The notes under the pieces: generated by a model
The model's database searches: none
Told to the model about the DNA's origin: nothing
Seen by the model: the letters and a program-made list of their open reading frames with translations, nothing else
DNA from: Salinicola avicenniae
GTDB taxonomy: Bacteria; Pseudomonadota; Gammaproteobacteria; Pseudomonadales; Halomonadaceae
Direction: 5' to 3'
DNA length: 64,000 nucleotides
NCBI RefSeq assembly: GCF_023736115.1
Contig: NZ_JAKQZC010000006.1
Coordinates: 248,001-312,000, forward strand
In this document: piece after piece, positions 1-64,000 of the stretch
Layout of the letters: each line of letters opens with the position of its first letter
Numbering within the stretch: position 1 is the first letter of the stretch
Program-made: the position numbers and the translations under genes

Positions 1-378
1 CCGGATGTAATAGATGACCTCGACCTCATCGAAGGCATCGGCCAACAAACCATGGAGCTGGCGACCGATCGGCTGCATCAGGTGGTTGATCAGATTCTCG
101 GCCGAGATCACTAGGGTGACATCGCGTAGCGAGGGCGTTTTCCGCCATACCTGCAGGCGCTTTTCCAACTCGCCAAGATCCCCGGATGCCTTCAACCGGC
201 GGAAGAGATCGCGGGGCGTTTCCGCCCGCGCCTCGAACCCTGCCTCGCCCGGTAGTCTCAGATGATGGTCCGGCACGATAATGCCCTGATCGGCCAGTAC
301 CTGACGATTTCTGACGATCGCGCGCTGAATGCTGGTGGAGCCACACTTGGCGTGCCCCGGATGTAAAAAGAGCTTCAT
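1..378 (-). CDS. Sulfotransferase-like protein, 3' part beyond the window
   Basis: The minus strand reads open from an ATG at 378 to the window edge, giving 126 N-terminal residues and no stop, so the C-terminus lies outside. The start reads MKLFLHPGHAKCGSTSIQ. This resembles the 5'-phosphosulfate-binding loop of PAPS-dependent sulfotransferases, where a beta strand is followed by a HxGxxKxGSTSIQ-like loop. The visible part ends with VEVIYYIR, which resembles the second conserved strand of that fold. The family would transfer sulfate from PAPS to a glycan or other hydroxyl acceptor; the acceptor cannot be deduced. It could instead be a related P-loop glycan-modifying protein. Upstream lies a long gene-free stretch, so it is probably transcribed alone or is the first gene of an operon running left. 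Confidence 0.6.
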   Translation of the reverse strand, partial: MKLFLHPGHAKCGSTSIQRAIVRNRQVLADQGIIVPDHHLRLPGEAGFEARAETPRDLFRRLKASGDLGELEKRLQVWRKTPSLRDVTLVISAENLINHLMQPIGRQLHGLLADAFDEVEVIYYIR

Positions 379-1082
379 CTTGCCCCCATCGGCAGCCGGT
401 ATTGTCCCAAACCAAGATGTAGGGCAGCGCCGTTTCAAACACAACCCGATAGCCCGGGCCCGGTACCACAAACAGCCGTTTTCACGAAAAACCCCAGACG
501 TCCCTCGCCAACTACCCGAGCCTGACCATACGACAGGCAGAACTTGCTAGCCCCTGAGCCCCTTCGGGGGCCGCATGCGATCGCATCGTGCGATATCGAG
601 CCTGATCCCGATGCCGGCCACCTGCCCGTGGCCAGAGACTGACAAGTTCCATGCCAGCCATACGCAAAGGCTAAGTCGAATGAAGGCGATTAGGGTATGA
701 CGGTGATCGCCTATTTAGCCGCGCCATGCCCCCGCCCGTCGTTATACCGGGGTCAGAGGAGCGCTCCATCAGGCATGCCAAATCCGTGTTTTGTTAGCCG
801 TTTCTCGCTATACAAAGCGAAAAACCAGCGTTTTCGGCAACCGCAGGATTTCCCCGAAAGTGGAAAAAACAGTCGTTAAAATATGAACTAAAATTAGTCT
901 TACATTTTGTTTTGCGCGCGCTGAAAAGCCTGATAGCCTAGTGTCTATCGAAAGCTTTACCGTCGGTTTTCTACCATATATTGATTTTCACGCTGCAAAT
1001 TTTGCAGTTGTGGTACCCCATCAGCTGCGGACTTACAGCCGTCCGCCTCCGAGGTTCATGGTCGCGATCCCGCGATCTTTGG

Positions 1083-1133
1083 CCCGGTACGCACAGGAGA
1101 CCTCGTGTCGAATGCCGCGTACCGGGCGTTTTT
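1083..1133 (+). terminator. Hairpin with T-run, possible sRNA 3' end
   Basis: The arms CCCGGTACGC (1083-1092) and GCGTACCGGG (1117-1126) are perfectly complementary around a 24-nt loop and are followed by CGTTTTTTT. No gene ends upstream. A smaller hairpin with arms GCGGAC/GTCCGC lies just before it, near 1026-1047, so a short structured transcript is plausible. Confidence 0.5.
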
Positions 1134-1712
1134 TTACACTCGGCGCCATACTTTTAGGCTTGTGGGATATCAACGATTCGCCGGCTTGCCTCAAACAGAT
1201 TGAAAAAACTCATCCATTCAACCGCGCCGCATCAATTATTACTCATGAACCCATAAAAGATACAACGACTTATCCCTCTCGAAAGGCATGACTCCCTTGA
1301 TACCAAGCGCGGAAGACGGCAGACACACGATACCAAGTGTTAACTTTTCTCCGGGAGCATGCTAAATCTGTGCTTGTTGGCACCGCCCTGCTCATCGGCG
1401 GTAGCCGGCACCAACAGGAAACAAGTGCTGGTGATCCTGATCACACGACCGAGCCCTGTTTCCAGAGACACTCGATTTCTGATGAGATGAGTCCCGAGTG
1501 AGACTTGTTCAGACAGTGCGTCCTGGAGAGAACTGCGCGATGCGATAGCACGGCGGTGCCCCTTTCCCGCCAGCCAGAGTCGCGAACGATTGCGGACTCG
1601 TTGCCTCCCTCAGTGAGATGATGACACCGCGACACCATCGCTTTCAGCGACCATGAACCTCGAACGACAGACCACAACGCGACCGGCCGGCAGGCCGTGC
1701 TATCGTCCTCGA

Positions 1713-1748
1713 GCCCGCGCTACCGTCAACGGTACCGCGGGCCCTTTT
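1713..1748 (+). terminator. Hairpin with T-run, possible sRNA 3' end
   Basis: GCCCGCG (1713-1719) pairs with CGCGGGC (1736-1742), and TACCGT (1721-1726) pairs with ACGGTA (1729-1734) around a 2-nt loop. One internal mismatch separates the two stems, and a CCTTTTT tail follows. It is typical of an intrinsic terminator but has no upstream gene. Confidence 0.55.
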
Positions 1749-1921
1749 TATTTCCGCCTTTATCCCCGCCGCCGCGCCGCCGGTCGAGATCCGCAAGCAG
1801 GACGTCACAATCGTTCACCTTTACCGACTTACCTTACGACCGAAAGCCCGCCATGATAGCGGCATGACTCACGCCCCGGGCGTCGGGTCCTGATTCATGG
1901 TCTTTTCATGGCGAGTTGCCA

Positions 1922-1956
1922 GGCTCGATATCGAACACCGATATCGAGCCTTTTTT
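1922..1956 (+). terminator. Hairpin with T6 tail, possible sRNA 3' end
   Basis: GGCTCGATATCG (1922-1933) and CGATATCGAGCC (1939-1950) form a perfect 12-bp stem around a 5-nt loop, followed directly by TTTTTT. A small palindrome ACGCCC/GGGCGT sits about 40 nt upstream, repeating the hairpin-linker-terminator layout seen at 1026-1133. Confidence 0.6.
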
Positions 1957-2195
1957 ATGTGCGCAGACTTGACCGGTTTTTCCAACTTCGTCCCCAAGGG
2001 GACTCTCATGATCAGGGTTATGTTCATGCCCACGCGCCCTTACCGGGCAAAAGCTGACCCGGCTAACAATATTCGTCTACAGTAGGGTTTCCGCAGGCAA
2101 GATGCCGCACCACAAATGCTTCGCAACGATGACCAGCGGCCCCTGGTGTCACTCTCTTCCTTACCACGCCCGTTTTCCGAGCCCGATACTGCCCC

Positions 2196-3527
2196 ATGAC
2201 AGATGATGAAATTCCCGCCGACATCTCCTCGAGACATCGAGAGTCTCCAGCCGAGGCGCCGCGCGAATGCCAATCAGCCAGCCCGACAGCTGCGTCTCCC
2301 GCATCGCAAGCACCGCCGAAATCGGCAACTCGAGAACACGGTTGGCAGGTTCTCGCCATCCTGAGTCTGTTGATGGGATTCGCCTCGATCTCCACGGACC
2401 TCTATCTGCCAGCCATGCCGGCCATGCGTCACGATCTCGGCGCGGGCAGCGGCATGATCGAGCTGACGGTTTCCGGCTATCTCGTGGGCTTCAGCCTGGC
2501 CCAGTTGGCCTGGGGGCCAATCAGTGACCGCTTCGGTCGACGCGTGCCGATCGCGATCGGCCTGGGGCTATTCATCCTGGGATCGGCGGGCTGTGCACTG
2601 GCGGATAGCGCCTCGGCACTGATCGGCTGGCGTCTGGTACAGGCCGTGGGCGCCTGCGCCAGCGTCGCGCTCTCGCGCGCCATGGTTCGCGATCTCTACG
2701 CCGGCGCAAGGGCCGCACAGATGATGTCGACCCTGCTCACGGTAATGGCGATCGCGCCCCTGCTAGGTCCCATAGTCGGCGGACAGATCGAGGCGATCGC
2801 CAACTGGCGCGCGATCTTCTGGACGCTGGTCGCGGTCGGCATCGTCGCCCTGCTGGCGTTGGCAACGCTTCCCGAGACACTGCCGAGCGACCGCCGCAGT
2901 GAAGAGGCGCTGGGGCGCGCACTGAGACGCTATATCGAGCTCGTAGGCAATCGCCGGCTGCTTGCCTACATTGGCGTGGGCGGGTTCTACTATGCCGGCA
3001 TGTTCGCCTACGTGGCCGGCACGCCCTTCGCCTATATCGACTATTACGGCGTCCCTTCCCAGCTCTACGGGCTGCTCTTCGGGGCGGGCGTGCTGGGCAT
3101 CATGGCGACCAACATGCTCAATGTGCGTCTGGTTTCCCGATTCGGCGTCAATGGCCTGCTACTGGTCGGTACGGCTGCCACGGCACTCTGGGCGCTGATC
3201 ACGGCAGTCGACGCCCGCACGGATATTTTCGGCCTCTGGGGCATCGCCGTGCCGTTGTTCCTGTTTGCATCGATGTCCGGTCTGATCATTGCCAATGCCA
3301 TGACCGGCGCGCTGCAGGACTTCCCGCATCGCGCCGGCGCGGTATCGGCTCTCGTGGGGGCCACACAGTACGGCAGCGGCGTGATCGGCTCGGCGCTGGT
3401 CGGGCTGTGGTCAGACGGCACGCCCTGGTCGATGGGGCTGGTGGTAGGCATCAGCGGCGTGGGCTGTCTTGCCTGTGCCCTGGCCGTCCGGCGGCTTCAC
3501 CACCCCCGCCCCCAGCAAACGCCTTAG
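2196..3527 (+). CDS. Bcr/CflA-family multidrug efflux MFS transporter
   Basis: The 443-residue protein has about 12 hydrophobic segments. The first follows a polar N-terminal tail of roughly 45 residues, longer than usual for the family. Segment 1 contains the Bcr/CflA-typical STDLYLPAMP, and the loop between segments 2 and 3 has the MFS motif A (GPISDRFGRR). The family (DHA1) exports drugs such as bicyclomycin, chloramphenicol or sulfonamides, and sometimes cysteine, by proton antiport across the inner membrane. The actual substrate cannot be told from sequence. It stands alone on the plus strand and converges with the oxidoreductase gene downstream. The long polar tail leaves the start uncertain; the ATG at 2196 opens the longest frame. 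Confidence 0.88.
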   Translation: MTDDEIPADISSRHRESPAEAPRECQSASPTAASPASQAPPKSATREHGWQVLAILSLLMGFASISTDLYLPAMPAMRHDLGAGSGMIELTVSGYLVGFSLAQLAWGPISDRFGRRVPIAIGLGLFILGSAGCALADSASALIGWRLVQAVGACASVALSRAMVRDLYAGARAAQMMSTLLTVMAIAPLLGPIVGGQIEAIANWRAIFWTLVAVGIVALLALATLPETLPSDRRSEEALGRALRRYIELVGNRRLLAYIGVGGFYYAGMFAYVAGTPFAYIDYYGVPSQLYGLLFGAGVLGIMATNMLNVRLVSRFGVNGLLLVGTAATALWALITAVDARTDIFGLWGIAVPLFLFASMSGLIIANAMTGALQDFPHRAGAVSALVGATQYGSGVIGSALVGLWSDGTPWSMGLVVGISGVGCLACALAVRRLHHPRPQQTP

Positions 3528-3542
3528 CCCTGCAACAGGGCT
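3526..3542. terminator. Short bidirectional hairpin between convergent genes
   Basis: AGCCCTG (3526-3532) and CAGGGCT (3536-3542) form a 7-bp stem around a 3-nt loop, overlapping the stop codon of the efflux gene. The T-tail is weak, so efficiency is uncertain. Confidence 0.4.
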
Positions 3543-3574
3543 TATCGTCTCCACCGAACTCTCAGCGAGCGCGA

Positions 3575-4582
3575 TCAACGGTCGAAGCGGATAACGACCT
3601 TGCCGACGTGATGGCTCGCTCGCAGGTAACGATAGGCTTCCTGGGCCTGATCCCAGCCGAAGACGCGATCGATGATCGGTCCGATGGCATTACGTTCGAT
3701 GGCGCGATTCATCGCCTCGAACATCTCGCCCGAACCCACCACTGTGCCCCGAACCACGGCGCCGCTGGCCAGAATCGTCAGCGGATCGATCTCGCCCTGC
3801 CCCAGCACGCCGATCATGTTCACCAAGCCACCACGACGCACCGCGGCCAGCGATTGCGGCAGTGTCTGCGGCCCACCGGTCTCGACCACAAAGTCGACCC
3901 CGCGCCCGCCGGTGAGCCGGCGTGCCTCCTCGCCCCAGTTCGGCGTGGTGCGATAGTTGATCCCCTCATCCGCGCCAAGCGCCCTTACGCGCGCCAGCTT
4001 GTCATCGCTCGAGGACGTGATGATCACCCGTGCCCCCGCGGCCGCGGCAAACTGGACAGCGAAGGTCGAGACACCGCCGGTACCGAGGGCGAGCACGGTA
4101 TCGCCGGATGCCACGGTCTTCAGGCCATGGAGCGCATTCCACGCCGTCAATGCCGCACAGGGCAAGGTGGCAGCTGCCTCGAACGACAGGGAATCGGGAA
4201 TGGCGACCAGGCCGGACTCCTCGAACAGACGTTCCTCGCAAAGCACGCCATCGACCGGCCCGCCGAGGGCGGTCTGCATATCGGCATCGACGACCTCGCC
4301 ACGCGTCCAGCCCTGCATGAAGAGTCCGGCGACGCGATCACCGACCGCGAAACGCGTGCAGTCGGGGCCAACATCGACGACTTCCCCGGCGCCGTCGGAG
4401 AGCGGCACGCGGCTGCCCCCTTGGCCGTAACGGCCATCGGCGACCAGAAAATCCCGATAGTTCAATGAAGCCGCATGCAGACGCACCCGCACCTGGCGAC
4501 GTGCCGGCAGCGGGCATTCTTCGTGGCGCTGCGTCAAGCTCTCGATGCCCGCACCGGGCTCGATGACGTAAGTCTTGCTCAT
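3575..4582 (-). CDS. Zinc-independent-type MDR oxidoreductase (quinone reductase/alcohol dehydrogenase family)
   Basis: This 335-residue member of the medium-chain dehydrogenase/reductase superfamily has an N-terminal GroES-like domain (HAASLNYRD near residue 48). A Rossmann domain follows with LGTGGVSTFAVQFA around residues 160-175, and SSSDDKL suggests cofactor selection shortly after. The cysteine/histidine set of zinc alcohol dehydrogenases is not evident, so it probably reduces quinones, enones or aldehydes with NAD(P)H. The start at 4582 (MSKTYVIEP) is chosen because GGAG lies 9 nt before it; an extension to 4714 has no ribosome site and adds 44 atypical residues. Monocistronic. The substrate is unknown. 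Confidence 0.82.
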   Translation of the reverse strand: MSKTYVIEPGAGIESLTQRHEECPLPARRQVRVRLHAASLNYRDFLVADGRYGQGGSRVPLSDGAGEVVDVGPDCTRFAVGDRVAGLFMQGWTRGEVVDADMQTALGGPVDGVLCEERLFEESGLVAIPDSLSFEAAATLPCAALTAWNALHGLKTVASGDTVLALGTGGVSTFAVQFAAAAGARVIITSSSDDKLARVRALGADEGINYRTTPNWGEEARRLTGGRGVDFVVETGGPQTLPQSLAAVRRGGLVNMIGVLGQGEIDPLTILASGAVVRGTVVGSGEMFEAMNRAIERNAIGPIIDRVFGWDQAQEAYRYLRASHHVGKVVIRFDR

Positions 4583-4765
4583 ATAAAGCTTCTCCGTGAC
4601 GTTACCGCATAACAGCGGATCGCATGCCGAAGCCGCCGGCAGAAAATCTCCGCAACGGGGGCATGCCATGACGCCTGGAAAGATAGCAGGCTTACAAATC
4701 CCCGTCTTGGTCATAGGTACTGCCAGCGGGCGAGATACTCCTCCTCTATGACGACAGATACGACA

Positions 4766-4785
4766 ACGCCGCCCGAAGGCGGCGT
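4766..4785. terminator. Hairpin downstream of the XdhC-like gene
   Basis: ACGCCGCC (4766-4773) and GGCGGCGT (4778-4785) form an 8-bp stem with a CGAA tetraloop. It lies just beyond the end of the minus-strand XdhC-like gene. No strong T-run follows on either strand. Confidence 0.4.
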
Positions 4786-4820
4786 GAGGGAAAGCCAGCA
4801 GCGCTGTCGGAGGATGTCGC

Positions 4821-5789
4821 TCAACCGGTCCGAGATTCCAGGAGGTTGGCTTCGCTCATGATCTCGGCAACCACCGCCATCGCGACCTCCGCTGGCGTGC
4901 GGCTACCCGTGATACGCCCGGCCGGCATGTGGATACGATCGATTTCGGCGTCACTCAAGTCGCCAGCCTGCCGCCAGCGGGCGACACGCTCGCTGGCGGC
5001 CCGCCGCGAACCCAGAACACCGATGTAGAACGCCGGCGTACGGCTTGCCGCCACCAGCACCGCATCATCCACGGCGGCATCGTGGCTGACCGCGATAACC
5101 GCTGTCGTGGCGTGGCAGCAGCGTTCGGCAATCACCTCTGCGGGCGCCGAACTGATCACCTCGACGCCCTCGAGCGCAAAGGTCTCGCAGACCTCTTCCC
5201 TCGCGTCGCACACCCAGACCTCGTAACCGAGCGCCTGCGCAAAGCGCGCCGCGGGTGCCGTAAACGGCGTGATACCGGCGATCAGCAAGCGTACCGAAGG
5301 CCCGAGACGCACGCTGACCACGTGAGCCCGCAACTCCACGCTGGCACCGCCATCGGCGTGATCCGGTACCATCAGCGACTCGCCGCTATCGATGTGGATC
5401 TCACGAATCAGTGCGCGCTCTCCCATCAGTACCGCGTGCATCGCCGCCAGCTGCGTCATCAGATCCGGGGTCGGATCGCGACGCTCGATCAGCACCGTCA
5501 CCCTGTCGCTGCACGGCGAAGCCTCGCCTGACGTCACGTCGGGCATCAGGGTCACCAGGCGCGCGGTGTCTCCCTCATGCGCTCGCTCGTGCGGGTGGGC
5601 GAGCCGCGCTTCCGCCCAGCCTTCGGAAATGGCACCGACGCCATTGCCCTGCGCGTCCACGACCCGCATCGCACCCGGCGGACGTGTCATGGGGCCAGCG
5701 GCATTGACGACGGTCATCAACCAGATCGGGCGTTCCTGCTCGAGCCAACGCACCGCCTGGGATACAACCTGCAGATTCAGCTCTCTCAT
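4821..5789 (-). CDS. XdhC/CoxI-family protein with degenerate N-terminal motifs
   Basis: The 322-residue protein has the two-domain XdhC/CoxI layout. The N-terminal segment contains the family's RPPGAM. The C-terminal Rossmann-like domain has YIGVLGSRRA (about residue 255) and HMPAG.ITGSRTPAEVA near the end. XdhC proteins bind molybdenum cofactor, help sulfurate it and insert it into xanthine dehydrogenase-like enzymes. The usual GSISGGCVE stretch is replaced here by GAISEGWAE, and the conserved LPCGG-like motif by SPCSDR, so the canonical cofactor-handling cysteines are altered. No xanthine dehydrogenase or CoxL gene lies nearby. It may be a paralogue with a different role; the family call itself is firm from the C-terminal domain. 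Confidence 0.75.
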   Translation of the reverse strand: MRELNLQVVSQAVRWLEQERPIWLMTVVNAAGPMTRPPGAMRVVDAQGNGVGAISEGWAEARLAHPHERAHEGDTARLVTLMPDVTSGEASPCSDRVTVLIERRDPTPDLMTQLAAMHAVLMGERALIREIHIDSGESLMVPDHADGGASVELRAHVVSVRLGPSVRLLIAGITPFTAPAARFAQALGYEVWVCDAREEVCETFALEGVEVISSAPAEVIAERCCHATTAVIAVSHDAAVDDAVLVAASRTPAFYIGVLGSRRAASERVARWRQAGDLSDAEIDRIHMPAGRITGSRTPAEVAMAVVAEIMSEANLLESRTG

Positions 5790-6108
5790 AGACTCTTCTT
5801 GTGGCTCATGACGAAAACCTGCGGCAACGGCTCCCGTTCAGCGCTGCCCGTCATGAGACAGTTTCCGGAGCCTGCTACTCTAACGCTGCAAAGGCAGCAT
5901 GATTAGCGACTTTTATGAGATAGACCTATGTATCAACTTCATGAGTTCTGCTGTCCGCCTGGTTTCTGCCGCTTGCCATCCCAATCTTGCCACCCCAATG
6001 GCACATTGATTTACACCACATCGATTTACCGTCCTGCCATCTTGCCCCGTGCCATCAGGCCCCTCTGCTATATTGGAGGCTATTTGTCTCGGCAGAAGGA
6101 ACGCGGCC
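5790..6108. other. Divergent intergenic region
   Basis: This 319-nt gap separates the leftward XdhC-like gene from the rightward Crp/Fnr gene and must contain both promoters. I see no convincing FNR or CRP half-site pair and no protein gene with a ribosome site. Confidence 0.35.
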
Positions 6109-6819
6109 ATGTCGAACCATCACAGCTGTCTCGTCAAACACTTCCAGTCTCATGCACGGCTCGACGAACAGGACATCGACCTTTTGTCGCGACTGGAACG
6201 CTCACCGGAAAGCTTCGGGCCAGAGCAGGATTTGTGGCGTGCCGGCGACAAGCCGGCGGACGAGCTTGCCGTCATGAGCCAGGGCTGGGCCTATAGCTAC
6301 GTGGATCACCCTGATGGCAAACGAACGATCAACGACGTCTATCTGCCGGGCGATATCATCGGCCTGCATGAATATGCGTTGGACAGTCACCAGACTTCGG
6401 TCAAGGCACTGGAGAAAAGCACCATCTGCCGCTTTCCCCACAAGCACCTGGAGACCATTTTCGAGGCCTCCCCAAAGTTGACCAAGATGTTCTTCCGGGT
6501 CGCCTGCCTGCAGCAAAGTATCCTGATCAACCGGACCCTCAACACCTACCACCAGGCCGCCGACCATCGCATCGCCCATTTCGTGTGCGAGATTCATGCC
6601 CGGCTTTCACGGACCAATGCCGATCTTTCCAACACGTTTCGCCTACCGCTGACGCAAGAGCATCTGGGCAACATCCTCGGACTGACCTCCGTGCACGTGA
6701 GCCGAACCATCGGCCAGCTAGCGGAAGAGAGCATGCTGTTTCGCCAGCGCAACCGCATTACTGTTCCCGACCTCGAAGCGCTCAGGCACTTTACCCGTTT
6801 CAATCGTACGCACTACTGA
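6109..6819 (+). CDS. Crp/Fnr-family transcriptional regulator
   Basis: The 236-residue protein has a cyclic-nucleotide-like sensory beta-barrel in the first half, with VYLPGDIIGLHE near residues 80-90. A dimerisation helix follows, then a winged-helix domain near the C-terminus (LTQEHLGNILGLTSVHVSRT). There is no N-terminal cysteine cluster of the FNR type, so an iron-sulfur oxygen sensor is unlikely. It resembles the large group of Crp-like proteins in Halomonadaceae and rhizobia that respond to stress or redox cues. The start at 6109 follows AGAAGGA at a good distance; the open frame extends 60 nt upstream without support. Targets are unknown. A strong bidirectional terminator follows. Confidence 0.85.
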   Translation: MSNHHSCLVKHFQSHARLDEQDIDLLSRLERSPESFGPEQDLWRAGDKPADELAVMSQGWAYSYVDHPDGKRTINDVYLPGDIIGLHEYALDSHQTSVKALEKSTICRFPHKHLETIFEASPKLTKMFFRVACLQQSILINRTLNTYHQAADHRIAHFVCEIHARLSRTNADLSNTFRLPLTQEHLGNILGLTSVHVSRTIGQLAEESMLFRQRNRITVPDLEALRHFTRFNRTHY

Positions 6820-6920
6820 CAAGACAAATCGCCAGGCCAACGCGCGGCCGAGACGATACATCGCGGCGCCCCGACACCGAACGCGATGGACTCGACGATC
6901 GATCGAGGGCCAAAAGACAA

Positions 6921-6956
6921 ACGCCCGCTCGGCGAGAGGACTCGCCGAGCGGGCGT
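6921..6956. terminator. Perfect 16-bp bidirectional terminator hairpin
   Basis: ACGCCCGCTCGGCGAG (6921-6936) is followed by a 4-nt loop and its exact complement (6941-6956). It lies between the convergent Crp/Fnr and aldo/keto reductase genes. On the minus strand a TTGTCTTTT stretch follows, giving a better intrinsic terminator for the reductase. Confidence 0.75.
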
Positions 6957-6998
6957 CGGGGACAGCGGCGACAGCAGGTCGCCGCCTAGGTCATCCGG

Positions 6999-7853
6999 TT
7001 ACTGATAGACCGGGAACACGCTGGCGTCGCCATAATCCTTGATGGTTTCCATGCCCTCGAGCACGGCCATGTCCTCATCCGAAATCTCGAAGTTGACGCC
7101 GGCATTATTCTGCATGTGGGCCGGGTTGGCGGTCTTCGGCAGCGGAAGCAGCCCCAGCTGAAGGTCATAGCGAATGCACAGCTGCGGCACCGAGACACCA
7201 TACTTATCAGCCATCTTGGTGATCTCTTCATTCTTGAAAAGCTCGCCATGGCCCACCGGTGAATAGGCCTCGACCAGCATGCCCTTGGCCTGGGAGTACT
7301 CGATCAGTGCCTTGGGCGTGTTGCTGACGTGAACCAGAATCTGGTTGACCATCGGCGCAACCTTGCAGGATTCGAGGATGTTGTCGATATCCGCCTCGGT
7401 GAAGTTGGAAAGCCCGATTGCCCGCAGCTTGCCCGCCTCGTACGCTTCCTCGAGCGCGCGCCAGGCTTCCTGATTGCCGAGGAAGAAACGGTCGCTCTGA
7501 CCGAACTCACCCCACGGCTGCGGACTATGGATAATCATCATATCGATGTAATCCAGCCCCATACGCTCCAGCGAGCCATTGATCGCTTCCACCGCGCCCT
7601 CATACGACTTGTACTGCGCCGCCAGCTTAGTGGTCACGAACAGCTCCTCACGCTTGACGCCAGAAGCCTTCATCGCCGCCGCCACTTCGGCCTCATTGCC
7701 GTAATCCTGCGCGGTATCGATATGGCGGTAGCCAAGCTTGATCGCCTCTTTCACCGCCTGCTCGGCATCAGGCCCTTCGATCAGCCAGGTACCGAGACCG
7801 AGCTTCGGGATTTCGACGCCATTGGCGAGGGTAAAGGTCTCTTGCAGGATCAT
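6999..7853 (-). CDS. Aldo/keto reductase
   Basis: The 284-residue protein is a complete (beta/alpha)8 aldo/keto reductase. The catalytic tetrad is intact: Asp46 and Tyr51 in HIDTAQDYGNE, Lys76 in VTTKLA, and His109 in MIIHSPQPWG. The NADPH-binding LPLPKTANPAH near residue 240 is also typical. It resembles the 2,5-diketo-gluconate reductase (DkgA) branch, which reduces small aldehydes and ketones such as methylglyoxal with NADPH in the cytoplasm. The physiological substrate is not deducible. It is monocistronic and ends at the shared terminator. The start ATG is preceded by AAGGAGAG at suitable spacing. Confidence 0.9.
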   Translation of the reverse strand: MILQETFTLANGVEIPKLGLGTWLIEGPDAEQAVKEAIKLGYRHIDTAQDYGNEAEVAAAMKASGVKREELFVTTKLAAQYKSYEGAVEAINGSLERMGLDYIDMMIIHSPQPWGEFGQSDRFFLGNQEAWRALEEAYEAGKLRAIGLSNFTEADIDNILESCKVAPMVNQILVHVSNTPKALIEYSQAKGMLVEAYSPVGHGELFKNEEITKMADKYGVSVPQLCIRYDLQLGLLPLPKTANPAHMQNNAGVNFEISDEDMAVLEGMETIKDYGDASVFPVYQ

Positions 7854-8105
7854 GATCGTCTCTCCTTGCTTGACTAGCGATGTCTACCTCGGAGTTCATG
7901 ACGGCCCCAAAGTTCCGCCAAACCGTGCCCCGAAGGACCTCGCTACGAACTCATTCCAAAATGATAGACAACGGGATGCGACGCCGCCGAAGCGACAAAA
8001 CGTCACCCCAAGAGAGAGAGAGGCAACGGGAGACGCCGCTCACGGCTTAGCTCGCATCGGAACTGTGTCGAAAAGCCGGCGCGATCAGATGGTCATGCGA
8101 TGCTG

Positions 8106-8150
8106 TGGTGGGCCCAGTAGGACTTGAACCTACGACCAAGGGATTATGAG
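8106..8150. repeat. Attachment-site copy 1 (attL of element A)
   Basis: These 45 bp are identical to the 3' half of the tRNA-Ile2 gene, including CCA, the T arm and the anticodon CAT on the minus strand. The tRNA 5' half is missing, so this is not a tRNA gene but the far-end target duplication left by site-specific integration. Identical copies occur at 26964-27008 and 39825-39869. Confidence 0.95.
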
Positions 8151-8210
8151 TTCGCTTTTAAAGCAATAAGCTACTGATACTCAAGGAAAAGCGACGGTAA
8201 TCGAGCGAAA

Positions 8211-8217
8211 GGTACAG
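8211..8217 (-). repeat. Candidate integrase arm-type site, left end of element A
   Basis: GGTACAG is the reverse complement of CTGTACC, which occurs twice in direct orientation near the other end of element A (26897 and 26908). Short repeats flanking the core at both ends are expected for arm-type binding sites of tyrosine integrases. This is inference from position and repetition only. Confidence 0.3.
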
Positions 8218-8342
8218 TTCTTTGGAATCAGTAACTTAGCGAAGTTTGAGGATAACACACGAAGCTGGTGTGTGTACTGCTAGTGTACCTGTTCAGGGTG
8301 GATGCGGGTGGATGCATGGCGTACTTTCTGTGCTATCCTGTG

Positions 8343-8355
8343 GTTACTGTGTAAC
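8343..8355. promoter_or_regulatory. Palindrome upstream of the antitoxin, probable autoregulatory operator
   Basis: GTTAC-TGT-GTAAC lies 17 nt before the antitoxin start, overlapping the region just after a TATCCT -10-like hexamer (8334-8339). Ribbon-helix-helix antitoxins normally repress their own promoter through such small palindromes. Confidence 0.5.
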
Positions 8356-8371
8356 ACATGAGGATGGTGTC

Positions 8372-8659
8372 ATGAGCGATGCTACCTTCACCTTTCGGGT
8401 CGATGAAGGCCTGAAAGCAGAATTTGCCAGTGCAGCCAAGGCTCACGATCGTACCGGGGCACAGCTTCTACGCGACTTCATGCGCAACTATGTAGCGCAA
8501 CAGCAGGAAGCGCAGGATTATGATGCCTGGCTGATTGCCAAGGTGGAGCAATCACGGGCCTCGGCAGAAGCTGGTAATCTGATACCTGCCGCCGATGTGG
8601 AAGCCAGGTTTGCTGCGCGCCGTGCGGCTACCCGTGATCGCCTGGCGAAGTCTAAATGA
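8372..8659 (+). CDS. Ribbon-helix-helix antitoxin, type II toxin-antitoxin system
   Basis: The 95-residue protein opens with MSDATFTFRVDEGLKAEF, a beta strand followed by helices as in ribbon-helix-helix (CopG/RelB-like) antitoxins. Its charged helical C-terminal half would wrap the toxin. The frame opens 126 nt earlier, but the ATG at 8372 follows GAGGATGG at proper spacing and begins the conserved strand. It overlaps the toxin gene by the four bases ATGA, giving translational coupling. The pair sits at the extreme left end of element A beside attL, a usual place for stabilising modules in integrative elements. The protein should bind its own promoter palindrome and neutralise the downstream ribonuclease-fold toxin. 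Confidence 0.82.
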   Translation: MSDATFTFRVDEGLKAEFASAAKAHDRTGAQLLRDFMRNYVAQQQEAQDYDAWLIAKVEQSRASAEAGNLIPAADVEARFAARRAATRDRLAKSK

Positions 8660-8943
8660 TGGAGCTGGTCTGGACGCCAGAGGCGATGCAGGATCGTGAC
8701 GACATTTACGAGTACATAGAGCTAGAGAATCCGCTGGCAGCCTTGACGCTGGATGAACTGTTTTCAGAGAAGGCGGCACAGCTGGTAGGCCACCCTAACA
8801 GTGGACGTCCTGGCCGTGTTCCTGGGTCCCGAGAGCTGGTTGCTCACCCCAGCTATATGTTGGTCTATGACGTTGTGGGGATGCAGGTGCGGGTACTGAG
8901 CGTGGTGCACACAGCTCGCCAGTGGCCGCCTTCTCTGGGATAA
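8656..8943 (+). CDS. RelE/ParE-family toxin
   Basis: The 95-residue basic protein has the RelE/ParE fold signature. It begins VWTPEAMQDRDDIYEYI, followed by the central GRPGRVPGSRELV turn and the strand YMLVYDV. It ends with VLSVVHTARQWP, matching the family's I..I.H.rR.WP end. ParE-type members poison gyrase and RelE-type members cut ribosome-bound mRNA; the C-terminal HTARQWP is more ParE-like. It overlaps the antitoxin gene (ATGA). The second ATG at 8659 could also serve as start. It likely stabilises element A, since loss of the element would free the toxin. Confidence 0.85.
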   Translation: MMELVWTPEAMQDRDDIYEYIELENPLAALTLDELFSEKAAQLVGHPNSGRPGRVPGSRELVAHPSYMLVYDVVGMQVRVLSVVHTARQWPPSLG

Positions 8944-9019
8944 AAGCTAACAGAGAACCATGCCGGGCTCATGGGCCTCACTCCTTATAATAACGAATGG
9001 CAACGACAGGGAGCCGTCA

Positions 9020-10792
9020 ATGCATCGCATTAGCTGCATTCATATTGAGAATTTCAGAGCTTGCCGAAATGTCACCTTGCCGCTCGACAGCTATACCCCC
9101 CTAGTAGGGCAGAACAATGCGGGGAAATCCACGATACTGGAAGCCATTCGTTGGGTATTAAAGCCAAGCAATATCAAGGCTTCTGATTTTTATGACGAGG
9201 AAGAGCCTGTCTCCGTTGCCGCCTGTATTGATGGTATCTATGACGAAGTATTGGATCGGATTCCTCATGCTAGGCATCGTCAGGCGATTGAGCCTTACTG
9301 TAGGGATGGAAGGCTCTGGATTCGGGTTACCGCAGCCAACACTAAGTCTAAGAGCCAGGAAGTCTGGAGTGTGAATGAATGCCCTGTAGATGGCGTTCCC
9401 GAGAAATGGCAGGCCTACCCTACTGGACTCCCACAAGCCGTCTCTACCTTATTACCTGAGCCGCTTCATGTGTTGGCCATGCATGATATTGGTGAAGATC
9501 TAGGCAAGGCCAAAACAGGAACAACGATCAAAGGGCTGCTGGATGAGATCATGAAGCCTTTGTTGGCGGCCCATGATGAGCTTACTACTGCGCTCGACAC
9601 TATTCGCAATGTGCTGACCACGGGTGGAGAGCAACGCTCCAACCATTTGCAGCAGTTCGACACTAGTGCTACCGATGCGCTGGAGAACTTCTTTCCTGGT
9701 CTAGCGCTGGATCTGGATTTGCAGGTGGTAGACATTAAGGAGTTCTTCAAGGCGGGAGACTTGCACGTCACCGATACAGTTAGCGGTGACCGGCGCCGTT
9801 TTGATCAGATGGGTGCCGGCGCTCAGCGTGCCATACAGATGGCGTTGATCCGCTATCTGGCTGATGTGCGTCGTGCTGAAGACGATCAGCTTTCCCGCCG
9901 TCTATTGCTGATTGATGAGCCAGAACTGTATTTGCATCCTCAAGGCGTGCGGCGGCTGCGCGAAGCCTTGAAGACGCTTTCAAGCGCAGGCTTTCAGGTG
10001 GTGTTTTCCACCCACTCGCCGCTTATGTTGAGCCGTAACAATGCGCCCAATACCGTGATTGTGGGCAATACGGGGGACGATGGTGTCACCGCTCGCAAGC
10101 CATTGAGTCAAGCTGTCCAGGAAGCTATTGAGGACGCTGAGAGCCAGTCACAAACCCTGTTTGAGCTGGGAAACTTGGTAGACATCTATTTTGCCGACCG
10201 GGTGATTCTCTGCGAAGGGAAAACGGACAGAAGACTGTTGCCGCTAGCCTATGAGCGGCTTTACCAGCGTTCACCTGACCTTGATCACATCGCGTTTGTT
10301 TCCGTGGGTGGCTGCTCCAATTTTGCTAAAGCATTATCGGTGCTGAATGCCATGGATATTCGCGCTTGTGCCATTGCTGATCTGGACTTTGCCTATACTA
10401 ACGCAAGAAAGAGCGGGCTATTGGAGCGAGATAGTGCTGATTTAACAGCCGCCAAGACAGCCCTCAATCGGCTACAACCAGAGCATGGTTTTACCCTGAA
10501 TGGCAATGGACTACCCCAAAAATGCAGCCAGTGGAGCGCGGCAGATATCTGGGCCTGCTTTGCTTCGGATGAGGAAGGCCGAGGCATTGCCCAAGGCAGC
10601 CATGAAGCTCTGAAGACCTCTCGGGTTTGGGCGTGGCCGCAAGGCTGCATCGAGCAGGTGACTGGCGCGGACGACAAAGGCGAAGACGCCATTATTGAAC
10701 AGGAACAGCAATTACGCACCATGAGCGCAGCAGAAATAGAGCAGCAGATGCCCGCTTTCAAAGCGTGCTTCGATTGGATCAGGAGTCTTTAA
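9020..10792 (+). CDS. OLD-family ATP-dependent nuclease (AAA/ABC ATPase plus Toprim)
   Basis: The 590-residue protein has an SMC/RecF-like ATPase domain. Walker A is GQNNAGKST (30-38), Walker B LLLIDEPELYLHP (about 294-306), and the H-loop STHSP (about 330). A C-terminal Toprim domain follows, with VILCEGKTD (about 395-403) and IADLDFAY (about 452). This is the OLD (overcoming lysogenization defect) architecture shared with GajA of Gabija. OLD proteins are ATP-regulated DNA nickases or nucleases acting in phage defence. No UvrD-like GajB follows; instead its stop overlaps the Mod start (TAATG). The start at 9020 is chosen for AGGGAG upstream; an in-frame extension to 8960 has no such site. 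I infer that it works with the downstream restriction genes. Confidence 0.88.
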   Translation: MHRISCIHIENFRACRNVTLPLDSYTPLVGQNNAGKSTILEAIRWVLKPSNIKASDFYDEEEPVSVAACIDGIYDEVLDRIPHARHRQAIEPYCRDGRLWIRVTAANTKSKSQEVWSVNECPVDGVPEKWQAYPTGLPQAVSTLLPEPLHVLAMHDIGEDLGKAKTGTTIKGLLDEIMKPLLAAHDELTTALDTIRNVLTTGGEQRSNHLQQFDTSATDALENFFPGLALDLDLQVVDIKEFFKAGDLHVTDTVSGDRRRFDQMGAGAQRAIQMALIRYLADVRRAEDDQLSRRLLLIDEPELYLHPQGVRRLREALKTLSSAGFQVVFSTHSPLMLSRNNAPNTVIVGNTGDDGVTARKPLSQAVQEAIEDAESQSQTLFELGNLVDIYFADRVILCEGKTDRRLLPLAYERLYQRSPDLDHIAFVSVGGCSNFAKALSVLNAMDIRACAIADLDFAYTNARKSGLLERDSADLTAAKTALNRLQPEHGFTLNGNGLPQKCSQWSAADIWACFASDEEGRGIAQGSHEALKTSRVWAWPQGCIEQVTGADDKGEDAIIEQEQQLRTMSAAEIEQQMPAFKACFDWIRSL

Positions 10793-12612
10793 TGCCCACG
10801 CTTGAGTTCAAGGGTAAGCAGTTTGTTTATGCCCACCATCATGGGGTGCCATTTCGTGAATTACAGGTGGTGCCGGACAAGTCCCTGCCCAACGAAGACA
10901 AAAACCCTTCACTTGATGACAACCTGATTATTCACGGCGATAACCTGGAAGCGCTCAAGGCACTGTTGCCCACCCATGCGGGTAAAGTGGACTGCATCTT
11001 TATCGATCCGCCCTACAATACCGGCAACGAAGGTTGGTGCTACAACGACAATGTACGCTCGCCGCTGATTAAAGAATGGTTGAAGAAGTCGGCCAATCCG
11101 GTGGACAAGGAAGACTTGGAGAGGCATGACAAGTGGTTGTGCATGATGTGGCCCAGGCTGAATTTGTTAAAAGATCTTCTCAGTCAAACAGGCGTTATTT
11201 TTGCCACTATTGATGACAATGAAGGCCATAGACTTAGGGACCTTCTAGATGAAGTATTTGGCACAGAACGACATGTAGCAACTATCGTCTGGCAAAAGAG
11301 ATATTCGCGGGAAAACCGAGAAGCGATCGGCGATGTTCATGACTACGTCCATGTTTACGCAATGGACAAGGAGCACTTTAAGGCTACAAGAAACAAGCTA
11401 TACCCCACCGAGGATCAGCTGAAAGTTTATAGCAACTATGATCCAGAAAAGGACGATAGGTGGCGCCCGATTCCTATGACTGCTCAGGGGCATCGAAAGA
11501 ACCAGATGTATGAAATACAAGCTCCTGGAGGGAAAATTCATACCCCTCCACCTGGCAGGTGCTGGAGCATGGTAGAGAGCGAGTTTAATAAGTTTCTGGA
11601 GGCAGGGAGGGTTTACTTCGGCCAAGACGGTAACTCTCAGCCAAATATTATCAGGTATGCTTCTGAGATAGAAGGTTTTGTGCCTTGGACATGGTGGCCA
11701 AGCGATGAGGCGGGGCATACCGACGAAGCAAAAAAGGAGCTCACTGAAATTATGGGTGGGCCCGTCGAAGGCTTTGACACTATCAAGCCTGTACGACTGC
11801 TTTCCCGGATTCTTGAAATTTCCACAAACAAAGAATCTACTATTTTGGATTCCTTTGCAGGATCAGCAACCACTGCCCATGCTGTTCTTGAAGCTAATAA
11901 GAAAGACGGCGGCAAACGCCGCTTTATCCTGGTCGAGTGTGAGGATTATGCCGATACTCTCACTGCCGAGCGAATTCGCCGTGTGATCAATGGCTACCCC
12001 TATACCGGTACCCAGCGCGAGGATCTGCATCGAGAAAATATTACCTGGAGCACTTTCGGGAACGAGAAAAAGCACAAGAAAGTGATGGATCAGGTGGAAT
12101 CCATCGAAAACCTGCACGGCCACGAGTACGACAAGATCAAAAAGCAAATCAAGGATGGCGTGCTCACCGTGACCGGTGAGCGCAAGGTGGAGAAAACCGC
12201 GCCGGGGCTGGGTGGAAGCTTTACCTATTGCACCCTGGGCGAGCCCATTGATATCGAAAGCCTGCTGACAGGCAAGGATATGCCTGGTTTCGAGGCGCTG
12301 GCCCGTTATGTGTTCTACACCGCCACCGGGCAGTCACTGGAGAAAGTCGGCAAACCCGCACCAGATGGCTTGATTGGCGAGACCGACCTGTTCCGGGTAC
12401 ACCTGTTCTACCAGCCCGATAAGGAGTGGCTGCGCTCCAACGAAGCCGCGCTGAATGCCGAACGGGTGGCGGCGATTGAGCAAGGCAATAAGGGTGGAAA
12501 GCGTGCCATCGTCTTTGCCGTGGCCAAGTTTATGAGCCAGAAAGAACTAACTGCCCGGCGCATCGAGTTCTGCCAGTTGCCCTATGCCGTCCACCGGATT
12601 CTGGGAGACTGA
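10792..12612 (+). CDS. Type III restriction-modification DNA methyltransferase (Mod)
   Basis: The 606-residue beta-class N6-adenine methyltransferase carries the catalytic motif DPPYNTG (residues 72-78). The AdoMet-binding motif LDSFAGSATTAH comes later (about 353), the order usual for Mod subunits of type III systems. Between them lies the target recognition region, visibly more AT-rich than the flanks (about 11160-11880). Mod methylates one strand of a short asymmetric site and guides the Res subunit. The ATG at 10792 shares bases with the stop of the OLD gene, and only 2 nt separate it from Res, so the genes are co-expressed. The recognition sequence cannot be read from sequence alone. Confidence 0.92.
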   Translation: MPTLEFKGKQFVYAHHHGVPFRELQVVPDKSLPNEDKNPSLDDNLIIHGDNLEALKALLPTHAGKVDCIFIDPPYNTGNEGWCYNDNVRSPLIKEWLKKSANPVDKEDLERHDKWLCMMWPRLNLLKDLLSQTGVIFATIDDNEGHRLRDLLDEVFGTERHVATIVWQKRYSRENREAIGDVHDYVHVYAMDKEHFKATRNKLYPTEDQLKVYSNYDPEKDDRWRPIPMTAQGHRKNQMYEIQAPGGKIHTPPPGRCWSMVESEFNKFLEAGRVYFGQDGNSQPNIIRYASEIEGFVPWTWWPSDEAGHTDEAKKELTEIMGGPVEGFDTIKPVRLLSRILEISTNKESTILDSFAGSATTAHAVLEANKKDGGKRRFILVECEDYADTLTAERIRRVINGYPYTGTQREDLHRENITWSTFGNEKKHKKVMDQVESIENLHGHEYDKIKKQIKDGVLTVTGERKVEKTAPGLGGSFTYCTLGEPIDIESLLTGKDMPGFEALARYVFYTATGQSLEKVGKPAPDGLIGETDLFRVHLFYQPDKEWLRSNEAALNAERVAAIEQGNKGGKRAIVFAVAKFMSQKELTARRIEFCQLPYAVHRILGD

Positions 12613-12614
12613 GC

Positions 12615-15263
12615 ATGGAGCTGAAGGAATACCAGCAAGGCGTACTCGGCAAGCTGGATCGTTATCTGACGGTACTGGCTGAGCAGCGCGAAGAGGCGGA
12701 AGACTTCGTTGAGTTCCAGAAGAGCAAGGGCAAGGCAATCACTTTGGGTGATTATTGCCGAGAGGCTTGGGATCAACTTAATACCGATCGCTTGTTGCCC
12801 TACCTCTACCAAAATGGCAATCCGGTGGTGGCACCCTACCTGTCGCGTCTTGATGGGCTGTGTGGCTCAATTCCTAATATCTGCCTAAAGGTGCCCACCG
12901 GCGGTGGCAAGACGCTGCTGGCCACGGCGGCACTGGAGCGGGTGCAAACAGACTATTTCAAACGCCAGACTGGGCTGGTGCTGTGGGTGGTGCCATCGGA
13001 GGCGATTTACCGGCAAACCTGGAAGCAACTGGCCAACCGGGAACACCCTTACCGGCAGATGCTGGAACGCGCTTCTGGCGGACGGGTGAAGCTGCTGGAA
13101 AAAAGCGACGCCTTTACCCGCAGGGATGTGGAGGGCCAATTGTGCGTCATGCTGCTGATGCTGCCCTCGGCAGCCCGCAAGTCCAAGGAAACGCTGCGGC
13201 TGTTCCGCGACAGCGGCCGCTTCACCTCTTTCTTCCCGCTGGAAGACGACGGTGAAGCTATCGAGGCCCTGCTGCAACAGGTGCCCAACCTGGATCAGAA
13301 TGACCTAGCTGATCTGGGATACGGTGACGGCATTGTGCCGGGTTCGGTCTCGGTCAAGCAAAGCCTGGGCAATGTCTTGCGGTTGGTGCGCCCGGTGGTG
13401 GTTATTGACGAAGGTCACAAGGCCTATTCCGATACTGCCCGCGATACCCTGGCGGGCTTTAACCCGCGCTTTATCCTGGAACTCTCCGCAACGCCTAATA
13501 CCAACGGCAAGCATCAATCCAATGTGCTAGTGAATGTGCCGGGAGCTGACCTCAAAGACGAGGAAATGATCAAGCTGCCGATCAATGTGATCAACGAGGG
13601 CAAAGGCGGCTGGAAACACACTCTATCTCTGGCCCATGCCAAACAGCAGGGACTGGAACAGGCGGGACTGGCGTTCCAGAATGAGTCTGGCCGCTATATT
13701 CGCCCCATCGTGCTGGTTCGCGTGGAACGCACCGGCAAAGAGCAGCGTGACGCCGGATTTGTACACGCCGAGGATGCTCGTGAATATCTGCGTGACCAAC
13801 TCGGGGTGAAAGAGAAGCATATTCGCCTTAAAACCTCCAGCGATGATGAACTGGCAGATGAAGACCTGCTTTCACCCACCTCACCGGTGCGCTTTATCAT
13901 CACCAAGGACGCGCTGCGTGAGGGCTGGGACTGCCCATTTGCCTATGTGTTAGCGGTCTTGTCCCGTACCACTGCCACCACAGCACTAACCCAGATGATC
14001 GGACGCGTATTGCGTCAGCCTCATGCTCGCGCAACTGGGGTAGAAGCACTGGACGAGTGTTACGTCTACACCTTCGATCAGGATGTGACAGAAGCCGTGA
14101 ATGGTGTGCGCAAGGGACTGGAAGAAGAAGGCATGGCTGACCTGGCTTCCAGCGTCAAGTCCGTTGATCCAAACAGTAATCAGGCCCGCAACATGCGCCG
14201 GGAGACTATCAACCGCAGTAGTAAATTTTCGGGCCTACCACCGATCTTTTTACCGCGTGTCCTACATCAGGATAGCGACACCCCAGATGGGTATCGTCCC
14301 CTAGATTATGAGCGGGATATACTGGGTGCCTTGGATTGGGAAGCATTGCAATTCCTGACCGCCGATAAGGCATCTATGGACGATGCCAAGCTGCAGCGTA
14401 CAGTGGCTCGCATTAGCCTCGACCGGAAAGCAAAAGAGGGCGAACAGACGGTATTTGATCTAGAGCAGGAAGATATCGAAGCCTTGCCGGAGGAAGGGCT
14501 GGACACACCCTATCTGGTGCGCCAGTTGCTAGACGTGGTGCCCAACCCCTGGCAAGGAATGCGCTTGTTGGATGAAACCCTGACCGCCTTGCGAGCTAAG
14601 GGCGTCACCGATGAACAGATTTATATCAATCGGTTGGACCTAGTGCAGTCCATGAAGGCGGATTTGCGCGGACAGGTGAACGCTATGGCCGAATCACTAT
14701 TCCTTGCCAAACTGGAAAAAGGTGAAATTGCATTACGGCTGGTATCATCCAATGACCCGGCCTTAAACTGGAAAATTGCAGAGACCTTGGAAATCGATGT
14801 TTCCGATGTAGACCCACTGCTCTTCCGGAAAAATGGCGATCCGCTGGAAAAAATCCTGTTCGAGAAGGTCTATCAGAAGGAGTTCAATGACCTGGAAAAG
14901 AACACGGCCTGGTATCTGGATGAGCACCAGTGTGTGCATTGGTGGCACCGTATCGCCGTAAACCAGCGCTCCTATGGACTGCAAGGCTGGCAGAAACATA
15001 AGGTATATCCTGATCTACTAGCCTGTGTGCATGGCACCGAAAATGGCAAGTTCCGTTTCTCGGTGCTGGAAACCAAAGGCGACCACCTGAAAGGCAATGA
15101 TGATACCGAGTACAAGCGCAAACTATTTGAGCTGCTGACCCGATATGCCGATGTCTCGGCAGAAGTCGGCCAGCTTGAGCTTGAGGGCCAAGACGAACCA
15201 ATTCGATTCCAGATGGTGATGGAACAAGACTGGAAGCAGAGCGTCTCGGCCTCTCTGGGATAA
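12615..15263 (+). CDS. Type III restriction endonuclease subunit (Res), SF2 helicase plus PD-(D/E)XK nuclease
   Basis: The 882-residue protein starts with a superfamily 2 helicase core: Walker A PTGGGKT (about 94-101), DEGH box in VVIDEGHKAYSD (about 265), and SATPN (about 290). The second RecA domain includes ALTQMIGRVLRQ. The C-terminal nuclease reads VYPDL, then about 15 residues, then VLETKG (about 818), an intact PD-(D/E)XK site. Res needs Mod to recognise DNA, translocates or diffuses after ATP hydrolysis, and cuts about 25 bp from the site. It starts 2 nt after Mod (GGGAG ribosome site) and ends 4 nt before the HEPN/Toprim gene. All key motifs are intact, so it is probably active. Confidence 0.92.
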   Translation: MELKEYQQGVLGKLDRYLTVLAEQREEAEDFVEFQKSKGKAITLGDYCREAWDQLNTDRLLPYLYQNGNPVVAPYLSRLDGLCGSIPNICLKVPTGGGKTLLATAALERVQTDYFKRQTGLVLWVVPSEAIYRQTWKQLANREHPYRQMLERASGGRVKLLEKSDAFTRRDVEGQLCVMLLMLPSAARKSKETLRLFRDSGRFTSFFPLEDDGEAIEALLQQVPNLDQNDLADLGYGDGIVPGSVSVKQSLGNVLRLVRPVVVIDEGHKAYSDTARDTLAGFNPRFILELSATPNTNGKHQSNVLVNVPGADLKDEEMIKLPINVINEGKGGWKHTLSLAHAKQQGLEQAGLAFQNESGRYIRPIVLVRVERTGKEQRDAGFVHAEDAREYLRDQLGVKEKHIRLKTSSDDELADEDLLSPTSPVRFIITKDALREGWDCPFAYVLAVLSRTTATTALTQMIGRVLRQPHARATGVEALDECYVYTFDQDVTEAVNGVRKGLEEEGMADLASSVKSVDPNSNQARNMRRETINRSSKFSGLPPIFLPRVLHQDSDTPDGYRPLDYERDILGALDWEALQFLTADKASMDDAKLQRTVARISLDRKAKEGEQTVFDLEQEDIEALPEEGLDTPYLVRQLLDVVPNPWQGMRLLDETLTALRAKGVTDEQIYINRLDLVQSMKADLRGQVNAMAESLFLAKLEKGEIALRLVSSNDPALNWKIAETLEIDVSDVDPLLFRKNGDPLEKILFEKVYQKEFNDLEKNTAWYLDEHQCVHWWHRIAVNQRSYGLQGWQKHKVYPDLLACVHGTENGKFRFSVLETKGDHLKGNDDTEYKRKLFELLTRYADVSAEVGQLELEGQDEPIRFQMVMEQDWKQSVSASLG

Positions 15264-15267
15264 TCCT

Positions 15268-16554
15268 ATGGGTACTTCAATCGAATTGACTGTAGGCAAT
15301 GTGCCACTTGATTATGCCAAAAACTCTATGGGAAACGATTACGGCTTCCTGTTCCAGGAAGCCGATTTGATTCGCCAAAAAAGTGAGCGCATAAATTACG
15401 ATTATTATGCGGAGCATCCAGAAGAGAAGGCAGAGCTTGAGGAGAGCGAGCTGACATTTCTGCGACCACTATCTAGGGTGGTGCCAAGGCTCAATTTGCT
15501 TGGGCATACCCTTGATAGAGCACGGACCGAATATCAGAGCATCATAGAAGAAGCAAATTCTATACTTGATATGGTCGATCCCTCTGAGGAGGAAAAAGAT
15601 TGGCTAACTTTCGAAGACTTTTGTTCTCTTGCTAACATTTACCCACTGACTAGTCTTGCTACTGATCATGTCGATTTTGACACTGAGGATCGAGCGAAAG
15701 TCGCTCAGGGTAGGTTTGCAGCCCATGCTCAAAAGTTTTCACGCTTGCCATGGACTGGAAGCTATGATTCATACTGGTCGGAAAGTAGTTATTTATCAGC
15801 GAAAATCTGCATTCTCAGTGCGGAATCAATGTTGCAAGTCTTCGCCTTGAATTCTGAGAATGCTGATGCTGAGGTGGTATGGGAATTTGGCCCAATCGTG
15901 AATGCTGGTTGGGTAAATCGCAGCATGTTTCAAGCTGGGGCGCAGCGACAGCAATCAATCCTTGTAGCAACAGAGGGGGCATCAGACGCCCGAATTATCC
16001 GGCGTGCACTTGATATTCTCCGGCCTGATGTTGCTGACTTTTTTCACTTTATCGATGGTGATGAACGCCACCATTTCTGGGGTACCGGGAATCTCGTCAA
16101 GTTTGCCGAAGGACTTATTCGGATCGACATGCAGAATCGAGTGCTATTTCTGCTCGATAACGATGCTGAAGGGGTCGATGCATATCGCAAGCTGCAAGGG
16201 TCTCAGATGCCAGGGACAATGCGTTCGATGCTATTGCCTGACATTGATGAACTCCGGAGTTTCCCCGCTCTCGGGCCTGAGGGTGTAAGTGATAGTGATA
16301 TCAATGGTCGGGCTGCTGCCATTGAATGTTACCTGGATCTTAATCTTCCTGAATACCCGCCTGCTCAGGTGATCTGGAGCAATTATAAGAAAGAGATCGA
16401 GACGTGGCATGGAGCGCTTGAATACAAGGAATCCTACACCACCCACTTTATGAAACAGCATGCAGAAAGCCTGACAATGGGAGATTATGACACGTCGAAA
16501 CTGGTCAAGGTTCTCGACGCCCTGGTTGCCGAGGCAGCTTTGCTCCATGGATGA
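15268..16554 (+). CDS. HEPN/Toprim-domain protein linked to the restriction operon
   Basis: The 428-residue protein has an acidic helical N-terminal half, comparable to the HEPN/Toprim N-terminal family. A Toprim-like core follows: ILVATEGASDARII (about 232) with the catalytic-type glutamate, and VLFLLDNDAEG (about 292) with the metal-binding aspartates. Toprim domains cut or nick nucleic acid, and HEPN domains are often RNases; the N-terminal assignment is weaker. It begins 4 nt after the Res stop, so it is the fourth member of the OLD-Mod-Res operon rather than an independent gene. A role as an effector triggered when Mod/Res or OLD senses phage DNA is inference. Confidence 0.72.
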   Translation: MGTSIELTVGNVPLDYAKNSMGNDYGFLFQEADLIRQKSERINYDYYAEHPEEKAELEESELTFLRPLSRVVPRLNLLGHTLDRARTEYQSIIEEANSILDMVDPSEEEKDWLTFEDFCSLANIYPLTSLATDHVDFDTEDRAKVAQGRFAAHAQKFSRLPWTGSYDSYWSESSYLSAKICILSAESMLQVFALNSENADAEVVWEFGPIVNAGWVNRSMFQAGAQRQQSILVATEGASDARIIRRALDILRPDVADFFHFIDGDERHHFWGTGNLVKFAEGLIRIDMQNRVLFLLDNDAEGVDAYRKLQGSQMPGTMRSMLLPDIDELRSFPALGPEGVSDSDINGRAAAIECYLDLNLPEYPPAQVIWSNYKKEIETWHGALEYKESYTTHFMKQHAESLTMGDYDTSKLVKVLDALVAEAALLHG

Positions 16555-16702
16555 GCATTCACCTTGCAGCGAAGAAATCTTTATTCTCGGTGGCTAAAAA
16601 CCATGATATTCATGAGCCCTTGCCAAATGGACAGCGCTTACCTTTGAAGAACCCTCTTCTAATCTGCATCCCAGGCTACTGTGAATCTGGCTGCTCGCCA
16701 CC

Positions 16703-16894
16703 TCATCTCCGTTTCATCAATTCTGCTTTGGCCCAAGCAGATGCTTCTCTCATATCCCTCCGCAGTTCGTCCAGCTCTTCGGAAGTCAGCCACCGTACCG
16801 CTGGCTCCCCGCTTTCTGGGTGCGTCTCGCCGACCTGCTCGACGGTCTTGTCTTCCAGCTCTTTACGCCGTTGCCAGCGTGTCTGCCCGGCCAT
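16703..16894 (-). CDS. Small hypothetical protein (63 aa) at the end of the trb operon
   Basis: The gene encodes a 63-residue highly charged, probably helical protein beginning MAGQTRWQRRK and ending AELMKRR. An excellent ribosome site (GGGGAGGT, 5 nt before the ATG at 16894) supports it and decides the start over an upstream in-frame codon at 16927. It is the last gene of the leftward trbJ-trbK-trbL unit, 73 nt after the 88-aa gene. I do not recognise a family. It converges with the HEPN/Toprim gene. A regulatory or accessory transfer role is only a guess from position. Confidence 0.6.
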   Translation of the reverse strand: MAGQTRWQRRKELEDKTVEQVGETHPESGEPAVRWLTSEELDELRRDMREASAWAKAELMKRR

Positions 16895-16967
16895 GTCTAC
16901 CTCCCCTCCTAGCGGAAAGGCGGCCATTGGCCGCCTGAGCTATTGCTGGTCAATGGCTCCAATAATG

Positions 16968-17234
16968 TCAGAAACCAGTATCGGAAAATCCCGCCGCCTC
17001 GGAAAACGGGGTTCTCCCGGTTCCAGCTCCTACATCGTTGCTAGTGTGCGTGCTGCGTGGTGCCTCCTCGCGGCCCAAGTGAGCCGGACGGTTCACGAAA
17101 GCGGAAATCTCTGCCTCAAGGTTCCTCTCCCCATCGGCCGATAGCTCGACAGCAGGTACGAAAGCGGCTTCAGTGTAGGCCTCCCGCCTTTCGTCGAGCA
17201 TAGCCAGGGCTACCATAAAATGGCGTTGTTTCAT
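16968..17234 (-). CDS. 88-aa protein sharing tail motifs with TrbL
   Basis: This 88-residue protein starts with MKQRHFMVALAML after GGAG at good spacing, 12 nt downstream of trbL. Two of its segments recur in the C-terminal tail of TrbL. EAEISAFVNR corresponds to NDEIASFVNR at the very end of TrbL. GTGRTPFSEAAGF corresponds to GTGDTPFAQAAGF about 110 residues before TrbL's end. The order of the two segments is reversed. There is no signal peptide or clear membrane segment. The shared motifs suggest a common binding partner, or an origin from a duplicated trbL tail. Function unknown. Confidence 0.62.
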   Translation of the reverse strand: MKQRHFMVALAMLDERREAYTEAAFVPAVELSADGERNLEAEISAFVNRPAHLGREEAPRSTHTSNDVGAGTGRTPFSEAAGFSDTGF

Positions 17235-17246
17235 CGTGGGGTCTCC

Positions 17247-18737
17247 TTAGGTGTCTTGCTGGCCACGGTTCACAAAGCTAGCTATCTCGTCATTACGATC
17301 CTGCTGACGTTCACTACCACCCAGGCTGTCGCTGTCGAACGAGGGAACAGAATCATCCGCTTCTGCGACCTCACTATCCCCTTCCGGCTTCATGCTCGCG
17401 CGGATGGAGGACGCCATGCGGCCACCAGCGGTTTGATCAACCTTGCCCTGGAACTTCCCAGCCACCTTCGACCCAACCCCTTTAGCTAGCTCGCCAGCCG
17501 TTCCAGCTCCCAAGGATGCTGCTCGCTTGAATCCATTACCGCCACCAGTTCGGGAGCCAGAACCAGCGAAACCAGCCGCCTGTGCAAATGGGGTGTCACC
17601 GGTGCCAGCTTCATCTCCGTTGGAGCTGCTGCCACTCCCACCACGGCTGCTGTCACCTCCAGTGCCAAAGCTCGGCATGTCTGACCCTGACATATTGGAC
17701 TGGGCCTTCTCGAAGGCAGCCTTGATGGCTGACCCGCCACCTACTGCATTCGCCGCACCGCCCAACATCGCGCTCCCAGCCATCTTGCCCGCCGTGAGGG
17801 CCATACCTGCCGCAGTCATGGCTGCTCCTACCGCAGCACCGGCACCGAATGACCCGATGCCCATGGCTCCCACGCTGCCACCCGACACCAGGCCGGAAAT
17901 CATCGGTGGAATCTTGTTAACCAGAAATAGCAGGATCACCGAAACGACCAACATCACGACCAACTCCTGGGACGCCATGTTCTCGCTCATCTGCGAGTAG
18001 TAGTGAGTAATGAACTCCCTACCGATGGCGACCAGGAGTACCATTGCCATCAACTGAGCCGCTATGCCGAGAATAGCCTTGTAATAGTTGATCGCCATGT
18101 CTGATGTCCAACGGGAGCCGCCAAACCCCAGGAAAAACACTCCCGCATAAAGCAGTATCCAACTAGCGGCTAGCAGCAGGAGCAGGTTGACGGAGATAAC
18201 CGCCAACACCAGCAATACGGCCAAGGCCATACCTTCCATCACCAACGCAGTGGCAAACTGTTTCCAGCTCAACTCTGACGTAGCCTTCACTGTCTGGTCG
18301 TACAGTTCAAAACCGATATCGAGGATGCTGGAAGGCCCCAAGTTGCCGCTGGGGAGGCCACCGGCTTGTGCCCCAAGGGTTTGCAATGACTGTACGATGG
18401 TTCCCGCGATGTTCATGCCCTGAGTCGCGTTCGTCAGCAACCACCAAAAAAAGCCTGTAAAGATGGTGAAACGAACAAGCTCGGCAAAGAACTCACCAAT
18501 GTCGGCCTTGCGCAGCGCCATCATGCCGAACGTCCAGACCATCGAGATCACTACCAGGGTCCAGAACAACCGACTGGCGGCCGCTTCTATGGCAGGCCCC
18601 CACGTTGATGCCGCGGAATGAAAGCGGTCCAACACATCATCCATGATGTTGCTGCTGGATAGCTCCTGAGCCATCGCGGTATCGGACAGCATGATGACGG
18701 CCATCACGCCCAAACCACCAAGAACGAATCGTTTCAT
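17247..18737 (-). CDS. trbL: TrbL/VirB6-family mating-pore protein (IncP-type)
   Basis: The 496-residue polytopic inner-membrane protein has a signal-like N-terminus (MKRFVLGGLGVMAVIM...AMAQE). At least six hydrophobic segments lie between residues 50 and 310, followed by a long Gly/Ser/Ala-rich tail of about 180 residues, typical of TrbL. In the IncP-1 plasmid RK2, TrbL is essential for conjugation and corresponds to VirB6 of type IV secretion, forming the inner-membrane channel. The start at 18737 follows GGGAGGG; an upstream in-frame codon at 18779 is unsupported. It is the third gene of the leftward trbJ-K-L unit. No trbB-I homologues exist in the window, so it cannot form a complete pore alone. 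Confidence 0.88.
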   Translation of the reverse strand: MKRFVLGGLGVMAVIMLSDTAMAQELSSSNIMDDVLDRFHSAASTWGPAIEAAASRLFWTLVVISMVWTFGMMALRKADIGEFFAELVRFTIFTGFFWWLLTNATQGMNIAGTIVQSLQTLGAQAGGLPSGNLGPSSILDIGFELYDQTVKATSELSWKQFATALVMEGMALAVLLVLAVISVNLLLLLAASWILLYAGVFFLGFGGSRWTSDMAINYYKAILGIAAQLMAMVLLVAIGREFITHYYSQMSENMASQELVVMLVVSVILLFLVNKIPPMISGLVSGGSVGAMGIGSFGAGAAVGAAMTAAGMALTAGKMAGSAMLGGAANAVGGGSAIKAAFEKAQSNMSGSDMPSFGTGGDSSRGGSGSSSNGDEAGTGDTPFAQAAGFAGSGSRTGGGNGFKRAASLGAGTAGELAKGVGSKVAGKFQGKVDQTAGGRMASSIRASMKPEGDSEVAEADDSVPSFDSDSLGGSERQQDRNDEIASFVNRGQQDT

Positions 18738-18750
18738 GCGACGCCCTCCC

Positions 18751-18981
18751 TCAATATCTGTCGGGGGAGCTGGGTTCAAACTCCCATTCCCGCATGCGTT
18801 GGGCCTTCTCGAACGACCGGCAGGCTTCAGTAAAGGCTTTTCGGTTCGATTCTCGGCTTAGCTCGCTGATAGTCTGCTGAAAGGCAACTGGCGCGCACGT
18901 GATCGCACTCGCCTCTGGTACCGTTTCCTGCTCACAACCTACCAAGGCAACAGCTGCCACAAGTGGGATGATCTTCTTCAT
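18751..18981 (-). CDS. trbK: TrbK-like entry-exclusion lipoprotein
   Basis: The 76-residue protein has a lipoprotein signal peptide (MKKIIPLVAAVALVGC) with the lipobox LVGC, predicting acylation at Cys16. It lies exactly where TrbK lies in IncP plasmids, between trbJ and trbL, and matches its size. In RK2, TrbK is the entry-exclusion lipoprotein that stops a cell from receiving a related plasmid. AAGGAGG precedes the ATG at 18981. Its C-terminus (MREWEFEPSSPDRY) resembles that of the TrbJ gene product upstream (MRTWNYQPSAADRY), which is unexpected. The name rests on position, size and lipobox rather than long sequence similarity. Confidence 0.75.
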   Translation of the reverse strand: MKKIIPLVAAVALVGCEQETVPEASAITCAPVAFQQTISELSRESNRKAFTEACRSFEKAQRMREWEFEPSSPDRY

Positions 18982-18991
18982 CGCGGCCTCC

Positions 18992-19759
18992 TTAATAGCG
19001 ATCTGCTGCGCTAGGTTGGTAATTCCAGGTACGCATCTGCCGTTCCCGCGCTTCCCCTCTGGCGTTAGCGTCCAGTTCGGCGGCGAGACGGGCGGCTTCA
19101 GCGTTCTGCTGAGCAATCAGCAAGCTGCGAATTTGCAGGAGTTGGTTAGCCTGGTTACTGGCGAGCTGGTTGGCGTAACCAATGGCGGCAAGCTGGCCAT
19201 CCGCGCCCTGGGCGGCGGATTGCAAACGCTCAAGCCGTCGAGCATCAGACACCAGGTTATCCTGTTGCTGATCCAGCCCTCGGAAGAGCGCATCGTTGGC
19301 CGCTTTTTGCGATTCTGACGCCAGGCGACGGTTTTCATCCATCGCTGCAAGTTCGGCATCCGTGCAACCGCCGCCATTGAAGCAGGGGGAACTCCGGTAA
19401 TACGCTACGTCCTGGAACTTGCCCAGGTAGGCATCGAGGCTGCCGAGCTGGTTCTGGTAATGCTGAAGCGTATTGGTGGCTTGGATCAGATCATTAATCG
19501 TGGATTGTGCCCTGTCCCAGATATAGGCCGCTGGAGCCATGGTGTTTTGCAACTGGTTTTCATACTGCTGCAACTGCGTTTGATACTGCTCGATCTGCTT
19601 AAGAGTCTGAGAGACGGACTCCATCGCCGTCATAACGTTTTGCTGCAGGTTGGTACCGTCGACGACAGGGATGCCCGCTTGGGCAGGCATGGAAGCGGTT
19701 AACGCCAAGGACATGACCGCGACAGGAATTTTAGCCGCTAAAATTCTTTCTCTTCTCAT
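18992..19759 (-). CDS. trbJ: TrbJ/VirB5-like conjugative transfer protein
   Basis: The 255-residue exported protein has a signal peptide ending in PAQA (about residue 28). A Gln-rich coiled-coil follows (KQIEQYQTQLQQYENQLQN around 54-72), then a two-cysteine loop (SPCFNGGGC near 125-133), the typical TrbJ layout. In IncP systems TrbJ is a periplasmic, VirB5-like component needed for mating and, with TrbK, for exclusion. The ATG at 19759 has only a weak ribosome site (AAGAG). Notably, codons 6-10 contain a KorB-type operator palindrome, so the coding start doubles as a regulatory site. It heads the leftward trbJ-K-L-88aa-63aa unit. A downstream start at Met16 is possible but lacks a ribosome site. 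Confidence 0.85.
   Translation of the reverse strand: MRRERILAAKIPVAVMSLALTASMPAQAGIPVVDGTNLQQNVMTAMESVSQTLKQIEQYQTQLQQYENQLQNTMAPAAYIWDRAQSTINDLIQATNTLQHYQNQLGSLDAYLGKFQDVAYYRSSPCFNGGGCTDAELAAMDENRRLASESQKAANDALFRGLDQQQDNLVSDARRLERLQSAAQGADGQLAAIGYANQLASNQANQLLQIRSLLIAQQNAEAARLAAELDANARGEARERQMRTWNYQPSAADRY
19726..19746. promoter_or_regulatory. KorB-type operator (copy 1) inside the start of trbJ
   Basis: The core TTTAGCCGCTAAA (19730-19742) matches the RK2 KorB operator consensus TTTAGCSGCTAAA exactly, and the palindrome extends to 21 bp. It overlaps trbJ codons 5-11. No KorB gene occurs in the window, so the expected binder would come from elsewhere. Confidence 0.78.
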
Positions 19760-20045
19760 GATTGAGTGCTCTTAGCTTCATCGTGACTAAGTTGCACTCA
19801 CCAACCTGTAGCGGCTCGCTCATGGAGATTGCGAGCCACTACCCCTGCCGGAGAACCCAGCGGTGAAGTGTGGACCTCTACAGGGATAGCTCGTCACTTA
19901 CTATCCCGGCGTCCGACCTGCGCGACACCGTCAGAACGCGCGGCCAATGGTTGTTGAACATCGGTGTCATTGTCCTGGGGAACGGTTAGGCTTCCCAAGG
20001 GTTAATCGCATCTACTGTTTGTTGCCGCCTTCCAAAGGGAAAGCG

Positions 20046-21827
20046 CTATAGTGAGCGTCCCTTTTGCTGTCTTTTTGCCCTCTTGGCGTCCATCTCTGCC
20101 CGTAACTTGGCTTTGCGGCGCTCTTGCTCGCTCGGCCCCCGTGGGGGCGGTGTCGGAGTCTTGCCCGCTTGTCCCTCAAGGTGAAGCACATCGGCCTGGG
20201 ACAGCGATTGCAGCCGGTTCCGGCGCACCGGGGGTGGCGGCTGACCGATGGGCGGCACTCCCGCCCGTTTGCTTCGGGTCTTGGCCGGGGCGGTGTTCTC
20301 GCCGTTCGCCAGGGCTTGGCGGCGACGTTCCAGCCCGGCGTCCGCAAACCGGATAGGCAACTGTCCATCTACTGCCGCCAGGATCACCCGCGCTTTGAAC
20401 TCGGGCGAACCGTTCACGGTGATGCGCTCGCCGTAGCGTTCCATCGCCATCCTTAGCGCGTTCTGGATGCCTGCCTGGTCGGACTCCCTGGAGACCTGGA
20501 GCCGGTCGCCATCGTCGCGCACGGCGCTGGCTCCGGCCCGGTAAATGATGGTGCCCTTCTTGGTGATGTTGTCGATCACCGGCGCATGGCCGAGCTTCGC
20601 CTGTCCCTCACCCTTCAAGGTGTTGCCCTTGAGGCCCTGGGCGGCCTCCCTGGCTCGCAAAGCGGCTAGGGCCTCGATATCGCCCTGCAGGGCTTCCCGT
20701 TTGAGCCAGTCGGCCCATGTGCGGCGCCCGTGGGCTTCATGGATCGTCTGGCGTTCCTCGCGGTACTGCTTCTGGATCGCGTCAATGTTGGCTTTCAGGG
20801 CGCTGCTGGCCTGCGCATACAGCACCTTCTTGGTCAGCCTGCCGCTGGTGAGCTTGATGGCCGCCCGCCGGGCCTTGCCCTTCTTCTTGGCGTTCTCAAT
20901 CCGGCGGTCTTTCTGCCGCCGGGCTTTGTCCAGGGCCGCCGTCTTATTGGCTGCCGCGCTCTGCTGTTCTGATTTGAAGCGGGCGTAAAGCTCAGTAGTG
21001 TTCACGCGCAGCCGTACCGGGTCTTTGCGGTACTGGCGGCGGGGTTTGGCCTGCTGCGCCTGGTCAGGCTCGAACGGGCCGAAACGGGCCTCCAGTTTCG
21101 GCTTGGAGAAATCCCGCCCCAGGGTGCTCGCTTTGACCACGGCATCATCACCGGCCACGACAACCAGCCCATTCCCCCGCGCCCGGAGTTCCAAGCCGTT
21201 GTCACGCATGACCTGGTGCAGTCCGCCCCAAGACTGCGCGGCTTTGATGTCGTCCAGGCACTCGCGCTTGATCCAGCCGATCAGACTTTCAATACCGGCA
21301 TGACGCTCCATGTCGACCGCTCGGGCCTCGGCTCCGCGTCGGCGCGACATGTGGTTGTCCTGCTGCAACCCGTAATCCCGTTCCATGACCTCGCATAACT
21401 CGGCCAGAGTCTGGTGTGGGTAGTAGGGTTCGTGGATGATGTTGCGCGTGGGGTGGATCTTGTTGACGGCGATATGGATGTGCAGGTTGTCGGTATCGTT
21501 GTGAACGGCGCTAATGCGCTGATGCTCTCCAAAGCCCAGCCCCTTGCAAATACGGTCCTCGATGGCCACCAAGGTATCGGCCTCAACCTGTTCCCCAGCC
21601 CGGAAGCTGACAATCAAGTGATAGGTTTTGTCGCTCTTCGCTCGGGTATTACCGAACTGGGTCGCTAGTACCTCGCTGACGGCATCCTGGACCGAATACG
21701 CCACACAGTTGGTCAGCCGTACCGCGCCAAGACGGTGCTCCTTGCTTTGCTCGTCGGTGATGTAGTTCACCAGACCAGCAAAGTCTGACTTGCCCAGGGA
21801 GCGCATGGGGACGTGTTTGGCGATCAT
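20046..21827 (-). CDS. traI: TraI relaxase, IncP type (MOBP)
   Basis: The 593-residue relaxase begins MIAKHVPMRSLGKSDF and closely follows RK2 TraI in the N-terminal domain. Tyr22 in LVNYI is the expected nicking tyrosine. His109, His116 and His118 lie in VHNDTDNLHIHI, the metal-binding motif III. The enzyme would cut oriT upstream of traJ, stay bound to the 5' end and lead the strand into the recipient. The ATG at 21827 is chosen because it reproduces the RK2 numbering; an upstream GTG at 21842 has no ribosome site. The protein is shorter than RK2 TraI (about 730 aa), mainly in the Lys/Arg-rich C-terminal part. A KorB operator sits just upstream. Confidence 0.92.
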   Translation of the reverse strand: MIAKHVPMRSLGKSDFAGLVNYITDEQSKEHRLGAVRLTNCVAYSVQDAVSEVLATQFGNTRAKSDKTYHLIVSFRAGEQVEADTLVAIEDRICKGLGFGEHQRISAVHNDTDNLHIHIAVNKIHPTRNIIHEPYYPHQTLAELCEVMERDYGLQQDNHMSRRRGAEARAVDMERHAGIESLIGWIKRECLDDIKAAQSWGGLHQVMRDNGLELRARGNGLVVVAGDDAVVKASTLGRDFSKPKLEARFGPFEPDQAQQAKPRRQYRKDPVRLRVNTTELYARFKSEQQSAAANKTAALDKARRQKDRRIENAKKKGKARRAAIKLTSGRLTKKVLYAQASSALKANIDAIQKQYREERQTIHEAHGRRTWADWLKREALQGDIEALAALRAREAAQGLKGNTLKGEGQAKLGHAPVIDNITKKGTIIYRAGASAVRDDGDRLQVSRESDQAGIQNALRMAMERYGERITVNGSPEFKARVILAAVDGQLPIRFADAGLERRRQALANGENTAPAKTRSKRAGVPPIGQPPPPVRRNRLQSLSQADVLHLEGQAGKTPTPPPRGPSEQERRKAKLRAEMDAKRAKRQQKGRSL

Positions 21828-21844
21828 GAGGGCCAGCCCCACAT

Positions 21845-21857
21845 TTTAGCGGCTAAA
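21845..21857. promoter_or_regulatory. KorB-type operator (copy 2) between traJ and traI
   Basis: TTTAGCGGCTAAA is a perfect match to the RK2 KorB operator consensus. It fills the 34-nt gap between the end of traJ and the start of traI, placing it to block transcription entering the relaxase gene. Confidence 0.78.
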
Positions 21858-21861
21858 AAAA

Positions 21862-22233
21862 TCACGACCTGGTCCTCGGCTGCACCACGGATTTCAATAC
21901 CTGACTCATTTCCTCCTGAGTGGCTTCGATCCTTCCGAGCAGGCTAAGGATGGTAGCCGTCCCGAAGTGAGCCGTTCTCACGTCATCTGTCATCCAGAGC
22001 TTCAGTAATCCACCCAAACGGCCCAAGTCACCATTGACACGAACCAGCTCGCGGACATACTCGTAGTCCATAACACCATTGACCTGATAGCCCTGCCCCA
22101 CTTCCCGCAGATAACAGGCAACGCTTAGCCCTGCCTGCTTGGCATTGGATTCAATCATTTCTCTCTCTTCCGGAAGGCAGTACACCTTGAGCGGCGTGCT
22201 GTTCTTCCGTGTCACCCTTTGCTTCTCACTCAT
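21862..22233 (-). CDS. traJ: TraJ, IncP-type relaxosome protein
   Basis: The 123-residue protein has the same length as RK2 TraJ and retains its recognisable blocks: PLKVYCLPEERE, then AKQAGLSV, then GDLGRLGGLLKLW followed by TDDVRTA. TraJ binds an inverted repeat next to nic in oriT and brings TraI to the nick. The start at 22233 follows AGGAGC at ideal spacing; the 40-residue extension to 22353 would run into oriT and is rejected. It is transcribed away from oriT, the same arrangement as in RK2, and precedes traI. This is one of the clearest signs that the element's transfer system is of IncP-1 origin. Confidence 0.92.
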   Translation of the reverse strand: MSEKQRVTRKNSTPLKVYCLPEEREMIESNAKQAGLSVACYLREVGQGYQVNGVMDYEYVRELVRVNGDLGRLGGLLKLWMTDDVRTAHFGTATILSLLGRIEATQEEMSQVLKSVVQPRTRS

Positions 22234-22304
22234 GCCAGCTCCTATCTCAGATTCCATGCCTTGCAGAGCAGGATTTCCGTTGAGCACCGCAGGTGCGAAT
22301 AAGG

Positions 22305-22370
22305 ACCAGTGAAGAGGAACACCACGCTTGCGGGGTGGGACTACTTCACACATCCTGCCCGCACTTCAGC
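22305..22370 (+). other. oriT: IncP-type origin of transfer (oriT) with nic site
   Basis: CATCCTGC at 22351-22358 fits the IncP nic consensus YATCCTG|C, placing the cut between 22357 and 22358. The preceding bases hold GTGAAG (near 22309) and CTTCAC (near 22344) as outer arms. An inner GGAACACC...GGGGTGGG repeat lies between them and parallels the TraJ-binding repeat of RK2 oriT (GGAACACCC...GGGTGGGC) in order and spacing. It lies directly upstream of traJ, as in RK2. No traK gene follows on the other side. Confidence 0.85.
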
Positions 22371-22611
22371 GTTGATTTTTGTAGGTACGCCATGTGCAAA
22401 GCATCGCTATTTCTCTGCATTTCGTTGCACGGACCTGTTTTTTCCTGTGCATCCGTGACAAACGGTCTCTCCCCCTGATGAAGTCGACACTTACGGCGAT
22501 AATGCTGCGCTCTAGAAGCGGTAAAGCAGCGATCTAACAGCGATTTACCCATAGCGGTGTCCTTGCGCTTTCCACATTCAAATACACAGCTTTCCTCGCG
22601 GTTTCCGCACG

Positions 22612-22657
22612 GCCCCTCAAATGTCAATGAATCAGAAGCGCTGCCCCTCAAGTGTCA
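22612..22657 (-). repeat. Two TrfA-type iterons (RK2-like)
   Basis: GCCCCTCAAATGTCA (22612-22626) and GCCCCTCAAGTGTCA (22643-22657) are the reverse complements of TGACATTTGAGGGGC and TGACACTTGAGGGGC. Both variants occur among the iterons of the IncP-1 plasmid RK2 oriV. The two copies are 31 bp apart. No trfA gene is present in the window. Confidence 0.75.
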
Positions 22658-22842
22658 ACATCGCTGCCACGCAGACCATTTCTTCCATCTCATTGGCTTA
22701 CTGCGTGTCAATTGACGTGGTTGGCCTTTCTTTCTTGGCGTGCAAAACACGGCGAATGCCGTTCATCTACTTATTACTACCTAAGTACTTACTAGGCTTA
22801 GTACTTTCTAGCTTCTTTACTTAGTAGTGTTGGATTTTCCGC

Positions 22843-23220
22843 CTACGGGCTATCCGGTATTGGATTAACCGCATTCGGAAAATCCGAACGTGGTGGGTCA
22901 AGCTCAAAGTCCCCCGGTCGGTCGGTGACTAGCCATGTGGTGCGCACGAACTTTCCACATTCACCACGCTCCCGCTGAATGCACAGATACCCCGCCTGTT
23001 GAAGTTCCTTCAGCCCCGCTCTCGTAGCATCTCGACCAGAACCGACCTCCTTCTCTTTTGAAAGGTGCGATAGCCTGAGTTGCCAGTTATCGGGCAGAGA
23101 AAGCACGAACACCAGAATGCCCAAGGCTTTCCAGGAAATTCGCCGATCTCGAATCAACTCATTGTTGAGCGCCGTGAAATTTGATCGCACCCGGCGTCGA
23201 ATGATGGCGGTATCGTCCAC
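22843..23220 (-). CDS. Winged-helix protein of plasmid/phage replication type, function unknown
   Basis: The 125-residue protein contains a winged-helix-like segment (WKALGILVFVLSLPDNW, then GRDATRAGLKELQQAGYL). This pattern is common in plasmid and phage proteins that feed replication or regulation. It starts with GTG at 23220 after GGGGGAG, 9 nt downstream of the preceding small gene, so the two form an operon. Iterons lie on both sides of this operon. The protein is far shorter than a TrfA initiator and lacks its features, so I do not call it a Rep protein. It could regulate the origin or assist a helper's initiator. Confidence 0.6.
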   Translation of the reverse strand: MDDTAIIRRRVRSNFTALNNELIRDRRISWKALGILVFVLSLPDNWQLRLSHLSKEKEVGSGRDATRAGLKELQQAGYLCIQRERGECGKFVRTTWLVTDRPGDFELDPPRSDFPNAVNPIPDSP

Positions 23221-23229
23221 TACTCCCCC

Positions 23230-23442
23230 TCAGGACTCGTCAATCAGCCCAGCAACGTCAGTTGCACGAAAATAGACACGCCTACCAACTTTCCTCTTGG
23301 CGGCATTCCATTTCAAAGCAAATTCTGATTGGCTCTGCAACGATATTCGGAGACCATCGGGACTACGCTTCAATAATTCCGACAAATCGGTTAATGAAAG
23401 CAGAGGACCATAACGCTCAAGCAACTGCTCTTCGGTTGTCAT
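23230..23442 (-). CDS. Small AlpA/excisionase-like helix-turn-helix protein
   Basis: The 70-residue protein begins MTTEEQLLERYGPLLSL and ends VGRRVYFRATDVAGLIDES. A short helix-turn-helix followed by a wing that reads 'G rr v.f...dv..li' is the usual pattern of AlpA, excisionase or MerR-like plasmid proteins. The ATG at 23442 follows GGAGAT; a codon at 23463 is unsupported. Being the first gene of a two-gene operon in an integrating element, it could be the recombination directionality factor or a regulator of the iteron region. Neither role can be proven from sequence. Confidence 0.6.
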   Translation of the reverse strand: MTTEEQLLERYGPLLSLTDLSELLKRSPDGLRISLQSQSEFALKWNAAKRKVGRRVYFRATDVAGLIDES

Positions 23443-23648
23443 AAATATCTCCAGATAACGCAAAGCAAGATTTCATTTTTAATATCTACGCCATCTTAGG
23501 AATACTTTCAACCATTTGCTCTTATTAGAAAAAGTATAGCTACACTTTCCTTTAAAAGTTTACCTATACTTTCCAGCAGCACTAACCATAATCAAAACAA
23601 AACCGCCAAGGCCGTATATAAAAACTTAAGCAGCAGCCAGGGCATCCC

Positions 23649-23737
23649 GCCCCTCAAATGTCAATGATTACGCTAGGCGAATCGCCTCGCGCATGGGGCT
23701 CGGTCAATGCACTCCATTTTATTGACACTTGAGGGAA
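23649..23737. repeat. Further TrfA-type iterons, one in each orientation
   Basis: GCCCCTCAAATGTCA (23649-23663) is identical to the first iteron at 22612. TGACACTTGAGGG (23723-23735) lies in the opposite orientation and matches 13 of 15 positions of the RK2 iteron. The pair brackets about 75 bp. Confidence 0.65.
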
Positions 23738-23843
23738 ATTTTTTATCCAGCCCCCTTCAAGTCCCTGGAAGCATAGGGACATATGTCAATATGGAGAATA
23801 CGGGGGGGGGGGGGGCGGGTATCAGAGACTACACCGCAAAGAT

Positions 23844-23874
23844 AAGAAGAATTTTAGCTGCTAAAATTCTTCTT
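23844..23874. promoter_or_regulatory. 31-bp perfect palindrome with KorB-type core (copy 3)
   Basis: The arms AAGAAGAATTTTAGC and GCTAAAATTCTTCTT flank a single T. The 13-bp core TTTAGCTGCTAAA (23853-23865) fits the KorB operator except for the central base (T in place of C/G). It lies about 30 bp from a run of 14 G residues. It could also act as a hairpin in RNA. Confidence 0.65.
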
Positions 23875-24143
23875 TGCACAACCTGAACTGATCCTATCTC
23901 TCCGGCCAATGTAGCATTTTGTATATTTCTACAAAGCACTACATTATTTGGGAGGTCACTTTTTCTAAAGCCTCATCTATAATACAACTTATATCTGGAG
24001 AGCTTCCATCTAATCAGTCACTGCAAAAAACACTTCATAGACTAAATCTCGAAGCATGATATAATGATAGATAATACTTTACAAAATCTACCACTATACT
24101 TATAGGCTCCCTTTACAAGATCTCACAACAAATATCACACCCT

Positions 24144-24692
24144 CTAGCTATTTCCAATGTCTTTCACAACAACTTTCCAAAGAGATGGGATACTTAAGCT
24201 TTCGATCTTAGTCAAAGTATCGCGATCATCCTTATCAGAAAAAAATCGGCTAATGACAAAAATAGCAAATAGTCCCGTCAAAAACGAAAAACAGACAATT
24301 GGATCCAACAACCTACCGTTAAACATAGACTCTACCCATTTTTCCTGAGACTCTGGTGTGAATTCAGAACTAAAAAAAGGCCAGATCGATGAAAGCAAAC
24401 CGAGCGTCACACAAGTCGCGGAAAAGTTCATTATGACTTTATGTGGATTCTTCTTGGGAATACTTAAAGAAAAAACACTCTCCCCATTCCTCTTACGAGG
24501 AAGTATCACTTCAAGTATATATAACCCAAGATATGTGGGAAACGCCAGTATGGCAAGCATCACAGAGTATACTTTTATTCCTATCCCCCCCGCTACAGCA
24601 GCCAAGAGCAGAATCATCATTATAGCAACTATGCTATGAAAAAAACCAACGTATTCCATCACATAATTCTCCATGAATTCACTGAAGCTCAA
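24144..24692 (-). CDS. Four-helix membrane protein paired with an Mrr-like nuclease
   Basis: The protein has about 182 residues and four predicted membrane segments, with a charged loop (PRKRNG...) between helices 2 and 3 and a polar C-terminus. I do not recognise a family. The longest frame starts at a TTG (24692) with GGTGGAA before it; the ATG at 24674 is the alternative. It is the second gene after the Mrr-like nuclease on the same strand (75-nt gap) and shares its AT-rich composition, unlike the GC-rich transfer genes. Pairing a nuclease with a small membrane protein is a recurring plan in abortive-infection systems, so a defence role is possible but unproven. Confidence 0.6.
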   Translation of the reverse strand: MSFSEFMENYVMEYVGFFHSIVAIMMILLLAAVAGGIGIKVYSVMLAILAFPTYLGLYILEVILPRKRNGESVFSLSIPKKNPHKVIMNFSATCVTLGLLSSIWPFFSSEFTPESQEKWVESMFNGRLLDPIVCFSFLTGLFAIFVISRFFSDKDDRDTLTKIESLSIPSLWKVVVKDIGNS

Positions 24693-24767
24693 ATTCCACC
24701 AGGACCAGCCACACCCAGATTAATCGATAGGTTATAAATAAAAAACAACATCATCCACATTGCTTTC

Positions 24768-25685
24768 CTACTTCCGTACCACCCTCCCGTTTTCATCAAA
24801 ATCGAATTCTCTTAGATTTTTATCAGTAAGAAACCTAGAGACCTTTCCATTCTTATCCACAAGGACAAACCGATGCCCACTGTCATCAGTAATTCGAAGC
24901 TCTTCTGTATATTTTTCATAAGGAACCTCAAACTCCATACCATGAATTTCTGCTAAAATTCCGCTTATTTTTATATAATGATTTTTTAGAATAAAGCATC
25001 CGTGTGACTTGCCTGTATCAGAATCTATTCCTCCATAGCCTTCTAAAGTGAGATCATGTAGTGACAGAGCCTCATTACCGTATGAGTCGTAGAAATGGCT
25101 AAGGCCAAGTTGATAATTTATACGTTCTTCTCCTCGCTTGGCTAGAGCTTTCACAGCAGACATTCCGTTTTCTGTGAAGTGTGGCAACCAGCGCCCTTTC
25201 TCTGGCTGAGGCATATTTACATGGATCTTGACAACTACCGTCTTCACAAACCCTTCTTCGTCAAGCTCGGTTCCTGGTCTAAGCTGCCAGAGCGTTATCG
25301 GCTTTCCTAATATTTCCTCGGCTGACTCCGCATACTTTTTTGCAGGACTTGTGTATTCAGTAGCTGAATAAAAAACGCCCGCATCGATATCTTTTAAATC
25401 TGGCAATGCACCGCCAAGTTTTTGCAAGTCGCCACGTCCCACTTTTTTACTCTGGAGCGAGTAGTCTTTTGCCTCACCCATTATAGATGTATCTTTTGAT
25501 TCCCCATAGATATCCAGCTGATATAACGTATTAGAGAAGTGCCCTCGTAGTTTTTCATCATGAAAAACTTCTCCCTCTTGGATTATATAAGAAGCGATTG
25601 ATGCCAATCGCTCGAACGCTGTGCCTGACTTCTCTGGCGCATAACCAAATATTTCTTTAAAAATTTTTTCTATAGGAGACACCAT
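24768..25685 (-). CDS. Putative Mrr-like restriction endonuclease-fold protein
   Basis: The 305-residue protein has an N-terminal nuclease-like domain. TAFERLASIAS is followed by YQLDIYG, then MGEAKDYS about 13 residues later and GDLQKLGGAL after that. This gives the D...ExK...Q spacing of Mrr-type PD-(D/E)XK enzymes. The C-terminal half contains YD-rich beta repeats ending DKNGKVSRFLTD...FDENGRVVRK, with no known family. AAGGGAAA precedes the ATG. Mrr-type enzymes cut modified or foreign DNA. The gene is AT-rich and sits between the plasmid-type genes and the integrase, a typical cargo slot. The nuclease call is from motif spacing alone. Confidence 0.58.
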   Translation of the reverse strand: MVSPIEKIFKEIFGYAPEKSGTAFERLASIASYIIQEGEVFHDEKLRGHFSNTLYQLDIYGESKDTSIMGEAKDYSLQSKKVGRGDLQKLGGALPDLKDIDAGVFYSATEYTSPAKKYAESAEEILGKPITLWQLRPGTELDEEGFVKTVVVKIHVNMPQPEKGRWLPHFTENGMSAVKALAKRGEERINYQLGLSHFYDSYGNEALSLHDLTLEGYGGIDSDTGKSHGCFILKNHYIKISGILAEIHGMEFEVPYEKYTEELRITDDSGHRFVLVDKNGKVSRFLTDKNLREFDFDENGRVVRK

Positions 25686-25805
25686 GGCTTTCCCTTATTA
25701 TATAAAATAAAATACCACAGTTAACATAATTACATATTTACTTGCAGACAAACCATCCAAAGAACAATAACTCAACATGCAGTCTATTATAAGTATTAAC
25801 CACAG

Positions 25806-26867
25806 CTACTGGCCTCTCAAACAATCAAGCTTCTCCACCAAATCCTCCGCCCTCAGGTGCGTATACCGCCTCAGCATCTGCATGGACTTGTGCCCACTGA
25901 TCGCGGCGACCTCCTGGTCGGATAGCCCCGCCTCTACCAGCCGGCTGACGGCTTCATGGCGTAAGTCGTGAAAGCGGAAGTCATTAAGCCCGGCCTTCTT
26001 CTTCGCTTGGTTCCACAGCTTGGTGTAGGCATAGGGGCCGCGCTTACCATCCTTTCCAGGCTCACCGAAGAACACCAGGGCGCAGTCGAGCGGGCGCACC
26101 GGGTTGTTCAGCGCCTGCTTGAACACCTCGGTGGCCGCCTGGGTCAGCGGTACCAGGCGGGCCTCGTTGTTCTTGGTGTCGGTGAGGCGCACTATTCGGC
26201 GTTTCACGTCGACCTGTGCTCGGGTGAGGGTCAGGATCTCCGACGAGCGCATGCCCGTCTCCAGGGCGATTCTGGCGATCCAGGCCAGCATGGGATTGCT
26301 GTGCTGCCGTAGCACGGCGAACAGGCGCTTCTCCTCGTCGGGGCTCAGGCGGCGGTCGCGCCCTTCTCCAGGGCTTGGTTTGCGGATGTTCTGGACGGGG
26401 TTGTAGGTCAGGCCTAGGCCCCATTCCTGGATGGCGACGGTATAGAGGTGGCCGAGCAGGGCGAGCTCCAGGCGCACGGTATTGGGGCTGATCGGTGAAC
26501 CTCTACGCCCAAGGCTGTTCAAACGAGTATCGCGATAATTTGCGATGAGGTCAGGCGTTAACGCCGCGAGAGAATACTTGCCCAAGTGTTCGATAAGCCT
26601 CACAGCCTTACCGTGCTCGCTCTTCTGGGTGCTGGGCTTCTTGGTAGGGGTAACATCGGCCAAGTATCGTTTGAGGGCCGACTCCAAAGTCATGCGCTCT
26701 GAAGCACTGCGCTGGATATAGACACCACGCACCATTTCATCTTCAGTGCGGCGTGACCAATCCTGGGCATCTCGTTTGGTACGAAAGGTCTTGGCGGTAG
26801 TGGGCCAGCCGGTCTTTCGAATCACGGCTTTCCAGCTACCAGAGGGGGTCTTGACGATGGTGGCCAT
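25806..26867 (-). CDS. int: Tyrosine integrase of element A
   Basis: The 353-residue tyrosine recombinase has an intact catalytic set: Arg207 (TGMRSSE), His300 and Arg303 (FHDLRHEA), His326 (ISGHKS) and Tyr335 (RRYTH). An Arm-type N-terminal domain (residues 1-60) and a SAM-like core-binding domain (about 60-165) precede it. The ATG at 26867 follows TGGAG; an earlier codon at 26897 adds atypical residues. The gene starts about 100 bp from the right attachment core, reading away from it, so it belongs to element A. It should catalyse integration into and excision from the tRNA-Ile2 3' end. GC content is closer to the chromosome than that of the neighbouring cargo. Confidence 0.93.
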   Translation of the reverse strand: MATIVKTPSGSWKAVIRKTGWPTTAKTFRTKRDAQDWSRRTEDEMVRGVYIQRSASERMTLESALKRYLADVTPTKKPSTQKSEHGKAVRLIEHLGKYSLAALTPDLIANYRDTRLNSLGRRGSPISPNTVRLELALLGHLYTVAIQEWGLGLTYNPVQNIRKPSPGEGRDRRLSPDEEKRLFAVLRQHSNPMLAWIARIALETGMRSSEILTLTRAQVDVKRRIVRLTDTKNNEARLVPLTQAATEVFKQALNNPVRPLDCALVFFGEPGKDGKRGPYAYTKLWNQAKKKAGLNDFRFHDLRHEAVSRLVEAGLSDQEVAAISGHKSMQMLRRYTHLRAEDLVEKLDCLRGQ

Positions 26868-26896
26868 GCAAAACTCCAGGGGCTGAAGGATCGGCA

Positions 26897-26914
26897 CTGT
26901 ACCGAAACTGTACC
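26897..26914 (+). repeat. Candidate integrase arm-type sites, right end of element A
   Basis: CTGTACC occurs at 26897-26903 and again at 26908-26914, 11 bp apart, one helical turn. A third copy in inverse orientation lies near the left end at 8211. They sit between the integrase start and the attachment core. Confidence 0.35.
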
Positions 26915-26963
26915 CTTGGACTATGGGACTCTCCAGCGTAAAGCGCTAAACTATTGAAAAGAT

Positions 26964-27008
26964 TGGTGGGCCCAGTAGGACTTGAACCTACGACCAAGGG
27001 ATTATGAG
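26964..27008. repeat. Attachment-site copy 2 (junction of elements A and B)
   Basis: The 45 bp are identical to copies at 8106 and 39825. This copy is simultaneously the right end of element A and the left end of element B. It lacks the tRNA 5' half and is not a tRNA gene. Confidence 0.95.
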
Positions 27009-27073
27009 AGCGAGTTAAAAACGTCACTAGTTGTCTTTCCTCGCAAAATCAGCCCCTTACAGAAAGCCAAACC

Positions 27074-27119
27074 GTCAACGCACGCCTATAAGCGTCAACG
27101 CGGTTGACAGTTGGTTGAC
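27074..27119. repeat. Four GTCAAC/GTTGAC half-sites beside the left end of element B
   Basis: GTCAAC occurs at 27074 and 27094, and its complement GTTGAC at 27103 and 27114; the middle two form the palindrome GTCAAC-GCG-GTTGAC. Another GTTGAC lies near the right end at 39761. Candidate arm-type sites for integrase or excisionase of element B. Confidence 0.4.
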
Positions 27120-27120
27120 A

Positions 27121-27939
27121 TCAGTTATTTGGCAGCACGCTGTTTATAATCAGCTCCAATGGGCCGTTAGAATCTTTCGCCAACCTCCGTAACAACGAAA
27201 CCTTCTCCTCATCAAAAACCTCTTCATAATTATTATTAGTTGCCATTTTCTTCCTAACCTCCATCATAAAAAGAAGAGGATAAGCAATTACAGCGTGGTC
27301 TTTATCGAAAGCAAAATACCTATCAGAAAGGTAAGTCGCAATTGCTTTTCTTATGCCGATTTTATCTACAACCCCAAATATCCTTGGCGGATAAGGATCT
27401 GGAAATCCACGCAGCCGATAATTTGCATATTCTCTTTGTTCCATCATCCAAGCGGTAGGATAAAAGCTATCGACATCTTGACTCATTAAAACGGAGCTTC
27501 CAAAGCTGCTTTCAAACAGGTATAGCGCTGTGGAATGGGAACCAGAAACGTTTTTCTTGGCTGTTTGATCAGAATGCGATAGCGGCCTTTGGCCTCGAAA
27601 TCTTTTCCCTTGAGCTCCGGGCTCAGCTTTTAACCATGCAGGCTTATCTTGATAGAAAAAAACCATATACCTTTCCATTGCCAAAAATGACTTAGCAAAA
27701 TAGAAAACAGCATAATAAAGCTTAACAGTACACCATGACCACGCCTTTTGTTCGGCTCTGCCCAAAGCATCACACAAGGAAACGACACCAGAATTGAAAT
27801 AATCTACTGCATCTTCTTTTAATATCTCCTCCAATTCTAACGCATCTAGTCTCGAAAGAGGCGCCGGCATTGTTTGAGCGGTCAGATTTTGACCGCCCCA
27901 TTTTCTTGTAATATAATCTACCGCCCGATGATCACTCAT
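27121..27939 (-). CDS. Unknown protein, possibly HEPN-like, paired with a DGQHR protein
   Basis: This 272-residue protein is not assigned to a family. Residues about 70-95 (WCTVKLYYAVFYFAKSFL) resemble the helix that opens many HEPN domains, and an arginine/histidine-bearing stretch (RGQRPLSHSD, about 120) follows. The canonical RxxxxH site is not clearly present, so the HEPN idea is weak. The rest is rich in aromatic residues. It starts 4 nt after the stop of the DGQHR gene, so the two are co-translated. Both are much more AT-rich than the phage genes beside them, suggesting separate acquisition as cargo. A DNA-modification-linked or defence role is suggested only by the partner. Confidence 0.5.
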   Translation of the reverse strand: MSDHRAVDYITRKWGGQNLTAQTMPAPLSRLDALELEEILKEDAVDYFNSGVVSLCDALGRAEQKAWSWCTVKLYYAVFYFAKSFLAMERYMVFFYQDKPAWLKAEPGAQGKRFRGQRPLSHSDQTAKKNVSGSHSTALYLFESSFGSSVLMSQDVDSFYPTAWMMEQREYANYRLRGFPDPYPPRIFGVVDKIGIRKAIATYLSDRYFAFDKDHAVIAYPLLFMMEVRKKMATNNNYEEVFDEEKVSLLRRLAKDSNGPLELIINSVLPNN

Positions 27940-27943
27940 AGCG

Positions 27944-28984
27944 CTATGTCAATATGGTTTTATTTTCAGCATTAGTTTCGAACATCCCATCTAAACGCTT
28001 GTATACAATTCTTGGCGCCTCTTTCCCCTGTATACCTTTTACTTCGCTCTGATAAATCAAATTATCTCTATCCATCCTAATGATGCCAGCGATGAATTCC
28101 TTTGTATAATTACCCCCCATCGAATTACAGTAAGGAATGACTCTTAAATTCAAAAACTCGATGGCACCCAAGAAGCCTGATGCATACATAAAGGCATTCG
28201 TTTTATCTGCCCATTCCTCGCCATAAGCATCAGATATAACAGTAAAGAAGTTTTTAATAACATTCCTTTGCTGTTCAAAAATCTCTATACCTACCTGCTC
28301 AAATATACCATTCGATTCCACTATGGGCTTAATTGCAGTAACCGCTGTAGACAACGCAATACCGCCTTTTCGTCGAGGTGTGCCTGGAACCTTGATTTCT
28401 TGATAATAGGGCGAATCCTCTTCATTGTTAAGAGCGTCCACTATATCTCTGGCTCTGGCGGCAGCCGGATCAACTATCTCATCATCTGCAACAGAATAAA
28501 GATCGTAAACCAAACTCCTTGGAACGGGCTTTTGCTCAGTATTAATAGACAAAAATATATTGGCACACTGCTTGGTATTAAGACCAATATATATTGAAAC
28601 AGGAAGCTCTAGCTCCGCTATAGCCTCATCTTCTTTTATTGCCTCTTTTATTCCGCTTAAACGGTGCTGCCCATCGATTAACTGGGCTGATCGTTCAACG
28701 AGCGGAATCTCGATTTCATCATTATCAAAAACAATTTCATGCTCTTCGCAAACCCAATTCAAAACCAGCGCTGCTGGAAAATTTCCTTGCAGTTGCGTGT
28801 ATTCCTTTATCCCAGCAATCCGCCTCGGATTCAAATACCGCTGCACTGCGCCGGGCTCGCTATCCTGCCCCCGAACTGAAACATAACTTACTGCACTAAG
28901 ATGTTTGGCCTTAATATTTGCCAAATAAAAACTTTGTTCTCTCTGAGCGACTTCTATCGCTTTAACTTTAATAGTATCAACCAT
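27944..28984 (-). CDS. DGQHR-domain protein (DndB-related family)
   Basis: The 346-residue protein contains LIDGQHRLSGIKEA near residue 105, the signature of the DGQHR family. Upstream lies RYLNPRRIAGIKEY, and FLSINTEQKPVPRSL near 150 is also family-typical. DndB, the best known member, regulates phosphorothioate DNA modification; other members occur in defence islands and have ParB-like folds. No dndACDE or other dnd genes are near. The ATG at 28984 follows AAAGGG; the in-frame GTG 6 nt earlier is too close to the ribosome site. It is the first gene of the leftward cargo pair of element B, and strongly AT-rich. Confidence 0.8.
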   Translation of the reverse strand: MVDTIKVKAIEVAQREQSFYLANIKAKHLSAVSYVSVRGQDSEPGAVQRYLNPRRIAGIKEYTQLQGNFPAALVLNWVCEEHEIVFDNDEIEIPLVERSAQLIDGQHRLSGIKEAIKEDEAIAELELPVSIYIGLNTKQCANIFLSINTEQKPVPRSLVYDLYSVADDEIVDPAAARARDIVDALNNEEDSPYYQEIKVPGTPRRKGGIALSTAVTAIKPIVESNGIFEQVGIEIFEQQRNVIKNFFTVISDAYGEEWADKTNAFMYASGFLGAIEFLNLRVIPYCNSMGGNYTKEFIAGIIRMDRDNLIYQSEVKGIQGKEAPRIVYKRLDGMFETNAENKTILT

Positions 28985-29067
28985 CTGCACTACCCTTTAT
29001 TATAAAACAACATGACATCCTGTCCCCTACCCTTAAAAACGTCCTGTTCCCTGGTACCAGCGTTCCG

Positions 29068-29364
29068 CTACTTGCTTCGCGACTCGGTATCCGTTCCGGT
29101 CGGCTTAAGCCGATCTCTCGCCTTCTCTATATCTGGACTCACCTGCCCTGCTTCTTCGTTTGTCTGATTCGTCATGAGCCACAGGGTGTACTTGCTGAAT
29201 GCCTGGCTTACTTCAGCCAGCAGCTTCCCTGATGGACCGCTTCGTCCCATTTCCACGTTGATCAGCGTCTGCTTTGGCACACCAATCATGTCGCAGAAAG
29301 CCTGACGCCCGAAGCCTTCTGCCTCGCGTATCTCACGCACTTTTTTGCCAAGATCACTTGACAT
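29068..29364 (-). CDS. XRE-family repressor of the inovirus
   Basis: The 98-residue protein has a Cro/CI-type helix-turn-helix: LGKKVREIREAEG, then RQAFCDMIGVPKQTLINVEMGR, spanning residues about 5-45. A helical segment and a disordered, charged tail follow. It is divergently transcribed from the early phage genes with a 118-nt operator region between them, the standard place of a lysogeny repressor. The ATG at 29364 is chosen; an earlier TTG at 29388 would add eight residues. It probably represses the rightward early promoter and controls induction. Assignment as CI-like is from fold and position. Confidence 0.82.
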   Translation of the reverse strand: MSSDLGKKVREIREAEGFGRQAFCDMIGVPKQTLINVEMGRSGPSGKLLAEVSQAFSKYTLWLMTNQTNEEAGQVSPDIEKARDRLKPTGTDTESRSK

Positions 29365-29482
29365 GTGTTTTTTTCTGCCTATATTCAAATGTAGATACTG
29401 TGTTCAGATATAGACACGACAGGTCTGACACGCCATGACATAGAAAAAGCCTACCACAGACAAACAAAGGCGGCTTACGACA
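29365..29482. promoter_or_regulatory. Divergent control region of the inovirus
   Basis: This 118-nt gap separates the leftward repressor and the rightward early operon. It contains the related octamers GTAGATAC (29391) and GATATAGAC (29407), 16 bp apart, which could be operator half-sites, and AT-rich hexamers suitable for -10 elements. No single promoter can be fixed with confidence. Confidence 0.4.
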
Positions 29483-29689
29483 ATGGAAGAATCAAAATCG
29501 CCCCAGGTCCCGGCCCTTGTGCCGTTGATGACCAAAGAGCGTTTCTCTGATCTCTCTGGCCTGTCGCTCGACACCATCGAGGGTCAGTTACGTCGTGGCT
29601 ATCTGCCGTCTCGCAAGGTTGGCCGTCACCGCATGATCAACGTCGCTCTCCTCCAGCGCGAATGCCTCGACGACGAGGAATGGTCATGA
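29483..29689 (+). CDS. Small helix-turn-helix early protein
   Basis: The 68-residue protein contains RFSDLSGLSLDTIEGQLRRG and ends VGRHRMINVALLQRECL. This excisionase/Cro-like pattern has a helix-turn-helix followed by a short wing specifying 'kvGr.r.In...l'. Such proteins open the early operon of many Pseudomonas and Vibrio filamentous phages. It lies divergent from the repressor and overlaps the next gene by ATGA. It could antagonise the repressor or promote excision by the element B integrase. The ribosome site (AAAGG) is about 12 nt from the ATG, at the long end of acceptable. Confidence 0.68.
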   Translation: MEESKSPQVPALVPLMTKERFSDLSGLSLDTIEGQLRRGYLPSRKVGRHRMINVALLQRECLDDEEWS

Positions 29690-29919
29690 ATAGCCAATCG
29701 CTTACGCATTTTTCCGTCATCACGACGAAAGGCGAGCTTTCCCATACGCCGAGAAGGGTCTTTACTGAGACTACTGGCCGAGACGTCATGTCCCGGCTCC
29801 AGTGTTTATGGTTTACCCTGCTACCTCGGCCCATCACGGCAAGCGCTCTACTCAGTCCGCTTTCCATGATTGGGCCACTTTTTTGCCCGCGCCTTCTCCC
29901 CCTGGAGGCTCGGTCATGA
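29686..29919 (+). CDS. Hypothetical early protein, 77 aa
   Basis: The gene encodes a 77-residue protein (MNSQSLTHFSVITTKGE...) of unknown function. Its ATG overlaps the stop of the preceding gene (ATGA) and its own stop overlaps the next start in the same way, which is the main evidence that it is translated. The C-terminal part is hydrophobic (LWFTLLPRP...LLSPLSMIGPLF) and could associate with the membrane. It has no recognised family. Confidence 0.5.
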   Translation: MNSQSLTHFSVITTKGELSHTPRRVFTETTGRDVMSRLQCLWFTLLPRPITASALLSPLSMIGPLFCPRLLPLEARS

Positions 29920-30644
29920 TCCAGGTCACGTTTGCCCACCTCACCCCCGATCAGCCCCACCAGGGCACCGCCTTCCACCTGGATGGCAAATACGCCGGCT
30001 ATATCGGTCAAGACTGCACCGGGCGCGATTTTGCCTACTTCTACCGTCCCTTCTGGCAACGCACCCGTCTTCGCGAGGCTCGCGGGTATGTCAGGATCAC
30101 TGATCGATCTGGCGCGTTATCTCTCCTTCGTCGCCTTGTGACTCGCCTTGCCTATCGACAATTGATGACTCGCGCTCGGTCGATCTGTGCCTCTCCCTGT
30201 GCCAGCACCTTCTACCAACGTGTCCTCGCTGATCTCCAATTCCAGCGCCGTCTCGCTTACGCCCTGGTCGATCTCCGCACCTGGAACGATCCCAGCGCCG
30301 ACAGCCTCTCTAGCGATCTCGCGTTCACTCCTGAATGCGCATCGCAACAGGACGATGCCCCGGCCAACGCCTCCAGGGCCGTGTTTCGCGTCTTCCCTGC
30401 CCTGTCCTACAACCTCATTCAGTACACGGATGGCTCTTACCGCCGTGTCAGCAGCACCGACATTCACCCCGGTGCCGAACCGCTTAGCGTCCCCCAGCGC
30501 TACTTGACCCGTGTTGCCTGTGTAGCCACTCCCGCCCAACAGGCAGCGTCTCCACGGGTCTTTTTTCTTCCGACGACTGTGCCGCCCTCTTTCCTGGCCG
30601 GTCGTCATCACGCAGCACCCACCACCACGAGGAACACCCAATGA
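29916..30644 (+). CDS. Hypothetical inovirus protein, 242 aa
   Basis: The 242-residue Arg/Ala-rich protein starts MIQVTFAHLTPDQPHQ with a good ribosome site (GGAGG, 9 nt before the ATG) and overlaps both neighbours by four bases. It lacks signal peptide and clear membrane helices. No family is recognised. It occupies the place where other filamentous phages encode unannotated early proteins upstream of the ssDNA-binding protein. Pro/Ala/Arg-rich composition with low-complexity ends leaves some doubt about the C-terminal third. It might act in replication control. Confidence 0.55.
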   Translation: MIQVTFAHLTPDQPHQGTAFHLDGKYAGYIGQDCTGRDFAYFYRPFWQRTRLREARGYVRITDRSGALSLLRRLVTRLAYRQLMTRARSICASPCASTFYQRVLADLQFQRRLAYALVDLRTWNDPSADSLSSDLAFTPECASQQDDAPANASRAVFRVFPALSYNLIQYTDGSYRRVSSTDIHPGAEPLSVPQRYLTRVACVATPAQQAASPRVFFLPTTVPPSFLAGRHHAAPTTTRNTQ

Positions 30645-30850
30645 CCACCGCGACGAAGAAACAGCCCGTTCGCGTGTTCCTGGAGCAAGCCGATCACTCT
30701 CGGTTTCTCGTCCAGGCCGGCACGCATCAACTGACGCCCTCCGCCCTGGGGGAACGGCTCATGCAATACGGCCTTTCTCTCCTGGAGCGCGGCGACCTCT
30801 CTCCGCTGGATGGCTCGCCTTCGCCTGCCCGCCCGGACTTGGGGCGCTAA
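30641..30850 (+). CDS. Hypothetical small protein, 69 aa
   Basis: The 69-residue protein begins MTTATKKQPVRVFLEQADH. Its start overlaps the previous stop (ATGA), continuing the chain of coupled early genes. It has a predicted short beta-alpha region and a disordered Pro-rich end. No family recognised. Real translation is supported by the coupling and by the conserved reading of the chain rather than by similarity. Confidence 0.5.
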   Translation: MTTATKKQPVRVFLEQADHSRFLVQAGTHQLTPSALGERLMQYGLSLLERGDLSPLDGSPSPARPDLGR

Positions 30851-30853
30851 GAA

Positions 30854-31207
30854 GTGTTTCTGCCTGCCCGTCACCCGTCGCCCATCGGTCGCACGGCCTC
30901 CCAGGCCGGAACCGTGCCCCCCGTCATACCCTGCGCAGCACGGGTTGACGGGGGGTGCGGGATCGGCCGCCGTGCTTCACGACCGGTGGCGCACGGTGTC
31001 GGGTTGGCAGACGCCTGCCCGGAGCCCCGAGCCTTGAGGGAGCGGGCTAGGCGGTGTCTCCAGGGTCGCGACTTTGGCCGCGCCGCGCTCCTTTACGCCC
31101 AGGCCGAACACCTAACCCGGATGCTCGACCCCGAGTCTTCCGACCTTGCTGAGCTATTCGTGCTCGCTCGCCACTGCCAACTCCTGGCAACCCGGCACCA
31201 ACGCTAA
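30854..31207 (+). CDS. Hypothetical protein, 117 aa, GTG start
   Basis: The frame runs from a GTG at 30854 for 117 residues. The N-terminal half is low-complexity (Pro/Gly/Arg) and may be untranslated. The C-terminal half (LRERARRCLQGRDFGRAALLY followed by AEHLTRMLDPE) is a plausible helical hairpin. No clear ribosome site precedes the GTG, so the true start could be an internal codon. It lies 3 nt after the preceding stop and 12 nt before the ssDNA-binding gene. Unknown function; moderate doubt that it is a gene. Confidence 0.4.
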   Translation: MFLPARHPSPIGRTASQAGTVPPVIPCAARVDGGCGIGRRASRPVAHGVGLADACPEPRALRERARRCLQGRDFGRAALLYAQAEHLTRMLDPESSDLAELFVLARHCQLLATRHQR

Positions 31208-31219
31208 AAGGAACTCACC

Positions 31220-31567
31220 ATGTCCATGATTAACACCATCGTTGCTCGCGTCTCCGGCGCCTCACGTTACGAATTCGACGGCCGCAAAGGCGGCAAGCTC
31301 AGCATCATCAACGAAGTCGATGCCGACAACGATAACCAGATCGGCATGCAGAACTCCGATATGTCCGCTGATTACGAGATCGTCGAACAGATCCGCAACA
31401 CCGGGGCCGAGCTGCCCTGCAACCTCGAACTCGACGTTGAGCTACGCATGGTCCGCGCCGGCCAGAACCGTCAGCAGACAACATCGCTGCACGTTATCGC
31501 CGTGCGTAAGCCCAAGGGCACCGGCCCGGCTCCCAGCAAGGCCGAACCGGCCAAAGCCAACGCCTGA
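31220..31567 (+). CDS. Filamentous-phage ssDNA-binding protein (gene V-like)
   Basis: The 115-residue protein starts MSMINTIVARVSGASRYEFDG and continues with beta strands typical of a small OB-like fold (PCNLELDVELRMVRAG, SLHVIAVRKPKG). The C-terminus is Ala/Lys/Pro-rich. Its place just before the tiny virion genes is that of the gene V protein, which coats single-stranded progeny DNA and carries it to the membrane assembly site. AAAAGGAA precedes the ATG at ideal spacing. The assignment is from context and size more than from motif identity. Confidence 0.72.
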   Translation: MSMINTIVARVSGASRYEFDGRKGGKLSIINEVDADNDNQIGMQNSDMSADYEIVEQIRNTGAELPCNLELDVELRMVRAGQNRQQTTSLHVIAVRKPKGTGPAPSKAEPAKANA

Positions 31568-31602
31568 CCGTCTTTCGATAACCGACACACGGGGAGTCAC
31601 AC

Positions 31603-31701
31603 ATGACCGCTGACCAGTTCGACCAGCTGTGGCTCCTCACCTTTTGTATCGGGCTCGTCGTCTCATTCGGGCTCGGTGCAATCAAAGGTGGCCAACGATG
31701 A
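31603..31701 (+). CDS. Tiny membrane protein, 32 aa (minor coat pVII/pIX-like)
   Basis: The 32-residue protein MTADQFDQLWLLTFCIGLV... has a single hydrophobic helix and a basic end (GGQR). GGGGAG lies 6 nt before the ATG, and the stop overlaps the next start (ATGA). Ff phages encode similar one-helix proteins pVII and pIX directly before the major coat gene; they form the tip that leaves the cell first. The function is inferred from size, topology and position. Confidence 0.68.
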   Translation: MTADQFDQLWLLTFCIGLVVSFGLGAIKGGQR

Positions 31702-31805
31702 GCGCCGCAACCCTCATCGGCTACCTGCTCGGCGCCTATGCCCTCGGTTGGGCATGGGGCAAAACCACACTCGCGTTCAAACAACTGGTGGAAACCTCAA
31801 CATGA
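31698..31805 (+). CDS. Tiny membrane protein, 35 aa (minor coat-like)
   Basis: The 35-residue protein MSAATLIGYLLGAYALGWAW... has one hydrophobic helix followed by a Lys-bearing tail. Its start overlaps the previous stop and its stop overlaps the coat-protein start, so the three genes are translationally coupled. By analogy with Ff gene IX it may sit at the phage tip together with the 32-aa protein. Confidence 0.68.
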   Translation: MSAATLIGYLLGAYALGWAWGKTTLAFKQLVETST

Positions 31806-32062
31806 AAAACGTCATTCAAGGAACCCGCACCACACTCCAGCAATTCGCCGGCAAAGCCGCGCTCGCTTCCGCCGCCCTGGTGGGCACCACGGCGACCGCG
31901 ATGGCTTCCGAATCCGGTACGTCCGCCGCCGTCGCTGCCATGGAGTCGATGGGCTCCCAGGGCTCGGAAATGATCGGCGCCGCTTGGCCGATCGCGACCA
32001 CCATCGTCGGCGGTCTCATCGGCATCAAGCTGTTCAAGAAGTTCGCCAACCGCGCCAGTTGA
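31802..32062 (+). CDS. Major coat protein (pVIII-like)
   Basis: The 86-residue precursor has a signal peptide ending ATAMA (residue 35). The mature protein of about 51 residues has a polar acidic N-terminus (SESGTSAAVAAMESMG), one membrane helix (AWPIATTIVGGLIGI) and a basic DNA-facing tail (KLFKKFANRAS). This is the classical inovirus major coat layout: thousands of copies would be processed by leader peptidase, stored in the inner membrane and assembled around the ssDNA. It overlaps the preceding gene by four bases and is followed by a strong terminator, as after gene VIII in Ff phages. AAACCTCA upstream gives no strong ribosome site, so coupling probably matters. Confidence 0.87.
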   Translation: MKNVIQGTRTTLQQFAGKAALASAALVGTTATAMASESGTSAAVAAMESMGSQGSEMIGAAWPIATTIVGGLIGIKLFKKFANRAS

Positions 32063-32119
32063 TCCGGCGCTTTACCGGCCCCCGTCTCCGCCCTCGGCGA
32101 ATACCGGGGCCGGTCAATC

Positions 32120-32144
32120 AAGGGGCCTTCCGGGCCCCTTTTTT
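32120..32144 (+). terminator. Central terminator after the major coat gene
   Basis: AAGGGGCC (32120-32127) and GGCCCCTT (32133-32140) form an 8-bp stem with a 5-nt loop and end in a run of six T residues. Filamentous phages carry a terminator at this point so that coat protein is made in excess over downstream minor proteins. Confidence 0.85.
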
Positions 32145-32156
32145 GATGGATGCACT

Positions 32157-33773
32157 ATGAGAACTTGGCTTTCGCTGCTGATCCTGGCGTGCACGGTCCT
32201 GGTCACGACCCAGGCCCAGGCCTATCACGCTTCCTGGTCACTCGAAGCGACCTGTTACGAGAACACCCCCGGCGGCATTGATGCCTGCCGTTATGCCGCC
32301 TCCAGAGGCGATGTGTTCGACGCCTATTACTACACCTCCGCCAGCAACGGCCGAGTGCTTCAAGCGGCCGAATGGTGGGTTCTCTATTGCAGTCGAGACG
32401 CCGATGGCGCCTGTCCGTCCCGCGACGAAATATACCGCCAGCACCCGGAATTACTGCGTCCGGGCATCATCGGCATGCGCATGGATGACGAACAATGTGA
32501 GTCCGTCTATGGCCTGCCCAATCAGACCTATGGCGGCGTCACGATCAATGAAGATGGCAAATATCAGGTTCAGAAAGGCAACTGTGTGATTCAAGACGCC
32601 GGCGGTATCGGCGTCTGCTACAACGACGGCGGCAGCCAATTCTGCTCGGCCGACTGGACCGCCCATGCCGTCGAAGACGTCAACGATTCCGACGACGGCG
32701 AGAACATTCCGGCCGAAGACCTGGAGCCCACCGACGATACGGATGCCTGCGATAACGGCTATGTCTTCAGCGACGACAGCGCCTTTTGCTATCGCGGCAA
32801 TGGCTCATTTTCCGTCATCGACTTTTCCGGTGGGTCCGGCTCGCTTCCTGGTCCGATTGGTGGTGATGCCGGCGGCGGTTATGACCCTGGTGAAGGTAGC
32901 GACACCGGTGGCGATGATGGCTCGGACGGGGGCGATACCGGTAGCGGCGGCTCTTCCGGTGGTGGCGGTTCTTCTGGCGGCGGTTCTTCCGGCGGTGGCG
33001 GTTCCTCCGGTGGTGGCGGTTCTTCTGGCGGTGGTTCCTCCGGTGGCGGCTCATCCGGTGGCGGCGGTTCCTCCGGCGGTGGCGGCTCGTCTGGTGGTGG
33101 GTCTTCTAGTGGTGGTGGTTCCTCCGGCGGTGGCACGCCAGACGAACCCGATGAGCCCGACGAGCCTGACGAGCCCGATACCCCGACCGATCCCGATGAT
33201 CCCGACGACTCGGATAACGACGATGCCGAAGACCCGGACGGCGACGATTCGCCCAGCGATCCCGGCAACGATGGCGGTAGTAGTGGCGGCGGATCGAGTG
33301 GCGATGGCTCCAGCGATGAGGGCGACAGCGACGAGGATGGCCTGGGCCTGGGTGACGTTATCGATGCGATCAACGAGGGCTTTAACGGGCTGGTCGATGC
33401 GCTCTCCGGTGACGAGGAACTGACCGAGGGCACCGCCGATGGCCTGATCGATGGCTCGGGCCTCGAAGGCCACATGGAGGAGATCGATACCGCCGAGGAG
33501 GAGTACCAGGAGGAGCTAACCGATGTACTGGAAGGCGACACCATCGGCGACGGTGCCAACTCCTCTATCGCGGGCCCGATAGCCGACCTGATCCCCTCTC
33601 TGCCGTCCGCCAACTGCTCAATGCTGACCTTCTTCCCCGGTCAGATTTACAGCTTCGATATCTCCTGCAGCCGCATCGAAACCGTCCGCTCCTGGTTGGA
33701 GTGGCTGATCTATTTCTGGGCGGTCGTCGGCATCGTGAACCTGTTCTTTGAACCCCAGGGCAACAAGGCCTAA
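32157..33773 (+). CDS. pIII-like adsorption/minor coat protein with Gly-Ser linker
   Basis: The 538-residue protein has a signal peptide (cleavage near QAQA22). A Cys-rich N-terminal region of about 220 residues follows and is probably the receptor-binding part. Next come a Gly/Ser linker of about 70 residues, an acidic DEP-repeat stretch, a second Gly/Ser/Asp-rich segment and a C-terminal domain with two cysteines. One membrane anchor (LEWLIYFWAVVGIVNLFF) closes the protein. This is the modular plan of filamentous-phage pIII: N-domains bind pilus and TolA, Gly-rich linkers give flexibility, and the C-domain caps the virion. It lies just after the central terminator, where gene III is expected. 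The receptor is unknown. Confidence 0.82.
   Translation: MRTWLSLLILACTVLVTTQAQAYHASWSLEATCYENTPGGIDACRYAASRGDVFDAYYYTSASNGRVLQAAEWWVLYCSRDADGACPSRDEIYRQHPELLRPGIIGMRMDDEQCESVYGLPNQTYGGVTINEDGKYQVQKGNCVIQDAGGIGVCYNDGGSQFCSADWTAHAVEDVNDSDDGENIPAEDLEPTDDTDACDNGYVFSDDSAFCYRGNGSFSVIDFSGGSGSLPGPIGGDAGGGYDPGEGSDTGGDDGSDGGDTGSGGSSGGGGSSGGGSSGGGGSSGGGGSSGGGSSGGGSSGGGGSSGGGGSSGGGSSSGGGSSGGGTPDEPDEPDEPDEPDTPTDPDDPDDSDNDDAEDPDGDDSPSDPGNDGGSSGGGSSGDGSSDEGDSDEDGLGLGDVIDAINEGFNGLVDALSGDEELTEGTADGLIDGSGLEGHMEEIDTAEEEYQEELTDVLEGDTIGDGANSSIAGPIADLIPSLPSANCSMLTFFPGQIYSFDISCSRIETVRSWLEWLIYFWAVVGIVNLFFEPQGNKA
32940..33135 (+). repeat. Gly/Ser-encoding tandem repeat in the adsorption gene
   Basis: About 195 bp consist of variants of a GGTGGCGGTTCTTCTGGC-like unit encoding GGGSS blocks. 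A TGACGAGCCCGA-like repeat encoding DEP units follows near 33145-33180. Length changes by slippage would alter the spacer without a frameshift when whole units are gained or lost. Confidence 0.8.
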
Positions 33774-33776
33774 GCC

Positions 33777-34106
33777 ATGATTCGTTGGATCGGTGTCTTA
33801 CTCGTCAAGATTCTGGATTGGATTCTGTCCAAGTTCGCCGGCCGCCTCGCGGGGCGTCTGGCAACGTCCCTGGGCTGGATCACCTTCTATATCGCCATGC
33901 TGGCCGCGCTGGCCGGGGTCATTGCGGCGCTCGTCGCGGGCCTCTCGACCACGCTGCCCTCGGATCTGGCGCGGGGGCTAGCCCTGGTCAAACCGCGCAA
34001 TCTGGAGGTCTGCATCTCGGCGATCTACAGCACCAAGGTGGCGCTGTGGGTCTTCCGCCAGAAGAAACAGATTCTGGAATGGGAACAGATGCGGAGCTTC
34101 GTCTAA
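33777..34106 (+). CDS. pVI-like minor coat protein (DUF2523-type)
   Basis: The 109-residue protein has an amphipathic N-terminus (MIRWIGVLLVKILDWILSKF), a central hydrophobic stretch (WITFYIAMLAALAGVIAALVAG) and a C-terminal domain containing NLEVCISAIYSTKVALW. This matches the DUF2523 family found between adsorption and Zot genes in many inoviruses. It is thought to act with pIII at the terminal end of the virion, like pVI. It starts 3 nt after the adsorption gene and its stop overlaps the zot start (TAATG). Confidence 0.8.
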   Translation: MIRWIGVLLVKILDWILSKFAGRLAGRLATSLGWITFYIAMLAALAGVIAALVAGLSTTLPSDLARGLALVKPRNLEVCISAIYSTKVALWVFRQKKQILEWEQMRSFV

Positions 34107-35176
34107 TGGCCGTCTACGTGGTCACGGGGAAGCTCGGCGCGGGCAAAACGCTGGTGGCGGTGGGCAAGATCAAGGACAAGCTCGACCGGGGCTGCCCGGT
34201 GGCAACCAACCTGGATCTTCGGCTTAACAAGCTGATCGGTGAAAAGGCCCGCCAGTCACGCGTCTACCGCATCCCCGATAAGCCGTCGCTCGATGACCTG
34301 GAAGCCATCGGCAACGGCAATGATACCTACAACGAGAACAAGAACGGCCTGTTGGTGTTGGACGAGTGCGGTACCTGGTTCAACTCGCGGTCGTGGGCCG
34401 ACAAGTCGCGTCAGGCGGTCATCGATTGGTTTCTCCACGCCCGAAAGCTCGGCTGGGACATCATCTTTCTGATCCAAGATCTGTCGATCATGGATAAACA
34501 GGCCCGCGTCGCGCTGGCCGAACACGTCGTTTACTGCCGTCGCCTCGACCGCCTCACCGTGCCGTTTCTCGGCTCGCTCTGGTCGACCTTCGCGGGCGGC
34601 AAGCTGCCGATGCCGAAAGTTCACCTGGGCATCGTGAAGTATGGCGACAACATCAACAGCATCGTCGTGGAGCGCTGGACCTACACCGGCCGCGCGCTCT
34701 ATCCGGCCTATGACACCAAACAGTCGTTCTCCGACGCCTACCCCCATCAGACCTACATGATGCTGCCGCCGTGGCTAACCCATGGCGTCTTCCGCGTGCC
34801 CCGTGATGCGAGGTTCTACATGCGCATGACCCGAATCCTGTGGAAGCGCTTCAACCGGCCGTTCCTGGCCGTCGCTTCCTTCGTGCTGGGTATCGTCCTC
34901 ACCACGTCGGTGCTGGTTGTCGATCAAGTCGAAGCCCGCCGCCCCGAGGCCACACCCGAACCCACCGAGCCCGTGATCGATCTCTCGCGCTTCGATCACG
35001 CTCGGATCACCGGTTATGCCCAGTTGGGCGACCAAACCTCTTATCGCCTCCTGGATGGCGACAACCGGCCTCTCACCAGTGACGACCTGGAGCGACTTGG
35101 GCTCTCACTCGTCCCCCTGGGTGCCTGTCACCTCCGCCTCGAATCTGGAGACAACCATGCCGAACTCGGTTGCTAA
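34106..35176 (+). CDS. zot: Zot-family morphogenesis ATPase (pI-like)
   Basis: The 356-residue protein begins MAVYVVTGKLGAGKT with Walker A at residues 8-15 and Walker B in GLLVLDECGTWF (about 82). A membrane helix lies near 252-271 (FLAVASFVLGIVLTTSVLV) and a periplasmic domain of about 85 residues follows. Zot/pI is the inner-membrane ATPase that powers filamentous-phage assembly and contacts the secretin through its periplasmic part. Despite the name, only the cholera phage protein is tied to toxin activity. Its start shares bases with the preceding stop, and its 3' end overlaps the secretin gene by 20 nt, supporting a functional pair. Confidence 0.9.
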   Translation: MAVYVVTGKLGAGKTLVAVGKIKDKLDRGCPVATNLDLRLNKLIGEKARQSRVYRIPDKPSLDDLEAIGNGNDTYNENKNGLLVLDECGTWFNSRSWADKSRQAVIDWFLHARKLGWDIIFLIQDLSIMDKQARVALAEHVVYCRRLDRLTVPFLGSLWSTFAGGKLPMPKVHLGIVKYGDNINSIVVERWTYTGRALYPAYDTKQSFSDAYPHQTYMMLPPWLTHGVFRVPRDARFYMRMTRILWKRFNRPFLAVASFVLGIVLTTSVLVVDQVEARRPEATPEPTEPVIDLSRFDHARITGYAQLGDQTSYRLLDGDNRPLTSDDLERLGLSLVPLGACHLRLESGDNHAELGC

Positions 35177-36419
35177 AGCCCTACTCGCCGCCCTCCTGGC
35201 GGTCGCTTCGTTCCCTTCTCTTGCCATGCCTATCGATATGCAGGGCGCCGACGTGCGGGAGTTCGTTCACTGGTATTCCCAGGAAACCCAAACCCCCGTC
35301 GCCATCGATCCCGCGGTCGATGGCACGTTGACGGTCTATGCCCCGGATGTGTCGCCCGATCAGCTCCCCGAGTTCTTCGCGGGTGTCATGCGCTCGCATG
35401 GTTATGAGTTGGTCCCAGGCAACCCGCCGACACTGGTGCCCGCTCAGCCTCGACGTGGGTTCATGTCCCAACTGCCGTTGCAGACATCATCGACGCCGGT
35501 CGTCTCCCGCGTGCTGCCGATCAAGCATCTACGCGCCGACGATTTGGCGCCCCTGGTCGATGTGTTCCTGGCCGGCACCACCAACGGCGGTCTCTCGACG
35601 GCCAGCGCCCAGGTACTCCACGCGGCTAACGCACTCCTGGTCAGCGGCTCTCAGGAACGCATCGCGGATCTCGAACGCCTGCTCCCCAGCATCGACGTGA
35701 GCCGCGATCAGGTGTTGATCCGGGCCATCATCTTCGAGACGACCGATGGCGACTCCTTCGATTTCAGCACGGCTTTCGGTCGGGCGCGTGGTGGCAGCAA
35801 CCCGGCCGGGGGCTTCAATACCTCCAACCTGGGCCGGTCGCTATCGACGCCGGGGGCTTCGTTCGGGATCTTCGACGGTGACGTGTTGGCGTTGGCCGTG
35901 ACGGCGATTCGGCGCGACTCGGAAGCTCGGGTGCTATCGACACCGCAAATTCTCACGCTCTCCGGCCAGCAAGGCACCATCAGCGTCGGCCAGAACGTGC
36001 CCTTTATCACTGGCCGCGTCACGGGCGAAGCGGCCAACATCGAAAACCCGTTTCAGACCATCGAGCGTCGCGACATCGGCATCACGCTGAACGTCTTCCC
36101 AGTGGTCACGCCCTCGGGGCTGGTAGTGATGGACGTGAACACCGCCGCCGATAGCCTGACCGACTCCCTGATGGCGTCGGACATCATCACCAACCAGCGC
36201 AGCATCGCGACAACGGTCCAGATCCAGTCCGGCCAGTCGATCCTCCTAGGCGGTCTCGTCGCCGAAGAAAACCGCCAGCAGTCATCCAGCGTTCCCGTTC
36301 TCTCGTCGATCCCGCTGATCGGCCACCTGTTCCGCTCCACCTCGACCAGCAGCCAGACCAGCAACCTCTACGTGCTGCTGCAAGCCACCGTCTTGCCCAC
36401 CCAGGAGGCCGCGTCATGA
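35157..36419 (+). CDS. Phage-encoded secretin (pIV-like)
   Basis: The 420-residue protein has a signal peptide (cleavage near SLA23), N0/N1-like domains to about residue 180, and a C-terminal secretin domain. The domain is marked by VPFITGR (about 285) and the secretin signature SSVPVLSSIPLIGHLF near 385. It would form the outer-membrane gated pore through which the phage is extruded. Phages that encode pIV do not depend on a host type II secretin, as CTX phage does. It overlaps the zot end by 20 nt and the traX start by four bases. The true ATG at 35157 is fixed by the signal peptide; longer frames are not exported. Confidence 0.9.
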   Translation: MPNSVAKALLAALLAVASFPSLAMPIDMQGADVREFVHWYSQETQTPVAIDPAVDGTLTVYAPDVSPDQLPEFFAGVMRSHGYELVPGNPPTLVPAQPRRGFMSQLPLQTSSTPVVSRVLPIKHLRADDLAPLVDVFLAGTTNGGLSTASAQVLHAANALLVSGSQERIADLERLLPSIDVSRDQVLIRAIIFETTDGDSFDFSTAFGRARGGSNPAGGFNTSNLGRSLSTPGASFGIFDGDVLALAVTAIRRDSEARVLSTPQILTLSGQQGTISVGQNVPFITGRVTGEAANIENPFQTIERRDIGITLNVFPVVTPSGLVVMDVNTAADSLTDSLMASDIITNQRSIATTVQIQSGQSILLGGLVAEENRQQSSSVPVLSSIPLIGHLFRSTSTSSQTSNLYVLLQATVLPTQEAAS

Positions 36420-37144
36420 CCTCGCTACCCGTGATTGCCTCGACTTCACTGCCCGCCCCGGTGAGTACTCGCAACGCCTGGGTGCCGCTTGCCCAGTGGC
36501 TCGCGATCCTCGCCATGACCATCGAACACGCGACCAAGTTTATCTGGCCCGGCTCCCCGTTCACGCCCTGGGCCATCGCGCTCGGCCGTGTGGCCTTCCC
36601 CCTCTTCGCCGGTATGGTCGCGTGGCATCTGGTCCACAATACCCGTCGCCCGATCCGCTACGGCCTACGCCTGCTCGTCGTCGGCTCGTTAGCTCAACTG
36701 CCCTACGTCCTGGTTGTCACGCCGGATAAGCTCAACGTCTGTTTTACCCTGGCCGCCGGGCTGGCCGTGGTGTGGGTGCTGGATCAATTCACGGATCGAC
36801 TGTTGAAGCTGGCGGCGCTGATTCCCCTCGGCTGGCTGGCGTTCGCCCTCGGGCCCCACGTCGAATATCACAGCGTCGGTCTCTTCCTGGTCCCCGTGTT
36901 CGTGCTGGCGTTTCGTCATCCCGATAGTCGGCTGGCTCTGCTGCCCCTGCTCACCGTGGCATCGCTTCTCAATGGCGCCCCGCTTCACATGGTCATCGCC
37001 ACCGCCACGGCCGGCGTCCTGGTACTGCTCCCGAACGTCTCAGGACTCGACCGGGTGCCCGCTCTGCCTCGCGGTCTACGTCTCTCCTGGTATCCGCTTC
37101 ATCTGGCTGTGATCGCCCTGGTCATGCTGGTAGGTGCCCTATGA
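36416..37144 (+). CDS. traX: TraX-family membrane acetyltransferase
   Basis: The 242-residue polytopic protein has about eight membrane helices. WLAILAMTIEHATKF lies near residue 30, with the His/Glu-bearing motif typical of TraX, and GRVAFPLFAGMVAW follows at about 60. On the F plasmid, TraX N-acetylates the pilin. Its place as the last gene of the phage assembly operon, overlapping the secretin by ATGA, is notable. It may modify the phage major coat protein, or the host pilin used as receptor, giving superinfection immunity. Both are inferences. The family call is from the helix pattern and motifs. Confidence 0.78.
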   Translation: MTSLPVIASTSLPAPVSTRNAWVPLAQWLAILAMTIEHATKFIWPGSPFTPWAIALGRVAFPLFAGMVAWHLVHNTRRPIRYGLRLLVVGSLAQLPYVLVVTPDKLNVCFTLAAGLAVVWVLDQFTDRLLKLAALIPLGWLAFALGPHVEYHSVGLFLVPVFVLAFRHPDSRLALLPLLTVASLLNGAPLHMVIATATAGVLVLLPNVSGLDRVPALPRGLRLSWYPLHLAVIALVMLVGAL

Positions 37145-37460
37145 CGCCCTTATCACGGACTGCCGGGGACCGACGACTAGCGAGTGTGGGTTTACGAGTC
37201 TGTCGTCGATCAACGGTAGTCGAGCTGTCACTTGCCCAATTTTATCAGCGGCAAAAATCGTTCCTGTCTTTGTTTGTCACTAACCGTCACTCGCAAAAAA
37301 TGCATGCCTATTTTCCTATTTGTGCATTCAAAGCAGTGACTTATCTAAATCTTCGGTGCAGCATCGAATCATGAATTAAGCGAGACCCTCCCTGTAACAC
37401 GTCTCGCAGATTAACCAAGACAACCATCAATAACCCGTCACAAACCGTCATTACTGGACA
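37145..37460. other. Inovirus intergenic region, probable replication origin/packaging signal
   Basis: This 316-bp stretch is the largest gap in the phage part and lies directly before the replication gene, where filamentous phages keep their origins. It holds a hairpin with arms GCGAGAC (37380-37386) and GTCTCGC (37401-37407), and three CCGTCA repeats (near 37286, 37434 and 37445). The nick site cannot be placed. Confidence 0.5.
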
Positions 37461-38762
37461 ATGCTTATGAACCGCTGGGAACGCTACTCCATCGAGTCAC
37501 TGATCGAAGACCGCGAAGATCCGAAGGGTCGTCTTTTTCTCAGTCCCAAGGGCCAGAAACAGCTCGGCCATATCAAGCTTCTCCACGCTGGCGTCGACAC
37601 CGTGCGTCAGCTCTACGCCGGTAAACCCTGCATGGATCTGTTCGATCAGATCATCGAGACTTATCGCGAAGGACGAGGCGCCACCATCAACCTGTTTGGC
37701 TCTACCTGGATCGTCGGGGCCGGCAACACCAACAGCGGCTTTCGCTACCGTCTCCAGAACAACGATCTTGGCGTTATCGTCCTGTTCTACGCCCGTCACG
37801 TGAAGGTCGATAACATCGGCACCCACCTGAAAATCGAGCTATCCCCGCACTTCATCCAGGAACACAGCACCGCCGACCTCCAGGCCTATCTCGACGACAT
37901 TGCCAAGCGCATGCTCGCCTACATCGAACCTATGGGCTGTGCCGTCCACCTCGCCCTCGACGTGCAAGGCTGGAAGCCACCCAAAGACTTTATGGAACGC
38001 TTCGTCACCCGCTCCAAGAAAGTCACCAAGATCAGCGGCATCGACGATTTCACCTTCAAACACGGCAGCATCGCGACCACCTACGGCAACGATGAAACCT
38101 TCATGTTCGGGACCGCCAGCGCTCTCCAGTGCTGCATCTACAACAAGACCAAGGAAGCCCACGCCCGCGACAAGATCCACTTCTGGGAAAGCGTCTGGAA
38201 CAAAGCCTCTGACGACGATCCCACCGTCTCCGACTACAACCCCGACAAGGAGGTGTGGCGTATCGAGATGCGCTTTCATCAATCCGTGCTGCGCGAGTTC
38301 GCCCAGGGTATCCCCTGCAACGTCGACACCGGTGAAGCCCTCGACATGGATCACGGCTTCAAGCGATTCAGCGACACCGTTCCCCACCTGACCGGCCTCT
38401 GGCGTACCGCCCTGGGCAAATACCGTCTCGACCATGCCAAGAACCTGATCGACAGCTCATGGCAGCTCTTCCAGGAGGATGCCCGGTTCTACGACCACGA
38501 ACCGCACTTCCTGTACAAGCGAGCCCGCAAGGCTCCTGGCCTCGGCAACGAAAAGAACGTCGCACTGGTCGTGGGTAATCTGATCTCCCTCTATGCACGT
38601 CAGAGCTTCACCACACAGCAAGCCATGCAAGGCCTCTCCCGCTGCGGTGCCTGGGACGATATCGCCAACTATTACCGGCGACGGGGATTAGACGCGGACA
38701 TGCTCAGACAGCTCATATCCCAGCGCCTCATCGAGCGACGATTACTCGGGAAAGCTGCCTAG
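37461..38762 (+). CDS. Filamentous-phage replication initiation protein (gene II-like)
   Basis: The 433-residue protein contains blocks of the phage/plasmid replication protein family (gene II/X type): HLKIELSPHFIQEH (about 118), AVHLALDVQGW (about 160) and WRIEMRFHQSVLREF (about 265). These are typical of rolling-circle initiators of Pf- and CTX-like phages. It would nick the plus origin in the upstream gap to start ssDNA synthesis. Two in-frame ATGs (37461 and 37467) are possible starts. Its stop overlaps the GTG start of the integrase by one base, so recombination and replication are co-expressed. The active tyrosine was not pinned down. Confidence 0.8.
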   Translation: MLMNRWERYSIESLIEDREDPKGRLFLSPKGQKQLGHIKLLHAGVDTVRQLYAGKPCMDLFDQIIETYREGRGATINLFGSTWIVGAGNTNSGFRYRLQNNDLGVIVLFYARHVKVDNIGTHLKIELSPHFIQEHSTADLQAYLDDIAKRMLAYIEPMGCAVHLALDVQGWKPPKDFMERFVTRSKKVTKISGIDDFTFKHGSIATTYGNDETFMFGTASALQCCIYNKTKEAHARDKIHFWESVWNKASDDDPTVSDYNPDKEVWRIEMRFHQSVLREFAQGIPCNVDTGEALDMDHGFKRFSDTVPHLTGLWRTALGKYRLDHAKNLIDSSWQLFQEDARFYDHEPHFLYKRARKAPGLGNEKNVALVVGNLISLYARQSFTTQQAMQGLSRCGAWDDIANYYRRRGLDADMLRQLISQRLIERRLLGKAA

Positions 38763-39811
38763 TGACCATCAAGAAAACGGATGCCGGCTGGCGGGTCGAT
38801 ATTCAACCTGGGGGCCGTGGACAACGCCGTATACGCAAGACGTTCGCGACCAAAGCCGAGGCTCAACGCTTCAAAAATGTCACGCTCGGCAAAGCTGCGG
38901 CAGGGGAAGATTACGGCCCAAGAAAACGGGACAAGCGACGTGTGCTCGAATTCGCTCAGCTTTGGTACGAAGTGCAAGGCGTCTCACTCAAAGACGGCAA
39001 AGGTCGCTATGGCAAGATGCGCCATCTGTGCGAACTCATGGGCAACCCGATTCTGGCGAGTGTCACGCCCATGGATATCGTCCGCTTTCGCCAATCAAGA
39101 CTCGACGCCGGTCTGACACCTAGCACCACCAACCACGACCTTGCTCACCTCCGGGCCATGGTCAACGTCGCCATCCGCATGGGTGAGTACCACGGTGACA
39201 ACCCGTTTGCTGCTGTGAAAGCCATTCGCCTGCCCGAGACAGAGCTGGCCTACCTCACGCCAGAACAGATCGACCTTCTGTTCAATGAGCTACAACAGTC
39301 ACGCAATGCACACGTCTATCTGATCGCCTCGCTATGCCTGATGACCGGTTGCCGCTGGAGTGAAGCTCAGCAATTGAGAGCCGAGAACGTTCGCCATCAA
39401 CGCGTCACCTACGTCGACACCAAGAACGGCCGCAACCGAACCGTCCCGATCAGTGAAGATCTCTTTGGCCGTCTACAGCGACACGGCAAACCATTGGGCC
39501 GCCTATTTCCCCAAGACGCCTATCAGGCTTTTACCGAAGCCTTGAACCGTTCCGGTATCGAGTTGCCAAAGGGACAGCGCACGCACGTTTTGCGGCACAC
39601 CTTCGCGAGTCACTTCATCATGAACGGTGGCGACCTGCTGACGCTGCAAAAGATCCTGGGCCATCAGACGATTCAGATGACCATGCGCTATGCTCATCTG
39701 TCACCGGATCACTTGGCGGATAGCCTGAAATTTGGGCCCCAATCGCCCCGTCGACACTTCGTTGACACCGACGAAAAATGGAACACCGAGACGGGCAGAA
39801 AAAAGCGGTAA
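38762..39811 (+). CDS. int: Tyrosine integrase of element B
   Basis: The 349-residue tyrosine recombinase begins with GTG at 38762. The catalytic residues are present: Arg198 (TGCRWSE), His275 and Arg278 (THVLRHTF), His301 (ILGHQT) and Tyr310 (MRYAH). It ends 13 bp before the attachment core that overlaps the tRNA gene, the usual position for a prophage integrase. It has no close resemblance to the element A integrase outside the catalytic motifs, yet both elements use the same 45-bp core. Having its own integrase makes this phage independent of host XerCD, unlike CTX-type filamentous phages. Confidence 0.93.
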   Translation: MTIKKTDAGWRVDIQPGGRGQRRIRKTFATKAEAQRFKNVTLGKAAAGEDYGPRKRDKRRVLEFAQLWYEVQGVSLKDGKGRYGKMRHLCELMGNPILASVTPMDIVRFRQSRLDAGLTPSTTNHDLAHLRAMVNVAIRMGEYHGDNPFAAVKAIRLPETELAYLTPEQIDLLFNELQQSRNAHVYLIASLCLMTGCRWSEAQQLRAENVRHQRVTYVDTKNGRNRTVPISEDLFGRLQRHGKPLGRLFPQDAYQAFTEALNRSGIELPKGQRTHVLRHTFASHFIMNGGDLLTLQKILGHQTIQMTMRYAHLSPDHLADSLKFGPQSPRRHFVDTDEKWNTETGRKKR

Positions 39812-39824
39812 GTTATTGATTTGA

Positions 39825-39901
<77 letters not shown>

Positions 39902-39981
39902 GGAAACGCGGGAGCCGTATGATAACGGAAGCGGTAGGCGCAGACCAGCCACCGAACGCACCAGCGTCCAGGGAGGACACG

Positions 39982-40590
39982 ATGATATCGACAACGATCA
40001 TGCGCCGGCTCGCGGTCAGCGGTCTGGTCGCCGGCGCGGCGCTACTGGCCAGCGTCGCCCAGGCCGCCTGGCAGTTGGACCCTAACCGGTCTCATGTCAC
40101 GGCGACCGTCACGGAGATCACCGGCGACAACCAGCAGATACCGCACGAGCATGCGCTGCGCCGAATGGAGGGGAGCATCAGCGCGGATGGCACCCTTCGC
40201 CTGCCGGTCCGGCTCAATCAGACGGATCTGCTCGATAGCCTCGGCAACCTGCCGCCATGGATGGCGTCGCTGACCGAGACACGCCTGGTCACCGTGGTCA
40301 CACGGCTGCCGCCCGAGCGCATCAATTCGCTGGCAGTTGGCGAATCCACCGTCGAGACACTCACGCTGAGCACGGATTCCGGCGGCGAGCAGCGCCAAGA
40401 ACAATTGCCCGTTCGCTTTACCCGCGAAGCGAGCGACCGGGTGCGGGCGACCAACGCCGAGCCGGTCTCGCTGGATGGTCGCGTGCTGATGAACAATCAG
40501 ACCGTCCGTTCGATTCTGTCGCTCATGGGCTACCAGCGCATCGGTGACGAGGTCCCGGTCGTGCTCGACGCGCTGCTGGTCGATCGCTGA
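39982..40590 (+). CDS. YceI-like periplasmic protein
   Basis: The 202-residue protein has a signal peptide (MRRLAVSGLVAGAALLASVAQA). A lipocalin-like beta-barrel domain opens with AWQLDPNRSHVTATV, the YceI family start (W.lD...S.v.f). YceI proteins bind isoprenoid-type lipids in the periplasm and are often stress-induced. GGGAGG lies before the ATG at 39982; an upstream start at 39919 would bury the signal peptide. It lies 4 nt before entD, so they may be co-transcribed although no functional link is known. Confidence 0.72.
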   Translation: MISTTIMRRLAVSGLVAGAALLASVAQAAWQLDPNRSHVTATVTEITGDNQQIPHEHALRRMEGSISADGTLRLPVRLNQTDLLDSLGNLPPWMASLTETRLVTVVTRLPPERINSLAVGESTVETLTLSTDSGGEQRQEQLPVRFTREASDRVRATNAEPVSLDGRVLMNNQTVRSILSLMGYQRIGDEVPVVLDALLVDR

Positions 40591-40593
40591 GCG

Positions 40594-41334
40594 ATGCCGT
40601 TCCCTGTCCCGAGCGCGCTGCCCGCTGGCTGTCAGGCTCTTGAGTCAACCTGGCCATGGCCAGGGCCGCTACCGGATGTGGCGTTCTCCGCGCTTCATTT
40701 CGCACCCGCCGCGCTGAGCGAGTCCGACCTGAGCGCGTGGGAGATCGCGCTTCCGGCCAAGCTCGAAAGTGCCGCCAGCAAGCGCCGGGCGGAGTTTCTG
40801 GCCGGGCGCCTTGCCGCCCGAGACAGCGTCGCGGCACTCTGCGGCGCCCCCGAGGCTCCATCGCAGGATGCCGAGCGCCTGCCCCGATGGCCTGCCGGTA
40901 TCATCGGCTCGATCACCCACAGTCATGGCCTCGCGGCTGCCGTCGTCGGCCACCAGCGCGCCTATGAAGGCCTCGGTCTGGATGCGGAACGCTTGTTGAC
41001 GACGGAGCGGGCGTTGCGTCTGGCCCCTCAGATTCTCGTGAATACGGAACGAGCCTGGCTGGCGTCACTCGAGACGTCGCAGCAGGGCCGATTCGTCACG
41101 CTGGTCTTCTCGCTCAAGGAGAGCCTGTTCAAGGCGCTCTACCCGCTCGTCCGACAGCGCTTCTACTTTCCCGATGCCCAGTTGAGCAACTGGGACCCCG
41201 CCAGCGGCGAGGTCACGATCACGCTGCGCAAGACACTCTCGGCAAGGTGGGGCGCCGGCACCCGGCTGGAAGGACAGGTGGCCGATCTCGAAGACCACCT
41301 GTTGACGTTGATCGCGATTCCTCGACAATCATGA
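40594..41334 (+). CDS. entD: 4'-phosphopantetheinyl transferase, EntD/Sfp type
   Basis: The 246-residue protein carries the EntD-branch signatures. KRRAEFLAGRLAAR (about 66-79) and GSITHSHG (about 106) are followed by GLGLDAE (about 127-133), with the Mg-binding Asp and Glu. FSLKESLFKALYP (about 174-186) is the SxKEaxyK motif. It transfers phosphopantetheine from CoA to carrier proteins of nonribosomal peptide or polyketide synthetases. The nearby siderophore locus is NRPS-independent and does not need it, so its targets are probably elsewhere on the chromosome. The ABC exporter of cyclic-peptide type at the right edge of the window hints at such a pathway. Confidence 0.85.
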   Translation: MPFPVPSALPAGCQALESTWPWPGPLPDVAFSALHFAPAALSESDLSAWEIALPAKLESAASKRRAEFLAGRLAARDSVAALCGAPEAPSQDAERLPRWPAGIIGSITHSHGLAAAVVGHQRAYEGLGLDAERLLTTERALRLAPQILVNTERAWLASLETSQQGRFVTLVFSLKESLFKALYPLVRQRFYFPDAQLSNWDPASGEVTITLRKTLSARWGAGTRLEGQVADLEDHLLTLIAIPRQS

Positions 41335-41409
41335 GGCAACGAACTTTCACTGCCACGGCACTGTCAGGGAAAGACAGCGTGCCGGCCAGCTCAAGGACGA
41401 CCTACCGAT

Positions 41410-42306
41410 ATGATCAAGTGGCTTCTCATTCTGCTGTTTGTGGCCAGCGTGCTCTACACGCATTTTCGCGGACGAGTACGCCACCGCCCGATGCGCCAGG
41501 TGTCGGATCACTCCACGTTCATGGCGCCGATCAACGCCCTGATGACGCTGTGTGGGCGTGACAAGGATCGCCCCTATCATGACCTGACCCAATATCCCGA
41601 GCTGGAGCGCCTGACCGCCAACTGGCAGACGATCCGCGACGAGGCGTTGGCCATGCAGGAGCACATTAAGGCGTCCTCGCGCTACGACGATGCCGGCTTC
41701 AACTCCTTCTTCCGTCGCGGCTGGAAACGCTTCTATCTCAAGTGGTACGGCGACAGCCACCCCTCGGCGCGCCGGCTCTGTCCGCAGACCACACAGCTAC
41801 TGGCGAGCATTCCCAACGTCAAGGCGGCGATGTTCGCCGAGCTGCCGGCCGGTAGCCATCTGACGCTGCACCGGGACCCCTACGCCGGCTCGCTGCGCTA
41901 CCACCTCGGGCTGGTAACGCCCAATGATGATCGTTGCTACATCGATGTCGACGGCGAAACCTACAGCTGGCGTGACGGCGAGGCGGTGATGTTCGACGAG
42001 ACCTACCTGCATCGCGCCGAAAACGGCAGCGAGCAGGACCGGCTCATTCTCTTCTGCGACATCGAACGACCGATGAAATACGCCTGGGCACGTCGCCTGA
42101 ACCGCTTCGTCGGTCGCACACTGATGGCCGCTGCGGCCTCGCCGAATGATGAGAACGACCGGACCGGCGGCCTCAATCGCGCCTTCAAGTATCTCTACGC
42201 CGTGCGCAAGCAGGGCAAGGCGCTGAAGAAACGCAACAAGACGCTCTACTACCTCATCAAGTGGGCGCTGTTCGCGCTGGTCGTGGTCGCGATTCTGGCT
42301 TGGTGA
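41410..42306 (+). CDS. lpxO: Lipid A hydroxylase LpxO-like (aspartyl/asparaginyl beta-hydroxylase family)
   Basis: The 298-residue protein is anchored by a first helix (MIKWLLILLFVASVLY) and a C-terminal helix (LIKWALFALVVVAILAW). It contains the LpxO-like block FYLKWYGD..HPSA (about 111) and the Fe(II)/2-oxoglutarate site: LHRDPYAG (His154, Asp156) and YLHRAEN (distal His about 201). LpxO adds a 2-hydroxyl to a secondary acyl chain of lipid A on the cytoplasmic face of the inner membrane, using O2 and 2-oxoglutarate. A strong terminator follows. Some family members hydroxylate other substrates, but the FYLKWYGD block favours LpxO. Confidence 0.85.
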   Translation: MIKWLLILLFVASVLYTHFRGRVRHRPMRQVSDHSTFMAPINALMTLCGRDKDRPYHDLTQYPELERLTANWQTIRDEALAMQEHIKASSRYDDAGFNSFFRRGWKRFYLKWYGDSHPSARRLCPQTTQLLASIPNVKAAMFAELPAGSHLTLHRDPYAGSLRYHLGLVTPNDDRCYIDVDGETYSWRDGEAVMFDETYLHRAENGSEQDRLILFCDIERPMKYAWARRLNRFVGRTLMAAAASPNDENDRTGGLNRAFKYLYAVRKQGKALKKRNKTLYYLIKWALFALVVVAILAW

Positions 42307-42356
42307 GGCAGACAAGCGAGTTCACTCGCAGGACCTCGCTACCCTTCCCGCCAAAC

Positions 42357-42388
42357 AGAAAGGCAACGCCAGACGGCGTTGCCTTTCT
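42357..42388. terminator. Strong 14-bp terminator hairpin after lpxO
   Basis: AGAAAGGCAACGCC (42357-42370) and GGCGTTGCCTTTCT (42375-42388) pair perfectly around a 4-nt loop. The T-rich 3' arm end supports intrinsic termination of the lpxO transcript. Confidence 0.8.
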
Positions 42389-42565
42389 CCGATCCCTATT
42401 CCTATCCATATCCTTACCCCTATTCATACCTAACAGGGCGCATCGATAAACTCGTCGTTCCGCCCCTCCAACACTGGATCCACGCCACAGACGAAAGACT
42501 GGAAATCAATCGTAAATGAAACGTATTATCGTTTTATCCGATTTTTCGATTTCCTGGAGCTCACC

Positions 42566-43537
42566 ATGTCGCTTGCCACCGAACCCGCCGGTGTTTCCCG
42601 ACACTGTGCACTGGGCATCGACGATTTCACCCGTTTCGAGCATCGCTACCATCTCGCTCACCACTTTCCTGAGCGGGATCGAAACCCGGCGTCGATGCAG
42701 CAACTGGTTGTCGAAGGTCGTATCACTGAGGGGCAACCGCTGCCCGGTTGCCATTTCGTGAGCTCGGATCTCGATATTCACCAGACCTATGAAACCCATG
42801 CCCTCGATAGTGCGCCGCCCCACCTATCGATCATCGTGTTGCTCGAAGGCCAGGCAGAACTGAAGCTGGGCGAGCACCAGTGCCAGCTTGGCGCCGGCCA
42901 GGGGGCGCTGATCGCCTACGCTCATCGCCAGCGCCTGAGCGCGCGCCATGCGGCACGGCAGCGGATCAGAGCCGTCAATATCACTCTGATGGCGGAAGCC
43001 CTGGGGAGCGATGCCCGCCTGGCGCCGTTCCGCGCGCTGATGGCCAGGCGCAGTGAATGTCGCCGGCTATCATTGACGCCGGGCCTGATGCGATCACTCG
43101 ACGAGTGGGTCGAGACAGCCCACGGCAGCATCGGGGACTCGCTGATGATGGAAGGCCTGGCCTTGCAAGCGCTGTCACAGGCGACGCGGCAACCCGTCAC
43201 GGCGCCTCACGCCATCTCTACGCGCTCTCGGGATCATGAATTTCTGGAACGCGTGCGCCACCACCTGGAAGTCACGCCAGAAATGCCGCATACGCTGGCG
43301 GAACTGGCAAAACTGGCCTGCATGAGCCAGAGCGCGCTGCGCGACAAGTACCGCCGCCACTATGGTCGTTCGATTTTCGACCACCTGCGCGAATACCGCC
43401 TGCAGCTCGCCCTGCGTCTGCTGCAAGAGGGCTACAAGGTGCAGGAAGTGGCGTTTCGCGTTGGCTATCGTCATCCGACCAATTTCGCCACGGCTTTCCG
43501 ACAACATCACGGCATCTCTCCCAGCGCCATTCGCTGA
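42566..43537 (+). CDS. AraC-family regulator of the siderophore receptor (PchR-like)
   Basis: The 323-residue protein has an N-terminal sensory half with a cupin-like stretch (IIVLLEGQAELKLGEHQCQLGAG, about 92-114). A C-terminal double helix-turn-helix domain ends with VAFRVGYRHPTNFATAFRQHHGISPSAIR, the classical AraC signature. It resembles PchR/YbtA-type regulators that bind a ferri-siderophore and activate the matching receptor. The next gene, 148 nt downstream on the same strand, is a TonB siderophore receptor, supporting that role. GGAG precedes the ATG at 42566. Confidence 0.85.
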   Translation: MSLATEPAGVSRHCALGIDDFTRFEHRYHLAHHFPERDRNPASMQQLVVEGRITEGQPLPGCHFVSSDLDIHQTYETHALDSAPPHLSIIVLLEGQAELKLGEHQCQLGAGQGALIAYAHRQRLSARHAARQRIRAVNITLMAEALGSDARLAPFRALMARRSECRRLSLTPGLMRSLDEWVETAHGSIGDSLMMEGLALQALSQATRQPVTAPHAISTRSRDHEFLERVRHHLEVTPEMPHTLAELAKLACMSQSALRDKYRRHYGRSIFDHLREYRLQLALRLLQEGYKVQEVAFRVGYRHPTNFATAFRQHHGISPSAIR

Positions 43538-43685
43538 ACCCTCACCCTCCGACAAAAAGTTCCTGTTCGAACGCAGTTATGGCATTTCGCATAGCCTTCG
43601 CGACGCTGGGCATAGGTCATCCTGCCGCCAATCAGGAATAATTCTCGATCACATAAACATACGATTCTCAACAGGAGCTCTATTT

Positions 43686-45809
43686 ATGCCGGTCAGGCGC
43701 CACCGTTCCTCCTTACCGATCTGCCTGCTGGGCATGTCGCTGCTGCCACTCACGGCGGCCGCCCAATCGACCGGCAGTGTGTCCTCGGACAGCACCAGTG
43801 ATCTGGATACCGTCACCGTCACGGCGCAGTCCGCCGCGACCAAGACCGAGACGCCGTTTCTGGAGACACCGCAGACAGTCTCTACTGTCGATCGCGATGA
43901 GATGGACGAGCGCGGCGTACGAACGCTGCGCGAAGCCGCGCAATATACGCCGGGGGTTTACACCAATCAGGTCGGCGCCTCCAACCGCTACGACTACCTG
44001 GTCATGCGGGGCTTCTCCGACGGCAGCCTAAGCAATACCTACCTCGACGGTTTGAAGGTGATGGGCGACACCAATGGCTATAGCTCGATGGTGATCGATC
44101 CTTGGTTCCTGGAAAGCATGGAAATCGTCAAAGGCCCGGCCTCGGTGCTCTATGGCCGCTCCTCGCCCGGCGGACTGGTCGCGCTGACCAGCAAGAAGCC
44201 ACTTTTCGAGAACCGCAACGAACTCCGCTTCAGTGCCGGCAACAATGATCAACGCAGTGCCGCCTTCGACTTTTCCGGCCCCCTGGATGACGAGCGGCGT
44301 GTCGCCTACCGGCTGGTCGGCATCGGCAGCAAGGCCGATACCCAGTTCGACCCGATCGAGGAAGAGCGCTACGCGATCATGCCCTCGATCACCTGGGACG
44401 CGACGGACCGAACCAGCGTCACGTTCATGGCCTATCTGCAGAAGGATCCGGAGGGCGGTTACCACTCGGGCGTACCTTACGAAGGCGCCGTCAGCAGCCA
44501 TAACGGCCAACATATCGATAACGATTTTTTTGACGGCGAAGATGACTACGACAAGTTCGAGCGCACCCAGCGGATGTTCGGCTACGACCTCGAGCACCGT
44601 TTCAGCGACGACATCACCGCACGCCAGAAATTGCGCTACCTGAATTCCGACGTCGAACTCAATCAGGTCTACCAGTACGGCTGGGTCGGCAACTCGAACG
44701 ATCTCTATCGCTATTATTCCGGTGGTCGCGAATCGCTGGACGCCTGGACACTCGATAACCAGGTCGAGGCGAACTTCCGGAGTGGCTTCATTGACCACAC
44801 GCTACTGGTCGGCATCGACTACCAGAAGCGAGACAACGATGTTGTCTGGACCGCGGGAACCTTCCCGAACATCAACCCGTTCAGCCCCAACTACGGCGCC
44901 GACCCGGTCGGTGATATCGCCGTCACCAACGACGAGCGGCACGAGCTGAGTCAGACCGGTATCTACCTGCAGGACCAGATGGAGATCGACCGCTGGAGAT
45001 TGACGCTGGGCGGGCGTTATGACTGGGTGGATATCAAGAATACCGACCACCTCAACAACACCGAAAGCAAGCTCGACGATACCCAGTTCAGCGGTCGCGC
45101 CGGCGTACTCTATCTGTTCGATAACGGCGTTGCTCCCTATCTCAGCTATAACACGGCTTTCACGCCGACCAGCTTTGTCGATGCCGATGGGGACCTTCTC
45201 GAGCCGATGGAAGGCGAACAGTGGGAAACTGGTCTCAAATACCAACCCCCTGGAACCCGGGACCGCTACAGCCTGTCGCTCTTTAGAATCAATCAGGAAA
45301 ATGTCGCGACCAAGGAGCAACCCACAGATCCTTATCGCTCGGTCGGTGAAATCCGCTCGCAGGGTGTCGAGCTGGAAGCGCGCACGTGGCTGACCGATAA
45401 TTTCCGCCTTCAGCTTGGCTATAGCTACACGGACATCCGCTACACCAAGAGCGATGACCCGACCGAGGACGGCAACTACGCCATCTACTCGCCCCGCCAT
45501 CAAGCCAGCGTCTGGGGGAACTACAGCTTTGACCAGGGTCCGCTCGACGGACTGGATGCCGGACTCGGCGTACGCTATTACGCTGATGTCTACGCTGACC
45601 GCGCCAACACGGAAACCGTGCCTGACTACACGCTGGTTGACGCCACCGTGGGTTATGACTTGAGCAAGATCGGACTACAAGGAGTCAACGCTCGGGTGAA
45701 TGTCGGGAACCTGCTCGACAAGGAGTACGTCGCCTCCTGTAACTCCCTCGAGTACTGCTACTTCGGCGCCGAGAGAAATGTGACGGCCACGGTCAGTTAC
45801 CAGTTCTGA
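43686..45809 (+). CDS. TonB-dependent siderophore receptor
   Basis: The 707-residue outer-membrane receptor has a signal peptide (ending TAAAQ), a TonB box-like DLDTVTVTAQ, and a plug domain (ETPQTVSTVDRDEMDE, LREAAQYTPGV, IVKGPASVLYGRSSPGGLV). A 22-strand-type barrel ends in a terminal Phe (VTATVSYQF). Plug and barrel match FhuA/FoxA-like hydroxamate receptors. The ATG at 43686 follows AGGAG; frames extending upstream cover the AraC gene end. It likely takes up the ferric form of the siderophore made by the downstream biosynthetic genes. A GC-rich hairpin follows the stop. Confidence 0.92.
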   Translation: MPVRRHRSSLPICLLGMSLLPLTAAAQSTGSVSSDSTSDLDTVTVTAQSAATKTETPFLETPQTVSTVDRDEMDERGVRTLREAAQYTPGVYTNQVGASNRYDYLVMRGFSDGSLSNTYLDGLKVMGDTNGYSSMVIDPWFLESMEIVKGPASVLYGRSSPGGLVALTSKKPLFENRNELRFSAGNNDQRSAAFDFSGPLDDERRVAYRLVGIGSKADTQFDPIEEERYAIMPSITWDATDRTSVTFMAYLQKDPEGGYHSGVPYEGAVSSHNGQHIDNDFFDGEDDYDKFERTQRMFGYDLEHRFSDDITARQKLRYLNSDVELNQVYQYGWVGNSNDLYRYYSGGRESLDAWTLDNQVEANFRSGFIDHTLLVGIDYQKRDNDVVWTAGTFPNINPFSPNYGADPVGDIAVTNDERHELSQTGIYLQDQMEIDRWRLTLGGRYDWVDIKNTDHLNNTESKLDDTQFSGRAGVLYLFDNGVAPYLSYNTAFTPTSFVDADGDLLEPMEGEQWETGLKYQPPGTRDRYSLSLFRINQENVATKEQPTDPYRSVGEIRSQGVELEARTWLTDNFRLQLGYSYTDIRYTKSDDPTEDGNYAIYSPRHQASVWGNYSFDQGPLDGLDAGLGVRYYADVYADRANTETVPDYTLVDATVGYDLSKIGLQGVNARVNVGNLLDKEYVASCNSLEYCYFGAERNVTATVSYQF

Positions 45810-46323
45810 TTCGACCGCCAAGCGGCTTACCCTGCCCCGCCCCGGCCATCTGATCGCCAGATAGCCGGGGCGAATCGCTCTGGCGACAAGCCATCGACGC
45901 TCCCTTCTCTGACCCGCCATGGTTGAAGCTTTCCGTTTCCGCTTGGCCCGGTAGGCCGAGCCGGCCTACCGCCAGACACCCACCGACCGCCACGCCAGAT
46001 AGACGTTCTTTGTGCTGCTCTCCGGTTGCGGCGCCGATGCTCAAGCTGTCCTGGTCCCTGCCTCTCACTGAGCCCTGCGTGGCCCTCGCCTTCGCCCCTT
46101 TTTGCAACAAGATGTTATTTCGGTTCAGAAATCTTCCGGCATTACGTCTTCACCCTGCCATTCGATGAAAACGGTTTGCATTCTCAATTCCGGCATCATC
46201 GAAGGGCTGAAGGGGAGATCCCCGATTCAGGTCGCGCTATCTCGTCCCCGGTTCTGCCGCTAGCCGGGATACGGCGCTCAGTTCGAAACATCGCCGACTA
46301 TCGGTCAGTCAGGAGACGCCGCC
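45810..46323. other. Intergenic region between receptor and biosynthetic operon
   Basis: These 514 bp contain two GC-rich hairpins that may end the receptor transcript. One has arms GCCCCGGC (45839-45846) and GCCGGGGC (45864-45871); the other has CGGTAGGCC (45949-45957) and GGCCTACCG (45963-45971). Near 46171-46195, GGTTTGCATTCTCAATT resembles a Fur-box half, which would fit iron control of the decarboxylase operon, but the match is partial. No protein gene is supported. Confidence 0.45.
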
Positions 46324-47904
46324 ATGCGATACGACACGGAATTCGCCACTGCCATCCCGCTGCGCCAGCCCTACTCTCAACCGCGAGAAAGCCTGCTGAC
46401 GCTGTTCAGCGAGCAGTCGCTCGCGGCTTACCATCAAGGCATGCAGCGCTGCGTCGATCAGGTCCGGCGCACGCTCGACCGTAACCGCCGGCCCAACAGC
46501 GGGGTCGAGCCCGGCGAACTGCAGCCGGCCTTCGATGCCATCGATCTCGACCGCCCGCTGGAAAACCTAGAATCGAGCCTCGAGGAGGTCCAGCGGCTCT
46601 ACCTCGACCATGCCGTTCACTTCCACGACAGTCGCTACGTCGCACACCTCAACTGCCCGATCACGCTGCCGTCGATCCTCGCCGAAGCGATCGCCACGCC
46701 GCTCAATACCGCCGTGGAGACCTGGGATCAGAGCGCCGGCGCCACGCTGATCGAGCAGAAGCTGATCGACTGGACTACCGCCCGTATCGGGCTCGGCGAC
46801 GCCGCCGACGGCGTCTTCACCAGTGGCGGTACCCAATCCAACCTGATGGCACTGATGATCGCCCGCGATCACGCCTGTGCCGCGATGCCCGGCCACGCCG
46901 GCAATCGTCACCACGGCCTCCCGGACAACTTCCGCCAGCTGCGGATACTGACCTCGGATGTCAGCCACTTCAGCGTGCAGAAGGCCGCCGCCTTGATGGG
47001 GCTGGGCTACGACGCGGTCATTCCGGTACCGACCGACGCCGAACAACGCCTGGACGCCGAGGCGCTGGAGACAATCCTGGCCGAGTGCGACCGCGACGGC
47101 CGCGTTCCCTTTGCCCTGGTCGCGACCGCCGGCACCACGGATTTCGGCAGTATCGACCCGCTGCCGCGACTGGCCGCGATCTGTCAATCGCGCGGGCTGT
47201 GGCTGCACGTCGATGCCGCCTATGGCGGCGGCCTGCTGCTGTCGCGCCGCTACCGCCACTGGCTGGCCGGCATCGAGCAGGCGGACTCCGTCGGCGTCGA
47301 TTTCCACAAGACCTTCTTCCAGCCGGTGAGTTGCAGCGCCTGCCTGGTTCGGGACCGTACGCACCTGCGCTATGTCACCTATCACGCCGACTACCTCAAT
47401 CCGCGCGACCAGGCCGATGAAGGCACTCCGGACCTGGTCAACAAGAGCCTGCAGACCACGCGCCGCTTCGACGCGCTGAAGCTCTGGATGACGTTGCGAA
47501 TGCAGGGCGCCGACCAGCTCGGCCGCTATCTGGAAACGGTGATAGATCTGACGCGGGAGACTTACCGAACACTGACGGCACGAGACGATTTCGAGGTGCT
47601 GACGGCGCCGGCTCTCTCGACCCTGGTCTTCCGCTATACCCCCGCGGGCGTCGAGGCAGACGCCGACATCGAAGCCGTCAACCGGGATATCCGTCAGGCG
47701 CTATCGCGTCAGGGCGAAGCGGTCATTGCCGCTACCCGCGTCGCGGGCCGGCTCTATCTGAAGTTCACGCTGCTCAACCCGCTGACGCAGGCCGAGGACC
47801 TCGCGCGACTGATCGAGAGAATCGCCGAATACGGCGCGGCGCGAGCCACCGATTTCGCCAGCGGCGCATCGGCATCGCCCGCACTCGCTCGGCAAACCCC
47901 GTAA
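46324..47904 (+). CDS. PLP-dependent decarboxylase for siderophore diamine precursor (DesA/RhbB-like)
   Basis: The 526-residue group II pyridoxal-phosphate decarboxylase has TSGGTQSNLMAL (about 172) and LHVDAAYGGGLLLS (about 297). The cofactor lysine Lys329 lies in SVGVDFHKTFFQP. Relatives decarboxylate lysine to cadaverine (DesA), ornithine to putrescine or diaminobutyrate to diaminopropane (RhbB), giving the diamine for hydroxamate siderophores. Which amino acid is used here cannot be read from sequence. It is the first of three biosynthetic genes on the plus strand and a partial Fur-like site lies upstream. Confidence 0.87.
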   Translation: MRYDTEFATAIPLRQPYSQPRESLLTLFSEQSLAAYHQGMQRCVDQVRRTLDRNRRPNSGVEPGELQPAFDAIDLDRPLENLESSLEEVQRLYLDHAVHFHDSRYVAHLNCPITLPSILAEAIATPLNTAVETWDQSAGATLIEQKLIDWTTARIGLGDAADGVFTSGGTQSNLMALMIARDHACAAMPGHAGNRHHGLPDNFRQLRILTSDVSHFSVQKAAALMGLGYDAVIPVPTDAEQRLDAEALETILAECDRDGRVPFALVATAGTTDFGSIDPLPRLAAICQSRGLWLHVDAAYGGGLLLSRRYRHWLAGIEQADSVGVDFHKTFFQPVSCSACLVRDRTHLRYVTYHADYLNPRDQADEGTPDLVNKSLQTTRRFDALKLWMTLRMQGADQLGRYLETVIDLTRETYRTLTARDDFEVLTAPALSTLVFRYTPAGVEADADIEAVNRDIRQALSRQGEAVIAATRVAGRLYLKFTLLNPLTQAEDLARLIERIAEYGAARATDFASGASASPALARQTP

Positions 47905-48028
47905 CCCTTGTCTGTCGCCGCAAACGTCTCGTCAAGCTCTCGATCCAAGACGTCACCGCCCGGCTTGCCTGCCGGGCTTTACCCTTCGACCCACGCCGCC
48001 ACCGCGCGGTTGCCAGGAGCACATTCGC

Positions 48029-49363
48029 ATGTCGAACAGGATTCATGACTTCATCGCCATCGGACTCGGTCCGTTCAACCTCGGACTCGCCTGCCTCACC
48101 GATCCGATCGAGTCGCTCGATGGCCTGTTTCTCGAACGCGAAGCGGCCTTCGACTGGCATCCCGGTCTACTGCTGGAAGATGCCAGCCTGCAGACGCCCT
48201 TCCTCGCCGATCTCGTCACGCTGGCGGACCCGACCAGCCGCTTCAGTTTCCTCAACTACCTGAAAGCCGAGGGGCGGCTCTACAACTTCTACATCCGCGA
48301 GAATTTCTTCCTGCTGCGCAATGAGTACAACCGCTACTGCCAATGGGTGACCACGCAGCTCGACACGCTGTGCTTCGGGCGCCACGTGGAACGCATCGAT
48401 TACGACGACGACGCCGGCTGCTACGAGGTCCTGGCCCGCGATACGCTCAGCGGCGAGCCGCAGCGCTACCGCTGTCGCAAGCTGGTGCTGGGAACCGGCA
48501 CCGAACCGATGATCCCCGCCTGCTGCCGCGACGCCCGCGACCGCCTGGTCCATTCCGCGGATTATCTCGAGCACAAGGCCGCACTGCAGGCAAAGTCGTC
48601 GATCACGCTGGTCGGCAGTGGCCAAAGCGCCGCCGAGATCTATCTCGACCTGCTGGAAGAGCAGGAAGCGCATGGCTACACCCTGGACTGGGTCACCCGG
48701 TCGCCGCGCTTCTTTCCGCTGGAGTACGGCAAGCTGACGCTGGAGATGACCTCGCCGGACTACATCGACTATTTCCACGCGCTGCCGGAGACGACTCGGG
48801 ACCGGCTGATGCGCGAGCAGAAAGGGCTCTACAAGGGCATCAACCTCGATCTGATCAACGCCATCTACGACCGGCTCTACGCCCGCTCGCTCGATGGCCC
48901 GGTGAATACCCACCTGCTGACCTGCGCGGCGCTGGAGAACTGCCACTTCGATCCGGCTCACCACCGCTTCGAGCTGAGCTTCTCCCACACCGAGCAGGAG
49001 ACCTATTTCGACCACCGCACCGAAGGCCTGATTCTCGCCACCGGTTACGCCCCGCGTCGGCCCGAGTTTCTCGCGCCGATCGAGCATCGTATCCAGCGCG
49101 ATGCCGCCGGACGCTACGCCGTCGGACGCTACTACAGCGTAGATGCCAACGCCGAGATCTTCGTGCAGAACGCCGAACTGCACACGCACGGGCTGGTGGC
49201 GCCGGACCTCGGCATGGCGTGCTATCGCAACGCCTGCATCATTCGCGAACTCGCCGGCCGCGAAATCTACCCGGTCGAACGCGGCTTCACCTTCCAGGAT
49301 TTCGGTGCCCCGGACAACGCGCGTTTCACGCCTCGTCTCGAATCCCCGCGCGCTTCCGCCTGA
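48029..49363 (+). CDS. Lysine/ornithine-type N-monooxygenase (siderophore biosynthesis)
   Basis: The 444-residue flavoprotein of the IucD/PvdA/DesB family has an FAD-binding GLGPFNLGL (12-20) and an NADPH-binding VGSGQSAAEIY (about 194-204). The C-terminal LILATGYAPRRPEFL is family-typical. It hydroxylates the terminal amine of the diamine made by the preceding decarboxylase, using NADPH and O2. An LVAPDLGMACYRNA segment near the end is conserved in the family. It lies 124 nt after the decarboxylase and 27 nt before the synthetase fusion, so the three genes probably form one operon. Confidence 0.92.
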   Translation: MSNRIHDFIAIGLGPFNLGLACLTDPIESLDGLFLEREAAFDWHPGLLLEDASLQTPFLADLVTLADPTSRFSFLNYLKAEGRLYNFYIRENFFLLRNEYNRYCQWVTTQLDTLCFGRHVERIDYDDDAGCYEVLARDTLSGEPQRYRCRKLVLGTGTEPMIPACCRDARDRLVHSADYLEHKAALQAKSSITLVGSGQSAAEIYLDLLEEQEAHGYTLDWVTRSPRFFPLEYGKLTLEMTSPDYIDYFHALPETTRDRLMREQKGLYKGINLDLINAIYDRLYARSLDGPVNTHLLTCAALENCHFDPAHHRFELSFSHTEQETYFDHRTEGLILATGYAPRRPEFLAPIEHRIQRDAAGRYAVGRYYSVDANAEIFVQNAELHTHGLVAPDLGMACYRNACIIRELAGREIYPVERGFTFQDFGAPDNARFTPRLESPRASA

Positions 49364-49390
49364 ACCAAACATCCGACAGGAGACACGATC

Positions 49391-51910
49391 ATGAATCTGC
49401 CACAGACTGGCCTGCCGAACCGCGATCAGCAAACCGACAACTTCTACGCAAAGACACGGCACTTCCGCCGCGAATGGGCCGGCATTGGCACGCTGACGCT
49501 GCGGCCGTTGGACCCGGCGCGCGACATCGATACCGTGTATGACTGGGTAAGCCGCGACTATGCCCGCTTCTGGGGCATGACACGCGACAGCCGAGAACAG
49601 GTCGCCGGGTTCTATCGCGAGATGCAGGAAAGCATGAACGCCCAGGCCTATCTGGGACTGCACGATGGCCAGCCCGCCTTCCTGGTCGAACTCTACGAGC
49701 CATCCAGCGACCCGGTCGGCGAGCACTACCCGGTCGAACCGGGCGACCGCGGCATGCACTTCCTGGTCGCGCCGGTGGGCACGACCTCGCCGAAGCCAAT
49801 CCACGGCTTCAGCCAGGCGGTGATCGACACCATTGTCGCCTTTCTCTTCAGCGATTCGGCCACCCGACGCATCGTGGTCGAGCCGGATGTCACCAATGTC
49901 GGCATCCATCCGCTCAACCGTCGTGCCGGTTTCGTCTACGACCGTGAAATCCGGCTCGCCGAGAAAACCGCCCATCTGGCCTTCTGCACTCGCGACACCT
50001 GGCCCGAGCAAGCCCCCAAGGCCAAGGCCGTCGGCTCCAAGACGGCCGCAACCGCTCACCTGGAACCAACGCGCTGGGCCCGCGCCAACCGGGACCTGCT
50101 GGCCAAAGCGCTGGCCGAATTCATTCACGAGCGGCTGCTGCATCCCGAGCCTGCCGAAGCCGGCGAGACGGTGCGCCCCAAGGTATCGGGCGAACGATCC
50201 GGCGAAAGCCATGGCTATATCCTGGCGGTCGAGGACACGCCGACAGGCGCGCGAATCGAGTATCGCTTCCGGGCACGCGTCATGGCTCTGGACCACTGGG
50301 TCATCGACAAGGCCACCCTGACCGCGACCCGAAACGGCGAACCGAAGGCGCTCGACGTCGCCGCCTTCCTGCTCGAATTCCGCGAGCAGTTGGGCATCGC
50401 GCCGGACAACCTGCCGACCTACCTCGAGGAGATCGCCAGCACGCTGGCCGGTATCGCCTACAAACTCGGCCGCGACCTGCCGCCCGCCGAGCATCTGGCT
50501 CAAGCCGACTTCCAGACGCTGGAAATGGCGATGAGCGAAGGGCACCCTTGCTTCGTCGCCAACAGCGGGCGAATCGGCTTCGATGTCGAGGACTATCACC
50601 GCTACGCGCCGGAAGCAGGTGCCTCGGTGCGCCCGCTGTGGCTCGCCGCCGCCAGATCCTGCACCGAATACAGCGCCATCGACGGCCTGGATATCACCAC
50701 TCTGATGCGCGACGAACTCGACGCCGCGACGCGTACGCGCTTCGAGGAGACGCTGCGTGCCCTGGCGCTCGATCCCGACGACTACGTCTACATGCCGGTC
50801 CATCCCTGGCAGTGGCGGCACAAGCTGGCGATCACCTTCGCCGGCGAGGTCGCCGAACGTCGGCTAGTCCTGCTTGGCGAAGGCGACGACGACTACCGCG
50901 CACAGCAGTCGATCCGCACCTGGTTCAACGTTTCGCGTCCCGAGCGGCGCTACGTCAAGTTCGCGCTGTCGATCCTCAACATGGGGTTCATGCGCGGGCT
51001 GTCCACCTATTACATGCATGGCACGCCCGCTATCAACGCCTGGGTCGAGCAGACGGTGGCCAACGACCCCGAGCTACAGGCGCAGGGGTTCAGCGTGCTT
51101 CGCGAAGTTGCCACGCTCGGTTATCACCACGCCCATTTCGAGGCCGCCACGGACCGCCAGAGCCCCTACCAGAAGATGCTCGCCTGTCTCTGGCGCGAAA
51201 GCCCCTACACGAAGCTGCCCCCCAACCGCCGCTTGATGACCATGGCAGCGCTGCTGCATCGGGACAGCGAGGATCGTCCGCTGCTGCCGGCGCTGATCCG
51301 CGCTTCCGGCATCGACGCGCCGGCCTGGATCGACCGCTACCTCGGCGCTTACATGACCCCGCTGCTGCACTGCTTCTACGCCCATGACATGGTCTTCATG
51401 CCCCACGGCGAGAATCTGATCCTGCAGTTGGAGAACGACGTGCCGGTCGGCGCGATCCTCAAGGACATCGGCGAGGAGACCGGCATCTTCGACAACGGCC
51501 AGGCGCTGCCGGAAGCCGCTCGCCGGATCGCCGTCGAGGTGCCGGAATCGCTCAAGATCCTGTCGATTCTGACCGACCTGTTCGATTGTTTCTTCCGCTT
51601 TCTGGCACCGATTCTGGACGAATCCGGCCTAATGACCGCACACGCGTTCTGGCAGCGGGTCGCTGCCTGCATCGAAGACTATCAGCGGCGCCACCCTGCG
51701 CTCGCCGACAAGTTCGCACGCTTCGACCTGTTCGCCCCAACCTTCCAGCTCTCTTGTCTCAACCGCCTGCAGCTGCGTGACAACCGGCAGATGATCGACC
51801 TCGCCGACCCGGCCAAGAATCTGCAGTTCGCCGGGGAGCTGATCAATCCGATCGCCGAATTTCGACCCTCGACGATCGCGAATCGCCAGGGAAATCCTCC
51901 AGCCCAATAG
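49391..51910 (+). CDS. Acyltransferase-NIS synthetase fusion (BibC-like siderophore synthetase)
   Basis: The 839-residue protein has two parts. Residues about 40-210 form a GNAT-type acyltransferase (LTLRPLDPARDIDTVYDW, then GIHPLNRRAGFVYDREI). Residues about 230-835 are an IucA/IucC-type NIS synthetase with GHPCFVANSGRIGFDVEDY and MPVHPWQWRHKL. The GHPCFVAN.GR.GF form is typical of the DesD/AlcC class, which joins N-hydroxy-N-succinyl diamine units. The same fusion order is known for BibC of bisucaberin biosynthesis. Together with decarboxylase and monooxygenase this predicts a succinyl-hydroxamate siderophore (bisucaberin, putrebactin or desferrioxamine type). GACAGGAGA precedes the ATG. 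Confidence 0.92.
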   Translation: MNLPQTGLPNRDQQTDNFYAKTRHFRREWAGIGTLTLRPLDPARDIDTVYDWVSRDYARFWGMTRDSREQVAGFYREMQESMNAQAYLGLHDGQPAFLVELYEPSSDPVGEHYPVEPGDRGMHFLVAPVGTTSPKPIHGFSQAVIDTIVAFLFSDSATRRIVVEPDVTNVGIHPLNRRAGFVYDREIRLAEKTAHLAFCTRDTWPEQAPKAKAVGSKTAATAHLEPTRWARANRDLLAKALAEFIHERLLHPEPAEAGETVRPKVSGERSGESHGYILAVEDTPTGARIEYRFRARVMALDHWVIDKATLTATRNGEPKALDVAAFLLEFREQLGIAPDNLPTYLEEIASTLAGIAYKLGRDLPPAEHLAQADFQTLEMAMSEGHPCFVANSGRIGFDVEDYHRYAPEAGASVRPLWLAAARSCTEYSAIDGLDITTLMRDELDAATRTRFEETLRALALDPDDYVYMPVHPWQWRHKLAITFAGEVAERRLVLLGEGDDDYRAQQSIRTWFNVSRPERRYVKFALSILNMGFMRGLSTYYMHGTPAINAWVEQTVANDPELQAQGFSVLREVATLGYHHAHFEAATDRQSPYQKMLACLWRESPYTKLPPNRRLMTMAALLHRDSEDRPLLPALIRASGIDAPAWIDRYLGAYMTPLLHCFYAHDMVFMPHGENLILQLENDVPVGAILKDIGEETGIFDNGQALPEAARRIAVEVPESLKILSILTDLFDCFFRFLAPILDESGLMTAHAFWQRVAACIEDYQRRHPALADKFARFDLFAPTFQLSCLNRLQLRDNRQMIDLADPAKNLQFAGELINPIAEFRPSTIANRQGNPPAQ

Positions 51911-51977
51911 GTCGACGTTAACCTCGGGGATACGTCGAGAAACCGATATCGAACGTTTCCCCGACAGGACCACAAAA

Positions 51978-51996
51978 GATAATGATTATCATTTAT
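51978..51996. promoter_or_regulatory. Fur box upstream of the ECF sigma factor
   Basis: GATAATGATTATCATTTAT matches 15 of 19 positions of the Fur consensus GATAATGATAATCATTATC and contains the perfect palindrome AATGAT-T-ATCATT. It lies 27 nt before the sigma-factor start, in position to repress it when iron is plentiful. Confidence 0.85.
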
Positions 51997-52022
51997 GAAA
52001 CAATGGCGACCTGGACCCCGTC

Positions 52023-52538
52023 ATGGCCGCCATCATGCATGCTTCTCACATCGACACGCTCTACCGCCAACATCATCCGGAGCTGCTGGGCTTTCTAACC
52101 CATCGCACCGGTTGTCGGGATCAGGCCGCGGACCTCTGTCACGAAGTCTATTTGCGGCTGTTCAAGACGGACGTCGGCGCACTACCCGAGAATCCCCGCG
52201 CCTACCTCTTTCGGGTGGCCCGCAATCTGCTGATCGACCAGCATCGCCGCGCCATGCCGGAACGCATCGCGCTCGAATCGGTGGAGCCCGCGCTAGCCTG
52301 TCCCCGCGCCTGCCCGGAAACCGCGCTCTGCGACAAGCAGTGCCTGCGCCAGCTCGGCCAGACACTGTCGAGGCTGCCAGAGCGACAGCGCCAGGCACTC
52401 ATCTGGCATCGACTGGAAGGACTGACCCAGCGCGAGATCGGCGAACGCCTCGGCGTCTCCGAACGCATGGCGGGGCGCTATATCGCCCAGGCCGTCACCC
52501 GATGCCAGGCCGAGCTGGAAACGCTGGCGCCAAACTGA
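52023..52538 (+). CDS. ECF sigma factor, FecI/PvdS type
   Basis: The 171-residue sigma-70-like protein has region 2 (DQAADLCHEVYLRLFK, about 32-47, then NPRAYLFRVARNLLIDQHRR, about 57-76). Region 4 contains LPERQRQALIWHRLEGLTQREIGERLGVSERM. It belongs to the iron-starvation ECF group. A strong Fur box lies directly upstream. FecI-type factors normally have a FecR anti-sigma partner next to them; here none follows, and the next gene is on the other strand. It may direct transcription of the siderophore genes in a PvdS-like way. A second start (Met5) is possible. Confidence 0.88.
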   Translation: MAAIMHASHIDTLYRQHHPELLGFLTHRTGCRDQAADLCHEVYLRLFKTDVGALPENPRAYLFRVARNLLIDQHRRAMPERIALESVEPALACPRACPETALCDKQCLRQLGQTLSRLPERQRQALIWHRLEGLTQREIGERLGVSERMAGRYIAQAVTRCQAELETLAPN

Positions 52539-52546
52539 CGCGCCGG

Positions 52547-53713
52547 TCACTCGATCACACCGCCAGCCGAGGTGGGCCGCTGTCGTGCCGCGTCGCGCTC
52601 GCGCATCCAGCGTGGCACGTGGGAGGTCGCTCTCAGCAGCGGTACCAGCAGCCACAGAACAGGCGCCACCAGCCAGCGATAGGCGAATCGCGCCATGACC
52701 AACAGCGGCATCAGCACCAGGGCCCAGACCAGAAACTGGCCGAGCCAGGCGGGCCAGCCGAGCCAGGACGCCATCGTCGCGCCCAGCGCACTGACCAGAC
52801 TCGGGTGGCGGACTACCACATAGGCAGTACCGGCCACGGCGGCAACCTTGGCCGCGCGTGACAGATTGGCGAAGCGTCCGCCGCCGGCGATGACCTCACT
52901 CGCCGCGACCCGCGCGCTCTGCCCCTCGACGGCCGCGCTCGCACGCACCAGGCGGCCTGCGCGCAGCACCTTCACCGCACTGGCCATCACCAGCAGGTCG
53001 ACGCCCGCCCAGCCGATATCGGTCACGCCCAGCGGCTCCCCCTGACGCCACTGGCTTTCCAGATCGCGGAGACCGCCAGTGAAAAAATCATTGAGACCGC
53101 TGATCAGACGCTCGCTCTGCAGCCACTGGATCTTGCCCTGCGGATCGACCACGAACTGGTCGAGAAAGCCGTGGCCCTGCCGCGCGAGAATCGCGATCGC
53201 GATCTGGCCTCGCCGCTGCGGCGACAACGTCGGCGAGGCTTCGGCGCCCGGCGTCTCGTCCGCCGTCGGCGAACGCTCGCTGCCGGGCCACCAGTCATCG
53301 AGACGCTCGCTCGCCGCCCGATACTGTGTACCCAACCATTGCTGCAACCGCAGGGAGGTCAGGTCATGATCGCGGTAGTAGACCACCGGCAGCACCGCAT
53401 CGGCGCCATAGCGCATAAGAACACGCTGGAAGGCGGGATCGGAGCCGAAATCGGTCAGCGCCCGGCGGGCCAACGGACCATGGCGCAACAGGGCCAACCG
53501 CGCGCTCATCCACAGCGCTGGCTCGTCGGCATAGCTCACGAATACCGCATGGATTGCCGGCGACTCATTGGCCAGTTCAGTCGACATGGCGGGCAGCGCC
53601 CACTGCGCTTCAAGCCGCAGCAAGCGGTCGCCGAACGGTGCCGTCGACGCCGTGGCGGTCAGCAAGCCGGCGAGCAACAGCGCGATGACAAGCATCGATA
53701 TGGCGGTCTTCAT
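52547..53713 (-). CDS. Hypothetical membrane protein between the sigma factor and the ABC ATPase
   Basis: The 388-residue protein has a signal/anchor at the N-terminus (MLVIALLLAGLLTATAST). A soluble domain of about 200 residues follows (DQFVVDPQGKIQWLQSERLI near 190). Two or three C-terminal membrane segments (LGQFLVWALVLMPLLVMARFAY) and a basic tail complete it. I recognise no family. It is transcribed toward the ECF sigma factor, stopping 8 nt after it. The start at 53713 follows GGGAG; upstream extension is not exported and is rejected. Its position inside the siderophore locus suggests, but does not show, a link to iron uptake. Confidence 0.6.
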   Translation of the reverse strand: MKTAISMLVIALLLAGLLTATASTAPFGDRLLRLEAQWALPAMSTELANESPAIHAVFVSYADEPALWMSARLALLRHGPLARRALTDFGSDPAFQRVLMRYGADAVLPVVYYRDHDLTSLRLQQWLGTQYRAASERLDDWWPGSERSPTADETPGAEASPTLSPQRRGQIAIAILARQGHGFLDQFVVDPQGKIQWLQSERLISGLNDFFTGGLRDLESQWRQGEPLGVTDIGWAGVDLLVMASAVKVLRAGRLVRASAAVEGQSARVAASEVIAGGGRFANLSRAAKVAAVAGTAYVVVRHPSLVSALGATMASWLGWPAWLGQFLVWALVLMPLLVMARFAYRWLVAPVLWLLVPLLRATSHVPRWMRERDAARQRPTSAGGVIE

Positions 53714-53865
53714 GGTCGGACTCCCGACGGTACGGTGATGGCCTACGTGACGATCAACGGCGTGGCAATGGCCGCCCACGACACGGCGACTTTGATAAGC
53801 GTTCGTATTTGAATTAGGATTGCATTCTCTCTCGATTCCACTCTCCGCCGCGAGGTCAGCCTGCC

Positions 53866-54633
53866 ATGTTCGAAGTCCAGTCGGCGAGCTTCGAGATTGC
53901 GGGCAAGACACTGCTCTCCCCTATCGACGTGACCTTCGGCGAAGGGCAGATCTACGGGCTGATCGGCCACAACGGCTCCGGCAAGTCGACGCTACTCAAG
54001 CTGCTCGCCCAGCAGCAACCGGTGAGCCACGGTAGTATCACGCTGGACGGCCGGCCGCTAGCGCAGTGGAAACCACGCGAATTCGCTCGCCATGTCGCCT
54101 ATCTGCCTCAGCATCTGCCCAGCGCGGAGAACCTCACCTGCCGCGAGCTGATCGGTTTCGGCCGCTACCCGTGGCACGGCCTGCTCGGCCGGCTCGGCGC
54201 CCACGATCACCAGCAGATCGAACGCGCCATTGCACTGACTCACACCGAAGCGTTTGCCGACCGCCTGGTCGACACGCTCTCCGGCGGCGAACGCCAGCGC
54301 GTCTGGCTCGCCATGCTGCTGGCCCAGGGCAGCCGCTATCTGCTGCTCGACGAACCGCTGGCGGCACTGGATATCGCGCATCAGGTAGAGGTGCTGGCGC
54401 TGGTGCGCAAGCTCTGCCATGAACTCGGCCTTGGCGTGATCATCGTTCTGCACGATGTCAACATGGCGGCGCGTTACTGCGACCATCTGGTGGCATTGCA
54501 CAGCGGCCGCCTGCTGGCGGAAGGATCGCCGTCCATGATGATGAGCGACGATACGCTGGAAGCGATCTACGGCATCCCCATGCGCGTGATGAACCACCCG
54601 GGCAACGCCTGCCCTATCGCTGTCCTGCAGTAA
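53866..54633 (+). CDS. Ferric-siderophore ABC transporter ATP-binding protein (FhuC-like)
   Basis: The 255-residue ATPase has Walker A GHNGSGKST (about 34-42), an ABC signature in TLSGGERQR (about 142), Walker B YLLLDEPLAALD (about 161) and an H-loop in VLHDVNMAARY. It aligns with FhuC/FepC-type proteins for iron-siderophore import. No permease (FhuB) or binding protein lies in this window, so it is an orphan that must pair with subunits encoded elsewhere. The upstream AATTAGGATTGCATTCTC is a partial Fur-box-like sequence (about 53814-53831). It is followed by the exporter-like MFS gene. Confidence 0.88.
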   Translation: MFEVQSASFEIAGKTLLSPIDVTFGEGQIYGLIGHNGSGKSTLLKLLAQQQPVSHGSITLDGRPLAQWKPREFARHVAYLPQHLPSAENLTCRELIGFGRYPWHGLLGRLGAHDHQQIERAIALTHTEAFADRLVDTLSGGERQRVWLAMLLAQGSRYLLLDEPLAALDIAHQVEVLALVRKLCHELGLGVIIVLHDVNMAARYCDHLVALHSGRLLAEGSPSMMMSDDTLEAIYGIPMRVMNHPGNACPIAVLQ

Positions 54634-54806
54634 CCGACCTGCGGCTTCCCACCACCGACTCCCTCCAGGGCCGGTGATCCCGTGCCGCCCGGATCGAGGC
54701 GACCGACAATCGCGCTGGACGCTCGCGCGCGAAAACCGGATGCTAACGACAAGCCCCGCCGCCCGTCGTCGAGGCATCCGTTACGCCTTTCGACCGCGAG
54801 TTCGAC

Positions 54807-56534
54807 ATGCTGCAGCCCGTTTCCCGTCAGAGCGACCTGACACTCGAGACCGAACAAGCCCCACCCCGCCCCGCTGACGTCAGCACCTTCGCCCCCCTGG
54901 CCGTGCCCGCCTTCCGCATGATCTGGATCGCCAACCTGTTCGCCAATCTTGGCGTGTGGGCACAGTCGGTCGCGGCTGCCTGGGTCGTCACCTCCAACGA
55001 CGGCGGCGCGGTGCTGGTGGCGATGATCCAGGTCGCGGCTGCGCTGCCACTGGTGCTGCTATCGATCGTCACCGGCGTGATCGCCGACAACTACGACCGT
55101 CGCAAGGTGATGCTGTTCGGTCTGGCGATCGAGGTACTCGGCGGCGCCTTCATCACCACGGTGGCGTTTCTCGGATTGCTCTCGCCGACCCTGCTGATCG
55201 CCTCGATTCTCTGTGTCTCACTCGGCGGCGCCATCACCACGCCGGCGTGGCAGGCGGCGGTCAACGAACAGGTGCCGCGCAACCTTGTCTCCAGCGCAGT
55301 GCTGCTCAACAGCGTCAACTACAACGCGGCGCGCGCCATCGGCCCGGCTATCGGCGGTCTATTGCTGGCGGCCGTGGGGCCGGCCTGGATCTTTCTGCTC
55401 AACGTGCTCTGCTTCGGCGGACTGATCGTGGCGCTGTGGCGCTGGCGGCGCGCGGTACTGCCCAAGTCGCTGCCGCCGGAGCGGCTCTGGGAAGGCGTCA
55501 AGGCCGCCATGCATTTCGTCCAGTACTCCAGCGTCACCCGGCTGGTCATGCTGCGCGCGTTCATCTTCGGCATCTCCGCCAGTGCGATCTGGGCACTGCT
55601 GCCGCTGCTGGCGCATCAGCACCCCAGCGGCAACGCCTCGCTCTATGGCTATATGCTCGGCGGCCTGGGCATCGGCGCGATCGCCGCCAGCACGCTGGTC
55701 GCTCGCGCACGCCAGCGTCTCGGCAGCAGCCGCCTGATCAGCATCGCTGCACTTACCCTTGGCGTGGTAATGATGACGCTGGGCAGCATCGAGACGCTCT
55801 GGGTCCTGTTCCCTGCGCTGGTGATCGGCGGCAGCTGCTGGATCGCCGCCGTGGCTTCCTACAACTCGGCGGTGCAGGTTCTGGTCCCGGACTGGGTCAA
55901 GGCGCGCGCCCTGGCGCTCTACCAGACCGCACTGTATGCCGGCCTGACGCTGGGATCACTGCTATGGGGCCAGCTCGCCGATGGCCTCGGCGTGGCAATG
56001 GCGCTGCTGCTGGCCGGCATACTCCTGATTGTCTCCGCGACGCTGTTGATCTCCTCGCGACTGCCGGCGCTGGACGCCAGCGGCCTGACCGAAGCGCCGG
56101 AAGCCCACACTGAAAACCCGGACTTCGATTTCGATCCGGCTCGCGGTTCGGTCATGGTGACGATCGAATATCGAATCGATGGCGATAACCTGCGCGAGTT
56201 TGCCCGCGCGGTGCGGCCGCTACGCAAGCTGCGTCTGCGCAACGGCGCCAAGCGCTGGTCGCTCTATCGCGATATCGTCGATCGCGACCTGTGGCAGGAG
56301 GTCTTCCTGGTCCCCAACTGGCTGCAGCACCTGCGCATGCTGGATCGCCTGACCCTGGACGACCGTGCGATCATGGATCGGGTCAACGCCCTACACGGCG
56401 GTAGCGAGGCGCCGCGGGTCCGCCACGGCGTGAGCTACCGCTCGTCGCGGCACGCCGCGCCGACGCTGACCCCAAACCAGACCGAAACCCCGGAAGAGAG
56501 GCCCAGCCAGGCCTCCAGCGGCACATCGGCCTGA
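54807..56534 (+). CDS. EntS-like MFS siderophore exporter (MFS_3) with C-terminal soluble domain
   Basis: The 575-residue protein has 12 membrane helices in the first 420 residues. The motif GVIADNYDRRKVMLFG (about 90-105) and IPAW-like segment TTPAWQAAVNEQVP (about 145-158) are typical of the MFS_3/EntS family. A soluble C-terminal part of about 150 residues (VMVTIEYRID...EFARAVRPLRKLRLRNGA...) resembles the dimeric ferredoxin-like domain found at the end of many full-length MFS_3 proteins. Given its neighbours it most likely exports the newly made siderophore. It is transcribed with the ATPase upstream. Confidence 0.84.
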   Translation: MLQPVSRQSDLTLETEQAPPRPADVSTFAPLAVPAFRMIWIANLFANLGVWAQSVAAAWVVTSNDGGAVLVAMIQVAAALPLVLLSIVTGVIADNYDRRKVMLFGLAIEVLGGAFITTVAFLGLLSPTLLIASILCVSLGGAITTPAWQAAVNEQVPRNLVSSAVLLNSVNYNAARAIGPAIGGLLLAAVGPAWIFLLNVLCFGGLIVALWRWRRAVLPKSLPPERLWEGVKAAMHFVQYSSVTRLVMLRAFIFGISASAIWALLPLLAHQHPSGNASLYGYMLGGLGIGAIAASTLVARARQRLGSSRLISIAALTLGVVMMTLGSIETLWVLFPALVIGGSCWIAAVASYNSAVQVLVPDWVKARALALYQTALYAGLTLGSLLWGQLADGLGVAMALLLAGILLIVSATLLISSRLPALDASGLTEAPEAHTENPDFDFDPARGSVMVTIEYRIDGDNLREFARAVRPLRKLRLRNGAKRWSLYRDIVDRDLWQEVFLVPNWLQHLRMLDRLTLDDRAIMDRVNALHGGSEAPRVRHGVSYRSSRHAAPTLTPNQTETPEERPSQASSGTSA

Positions 56535-56567
56535 GCCGGCGCGCCCGCCCCACTCAACGGAGACGCC

Positions 56568-58571
56568 ATGACGGCCACCCTGTCACCCCGCCAGACGCTG
56601 CAGAATGTCTTCGGCTTTCCCGACTTTCGCGGCAGCCAGGAAGCCGTCATCGACCGGGTCGTTGCCGGTCGCTCGACGGCGGCTATCTTCGCCACCGGTG
56701 CCGGCAAGTCACTCTGCTATCAGCTGCCGGCGCTGCACCTGCCGCACCTGACGCTGGTCGTCTCGCCGCTGCTGGCGCTGATGCAGGATCAGCTCGCCTT
56801 CCTGACGCGTCATGGCATCGCCGCGGCGACGCTGGACTCGACCCAGGACCGCGATACCAGCCGCGAGATCATGGAGCAGGCGCGGCGCGGCGAACTGAAG
56901 ATCCTGATGGTCTCGGTGGAGCGGCTCAAGAACGAACGTTTTCGCCACTTCCTGCGCCAGATCGCCATCTCGCTGCTGGTGGTCGACGAGGCCCACTGTA
57001 TCTCGGAGTGGGGCCACAACTTCCGCCCCGATTATTTGAAGCTGCCGGACTATCAGCGCGAATTCTCGATCCCGCAGGCGCTGCTGCTGACCGCGACCGC
57101 CACGCCCGCGGTAATCGCCGACATGCGCGAGAAATTCGCCATCGCCGAAGAGGATGTCATCGCCACCGGCTTCCACCGCCCCAATCTCGAGCTGCGCATC
57201 GAACCGGTACCGGCCGCGCAGCGCACCGCGGCCCTGGTCGACTGGCTCGCACCGCAGCAGCAGCCCGGACAGGAAGCGCCGACCATCGTCTACGTGACGC
57301 TGCAGCAGACGGCCGAGACCCTCGCCCGTGACCTGAGCCAGCGCGGCATCGCCGCAAGCGCCTATCATGCGGGGCTCGACAGCGAGACCCGCGAGGCGAT
57401 CCAGCAGGGCTTCATGCGCGGCGAGCTGCCCTGCATCGTTGCCACGATCGCCTTCGGCATGGGCATCGACAAGGGCGATATCCGCAATGTCGTGCACTTC
57501 GACCTGCCCAAGTCGATCGAGAACTACAGCCAGGAGATCGGTCGTGCCGGCCGCGACGGCCAGCCCTCGCGCTGCCTGACCCTGGCCGGTCGCGACGGCC
57601 TGCGCGTACTCGAGAACTTTGTCTACGGCGATACCCCGGAGCGTGAGGGCATCCAGCACGTGCTCGAGGAGATCGCGGCCGCCGGGCGTCAACCGGATCG
57701 CCAGTGGCCCGTGCTTCTCAACACCCTCTCGCGAGAATCCAACGTGCGCCTGCTGCCCTTGAAGACACTGCTGGTGCGCCTGGAAATGCATGGCGTAATC
57801 GCGCCGCGCTATGCCTTCCTCGCCGAATACCGTCTGCGCTATCTCGAGCCGGTCGAGGGCCTGATCGCGCGCTTCCAGGGCGAACGCGCCGACTTCGTAC
57901 AGCTGATCGTCGATAACGTGCCGGTCGCGCGCACCTGGGGCACGGTGGATTTCGAGCGCCTCTACCAGGCGGGCGTCGCGGCGGGCATCGACGCCTCGCG
58001 CGCGCGGGTGATCGCGGCGCTCGAGTACTTTCAGGAAAAGGGCTGGGGCGTGCTCGAAGGCAAACGCATGACCGACGTCTACGAGATCTGCCAGTCGGAG
58101 GTCGACGTCGAGGCGCTCACCGACCGCCTGGCAGAGGAGGCGGAGCAGCGCGAGCGCAGCGAAATCGAGCGCCTGCATGCCATGGTCGCGCTGTTCGAAT
58201 CCGACGCCTGCCTGACGGGGCGCCTCACCGCCTATTTCGGCGACAACGCCATGGGGCGCCACCCCCACTGCGGTCACTGCTCGGTCTGCCATGGCCATGT
58301 CGCGCGCCTGCCGCCCGCCCCGCCGCTGCCCGCGCTGACCGCCGACGCCTTCGCCCGCGACGCCGTCCCGTTCATCGAGCGCCATTGCCAGCAGCTAGGG
58401 AGCACACCCGGCGCCCGACGTATCGCGCATTTCCTCTGCGGCCTGCCGATGCCGCTGTTCACGCCGCTCAAGGCGCGGCAGCTGCCGGCCTTCGGCCACT
58501 ACGAGCACTATCCCTATCCCGATATTCGCGACTGGGCCACCGCGCAGGGCCGCGAGGCGCCCGCCGGCTGA
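56568..58571 (+). CDS. recQ: RecQ-family ATP-dependent DNA helicase
   Basis: The 667-residue SF2 helicase has Walker A ATGAGKSLCYQLPA (about 42-55), DEAHCISEWGHNFRPDY (about 139), TATATP (about 168) and motif VI IGRAGRDGQ. RecQ C-terminal and zinc-binding parts follow, although the Cys cluster is placed late (CGHCSVCHGH near 567). No HRDC domain is evident at the end. The Walker A ATGAGKS differs from the usual PTGGGKS. It belongs to the RecQ-like branch with longer C-termini rather than classical E. coli RecQ. It lies 34 nt after the exporter gene but has its own ribosome site. Likely role: unwinding recombination and repair intermediates. Confidence 0.85.
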   Translation: MTATLSPRQTLQNVFGFPDFRGSQEAVIDRVVAGRSTAAIFATGAGKSLCYQLPALHLPHLTLVVSPLLALMQDQLAFLTRHGIAAATLDSTQDRDTSREIMEQARRGELKILMVSVERLKNERFRHFLRQIAISLLVVDEAHCISEWGHNFRPDYLKLPDYQREFSIPQALLLTATATPAVIADMREKFAIAEEDVIATGFHRPNLELRIEPVPAAQRTAALVDWLAPQQQPGQEAPTIVYVTLQQTAETLARDLSQRGIAASAYHAGLDSETREAIQQGFMRGELPCIVATIAFGMGIDKGDIRNVVHFDLPKSIENYSQEIGRAGRDGQPSRCLTLAGRDGLRVLENFVYGDTPEREGIQHVLEEIAAAGRQPDRQWPVLLNTLSRESNVRLLPLKTLLVRLEMHGVIAPRYAFLAEYRLRYLEPVEGLIARFQGERADFVQLIVDNVPVARTWGTVDFERLYQAGVAAGIDASRARVIAALEYFQEKGWGVLEGKRMTDVYEICQSEVDVEALTDRLAEEAEQRERSEIERLHAMVALFESDACLTGRLTAYFGDNAMGRHPHCGHCSVCHGHVARLPPAPPLPALTADAFARDAVPFIERHCQQLGSTPGARRIAHFLCGLPMPLFTPLKARQLPAFGHYEHYPYPDIRDWATAQGREAPAG

Positions 58572-58624
58572 TTCCCGCTCAGCACCGATATCGAATTTCG
58601 CTTAGGTTATTGTCGTCGCCACGC

Positions 58625-58660
58625 CTCTCGAATACTGTATACACAAACAGTATTCGAGAG
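58625..58660. promoter_or_regulatory. LexA (SOS) box inside an extended palindrome
   Basis: CTGTATACACAAACAG (58635-58650) fits the LexA box CTGT-N8-ACAG. The dyad continues outward: CTCTCGAATACTGT (58625-58638) is the exact complement of ACAGTATTCGAGAG (58647-58660). It lies 25 nt before the radical SAM gene, so that gene and the following one are probably SOS-induced. Confidence 0.82.
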
Positions 58661-58684
58661 GGCTCGCCCCTCATGGAGTGATGC

Positions 58685-59944
58685 GTGGAGCTGATCGACA
58701 AGCTTTCCATTCTGGCCGATGCCGCCAAGTACGATGCGTCCTGCGCCAGTAGCGGCGCGCCGACGCGCTCCTCCCGTGGCAAGGCGGGCCTTGGCGCGTC
58801 CAGCGGCATGGGCATCTGCCATAGCTTCACGCCGGACGGCCGCTGCGTCTCGCTACTCAAGGTACTGCTGACCAACTTCTGCCTGTTCGACTGCCAGTAC
58901 TGCATCAACCGCCGCTCCAGCAGTATTCCCCGGGCACGCTTCACTCCAGAGGAGGTCGTACGCCTGACGCTCTCCTTCTATCGCCGCAATACCATCAGCG
59001 GACTGTTCCTGAGCTCGGGGATCATCCGCTCCAGCGACTACACCATGGAGCAGCTGATCCAGGTCGCGAGACAACTGCGCGAGACACATCAGTTCCGCGG
59101 CTATATTCATCTCAAGGCGATTCCGGAAGCGGACCCGGCGCTGATCGAGGAGGCGGGACGTTACGCCGACCGGCTTAGCGCGAACATCGAGCTGCCGACC
59201 TTGACCAGCCTGAAAACGCTGGCCCCGGAAAAGGAGCTCGGCACCATCCACTCGGCCATGGGCCAAATGCGCCAGCGTATCGATGCCGCCAACGACGATG
59301 CCCAGCGGGACGCAAAGCATCTACCGCGCAGCGCGAACCCGAAGCGCCTGGCGCCGCGTTATGCGCCCGGTGGCCAGAGCACGCAGATGATCGTCGGCGC
59401 GGATGCCACCGATGACCGCACCATCCTGCAGTCCGCCCAGCACCTCTACCAACGCTTCCGGCTCAAGCGCGTCTACTATTCGGCCTTCAGCCCGATTCCC
59501 GAAAGCCCCAGCGGCCTGCCGCCAGCCGCCCCGCCGCTGCTGCGCGAACATCGCCTTTACCAGGCCGATTTCCTGATCCGTGGTTATGGTTTTCAGGCGG
59601 AAGAACTGCTGAATCGCCCCGGCAACCTGGATCTGGAGGTCGATCCCAAGCTGGCCTGGGCGCTCGATCACCGCGAGCACTTTCCCGTCGATCTCAACCG
59701 CGCCGAACCGGCGATGATCGCCCGCGTGCCGGGGATCGGCCTGCGCAGCGTGCAACGCCTGATCGACCTGCGTCGTCAGCGCCGGATTCGCTATCAGGAT
59801 CTGATCGCGCTGCGCTGCCGGATGGCGTCTTTGCGCCCGTTCGTCACCACCCAGGATTACCGCCCCGCCGAGATCCAGTGGGAGAGCTCGCGCCTGCGTC
59901 GTCAGCTGACAGCCCCGCAGCCGGCACAAATGGCACTGCTATGA
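58685..59944 (+). CDS. Putative DNA modification/repair radical SAM protein
   Basis: The 419-residue protein has a radical SAM cluster CxxxCxxC (Cys66, Cys70, Cys73 in NFCLFDCQYC). A TIM-barrel-like middle follows, then a helix-hairpin-helix DNA-binding motif near residue 345 (RVPGIGLRSVQRLIDLR). This is the family annotated as putative DNA modification/repair radical SAM protein, generally found beside a TIGR03915 protein. The GTG start at 58685 follows GGAGTG. Its LexA box and partner gene suggest a DNA-damage response role; the reaction is not established in the family, and I do not infer a substrate. Confidence 0.88.
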   Translation: MELIDKLSILADAAKYDASCASSGAPTRSSRGKAGLGASSGMGICHSFTPDGRCVSLLKVLLTNFCLFDCQYCINRRSSSIPRARFTPEEVVRLTLSFYRRNTISGLFLSSGIIRSSDYTMEQLIQVARQLRETHQFRGYIHLKAIPEADPALIEEAGRYADRLSANIELPTLTSLKTLAPEKELGTIHSAMGQMRQRIDAANDDAQRDAKHLPRSANPKRLAPRYAPGGQSTQMIVGADATDDRTILQSAQHLYQRFRLKRVYYSAFSPIPESPSGLPPAAPPLLREHRLYQADFLIRGYGFQAEELLNRPGNLDLEVDPKLAWALDHREHFPVDLNRAEPAMIARVPGIGLRSVQRLIDLRRQRRIRYQDLIALRCRMASLRPFVTTQDYRPAEIQWESSRLRRQLTAPQPAQMALL

Positions 59945-59996
59945 GGTCGGTCTGGCGTCGAGAGATGAGGCATGCTATCGCCATGAAACAACCAAT

Positions 59997-60971
59997 ATGA
60001 CGGCTACACGCTCGGATGCCCGCCATGTCGCCCGGGCCACGGATTTTACCGAATGGCGTCAACGTGCTCGCCAGCTGCTTCAGGCCGGCATCCAGCCGGC
60101 TGACATCACCTGGCAGGATGGCGATGCGCTTCACGACGACCTGTTCGCGACACCGGCGGCCGACAGCGCAGCGCTGCCGCCAGCGGATCGCGGCGCCCGG
60201 CTGACGCTGTCGCGAGACCAGCTAGCACTGCTCGAGCAGAGTGCGCGCTACCGGGATGACGCCTGCCACGACCGCTGGTCGCTGCTCTATCGTATCGTCT
60301 GGCGCCTGGCCCGGGGCGATACCGCGGCATCGCATCCGGCGGACAGCGACGGCAGCGAGCTGCATCGACGCGCCCATGCGGTCAGGCGCGAGGCGCACCA
60401 TATGCATGCCTTCCTGCGCTTTCATCGTGAGGCGCCAAAGGGGAATGTGGCGAGTGGCGATGAGGCGAGTGGCGATGAGACGAGCCGTGATATCGTCCTG
60501 CGGGACAGCGAGTTCCTGGCCTGGTTCGAGCCAGCACACGACGTCCTCGACCTGGGTGCCGAGCACTTCGCGGATCGTCTCGGCAGCTCTCGCTTCCTGA
60601 TCGCGACGCCTCGCGGCGGGGTCGCCTGGAACGGGCACGAATTCGACTACCGCATGCCCTGCCCGGTCGCCTGGGCCGAAGCCGCGCGCACCGCCATGAC
60701 AGGTGACGACGATCATGCGCTATGGCGTGCCTATTTCGTCAGCACCTTCAACCCGGCCCGTCTCAATTCCCGCGTCATGACGCAGCATATGCCGCAGCGA
60801 TTCTGGCGCCAGCTCAGCGAAGGAGACCTGATACCCACGCTGGAAGCTGGCGCACGCCACGGCGGGCAACGCTTGGCCCAGGTGGCCAGCGTCGGCCAAC
60901 GCGATGGCAAGCCAATATCGTTACGTAATAATTACGTTAGCCATACGTTATCCGCCAAAGGCAACAAATAG
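59997..60971 (+). CDS. TIGR03915/DUF4130-family putative DNA repair protein
   Basis: The 324-residue protein carries features of the family that accompanies the radical SAM gene. Signature segments are AHAVRREAHHMHAFLRF (about 128-144) and WFEPAHDVLDLGAEHFADR (about 180-198). Many relatives are fused to a UdgX uracil-DNA glycosylase domain. This one ends soon after the DUF4130 part, so UdgX is absent here or encoded elsewhere. A short GEASGDE-type repeat (about 150-160) interrupts a loop. It lies 52 nt after the radical SAM gene and likely belongs to the same SOS-controlled unit. Confidence 0.8.
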   Translation: MTATRSDARHVARATDFTEWRQRARQLLQAGIQPADITWQDGDALHDDLFATPAADSAALPPADRGARLTLSRDQLALLEQSARYRDDACHDRWSLLYRIVWRLARGDTAASHPADSDGSELHRRAHAVRREAHHMHAFLRFHREAPKGNVASGDEASGDETSRDIVLRDSEFLAWFEPAHDVLDLGAEHFADRLGSSRFLIATPRGGVAWNGHEFDYRMPCPVAWAEAARTAMTGDDDHALWRAYFVSTFNPARLNSRVMTQHMPQRFWRQLSEGDLIPTLEAGARHGGQRLAQVASVGQRDGKPISLRNNYVSHTLSAKGNK

Positions 60972-61132
60972 TCCATAAGATGTCACTTATTTTAGACATG
61001 CCGCACGCTTGATTCCGGCAAGGTAGGCAGGCTTCGTTTCAGCGCTTGAAACGAACGTTCGAACCGCGGCATAGGAGGTCGCGGAGACGTCACAGCAGGA
61101 CGCATCGACAGTCTGTCTACCGAGATGCGCAC

Positions 61133-63796
61133 ATGTCACAACACCAGTCTCAACTACAGCTCGACTACGCAATTACCAGCACCTGGAACGGCGGCTACGT
61201 TCTCGAACTCGTCGTCACCAATCAGAGCGAGAGCAAGCTTCCCGGCTATCAGATTGACTTCGATCTCGACGCCGACATCACGCAGTACTGGGGCGCGGAC
61301 GCGCTCACCCGAGATGGCTCCCGCTACACGATCCATGATGAGACGGCGATCGCCGCGGGCGATTCGGCTCGCTTCAAGATCAAGGCGCTCGGTGACGATA
61401 TCCGCATGCCGGAAGCGGTCGAGATCGATGGCAACACCCCCTCGCTCAGCGACCAGGCCACTCGACTCAGCGACACCTACACTCCGCCAGATCTACTGGG
61501 CGACGCTTACGTCTTCGATCAAGACGAGCGTGGCAACGATACGATCACCGTGGATGACAGCATTGACGCGGCCACGCTCAACGCCCTGATCGACGCGGCC
61601 CCCAAAGGGGCCACCATCAACCTCGCCGCCGGTGACTATCGCTTCGATGACGCGATCGTCGTGGCACGCGATGACCTTCGTCTCGTCGGCGCGGGTTCAG
61701 ACGCCACGACGCTGACCTTTACCGACGCCGCCCTGGCAAACGACACGGCCAATGCCATTCGCGTGACCGGGCGCGAGGGCGAGCCGCTCACCACCTTGAA
61801 TGCCAGCGCCAACGAAGGCGACACGCGCCTCGTACTCGCCGATACGGATGCCTTCGCGGTCGGCGACGTGCTCAAGCTAGCCCAACCCAACGACGATGCC
61901 TTTCTCGATGCGATCGGCGACAGCGATTGGCGGGAAACCGACTCGCCACTGCGCACCAGCATGGCGAAGATCACCGCCATCGACGGCAACACCGTGACTC
62001 TCGATCGCGGCGTTCACTTTGACCTGGAGGCCGGCGCGACGCAGGTGGCCAAGGTGACCGCACTGGAGGGCGTCTCGCTGGCCGGGTTCGGCGTTGCCTT
62101 TACACTTGGCCAACCCGATGCCGGCAAGTTCAGCAACACCCTTTCCGATCTGTCGCGCTATCACGCCGTCGAACTCGCCTACACTCAGGGCGCCAGTCTC
62201 GAGGATGTCTCGGTCACCAATGGCCCGTCCGTCGCCTTCGAATTCAGCAACTCGCTTGACGTGTCGGCAACCGAGCTGAGCGCCGATGGCAGTTTCAACA
62301 AGGGCAGCGGCGGCAACGGCTATGCCTTCGAGCTGCGTCAGAACTACGACGGTCAGTTCAACGACCTGAGCGACAGCGGTATGCGCCACAGCGTGCTGTT
62401 CGCCTCCTGGCACTCCTCTGTCGGCAACGACATCACGGTGACCTCGACCGATCGCGACATCAACTTTCATGGCGGGCGCGATCACGACAATCGCGTGCAT
62501 GTCGAGCAGTCGGTGCGCGACGCCGACAACGATCCCATGTCGACCAGCGTCTGGCTCAACGAAGGCGAGAGCTTCGGTGCCCCGACGGCTCCGGATGCCA
62601 ACCAGGTCACGGTCGACTATCTCGTTGGCTCCCGGCGTGACGATACGGTCCAGGCCGGGGACGACGGCGCTTATCTCGATGGTGGTCTGGGCGATGACAC
62701 CCTGATCGGCGGCCTGGGCGACGACATACTCGCCGGCGGCGGCGGTTGGGGAGACAATCGATTGGCAGGCGGCGCCGGCCACGACACCGCCCTGTTCGGC
62801 GGCGCGCTGGACGACTACACGCTGACCGCACTCGACGACGGCGCCTGGCGCATCAAGGGCCACGGTACCGAGGATACGCTGAGCGATATCGAGCTCGCCC
62901 TGTTCGACGACGGCCAACTGATGAATCTCGTCACCGGCGACGTCAGCCAGGTCGGTTCGCCGGCAGCGATCACGCCCGACGCCTACCGGGACCAGCGCGA
63001 AGTCGCCGCCGACGAGAGCCCGCTACACGCCAGCTTCGATGTCGTCAGTCGCTGGTCGAACGGCTACGTACTGGGTATCACCATCACCAACCAGGGCGAT
63101 GACGCCGTGGCCGGCGACCCGATTCGCGTAACGCTGCCGGGCACGATCGACACCGTCTACGGCGCCGACCTGAACCAGCGCGACGGTGACGTCTACACGC
63201 TGAGTCACGCCAAGGGCGATCTGGAAGCCGGCGACAGCCTGCGCATTTCGTTCAAGGCCTACGCCGAGACCAGCGAGATACCGCGGGCGATCCAGCTCGG
63301 CAATCGCGACGTCGCCATCGACGAGGGATCGCTGCCCGGCGGCGTGCGCCTGCCGGAGCTGCTGACCGACGTCGACCGGCAGCTCGACGGCAGCGATATC
63401 CTGACCGGCGGCAGCGGCAACGACATTCTCACCGGCAGCGCCGGGGATGACATCCTGATCGGCGGCATGGGTAGCGATCGATTGATTGGCGGCGGTGGCG
63501 AGGATCGCTTCGTCTGGCACGCGGCCATGGAGTCAACGCCCCTGTCGATCGACGAAATTCTCGACTTCGGCGACGACGACCATATCGACCTCTCCGCGCT
63601 GGATGCGGATACCACGCAGGCCGGCCATCAGGCTTTCGAGTGGCAGGACGGCAAGGGCTTCAGCGGTGAAGCCGGGCAACTACGCTTTGACGATGGCCAG
63701 CTCCAGGGTGACACCAACGGTGATGGCATTCCGGAGCTGGTGATTGGCGTAGGCGGGCTCGATCATCTCGACCCGGGGCAGCTTATCCTGTCATGA
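61133..63796 (+). CDS. Large RTX exoprotein with two CBM2-like domains and a beta-helix
   Basis: The 887-residue acidic protein has no N-terminal signal. In order it shows a CBM2-like beta-sandwich (about 9-100, STWNGGYVLELVVTNQ) and a right-handed beta-helix of pectate-lyase/epimerase type (about 136-495, DDAIVVARDDLRLVGAG). RTX nonapeptide repeats follow (about 498-555, GGLGDDTLIGG), then a second CBM2-like domain (about 628-725, SRWSNGYVLGITITNQ), and more RTX repeats (about 751-793) with a C-terminal secretion-type tail. It is probably exported by a type I system and folds on binding calcium. It may bind and process a polysaccharide such as alginate or pectin; the activity is unknown. The ribosome site is weak, so the start could lie at 61046. 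Confidence 0.75.
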   Translation: MSQHQSQLQLDYAITSTWNGGYVLELVVTNQSESKLPGYQIDFDLDADITQYWGADALTRDGSRYTIHDETAIAAGDSARFKIKALGDDIRMPEAVEIDGNTPSLSDQATRLSDTYTPPDLLGDAYVFDQDERGNDTITVDDSIDAATLNALIDAAPKGATINLAAGDYRFDDAIVVARDDLRLVGAGSDATTLTFTDAALANDTANAIRVTGREGEPLTTLNASANEGDTRLVLADTDAFAVGDVLKLAQPNDDAFLDAIGDSDWRETDSPLRTSMAKITAIDGNTVTLDRGVHFDLEAGATQVAKVTALEGVSLAGFGVAFTLGQPDAGKFSNTLSDLSRYHAVELAYTQGASLEDVSVTNGPSVAFEFSNSLDVSATELSADGSFNKGSGGNGYAFELRQNYDGQFNDLSDSGMRHSVLFASWHSSVGNDITVTSTDRDINFHGGRDHDNRVHVEQSVRDADNDPMSTSVWLNEGESFGAPTAPDANQVTVDYLVGSRRDDTVQAGDDGAYLDGGLGDDTLIGGLGDDILAGGGGWGDNRLAGGAGHDTALFGGALDDYTLTALDDGAWRIKGHGTEDTLSDIELALFDDGQLMNLVTGDVSQVGSPAAITPDAYRDQREVAADESPLHASFDVVSRWSNGYVLGITITNQGDDAVAGDPIRVTLPGTIDTVYGADLNQRDGDVYTLSHAKGDLEAGDSLRISFKAYAETSEIPRAIQLGNRDVAIDEGSLPGGVRLPELLTDVDRQLDGSDILTGGSGNDILTGSAGDDILIGGMGSDRLIGGGGEDRFVWHAAMESTPLSIDEILDFGDDDHIDLSALDADTTQAGHQAFEWQDGKGFSGEAGQLRFDDGQLQGDTNGDGIPELVIGVGGLDHLDPGQLILS

Positions 63797-63829
63797 ACCA
63801 CGGGGCATCTGGCTTCGGATCGATCGTCC

Positions 63830-64000
63830 TCAGGTGTCGATCCGGGCTACCGCGTCCTGGCTCGCCAGCGCGCGCTCGTCGCCGGCCAGCTCGTATAGCT
63901 GGCCTTCGCGCATCTCCAGCAGGCGGTCGGCGTGAGCGAAATAGTGGTCGTCGTGACTGATCGCGAAGACCGTGATCCCCAGCTCGCGGAAGCGCGGCAT
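63830..64000 (-). CDS. Cyclic-peptide-type ABC exporter ATPase, C-terminal end only
   Basis: The window ends inside this gene; 56 C-terminal residues are visible. They read [20 protein letters not shown], then [15 protein letters not shown], matching the H-loop and following strand of the ATPase half of SyrD/PvdE/YojI-type transporters, which end this way. Such proteins combine a six-helix membrane domain and an ATPase and export peptides or siderophore precursors. The start lies beyond 64000. Convergent with the RTX gene. Confidence 0.72.

Follow-up and report, generated by a model that had tools for sequence, protein, structure and literature searches.

A tRNA-Met-integrated, probably mobilizable element of the IncP-island kind in Salinicola avicenniae, with predicted sites for helper repressors

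Element A is an 18.9 kb mobile island in the chromosome of Salinicola avicenniae, integrated at tRNA-Met. It occupies positions 8106-26963 of the window, the 64,000-nucleotide stretch that was analysed (Table 1). A 57-nt direct repeat bounds it on either side (8106 and 26964), and the first 45 nt of the repeat are the 3' end of an intact tRNA-Met(CAT), in keeping with the tRNA integrase of the preliminary description. Integrase identity was 91-95% for all but one of the 12 sister islands, the exception (L003) giving just a short match, and tRNA-Met adjoined the integrase gene in 11 of the 12. The 125-aa winged-helix protein had 26 homologues, with a Pfam domain listed for none of the 26, and occupies the spot of a lambda O/P-like replication pair in some sister islands (e.g. 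L001). A site-specific integrase, flanking att repeats and its own relaxase and oriT, with no complete transfer apparatus found, mark element A as a putative integrative mobilizable element.

Table 1. Features of element A and its integration target (window positions)
Feature	Position	Strand	Basis
att site, distal (45-nt copy of tRNA-Met 3' end)	8106..8150	.	direct repeat with 26964; identity to tRNA-Met
Toxin-antitoxin pair, RHH/ParE-type	8372..8943	+	toxin PF05016 E 6e-16; RHH_9 below cut-off
Cargo: OLD-family nuclease, type III Mod and Res, HEPN/Toprim protein	8960..16554	+	PADLOC: Old E 6.8e-219, MTase_III 2.5e-244, REase_III 0; Pfam: HEPN/Toprim PF18871 E 2.3e-54
trbL (VirB6-like)	17247..18737	-	TIGR02783 E 7.6e-73
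trbK, entry-exclusion lipoprotein	18751..18981	-	TIGR04359 40.7 bits, cut-off 23; 34% to R751 TrbK
trbJ (VirB5-like)	18992..19759	-	NF010452 E 1.8e-120; 65% to R751
KorB-type operator within trbJ codons Leu-Ala-Ala-Lys	19730..19742	.	codon conservation
Structured leader upstream of trbJ	19869..19967	-	two covarying helices, possible pseudoknot
traI, MOBP relaxase	20046..21827	-	NF041893 E 7e-173
KorB-type operator between traJ and traI	21845..21857	.	exact TTTAGCNGCTAAA
traJ, oriT-binding relaxosome protein	21862..22233	-	NF010451 E 1.6e-58
traJ-II RNA element (Rfam RF01760)	22257..22360	-	94.3 bits; gathering 40
oriT nic region TTCACACATCCTGCCCGC	22345..22362	+	18/18 nt identical to R751
TrfA-type iteron, oriT-side tandem pair	22612..22626	-	exact
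TrfA-type iteron, oriT-side tandem pair, 31-bp spacing	22643..22657	-	exact
125-aa winged-helix protein	22843..23220	-	weak HTH_36
AlpA/HTH_17-like small protein, candidate excisionase	23230..23442	-	weak PF12728 E 0.028; putative role
Candidate alpA operon promoter TTGAAA-17-TAGATA	23481..23511	-	alignment reading; putative
KorA-like operator 2, GTATAGCTACAC	23534..23545	.	2 mismatches to GTTTAGCTAAAC
KorA-like operator 1, GTTTACCTATAC	23558..23569	.	2 mismatches to GTTTAGCTAAAC
TrfA-type iteron, member of inverted pair	23649..23663	-	exact
TrfA-type iteron, degenerate	23723..23737	+	2 mismatches
KorB-type operator upstream of alpA operon	23853..23865	.	exact TTTAGCNGCTAAA
KfrA-type palindrome, degenerate copy	23910..23943	.	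palindrome match
Cargo: membrane-like protein, no family assigned	24144..24692	-	Pfam scan
Cargo: Mrr-like nuclease	24768..25685	-	PF04471 E 2.6e-6
Tyrosine integrase	25806..26867	-	PF00589 E 1.7e-33
att site separating element A from tandem element B	26964..27008	.	direct repeat
tRNA-Met(CAT), intact; integration target of the tandem array	39825..39901	-	ARAGORN

The calls for TraI, TraJ, TrbJ, TrbK and TrbL were above NCBI curated cut-offs. TraJ matched that of R751 at 72% across 113 aa. The exact nic position within TTCACACATCCTGCCCGC is placed as in RP4. A MOBP TraI and an IncP-type TraJ are accompanied by TrbJ, TrbK and TrbL as the sole pore proteins, TrbD and TrbH being outside the query set. 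No homologue of korB, trfA, traG or trbB, C, E, F, G or I was found in element A. TraK had no match in element A or in the 12 other halomonad islands (E<=1e-4), no RepA/RepC Pfam family was present among the element A proteins scanned, and F-type TraG, TraH and TraN were absent among the families found. The IncP-type oriT, traJ and traI, the pore reduced to trbJ-trbK-trbL and the missing korB, trfA, traG and trbB-I had all been noted in the preliminary description and were confirmed for the genes queried. A korB/trfA/traG set elsewhere, which it had named as contrary evidence, did not appear at the cut-offs used. Across the whole host genome TrfA was missing at E<=0.01, KorB at E<=1e-15 and IncP-type TraG at E<=1e-80, and no helper was seen in these searches.

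The three KorB-type sites (TTTAGCNGCTAAA) already reported are exact and are the only exact copies in the 4.03 Mb genome. The expectation was 0.02 per window at <=1 mismatch, and three were reached by no shuffle. The traJ-traI site was present in 13/13 islands and also in L012, L024 and L030, and R751 has an equivalent at the same place; the trbJ site likewise lies at a position that R751 shares. The trbJ operator was carried codon for codon by 35 of 37 distinct satellites, the 35 spanning gamma- and betaproteobacteria. Its codons were TTA (35/35), GCG (34, with one GCC), GCT (35/35) and AAA (35/35). Elsewhere in these trbJ genes, columns with an unchanging Leu, Ala or Lys drew on 2 to 6 codons, and TTA made up 215 of 3,732 Leu codons (6%) elsewhere in traI, trbJ and trbL. 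Codon usage thus supports nucleotide-level selection on the trbJ operator. It was missing in L100 and in L019; in L019 the trbJ match is preceded, at a distance of 30 bp, by a KorB site. The alpA-side site was present in 13/13 islands, and 12 of its 13 columns did not vary, compared with 148 of 523 overall. Conserved 13-bp sites at gene starts are what is expected of a KorB regulon. KorB silences promoters at distances of 45 to more than 1,000 bp (PMC11790492). The earlier proposal that element A senses KorB levels is weak in the sense of SGI1: KorB is a repressor, so that the sign of control would be opposite to that of SGI1's activator, and two of the three KorB sites occupy places where R751 has its own. 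In a helper-free cell traI and trbJ would then be unrepressed unless there is another holder, perhaps the leader.

The AlpA-like protein was 96-100% identical in 12 sister islands. In its control region a KorB site, a KfrA-type palindrome and iterons are clustered within ~0.4 kb of non-coding DNA. The palindrome was found in 11 of 12 sister islands, resembles those that R751 and small plasmids carry at their kfrA promoters, and occurs in islands with no kfrA match. The cluster would suit a hijack of partition and maintenance, with the KorB sites mainly parS-like and the KfrA site and iterons assisting. The helper's IncC, KorB and KfrA would stabilise the excised circle and the helper would be destabilised, as with SGI1 and the ParB of IncC plasmids. 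KorB belongs to the ParB family (PMC11790492), SGI1 bears functional helper parS sites beside its rep and traGH promoters (PMC10954446), and RA3 KfrA interacts with IncC and KorB (PMC7783346). This reading is nevertheless rather unlikely, as two of the three KorB sites are at gene starts in positions common to R751 and the palindrome of element A is degenerate. No replication gene was identified in element A either, and a free circle would therefore be short-lived.

The trbJ leader was found in 35 of 38 satellite loci, while 46 others gave one weak match. It has no Rfam family and probably adds control of TrbJKL. TrbK, which is known to act in exclusion by IncP plasmids (PMC8923210), had diverged furthest among the four shared proteins that were aligned with R751 (34% vs 54-67%). 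Its presence, alongside many defence-type genes, could mean that the cassette serves defence and not transfer, TrbK and its cognate TrbL and TrbJ excluding or poisoning incoming IncP plasmids. We consider this unlikely. Transfer of pKPC_UVA01 requires trbJ and trbL but not trbK (PMC8923210), so that trbJ and trbL need not have been retained for exclusion alone, and the oriT and relaxase of element A are intact and conserved.

The genome search proposed in the preliminary description, for an integrase beside traJ-traI-trbJKL, returned 12 further islands. Closely related islands were present in 13 of the 275 Halomonadaceae genomes searched, including the host, and beyond these there were one plasmid-like and one divergent locus. 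TraI was 93-97% identical among sister islands compared to 56-72% for a chromosomal helicase, which was matched in 7 of the 12 hosts of sister islands. This difference shows horizontal movement of the islands between hosts. Few genomes of the family seem to hold an IncP-like helper: TrfA was above the cut-off in 1/275 genomes, at 24% identity to R751, and IncP-type TraG at ~45% occurred in 6/275. Such rarity, the traI and trbJ operators at R751 positions and the loss of the trbJ operator in two satellites might indicate functionless remnants of an IncP ancestor. This is very unlikely given the synonymous codons invariant across two proteobacterial classes, the alpA-side KorB site conserved amid diverged DNA and the iterons that are exact despite replaced upstream DNA.

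Four RK2-like iterons (TGACANTTGAGGGGC) had been described. Three are exact and account for every TGACANTTGAGGGG in the host genome; the fourth is degenerate. The expectation was 0.34 at <=2 mismatches. The oriT-side pair was present in 13/13 islands, with one copy of one pair mismatched, and sits at a homology edge between island variants, remaining exact while the DNA upstream is swapped out. Iteron 23649 was kept in 8/13 islands and lost in 5/13, and the 23723 position had 0-2 mismatches in 12/13 islands and 3 in L099. The alpA-proximal iteron had 3 of 13 columns invariant, conservation no better than its surroundings. The suggested replication with helper TrfA was not upheld and is very unlikely: three exact iterons are present and the O/P-like pair of L001 is absent, but the sites are spread over 1.1 kb at spacings of 31 and 1006 bp, the tandem array seen in R751 oriV and the DnaA boxes typical of a TrfA-dependent replicon are lacking (no exact box; two in R751 oriV), and iteron-like sites persist in satellites with replication genes of their own (RepC in L030, RepA_C in L014, O/P-like in L001).

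In the available text of a 2017 review, 'IncP islands' (TraI/J/K and TrbJ/K/L) and GIsul2 are regarded as probable parasites of IncP plasmids (PMC5704250). The IncP island is known from Brucella suis and Burkholderia glumae (Lavigne 2005, Yoshii 2012, via PMC5704250), with TraK described as a relaxosome protein of the B. glumae island (PMC5704250). Element A is also integrated, with a MOBP TraI, TraJ, the TrbJ/TrbK/TrbL pore proteins and a proposed IncP helper. It differs in its tRNA-Met site, its KorB sites and iterons, the lack of any RepA/RepC found and the lack of a TraK match, which makes it a variant and not a typical IncP island. The nearest IncP-island example among the loci looked at was L030, which has RepC and lies after guaA. 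GIsul2 shares the TrbJ/K/L cassette, an integrase and a proposed IncP helper, but has no relaxase or relaxosome genes, a guaA site and sul2 cargo (PMC9376610, PMC5704250). SGI1 is alike in replacing a few helper pore subunits and in bearing sites for helper regulators, helper ParB included. Its genes are unrelated, and it uses the activator AcaCD and an F-type pore whereas element A would use repressors and a T-type pore (PMC10954446, PMC5389848). Plasmids of the pMATVIM-7 / pPE52IMP type (L077) have traJ-traI-trbJKL, KorB sites, iterons and the trbJ leader, but are replicating and mobilizable, with their own rep, kfrA and traK (PMC9501424); the integrase of element A was unmatched in them. 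R751 (IncP-1 beta; L074, L075) shares the nic region, traJ/traI, trbJKL homologues and KorB sites at two of the same places, but is a complete self-transmissible plasmid, and nothing in it matched the model of the trbJ leader. The preliminary description knew of no chromosomal element with the full set. In outline the lifestyle is not new, having been proposed in the 2017 review, the available text of which mentions neither KorB nor TrfA (PMC5704250). The control layer was not found described, namely the codon-kept trbJ operator, the alpA region with KorB, iteron and KfrA-type sites, and the trbJ leader absent from Rfam.

Element A probably belongs to the IncP islands, as an integrative mobilizable element that represents a halomonad branch and is wired to helper repressors. 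It seems made to hitch-hike on an IncP plasmid because it combines a partial transfer machine with sites matching IncP regulators. The core of the preliminary description, that an integrative element combines an IncP-type relaxosome with a TrbJ/K/L cassette and predicted helper-protein sites, is upheld by the anatomy and the trbJ codon conservation. Element A would supply the integrase, oriT, TraJ and TraI. Its VirB5-like TrbJ, VirB6-like TrbL and TrbK lipoprotein would take the place of three exchangeable components in the mating machine of the helper. The coupling protein TraG and the remaining Trb core would have to come from an IncP-like conjugative plasmid, to judge by their absence from element A. 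Sites for the helper repressor and partition protein KorB are predicted at traI, the trbJKL operon and the alpA control region, the last also having a degenerate KfrA-type palindrome, iteron-like sites and weak KorA-like sites. If bound, they would let helper KorB keep the satellite transfer genes in the helper's own low state. Repression would be lifted during zygotic transfer, and the relaxase and TrbJKL would be made as the helper builds its pore. The divergent TrbK, TrbL and TrbJ may permit entry into helper-bearing cells and exclusion of its own kind. Counting against this explanation are the host genome with no helper and the seeming scarcity of helpers in the family, the lack of repression at traI and trbJ expected in helper-free cells, the inherited positions of two KorB sites, the operator-less trbJ of L019 and L100, the two mismatches in the KorA-like sites and the poorly conserved alpA-proximal iteron.

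More tentatively, there may be a guild of IncP satellites, some integrated and others on plasmids, which sense the helper by way of sites mimicking those of KorB, KfrA and TrfA, with a common, previously undescribed structured leader RNA controlling the swapped VirB5/exclusion/VirB6 cassette. This would be an SGI1-like helper parasitism, independently evolved and driven by helper repressors instead of an activator. KorB-site codon conservation in korB-less elements provides a cheap sequence test of helper dependence, and the common trbJ leader is a marker by which such satellites can be sought in genomes and mobilizable plasmids. Among broad-host-range vehicles, IncP plasmids are a classic example. 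Should integrated satellites indeed tap into the IncP repressor network, plasmid regulators would double as parasite signals, and the helper-satellite conflict known for phages and IncC plasmids would reach IncP.

Element A, an island integrated at a tRNA-Met gene, was bounded at both ends by direct repeats in a repeat search of the window. The first 45 nt of the end repeats are the 3' end of the tRNA-Met gene. A further element, in tandem with element A at this tRNA-Met, lies between it and the intact gene copy. It is presumably a filamentous-phage-like prophage, as we read its Zot-like, secretin-like, TraX-like and integrase ORFs, and a DndB/DpdB-like gene was seen near its edge. The 18 nt nic region of element A is identical to that of the IncP-1 beta plasmid R751 (nick position in oriT as we take it to be) and is overlapped by the Rfam traJ-II RNA. 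Different genes of the defence sort, such as Abi_alpha in L001 and a DncV-like cyclase in L014, were seen at compared loci (L numbers), possibly inside their islands.

Features of element A, its neighbor and compared loci (window coordinates unless a locus is named)
Feature	Location	Strand	Remark
Element A	8106-26963		
OLD, type III restriction-modification, HEPN/Toprim genes	8960-16554		Defence-type cargo of element A
Mrr-like gene			Cargo of element A
trbJ leader	19869-19967	-	Conserved, covarying; also at 34 other loci
traJ, traI, trbJ, trbK, trbL			Transfer genes of element A
Winged-helix gene	22843-23220		125-aa protein; replication-region variant
alpA	23230-23442	-	Small AlpA-like protein; candidate excisionase
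Run of 14 G	23802-23815		alpA control region
Tyrosine integrase			Element A
ParE-type toxin and RHH-like partner			Element A
Second element	26964 to about 39824		
tRNA-Met	39825-39901		Intact copy
DnaT/lambda P-like pair	L001 7637-9161		Replication-region variant
Weak leader relative	L054 1829-1905		
Satellite fragment	L132 7343-9110		

Consensus sequences that we take to represent the KorB operator, TrfA iteron, KorA operator and DnaA box were used as search patterns. The three KorB-type operators reported in the preliminary description were borne out. All are exact and they are the only exact ones in the host genome, while 0.02 were expected in the window at ≤1 mismatch. Four TrfA iterons had also been proposed; three stand as exact copies, the only TGACANTTGAGGGG in the host genome, and the fourth has two mismatches. 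Across 293 genomes of the order the exact double-iteron pattern was matched in the own genome alone (12 of the genomes listed were of its own family). Two KorB sites share their places with R751, at the traJ-traI junction and in the first codons of trbJ. No R751 gene adjoins the third, which stands in island DNA about 340 bp ahead of the candidate alpA promoter and, with its palindrome, recalls the R751 kfrA promoter. An iteron followed 4 or 7 bp on by a KorB operator was seen in L012, L030, L073 and plasmids L077 (pMATVIM-7 type) and L078; in these islands and plasmids of betaproteobacteria the two make up a compact composite site.

R751 proteins with a match in element A were TraI, TraJ, TrbJ and TrbL; TrbK was recognised through its family model. 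Of the reported lack of korB, trfA, traG and trbB-I, that of korB, trfA, traG and trbB, C, E, F, G and I was confirmed by R751 protein queries, which also found no KorA, IncC or TraK match in the element. Searches of the whole host genome (4,027,897 bases, 11 contigs, 99.99% complete) gave no match to TrfA (E ≤ 0.01), KorB (E ≤ 1e-15) or IncP-type TraG (E ≤ 1e-80). The TrfA search gave no signal in any of 14 control genomes, and one of 275 family genomes was over the cut-off. Sixteen weak matches (30-37%) to R751 KorB across the family were not counted as helpers. Given these absences in the element and the whole genome, element A is not self-sufficient, nor does its host show a resident helper. 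The comparison set comprised 38 loci of probable IncP-plasmid satellites (satellite loci) with a trbJ start, 37 of them distinct (L026 duplicates L025). No KorB, KorA, TrfA, TraG or TrbB, C, E, F, G or I match was found in the locus DNA compared for these 38.

The trbJ operator spans codons for Leu-Ala-Ala-Lys. It was exact in 35 of the 37 distinct loci and missing in L019 and L100, which were left out of the codon table; L019 has a KorB site 30 bp upstream of its trbJ match. The operator codons were TTA (35/35), GCG (34, with one GCC), GCT (35/35) and AAA (35/35), a uniformity that is partly by choice because the 35 loci were picked for having the site. A fairer gauge is the share of loci that carry the site, 35 of 37, together with the contrast to the remaining invariant Leu, Ala and Lys columns of the alignment, which use 2 to 6 codons each. 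Outside the operator, TTA accounted for 215 of the 3,732 Leu codons in the three genes that were counted and was commoner in Vibrio and Marinomonas loci (17 to 29 of 100-112). Judged from the aligned sequences, the nucleotides of the trbJ operator are kept, beyond the residues, in elements in which no korB was found. Fossil sites were rejected as the main reading on this codon conservation.

Across 13 islands (element A and 12 Halomonadaceae sister islands) 148 of 523 columns of the alpA control region were invariant. Invariant columns numbered 12/13 at the KorB site (the varying one being the free centre base), 10/12 and 9/12 at two KorA-like sites, 10/14 and 12/14 in the palindrome arms, 8/13 at the distal iteron and 3/13 at the alpA-proximal iteron. 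The distal iteron had 0-2 mismatches in 12 of 13 islands and three in L099; the proximal one had 0-1 in eight and was lost in five. A similar palindrome occurs at the kfrA promoter in R751 and in small mobilizable plasmids. The island palindrome was matched by its pattern in 11 of 13 islands, the exceptions being the window (degenerate) and L099 (one arm shortened). Its position and sequence suggest a KfrA-type palindrome. In IncP plasmids kfrA is controlled by its own product as well as by KorA and KorB (PMC7783346). The 14-G run in this region is possibly a phase-variable tract or a sequencing-prone site; in L099, a sister island, the region holds a run of C at another place. A tandem iteron pair, 31 bp apart, was present beside oriT in all 13 islands (one copy in L003 has one mismatch) and marks the point where upstream homology of two island variants ends.

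Replication with helper TrfA, suggested earlier, was not borne out. The anatomy is not that of a TrfA origin and no exact DnaA box was found, so a TrfA-dependent origin was rejected as the main reading. Replication modules of other satellites were lambda O/P-like in L001, RepC in L030 (adjoining guaA) and RepA_C in L014. Since iteron-like sites persist alongside these modules, the iterons more likely tune or titrate TrfA, or mark another function. Closely related islands carry one of two replication-region variants, either the winged-helix gene by itself or the DnaT/lambda P-like pair. The homologue search gave 26 relatives of the winged-helix protein, none with a named function.

Satellites share a conserved leader of about 100 nt whose start lies some 210 nt ahead of trbJ. 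In an alignment of 17 leaders, chosen as distinct among those found, 96.4% of cells were paired in the hand-drawn structure. Pairs with changes on both sides numbered 7 compared to 3.5 in shuffles (0/500 as high) and 0-3 when the structure was slid. Further pair types, one of five whole-structure measures, were not above shuffles (14 compared to 14.9). RNAalifold unaided recovered the same main helices. The ACACCG/CGGTGT pair of helix 1 was invariant, with no covariation, and could form a pseudoknot. The covariance model matched 35 of 38 satellite loci, 17 of which supplied the model, and did not find the leader in L012, L019 and L073. The 46 other loci, most of which are IncP-type plasmids or parts of such plasmids, gave one weak match (25 bits), in the IncP-like conjugative locus L054, beside a KorB site and upstream of a small ORF; this is a possible ancestor. 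Across 369 genomes of the class the model matched the own genome and one other place, in genome G639, which falls inside an ORF and was rejected as chance. In 72,556 plasmid records the window's copy matched 20 (19 typed mobilizable, one non-mobilizable) and the pMATVIM-7 copy 27 (26 mobilizable, one conjugative). The record typed conjugative, L132, is a Klebsiella quasipneumoniae IncF plasmid with a satellite fragment of traI and leader amid IS elements, without trbJ. Rfam gave no match at gathering; at E ≤ 1 the sole hit was CcsR1, which scored far under its threshold and lay for the most part outside the leader. In these searches the leader is nearly restricted to IncP satellites and mobilizable plasmids. 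Its place ahead of trbJ, with which the operon begins, makes control of TrbJKL expression its most likely role. It may act at the DNA level and is a candidate for holding traI and trbJ quiet when no helper is present.

Elements of this kind are already known. The IncP island (TraI/J/K with TrbJ/K/L) and GIsul2 (TrbJ/K/L) were described as probable parasites of IncP plasmids (Guedon et al. 2017, PMC5704250), in a text with no mention of KorB or TrfA. GIsul2 excision was demonstrated experimentally (PMC9376610), a P. aeruginosa plasmid family with traK/J/I and trbJ/K/L is described as probably mobilizable (PMC9501424), and SGI1 exploits helper ParB sites (PMC10954446). As for the repressor-site wiring, no description of KorB, KfrA or TrfA sites on IncP islands, or of the trbJ leader, was found in the open-licence PMC papers searched.

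A helper would supply TraG and the remaining Trb core. Satellite TraI and TraJ would act at their own oriT, TrbJ and TrbL would stand in for the helper versions, and TrbK would confer a different exclusion type. Identity to R751 was 34% for TrbK compared to 54-67% for TrbL, TrbJ and TraJ. A bypass of exclusion has been argued for SGI1 and, in a 2017 review, for IncP islands (PMC5704250). A role of trbJKL in exclusion only is kept as a rival to this subunit replacement, as is a partition hijack, in which the KorB sites would serve partition with helper proteins. The preferred reading of these sites is regulatory. KorB can silence a promoter from a distal operator while KorA sits at the promoter itself (PMC11790492). 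The alpA region combines a distal KorB site with two KorA-like sites close to the candidate promoter, and the natural prediction from this layout is that helper KorB and KorA repress the candidate excisionase operon. Repression would last while the helper is resident, with release at transfer, a sign opposite to that of SGI1. IncP genes undergo zygotic induction.

A TraI scan of genome contigs gave 73 loci. At E ≤ 1e-50 TraI was found in 15 of 275 Halomonadaceae genomes, 13 of which have islands like element A (itself included). In the 12 further islands TraI is 93-97% identical. Another of the 15 was plasmid-like (L007/L094, with traK and kfrA) and one divergent (L096/L100, 74%). tRNA-Met adjoins the integrase in 11 of 12 sister islands; in L003 no tRNA was present in the DNA compared. 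Within the DNA compared, the far boundary was marked by a tRNA-end copy of at least 32 nt in 8 of the 12 islands tested (the 13 less L003); the copy was only 15 nt in L001, and none was seen in L006, L097 and L098. The chromosomal DEAD-box helicase of the window (E ≤ 1e-100) was used as a yardstick of spread and matched in 8 of 13 genomes asked. Its identity was 73% in the divergent genome G203 and 56-72% in seven sister-island hosts, with no match at this threshold in the other five. TraI identity of 93-97% against helicase identity of 56-72% in sister hosts speaks for recent horizontal spread of these islands.
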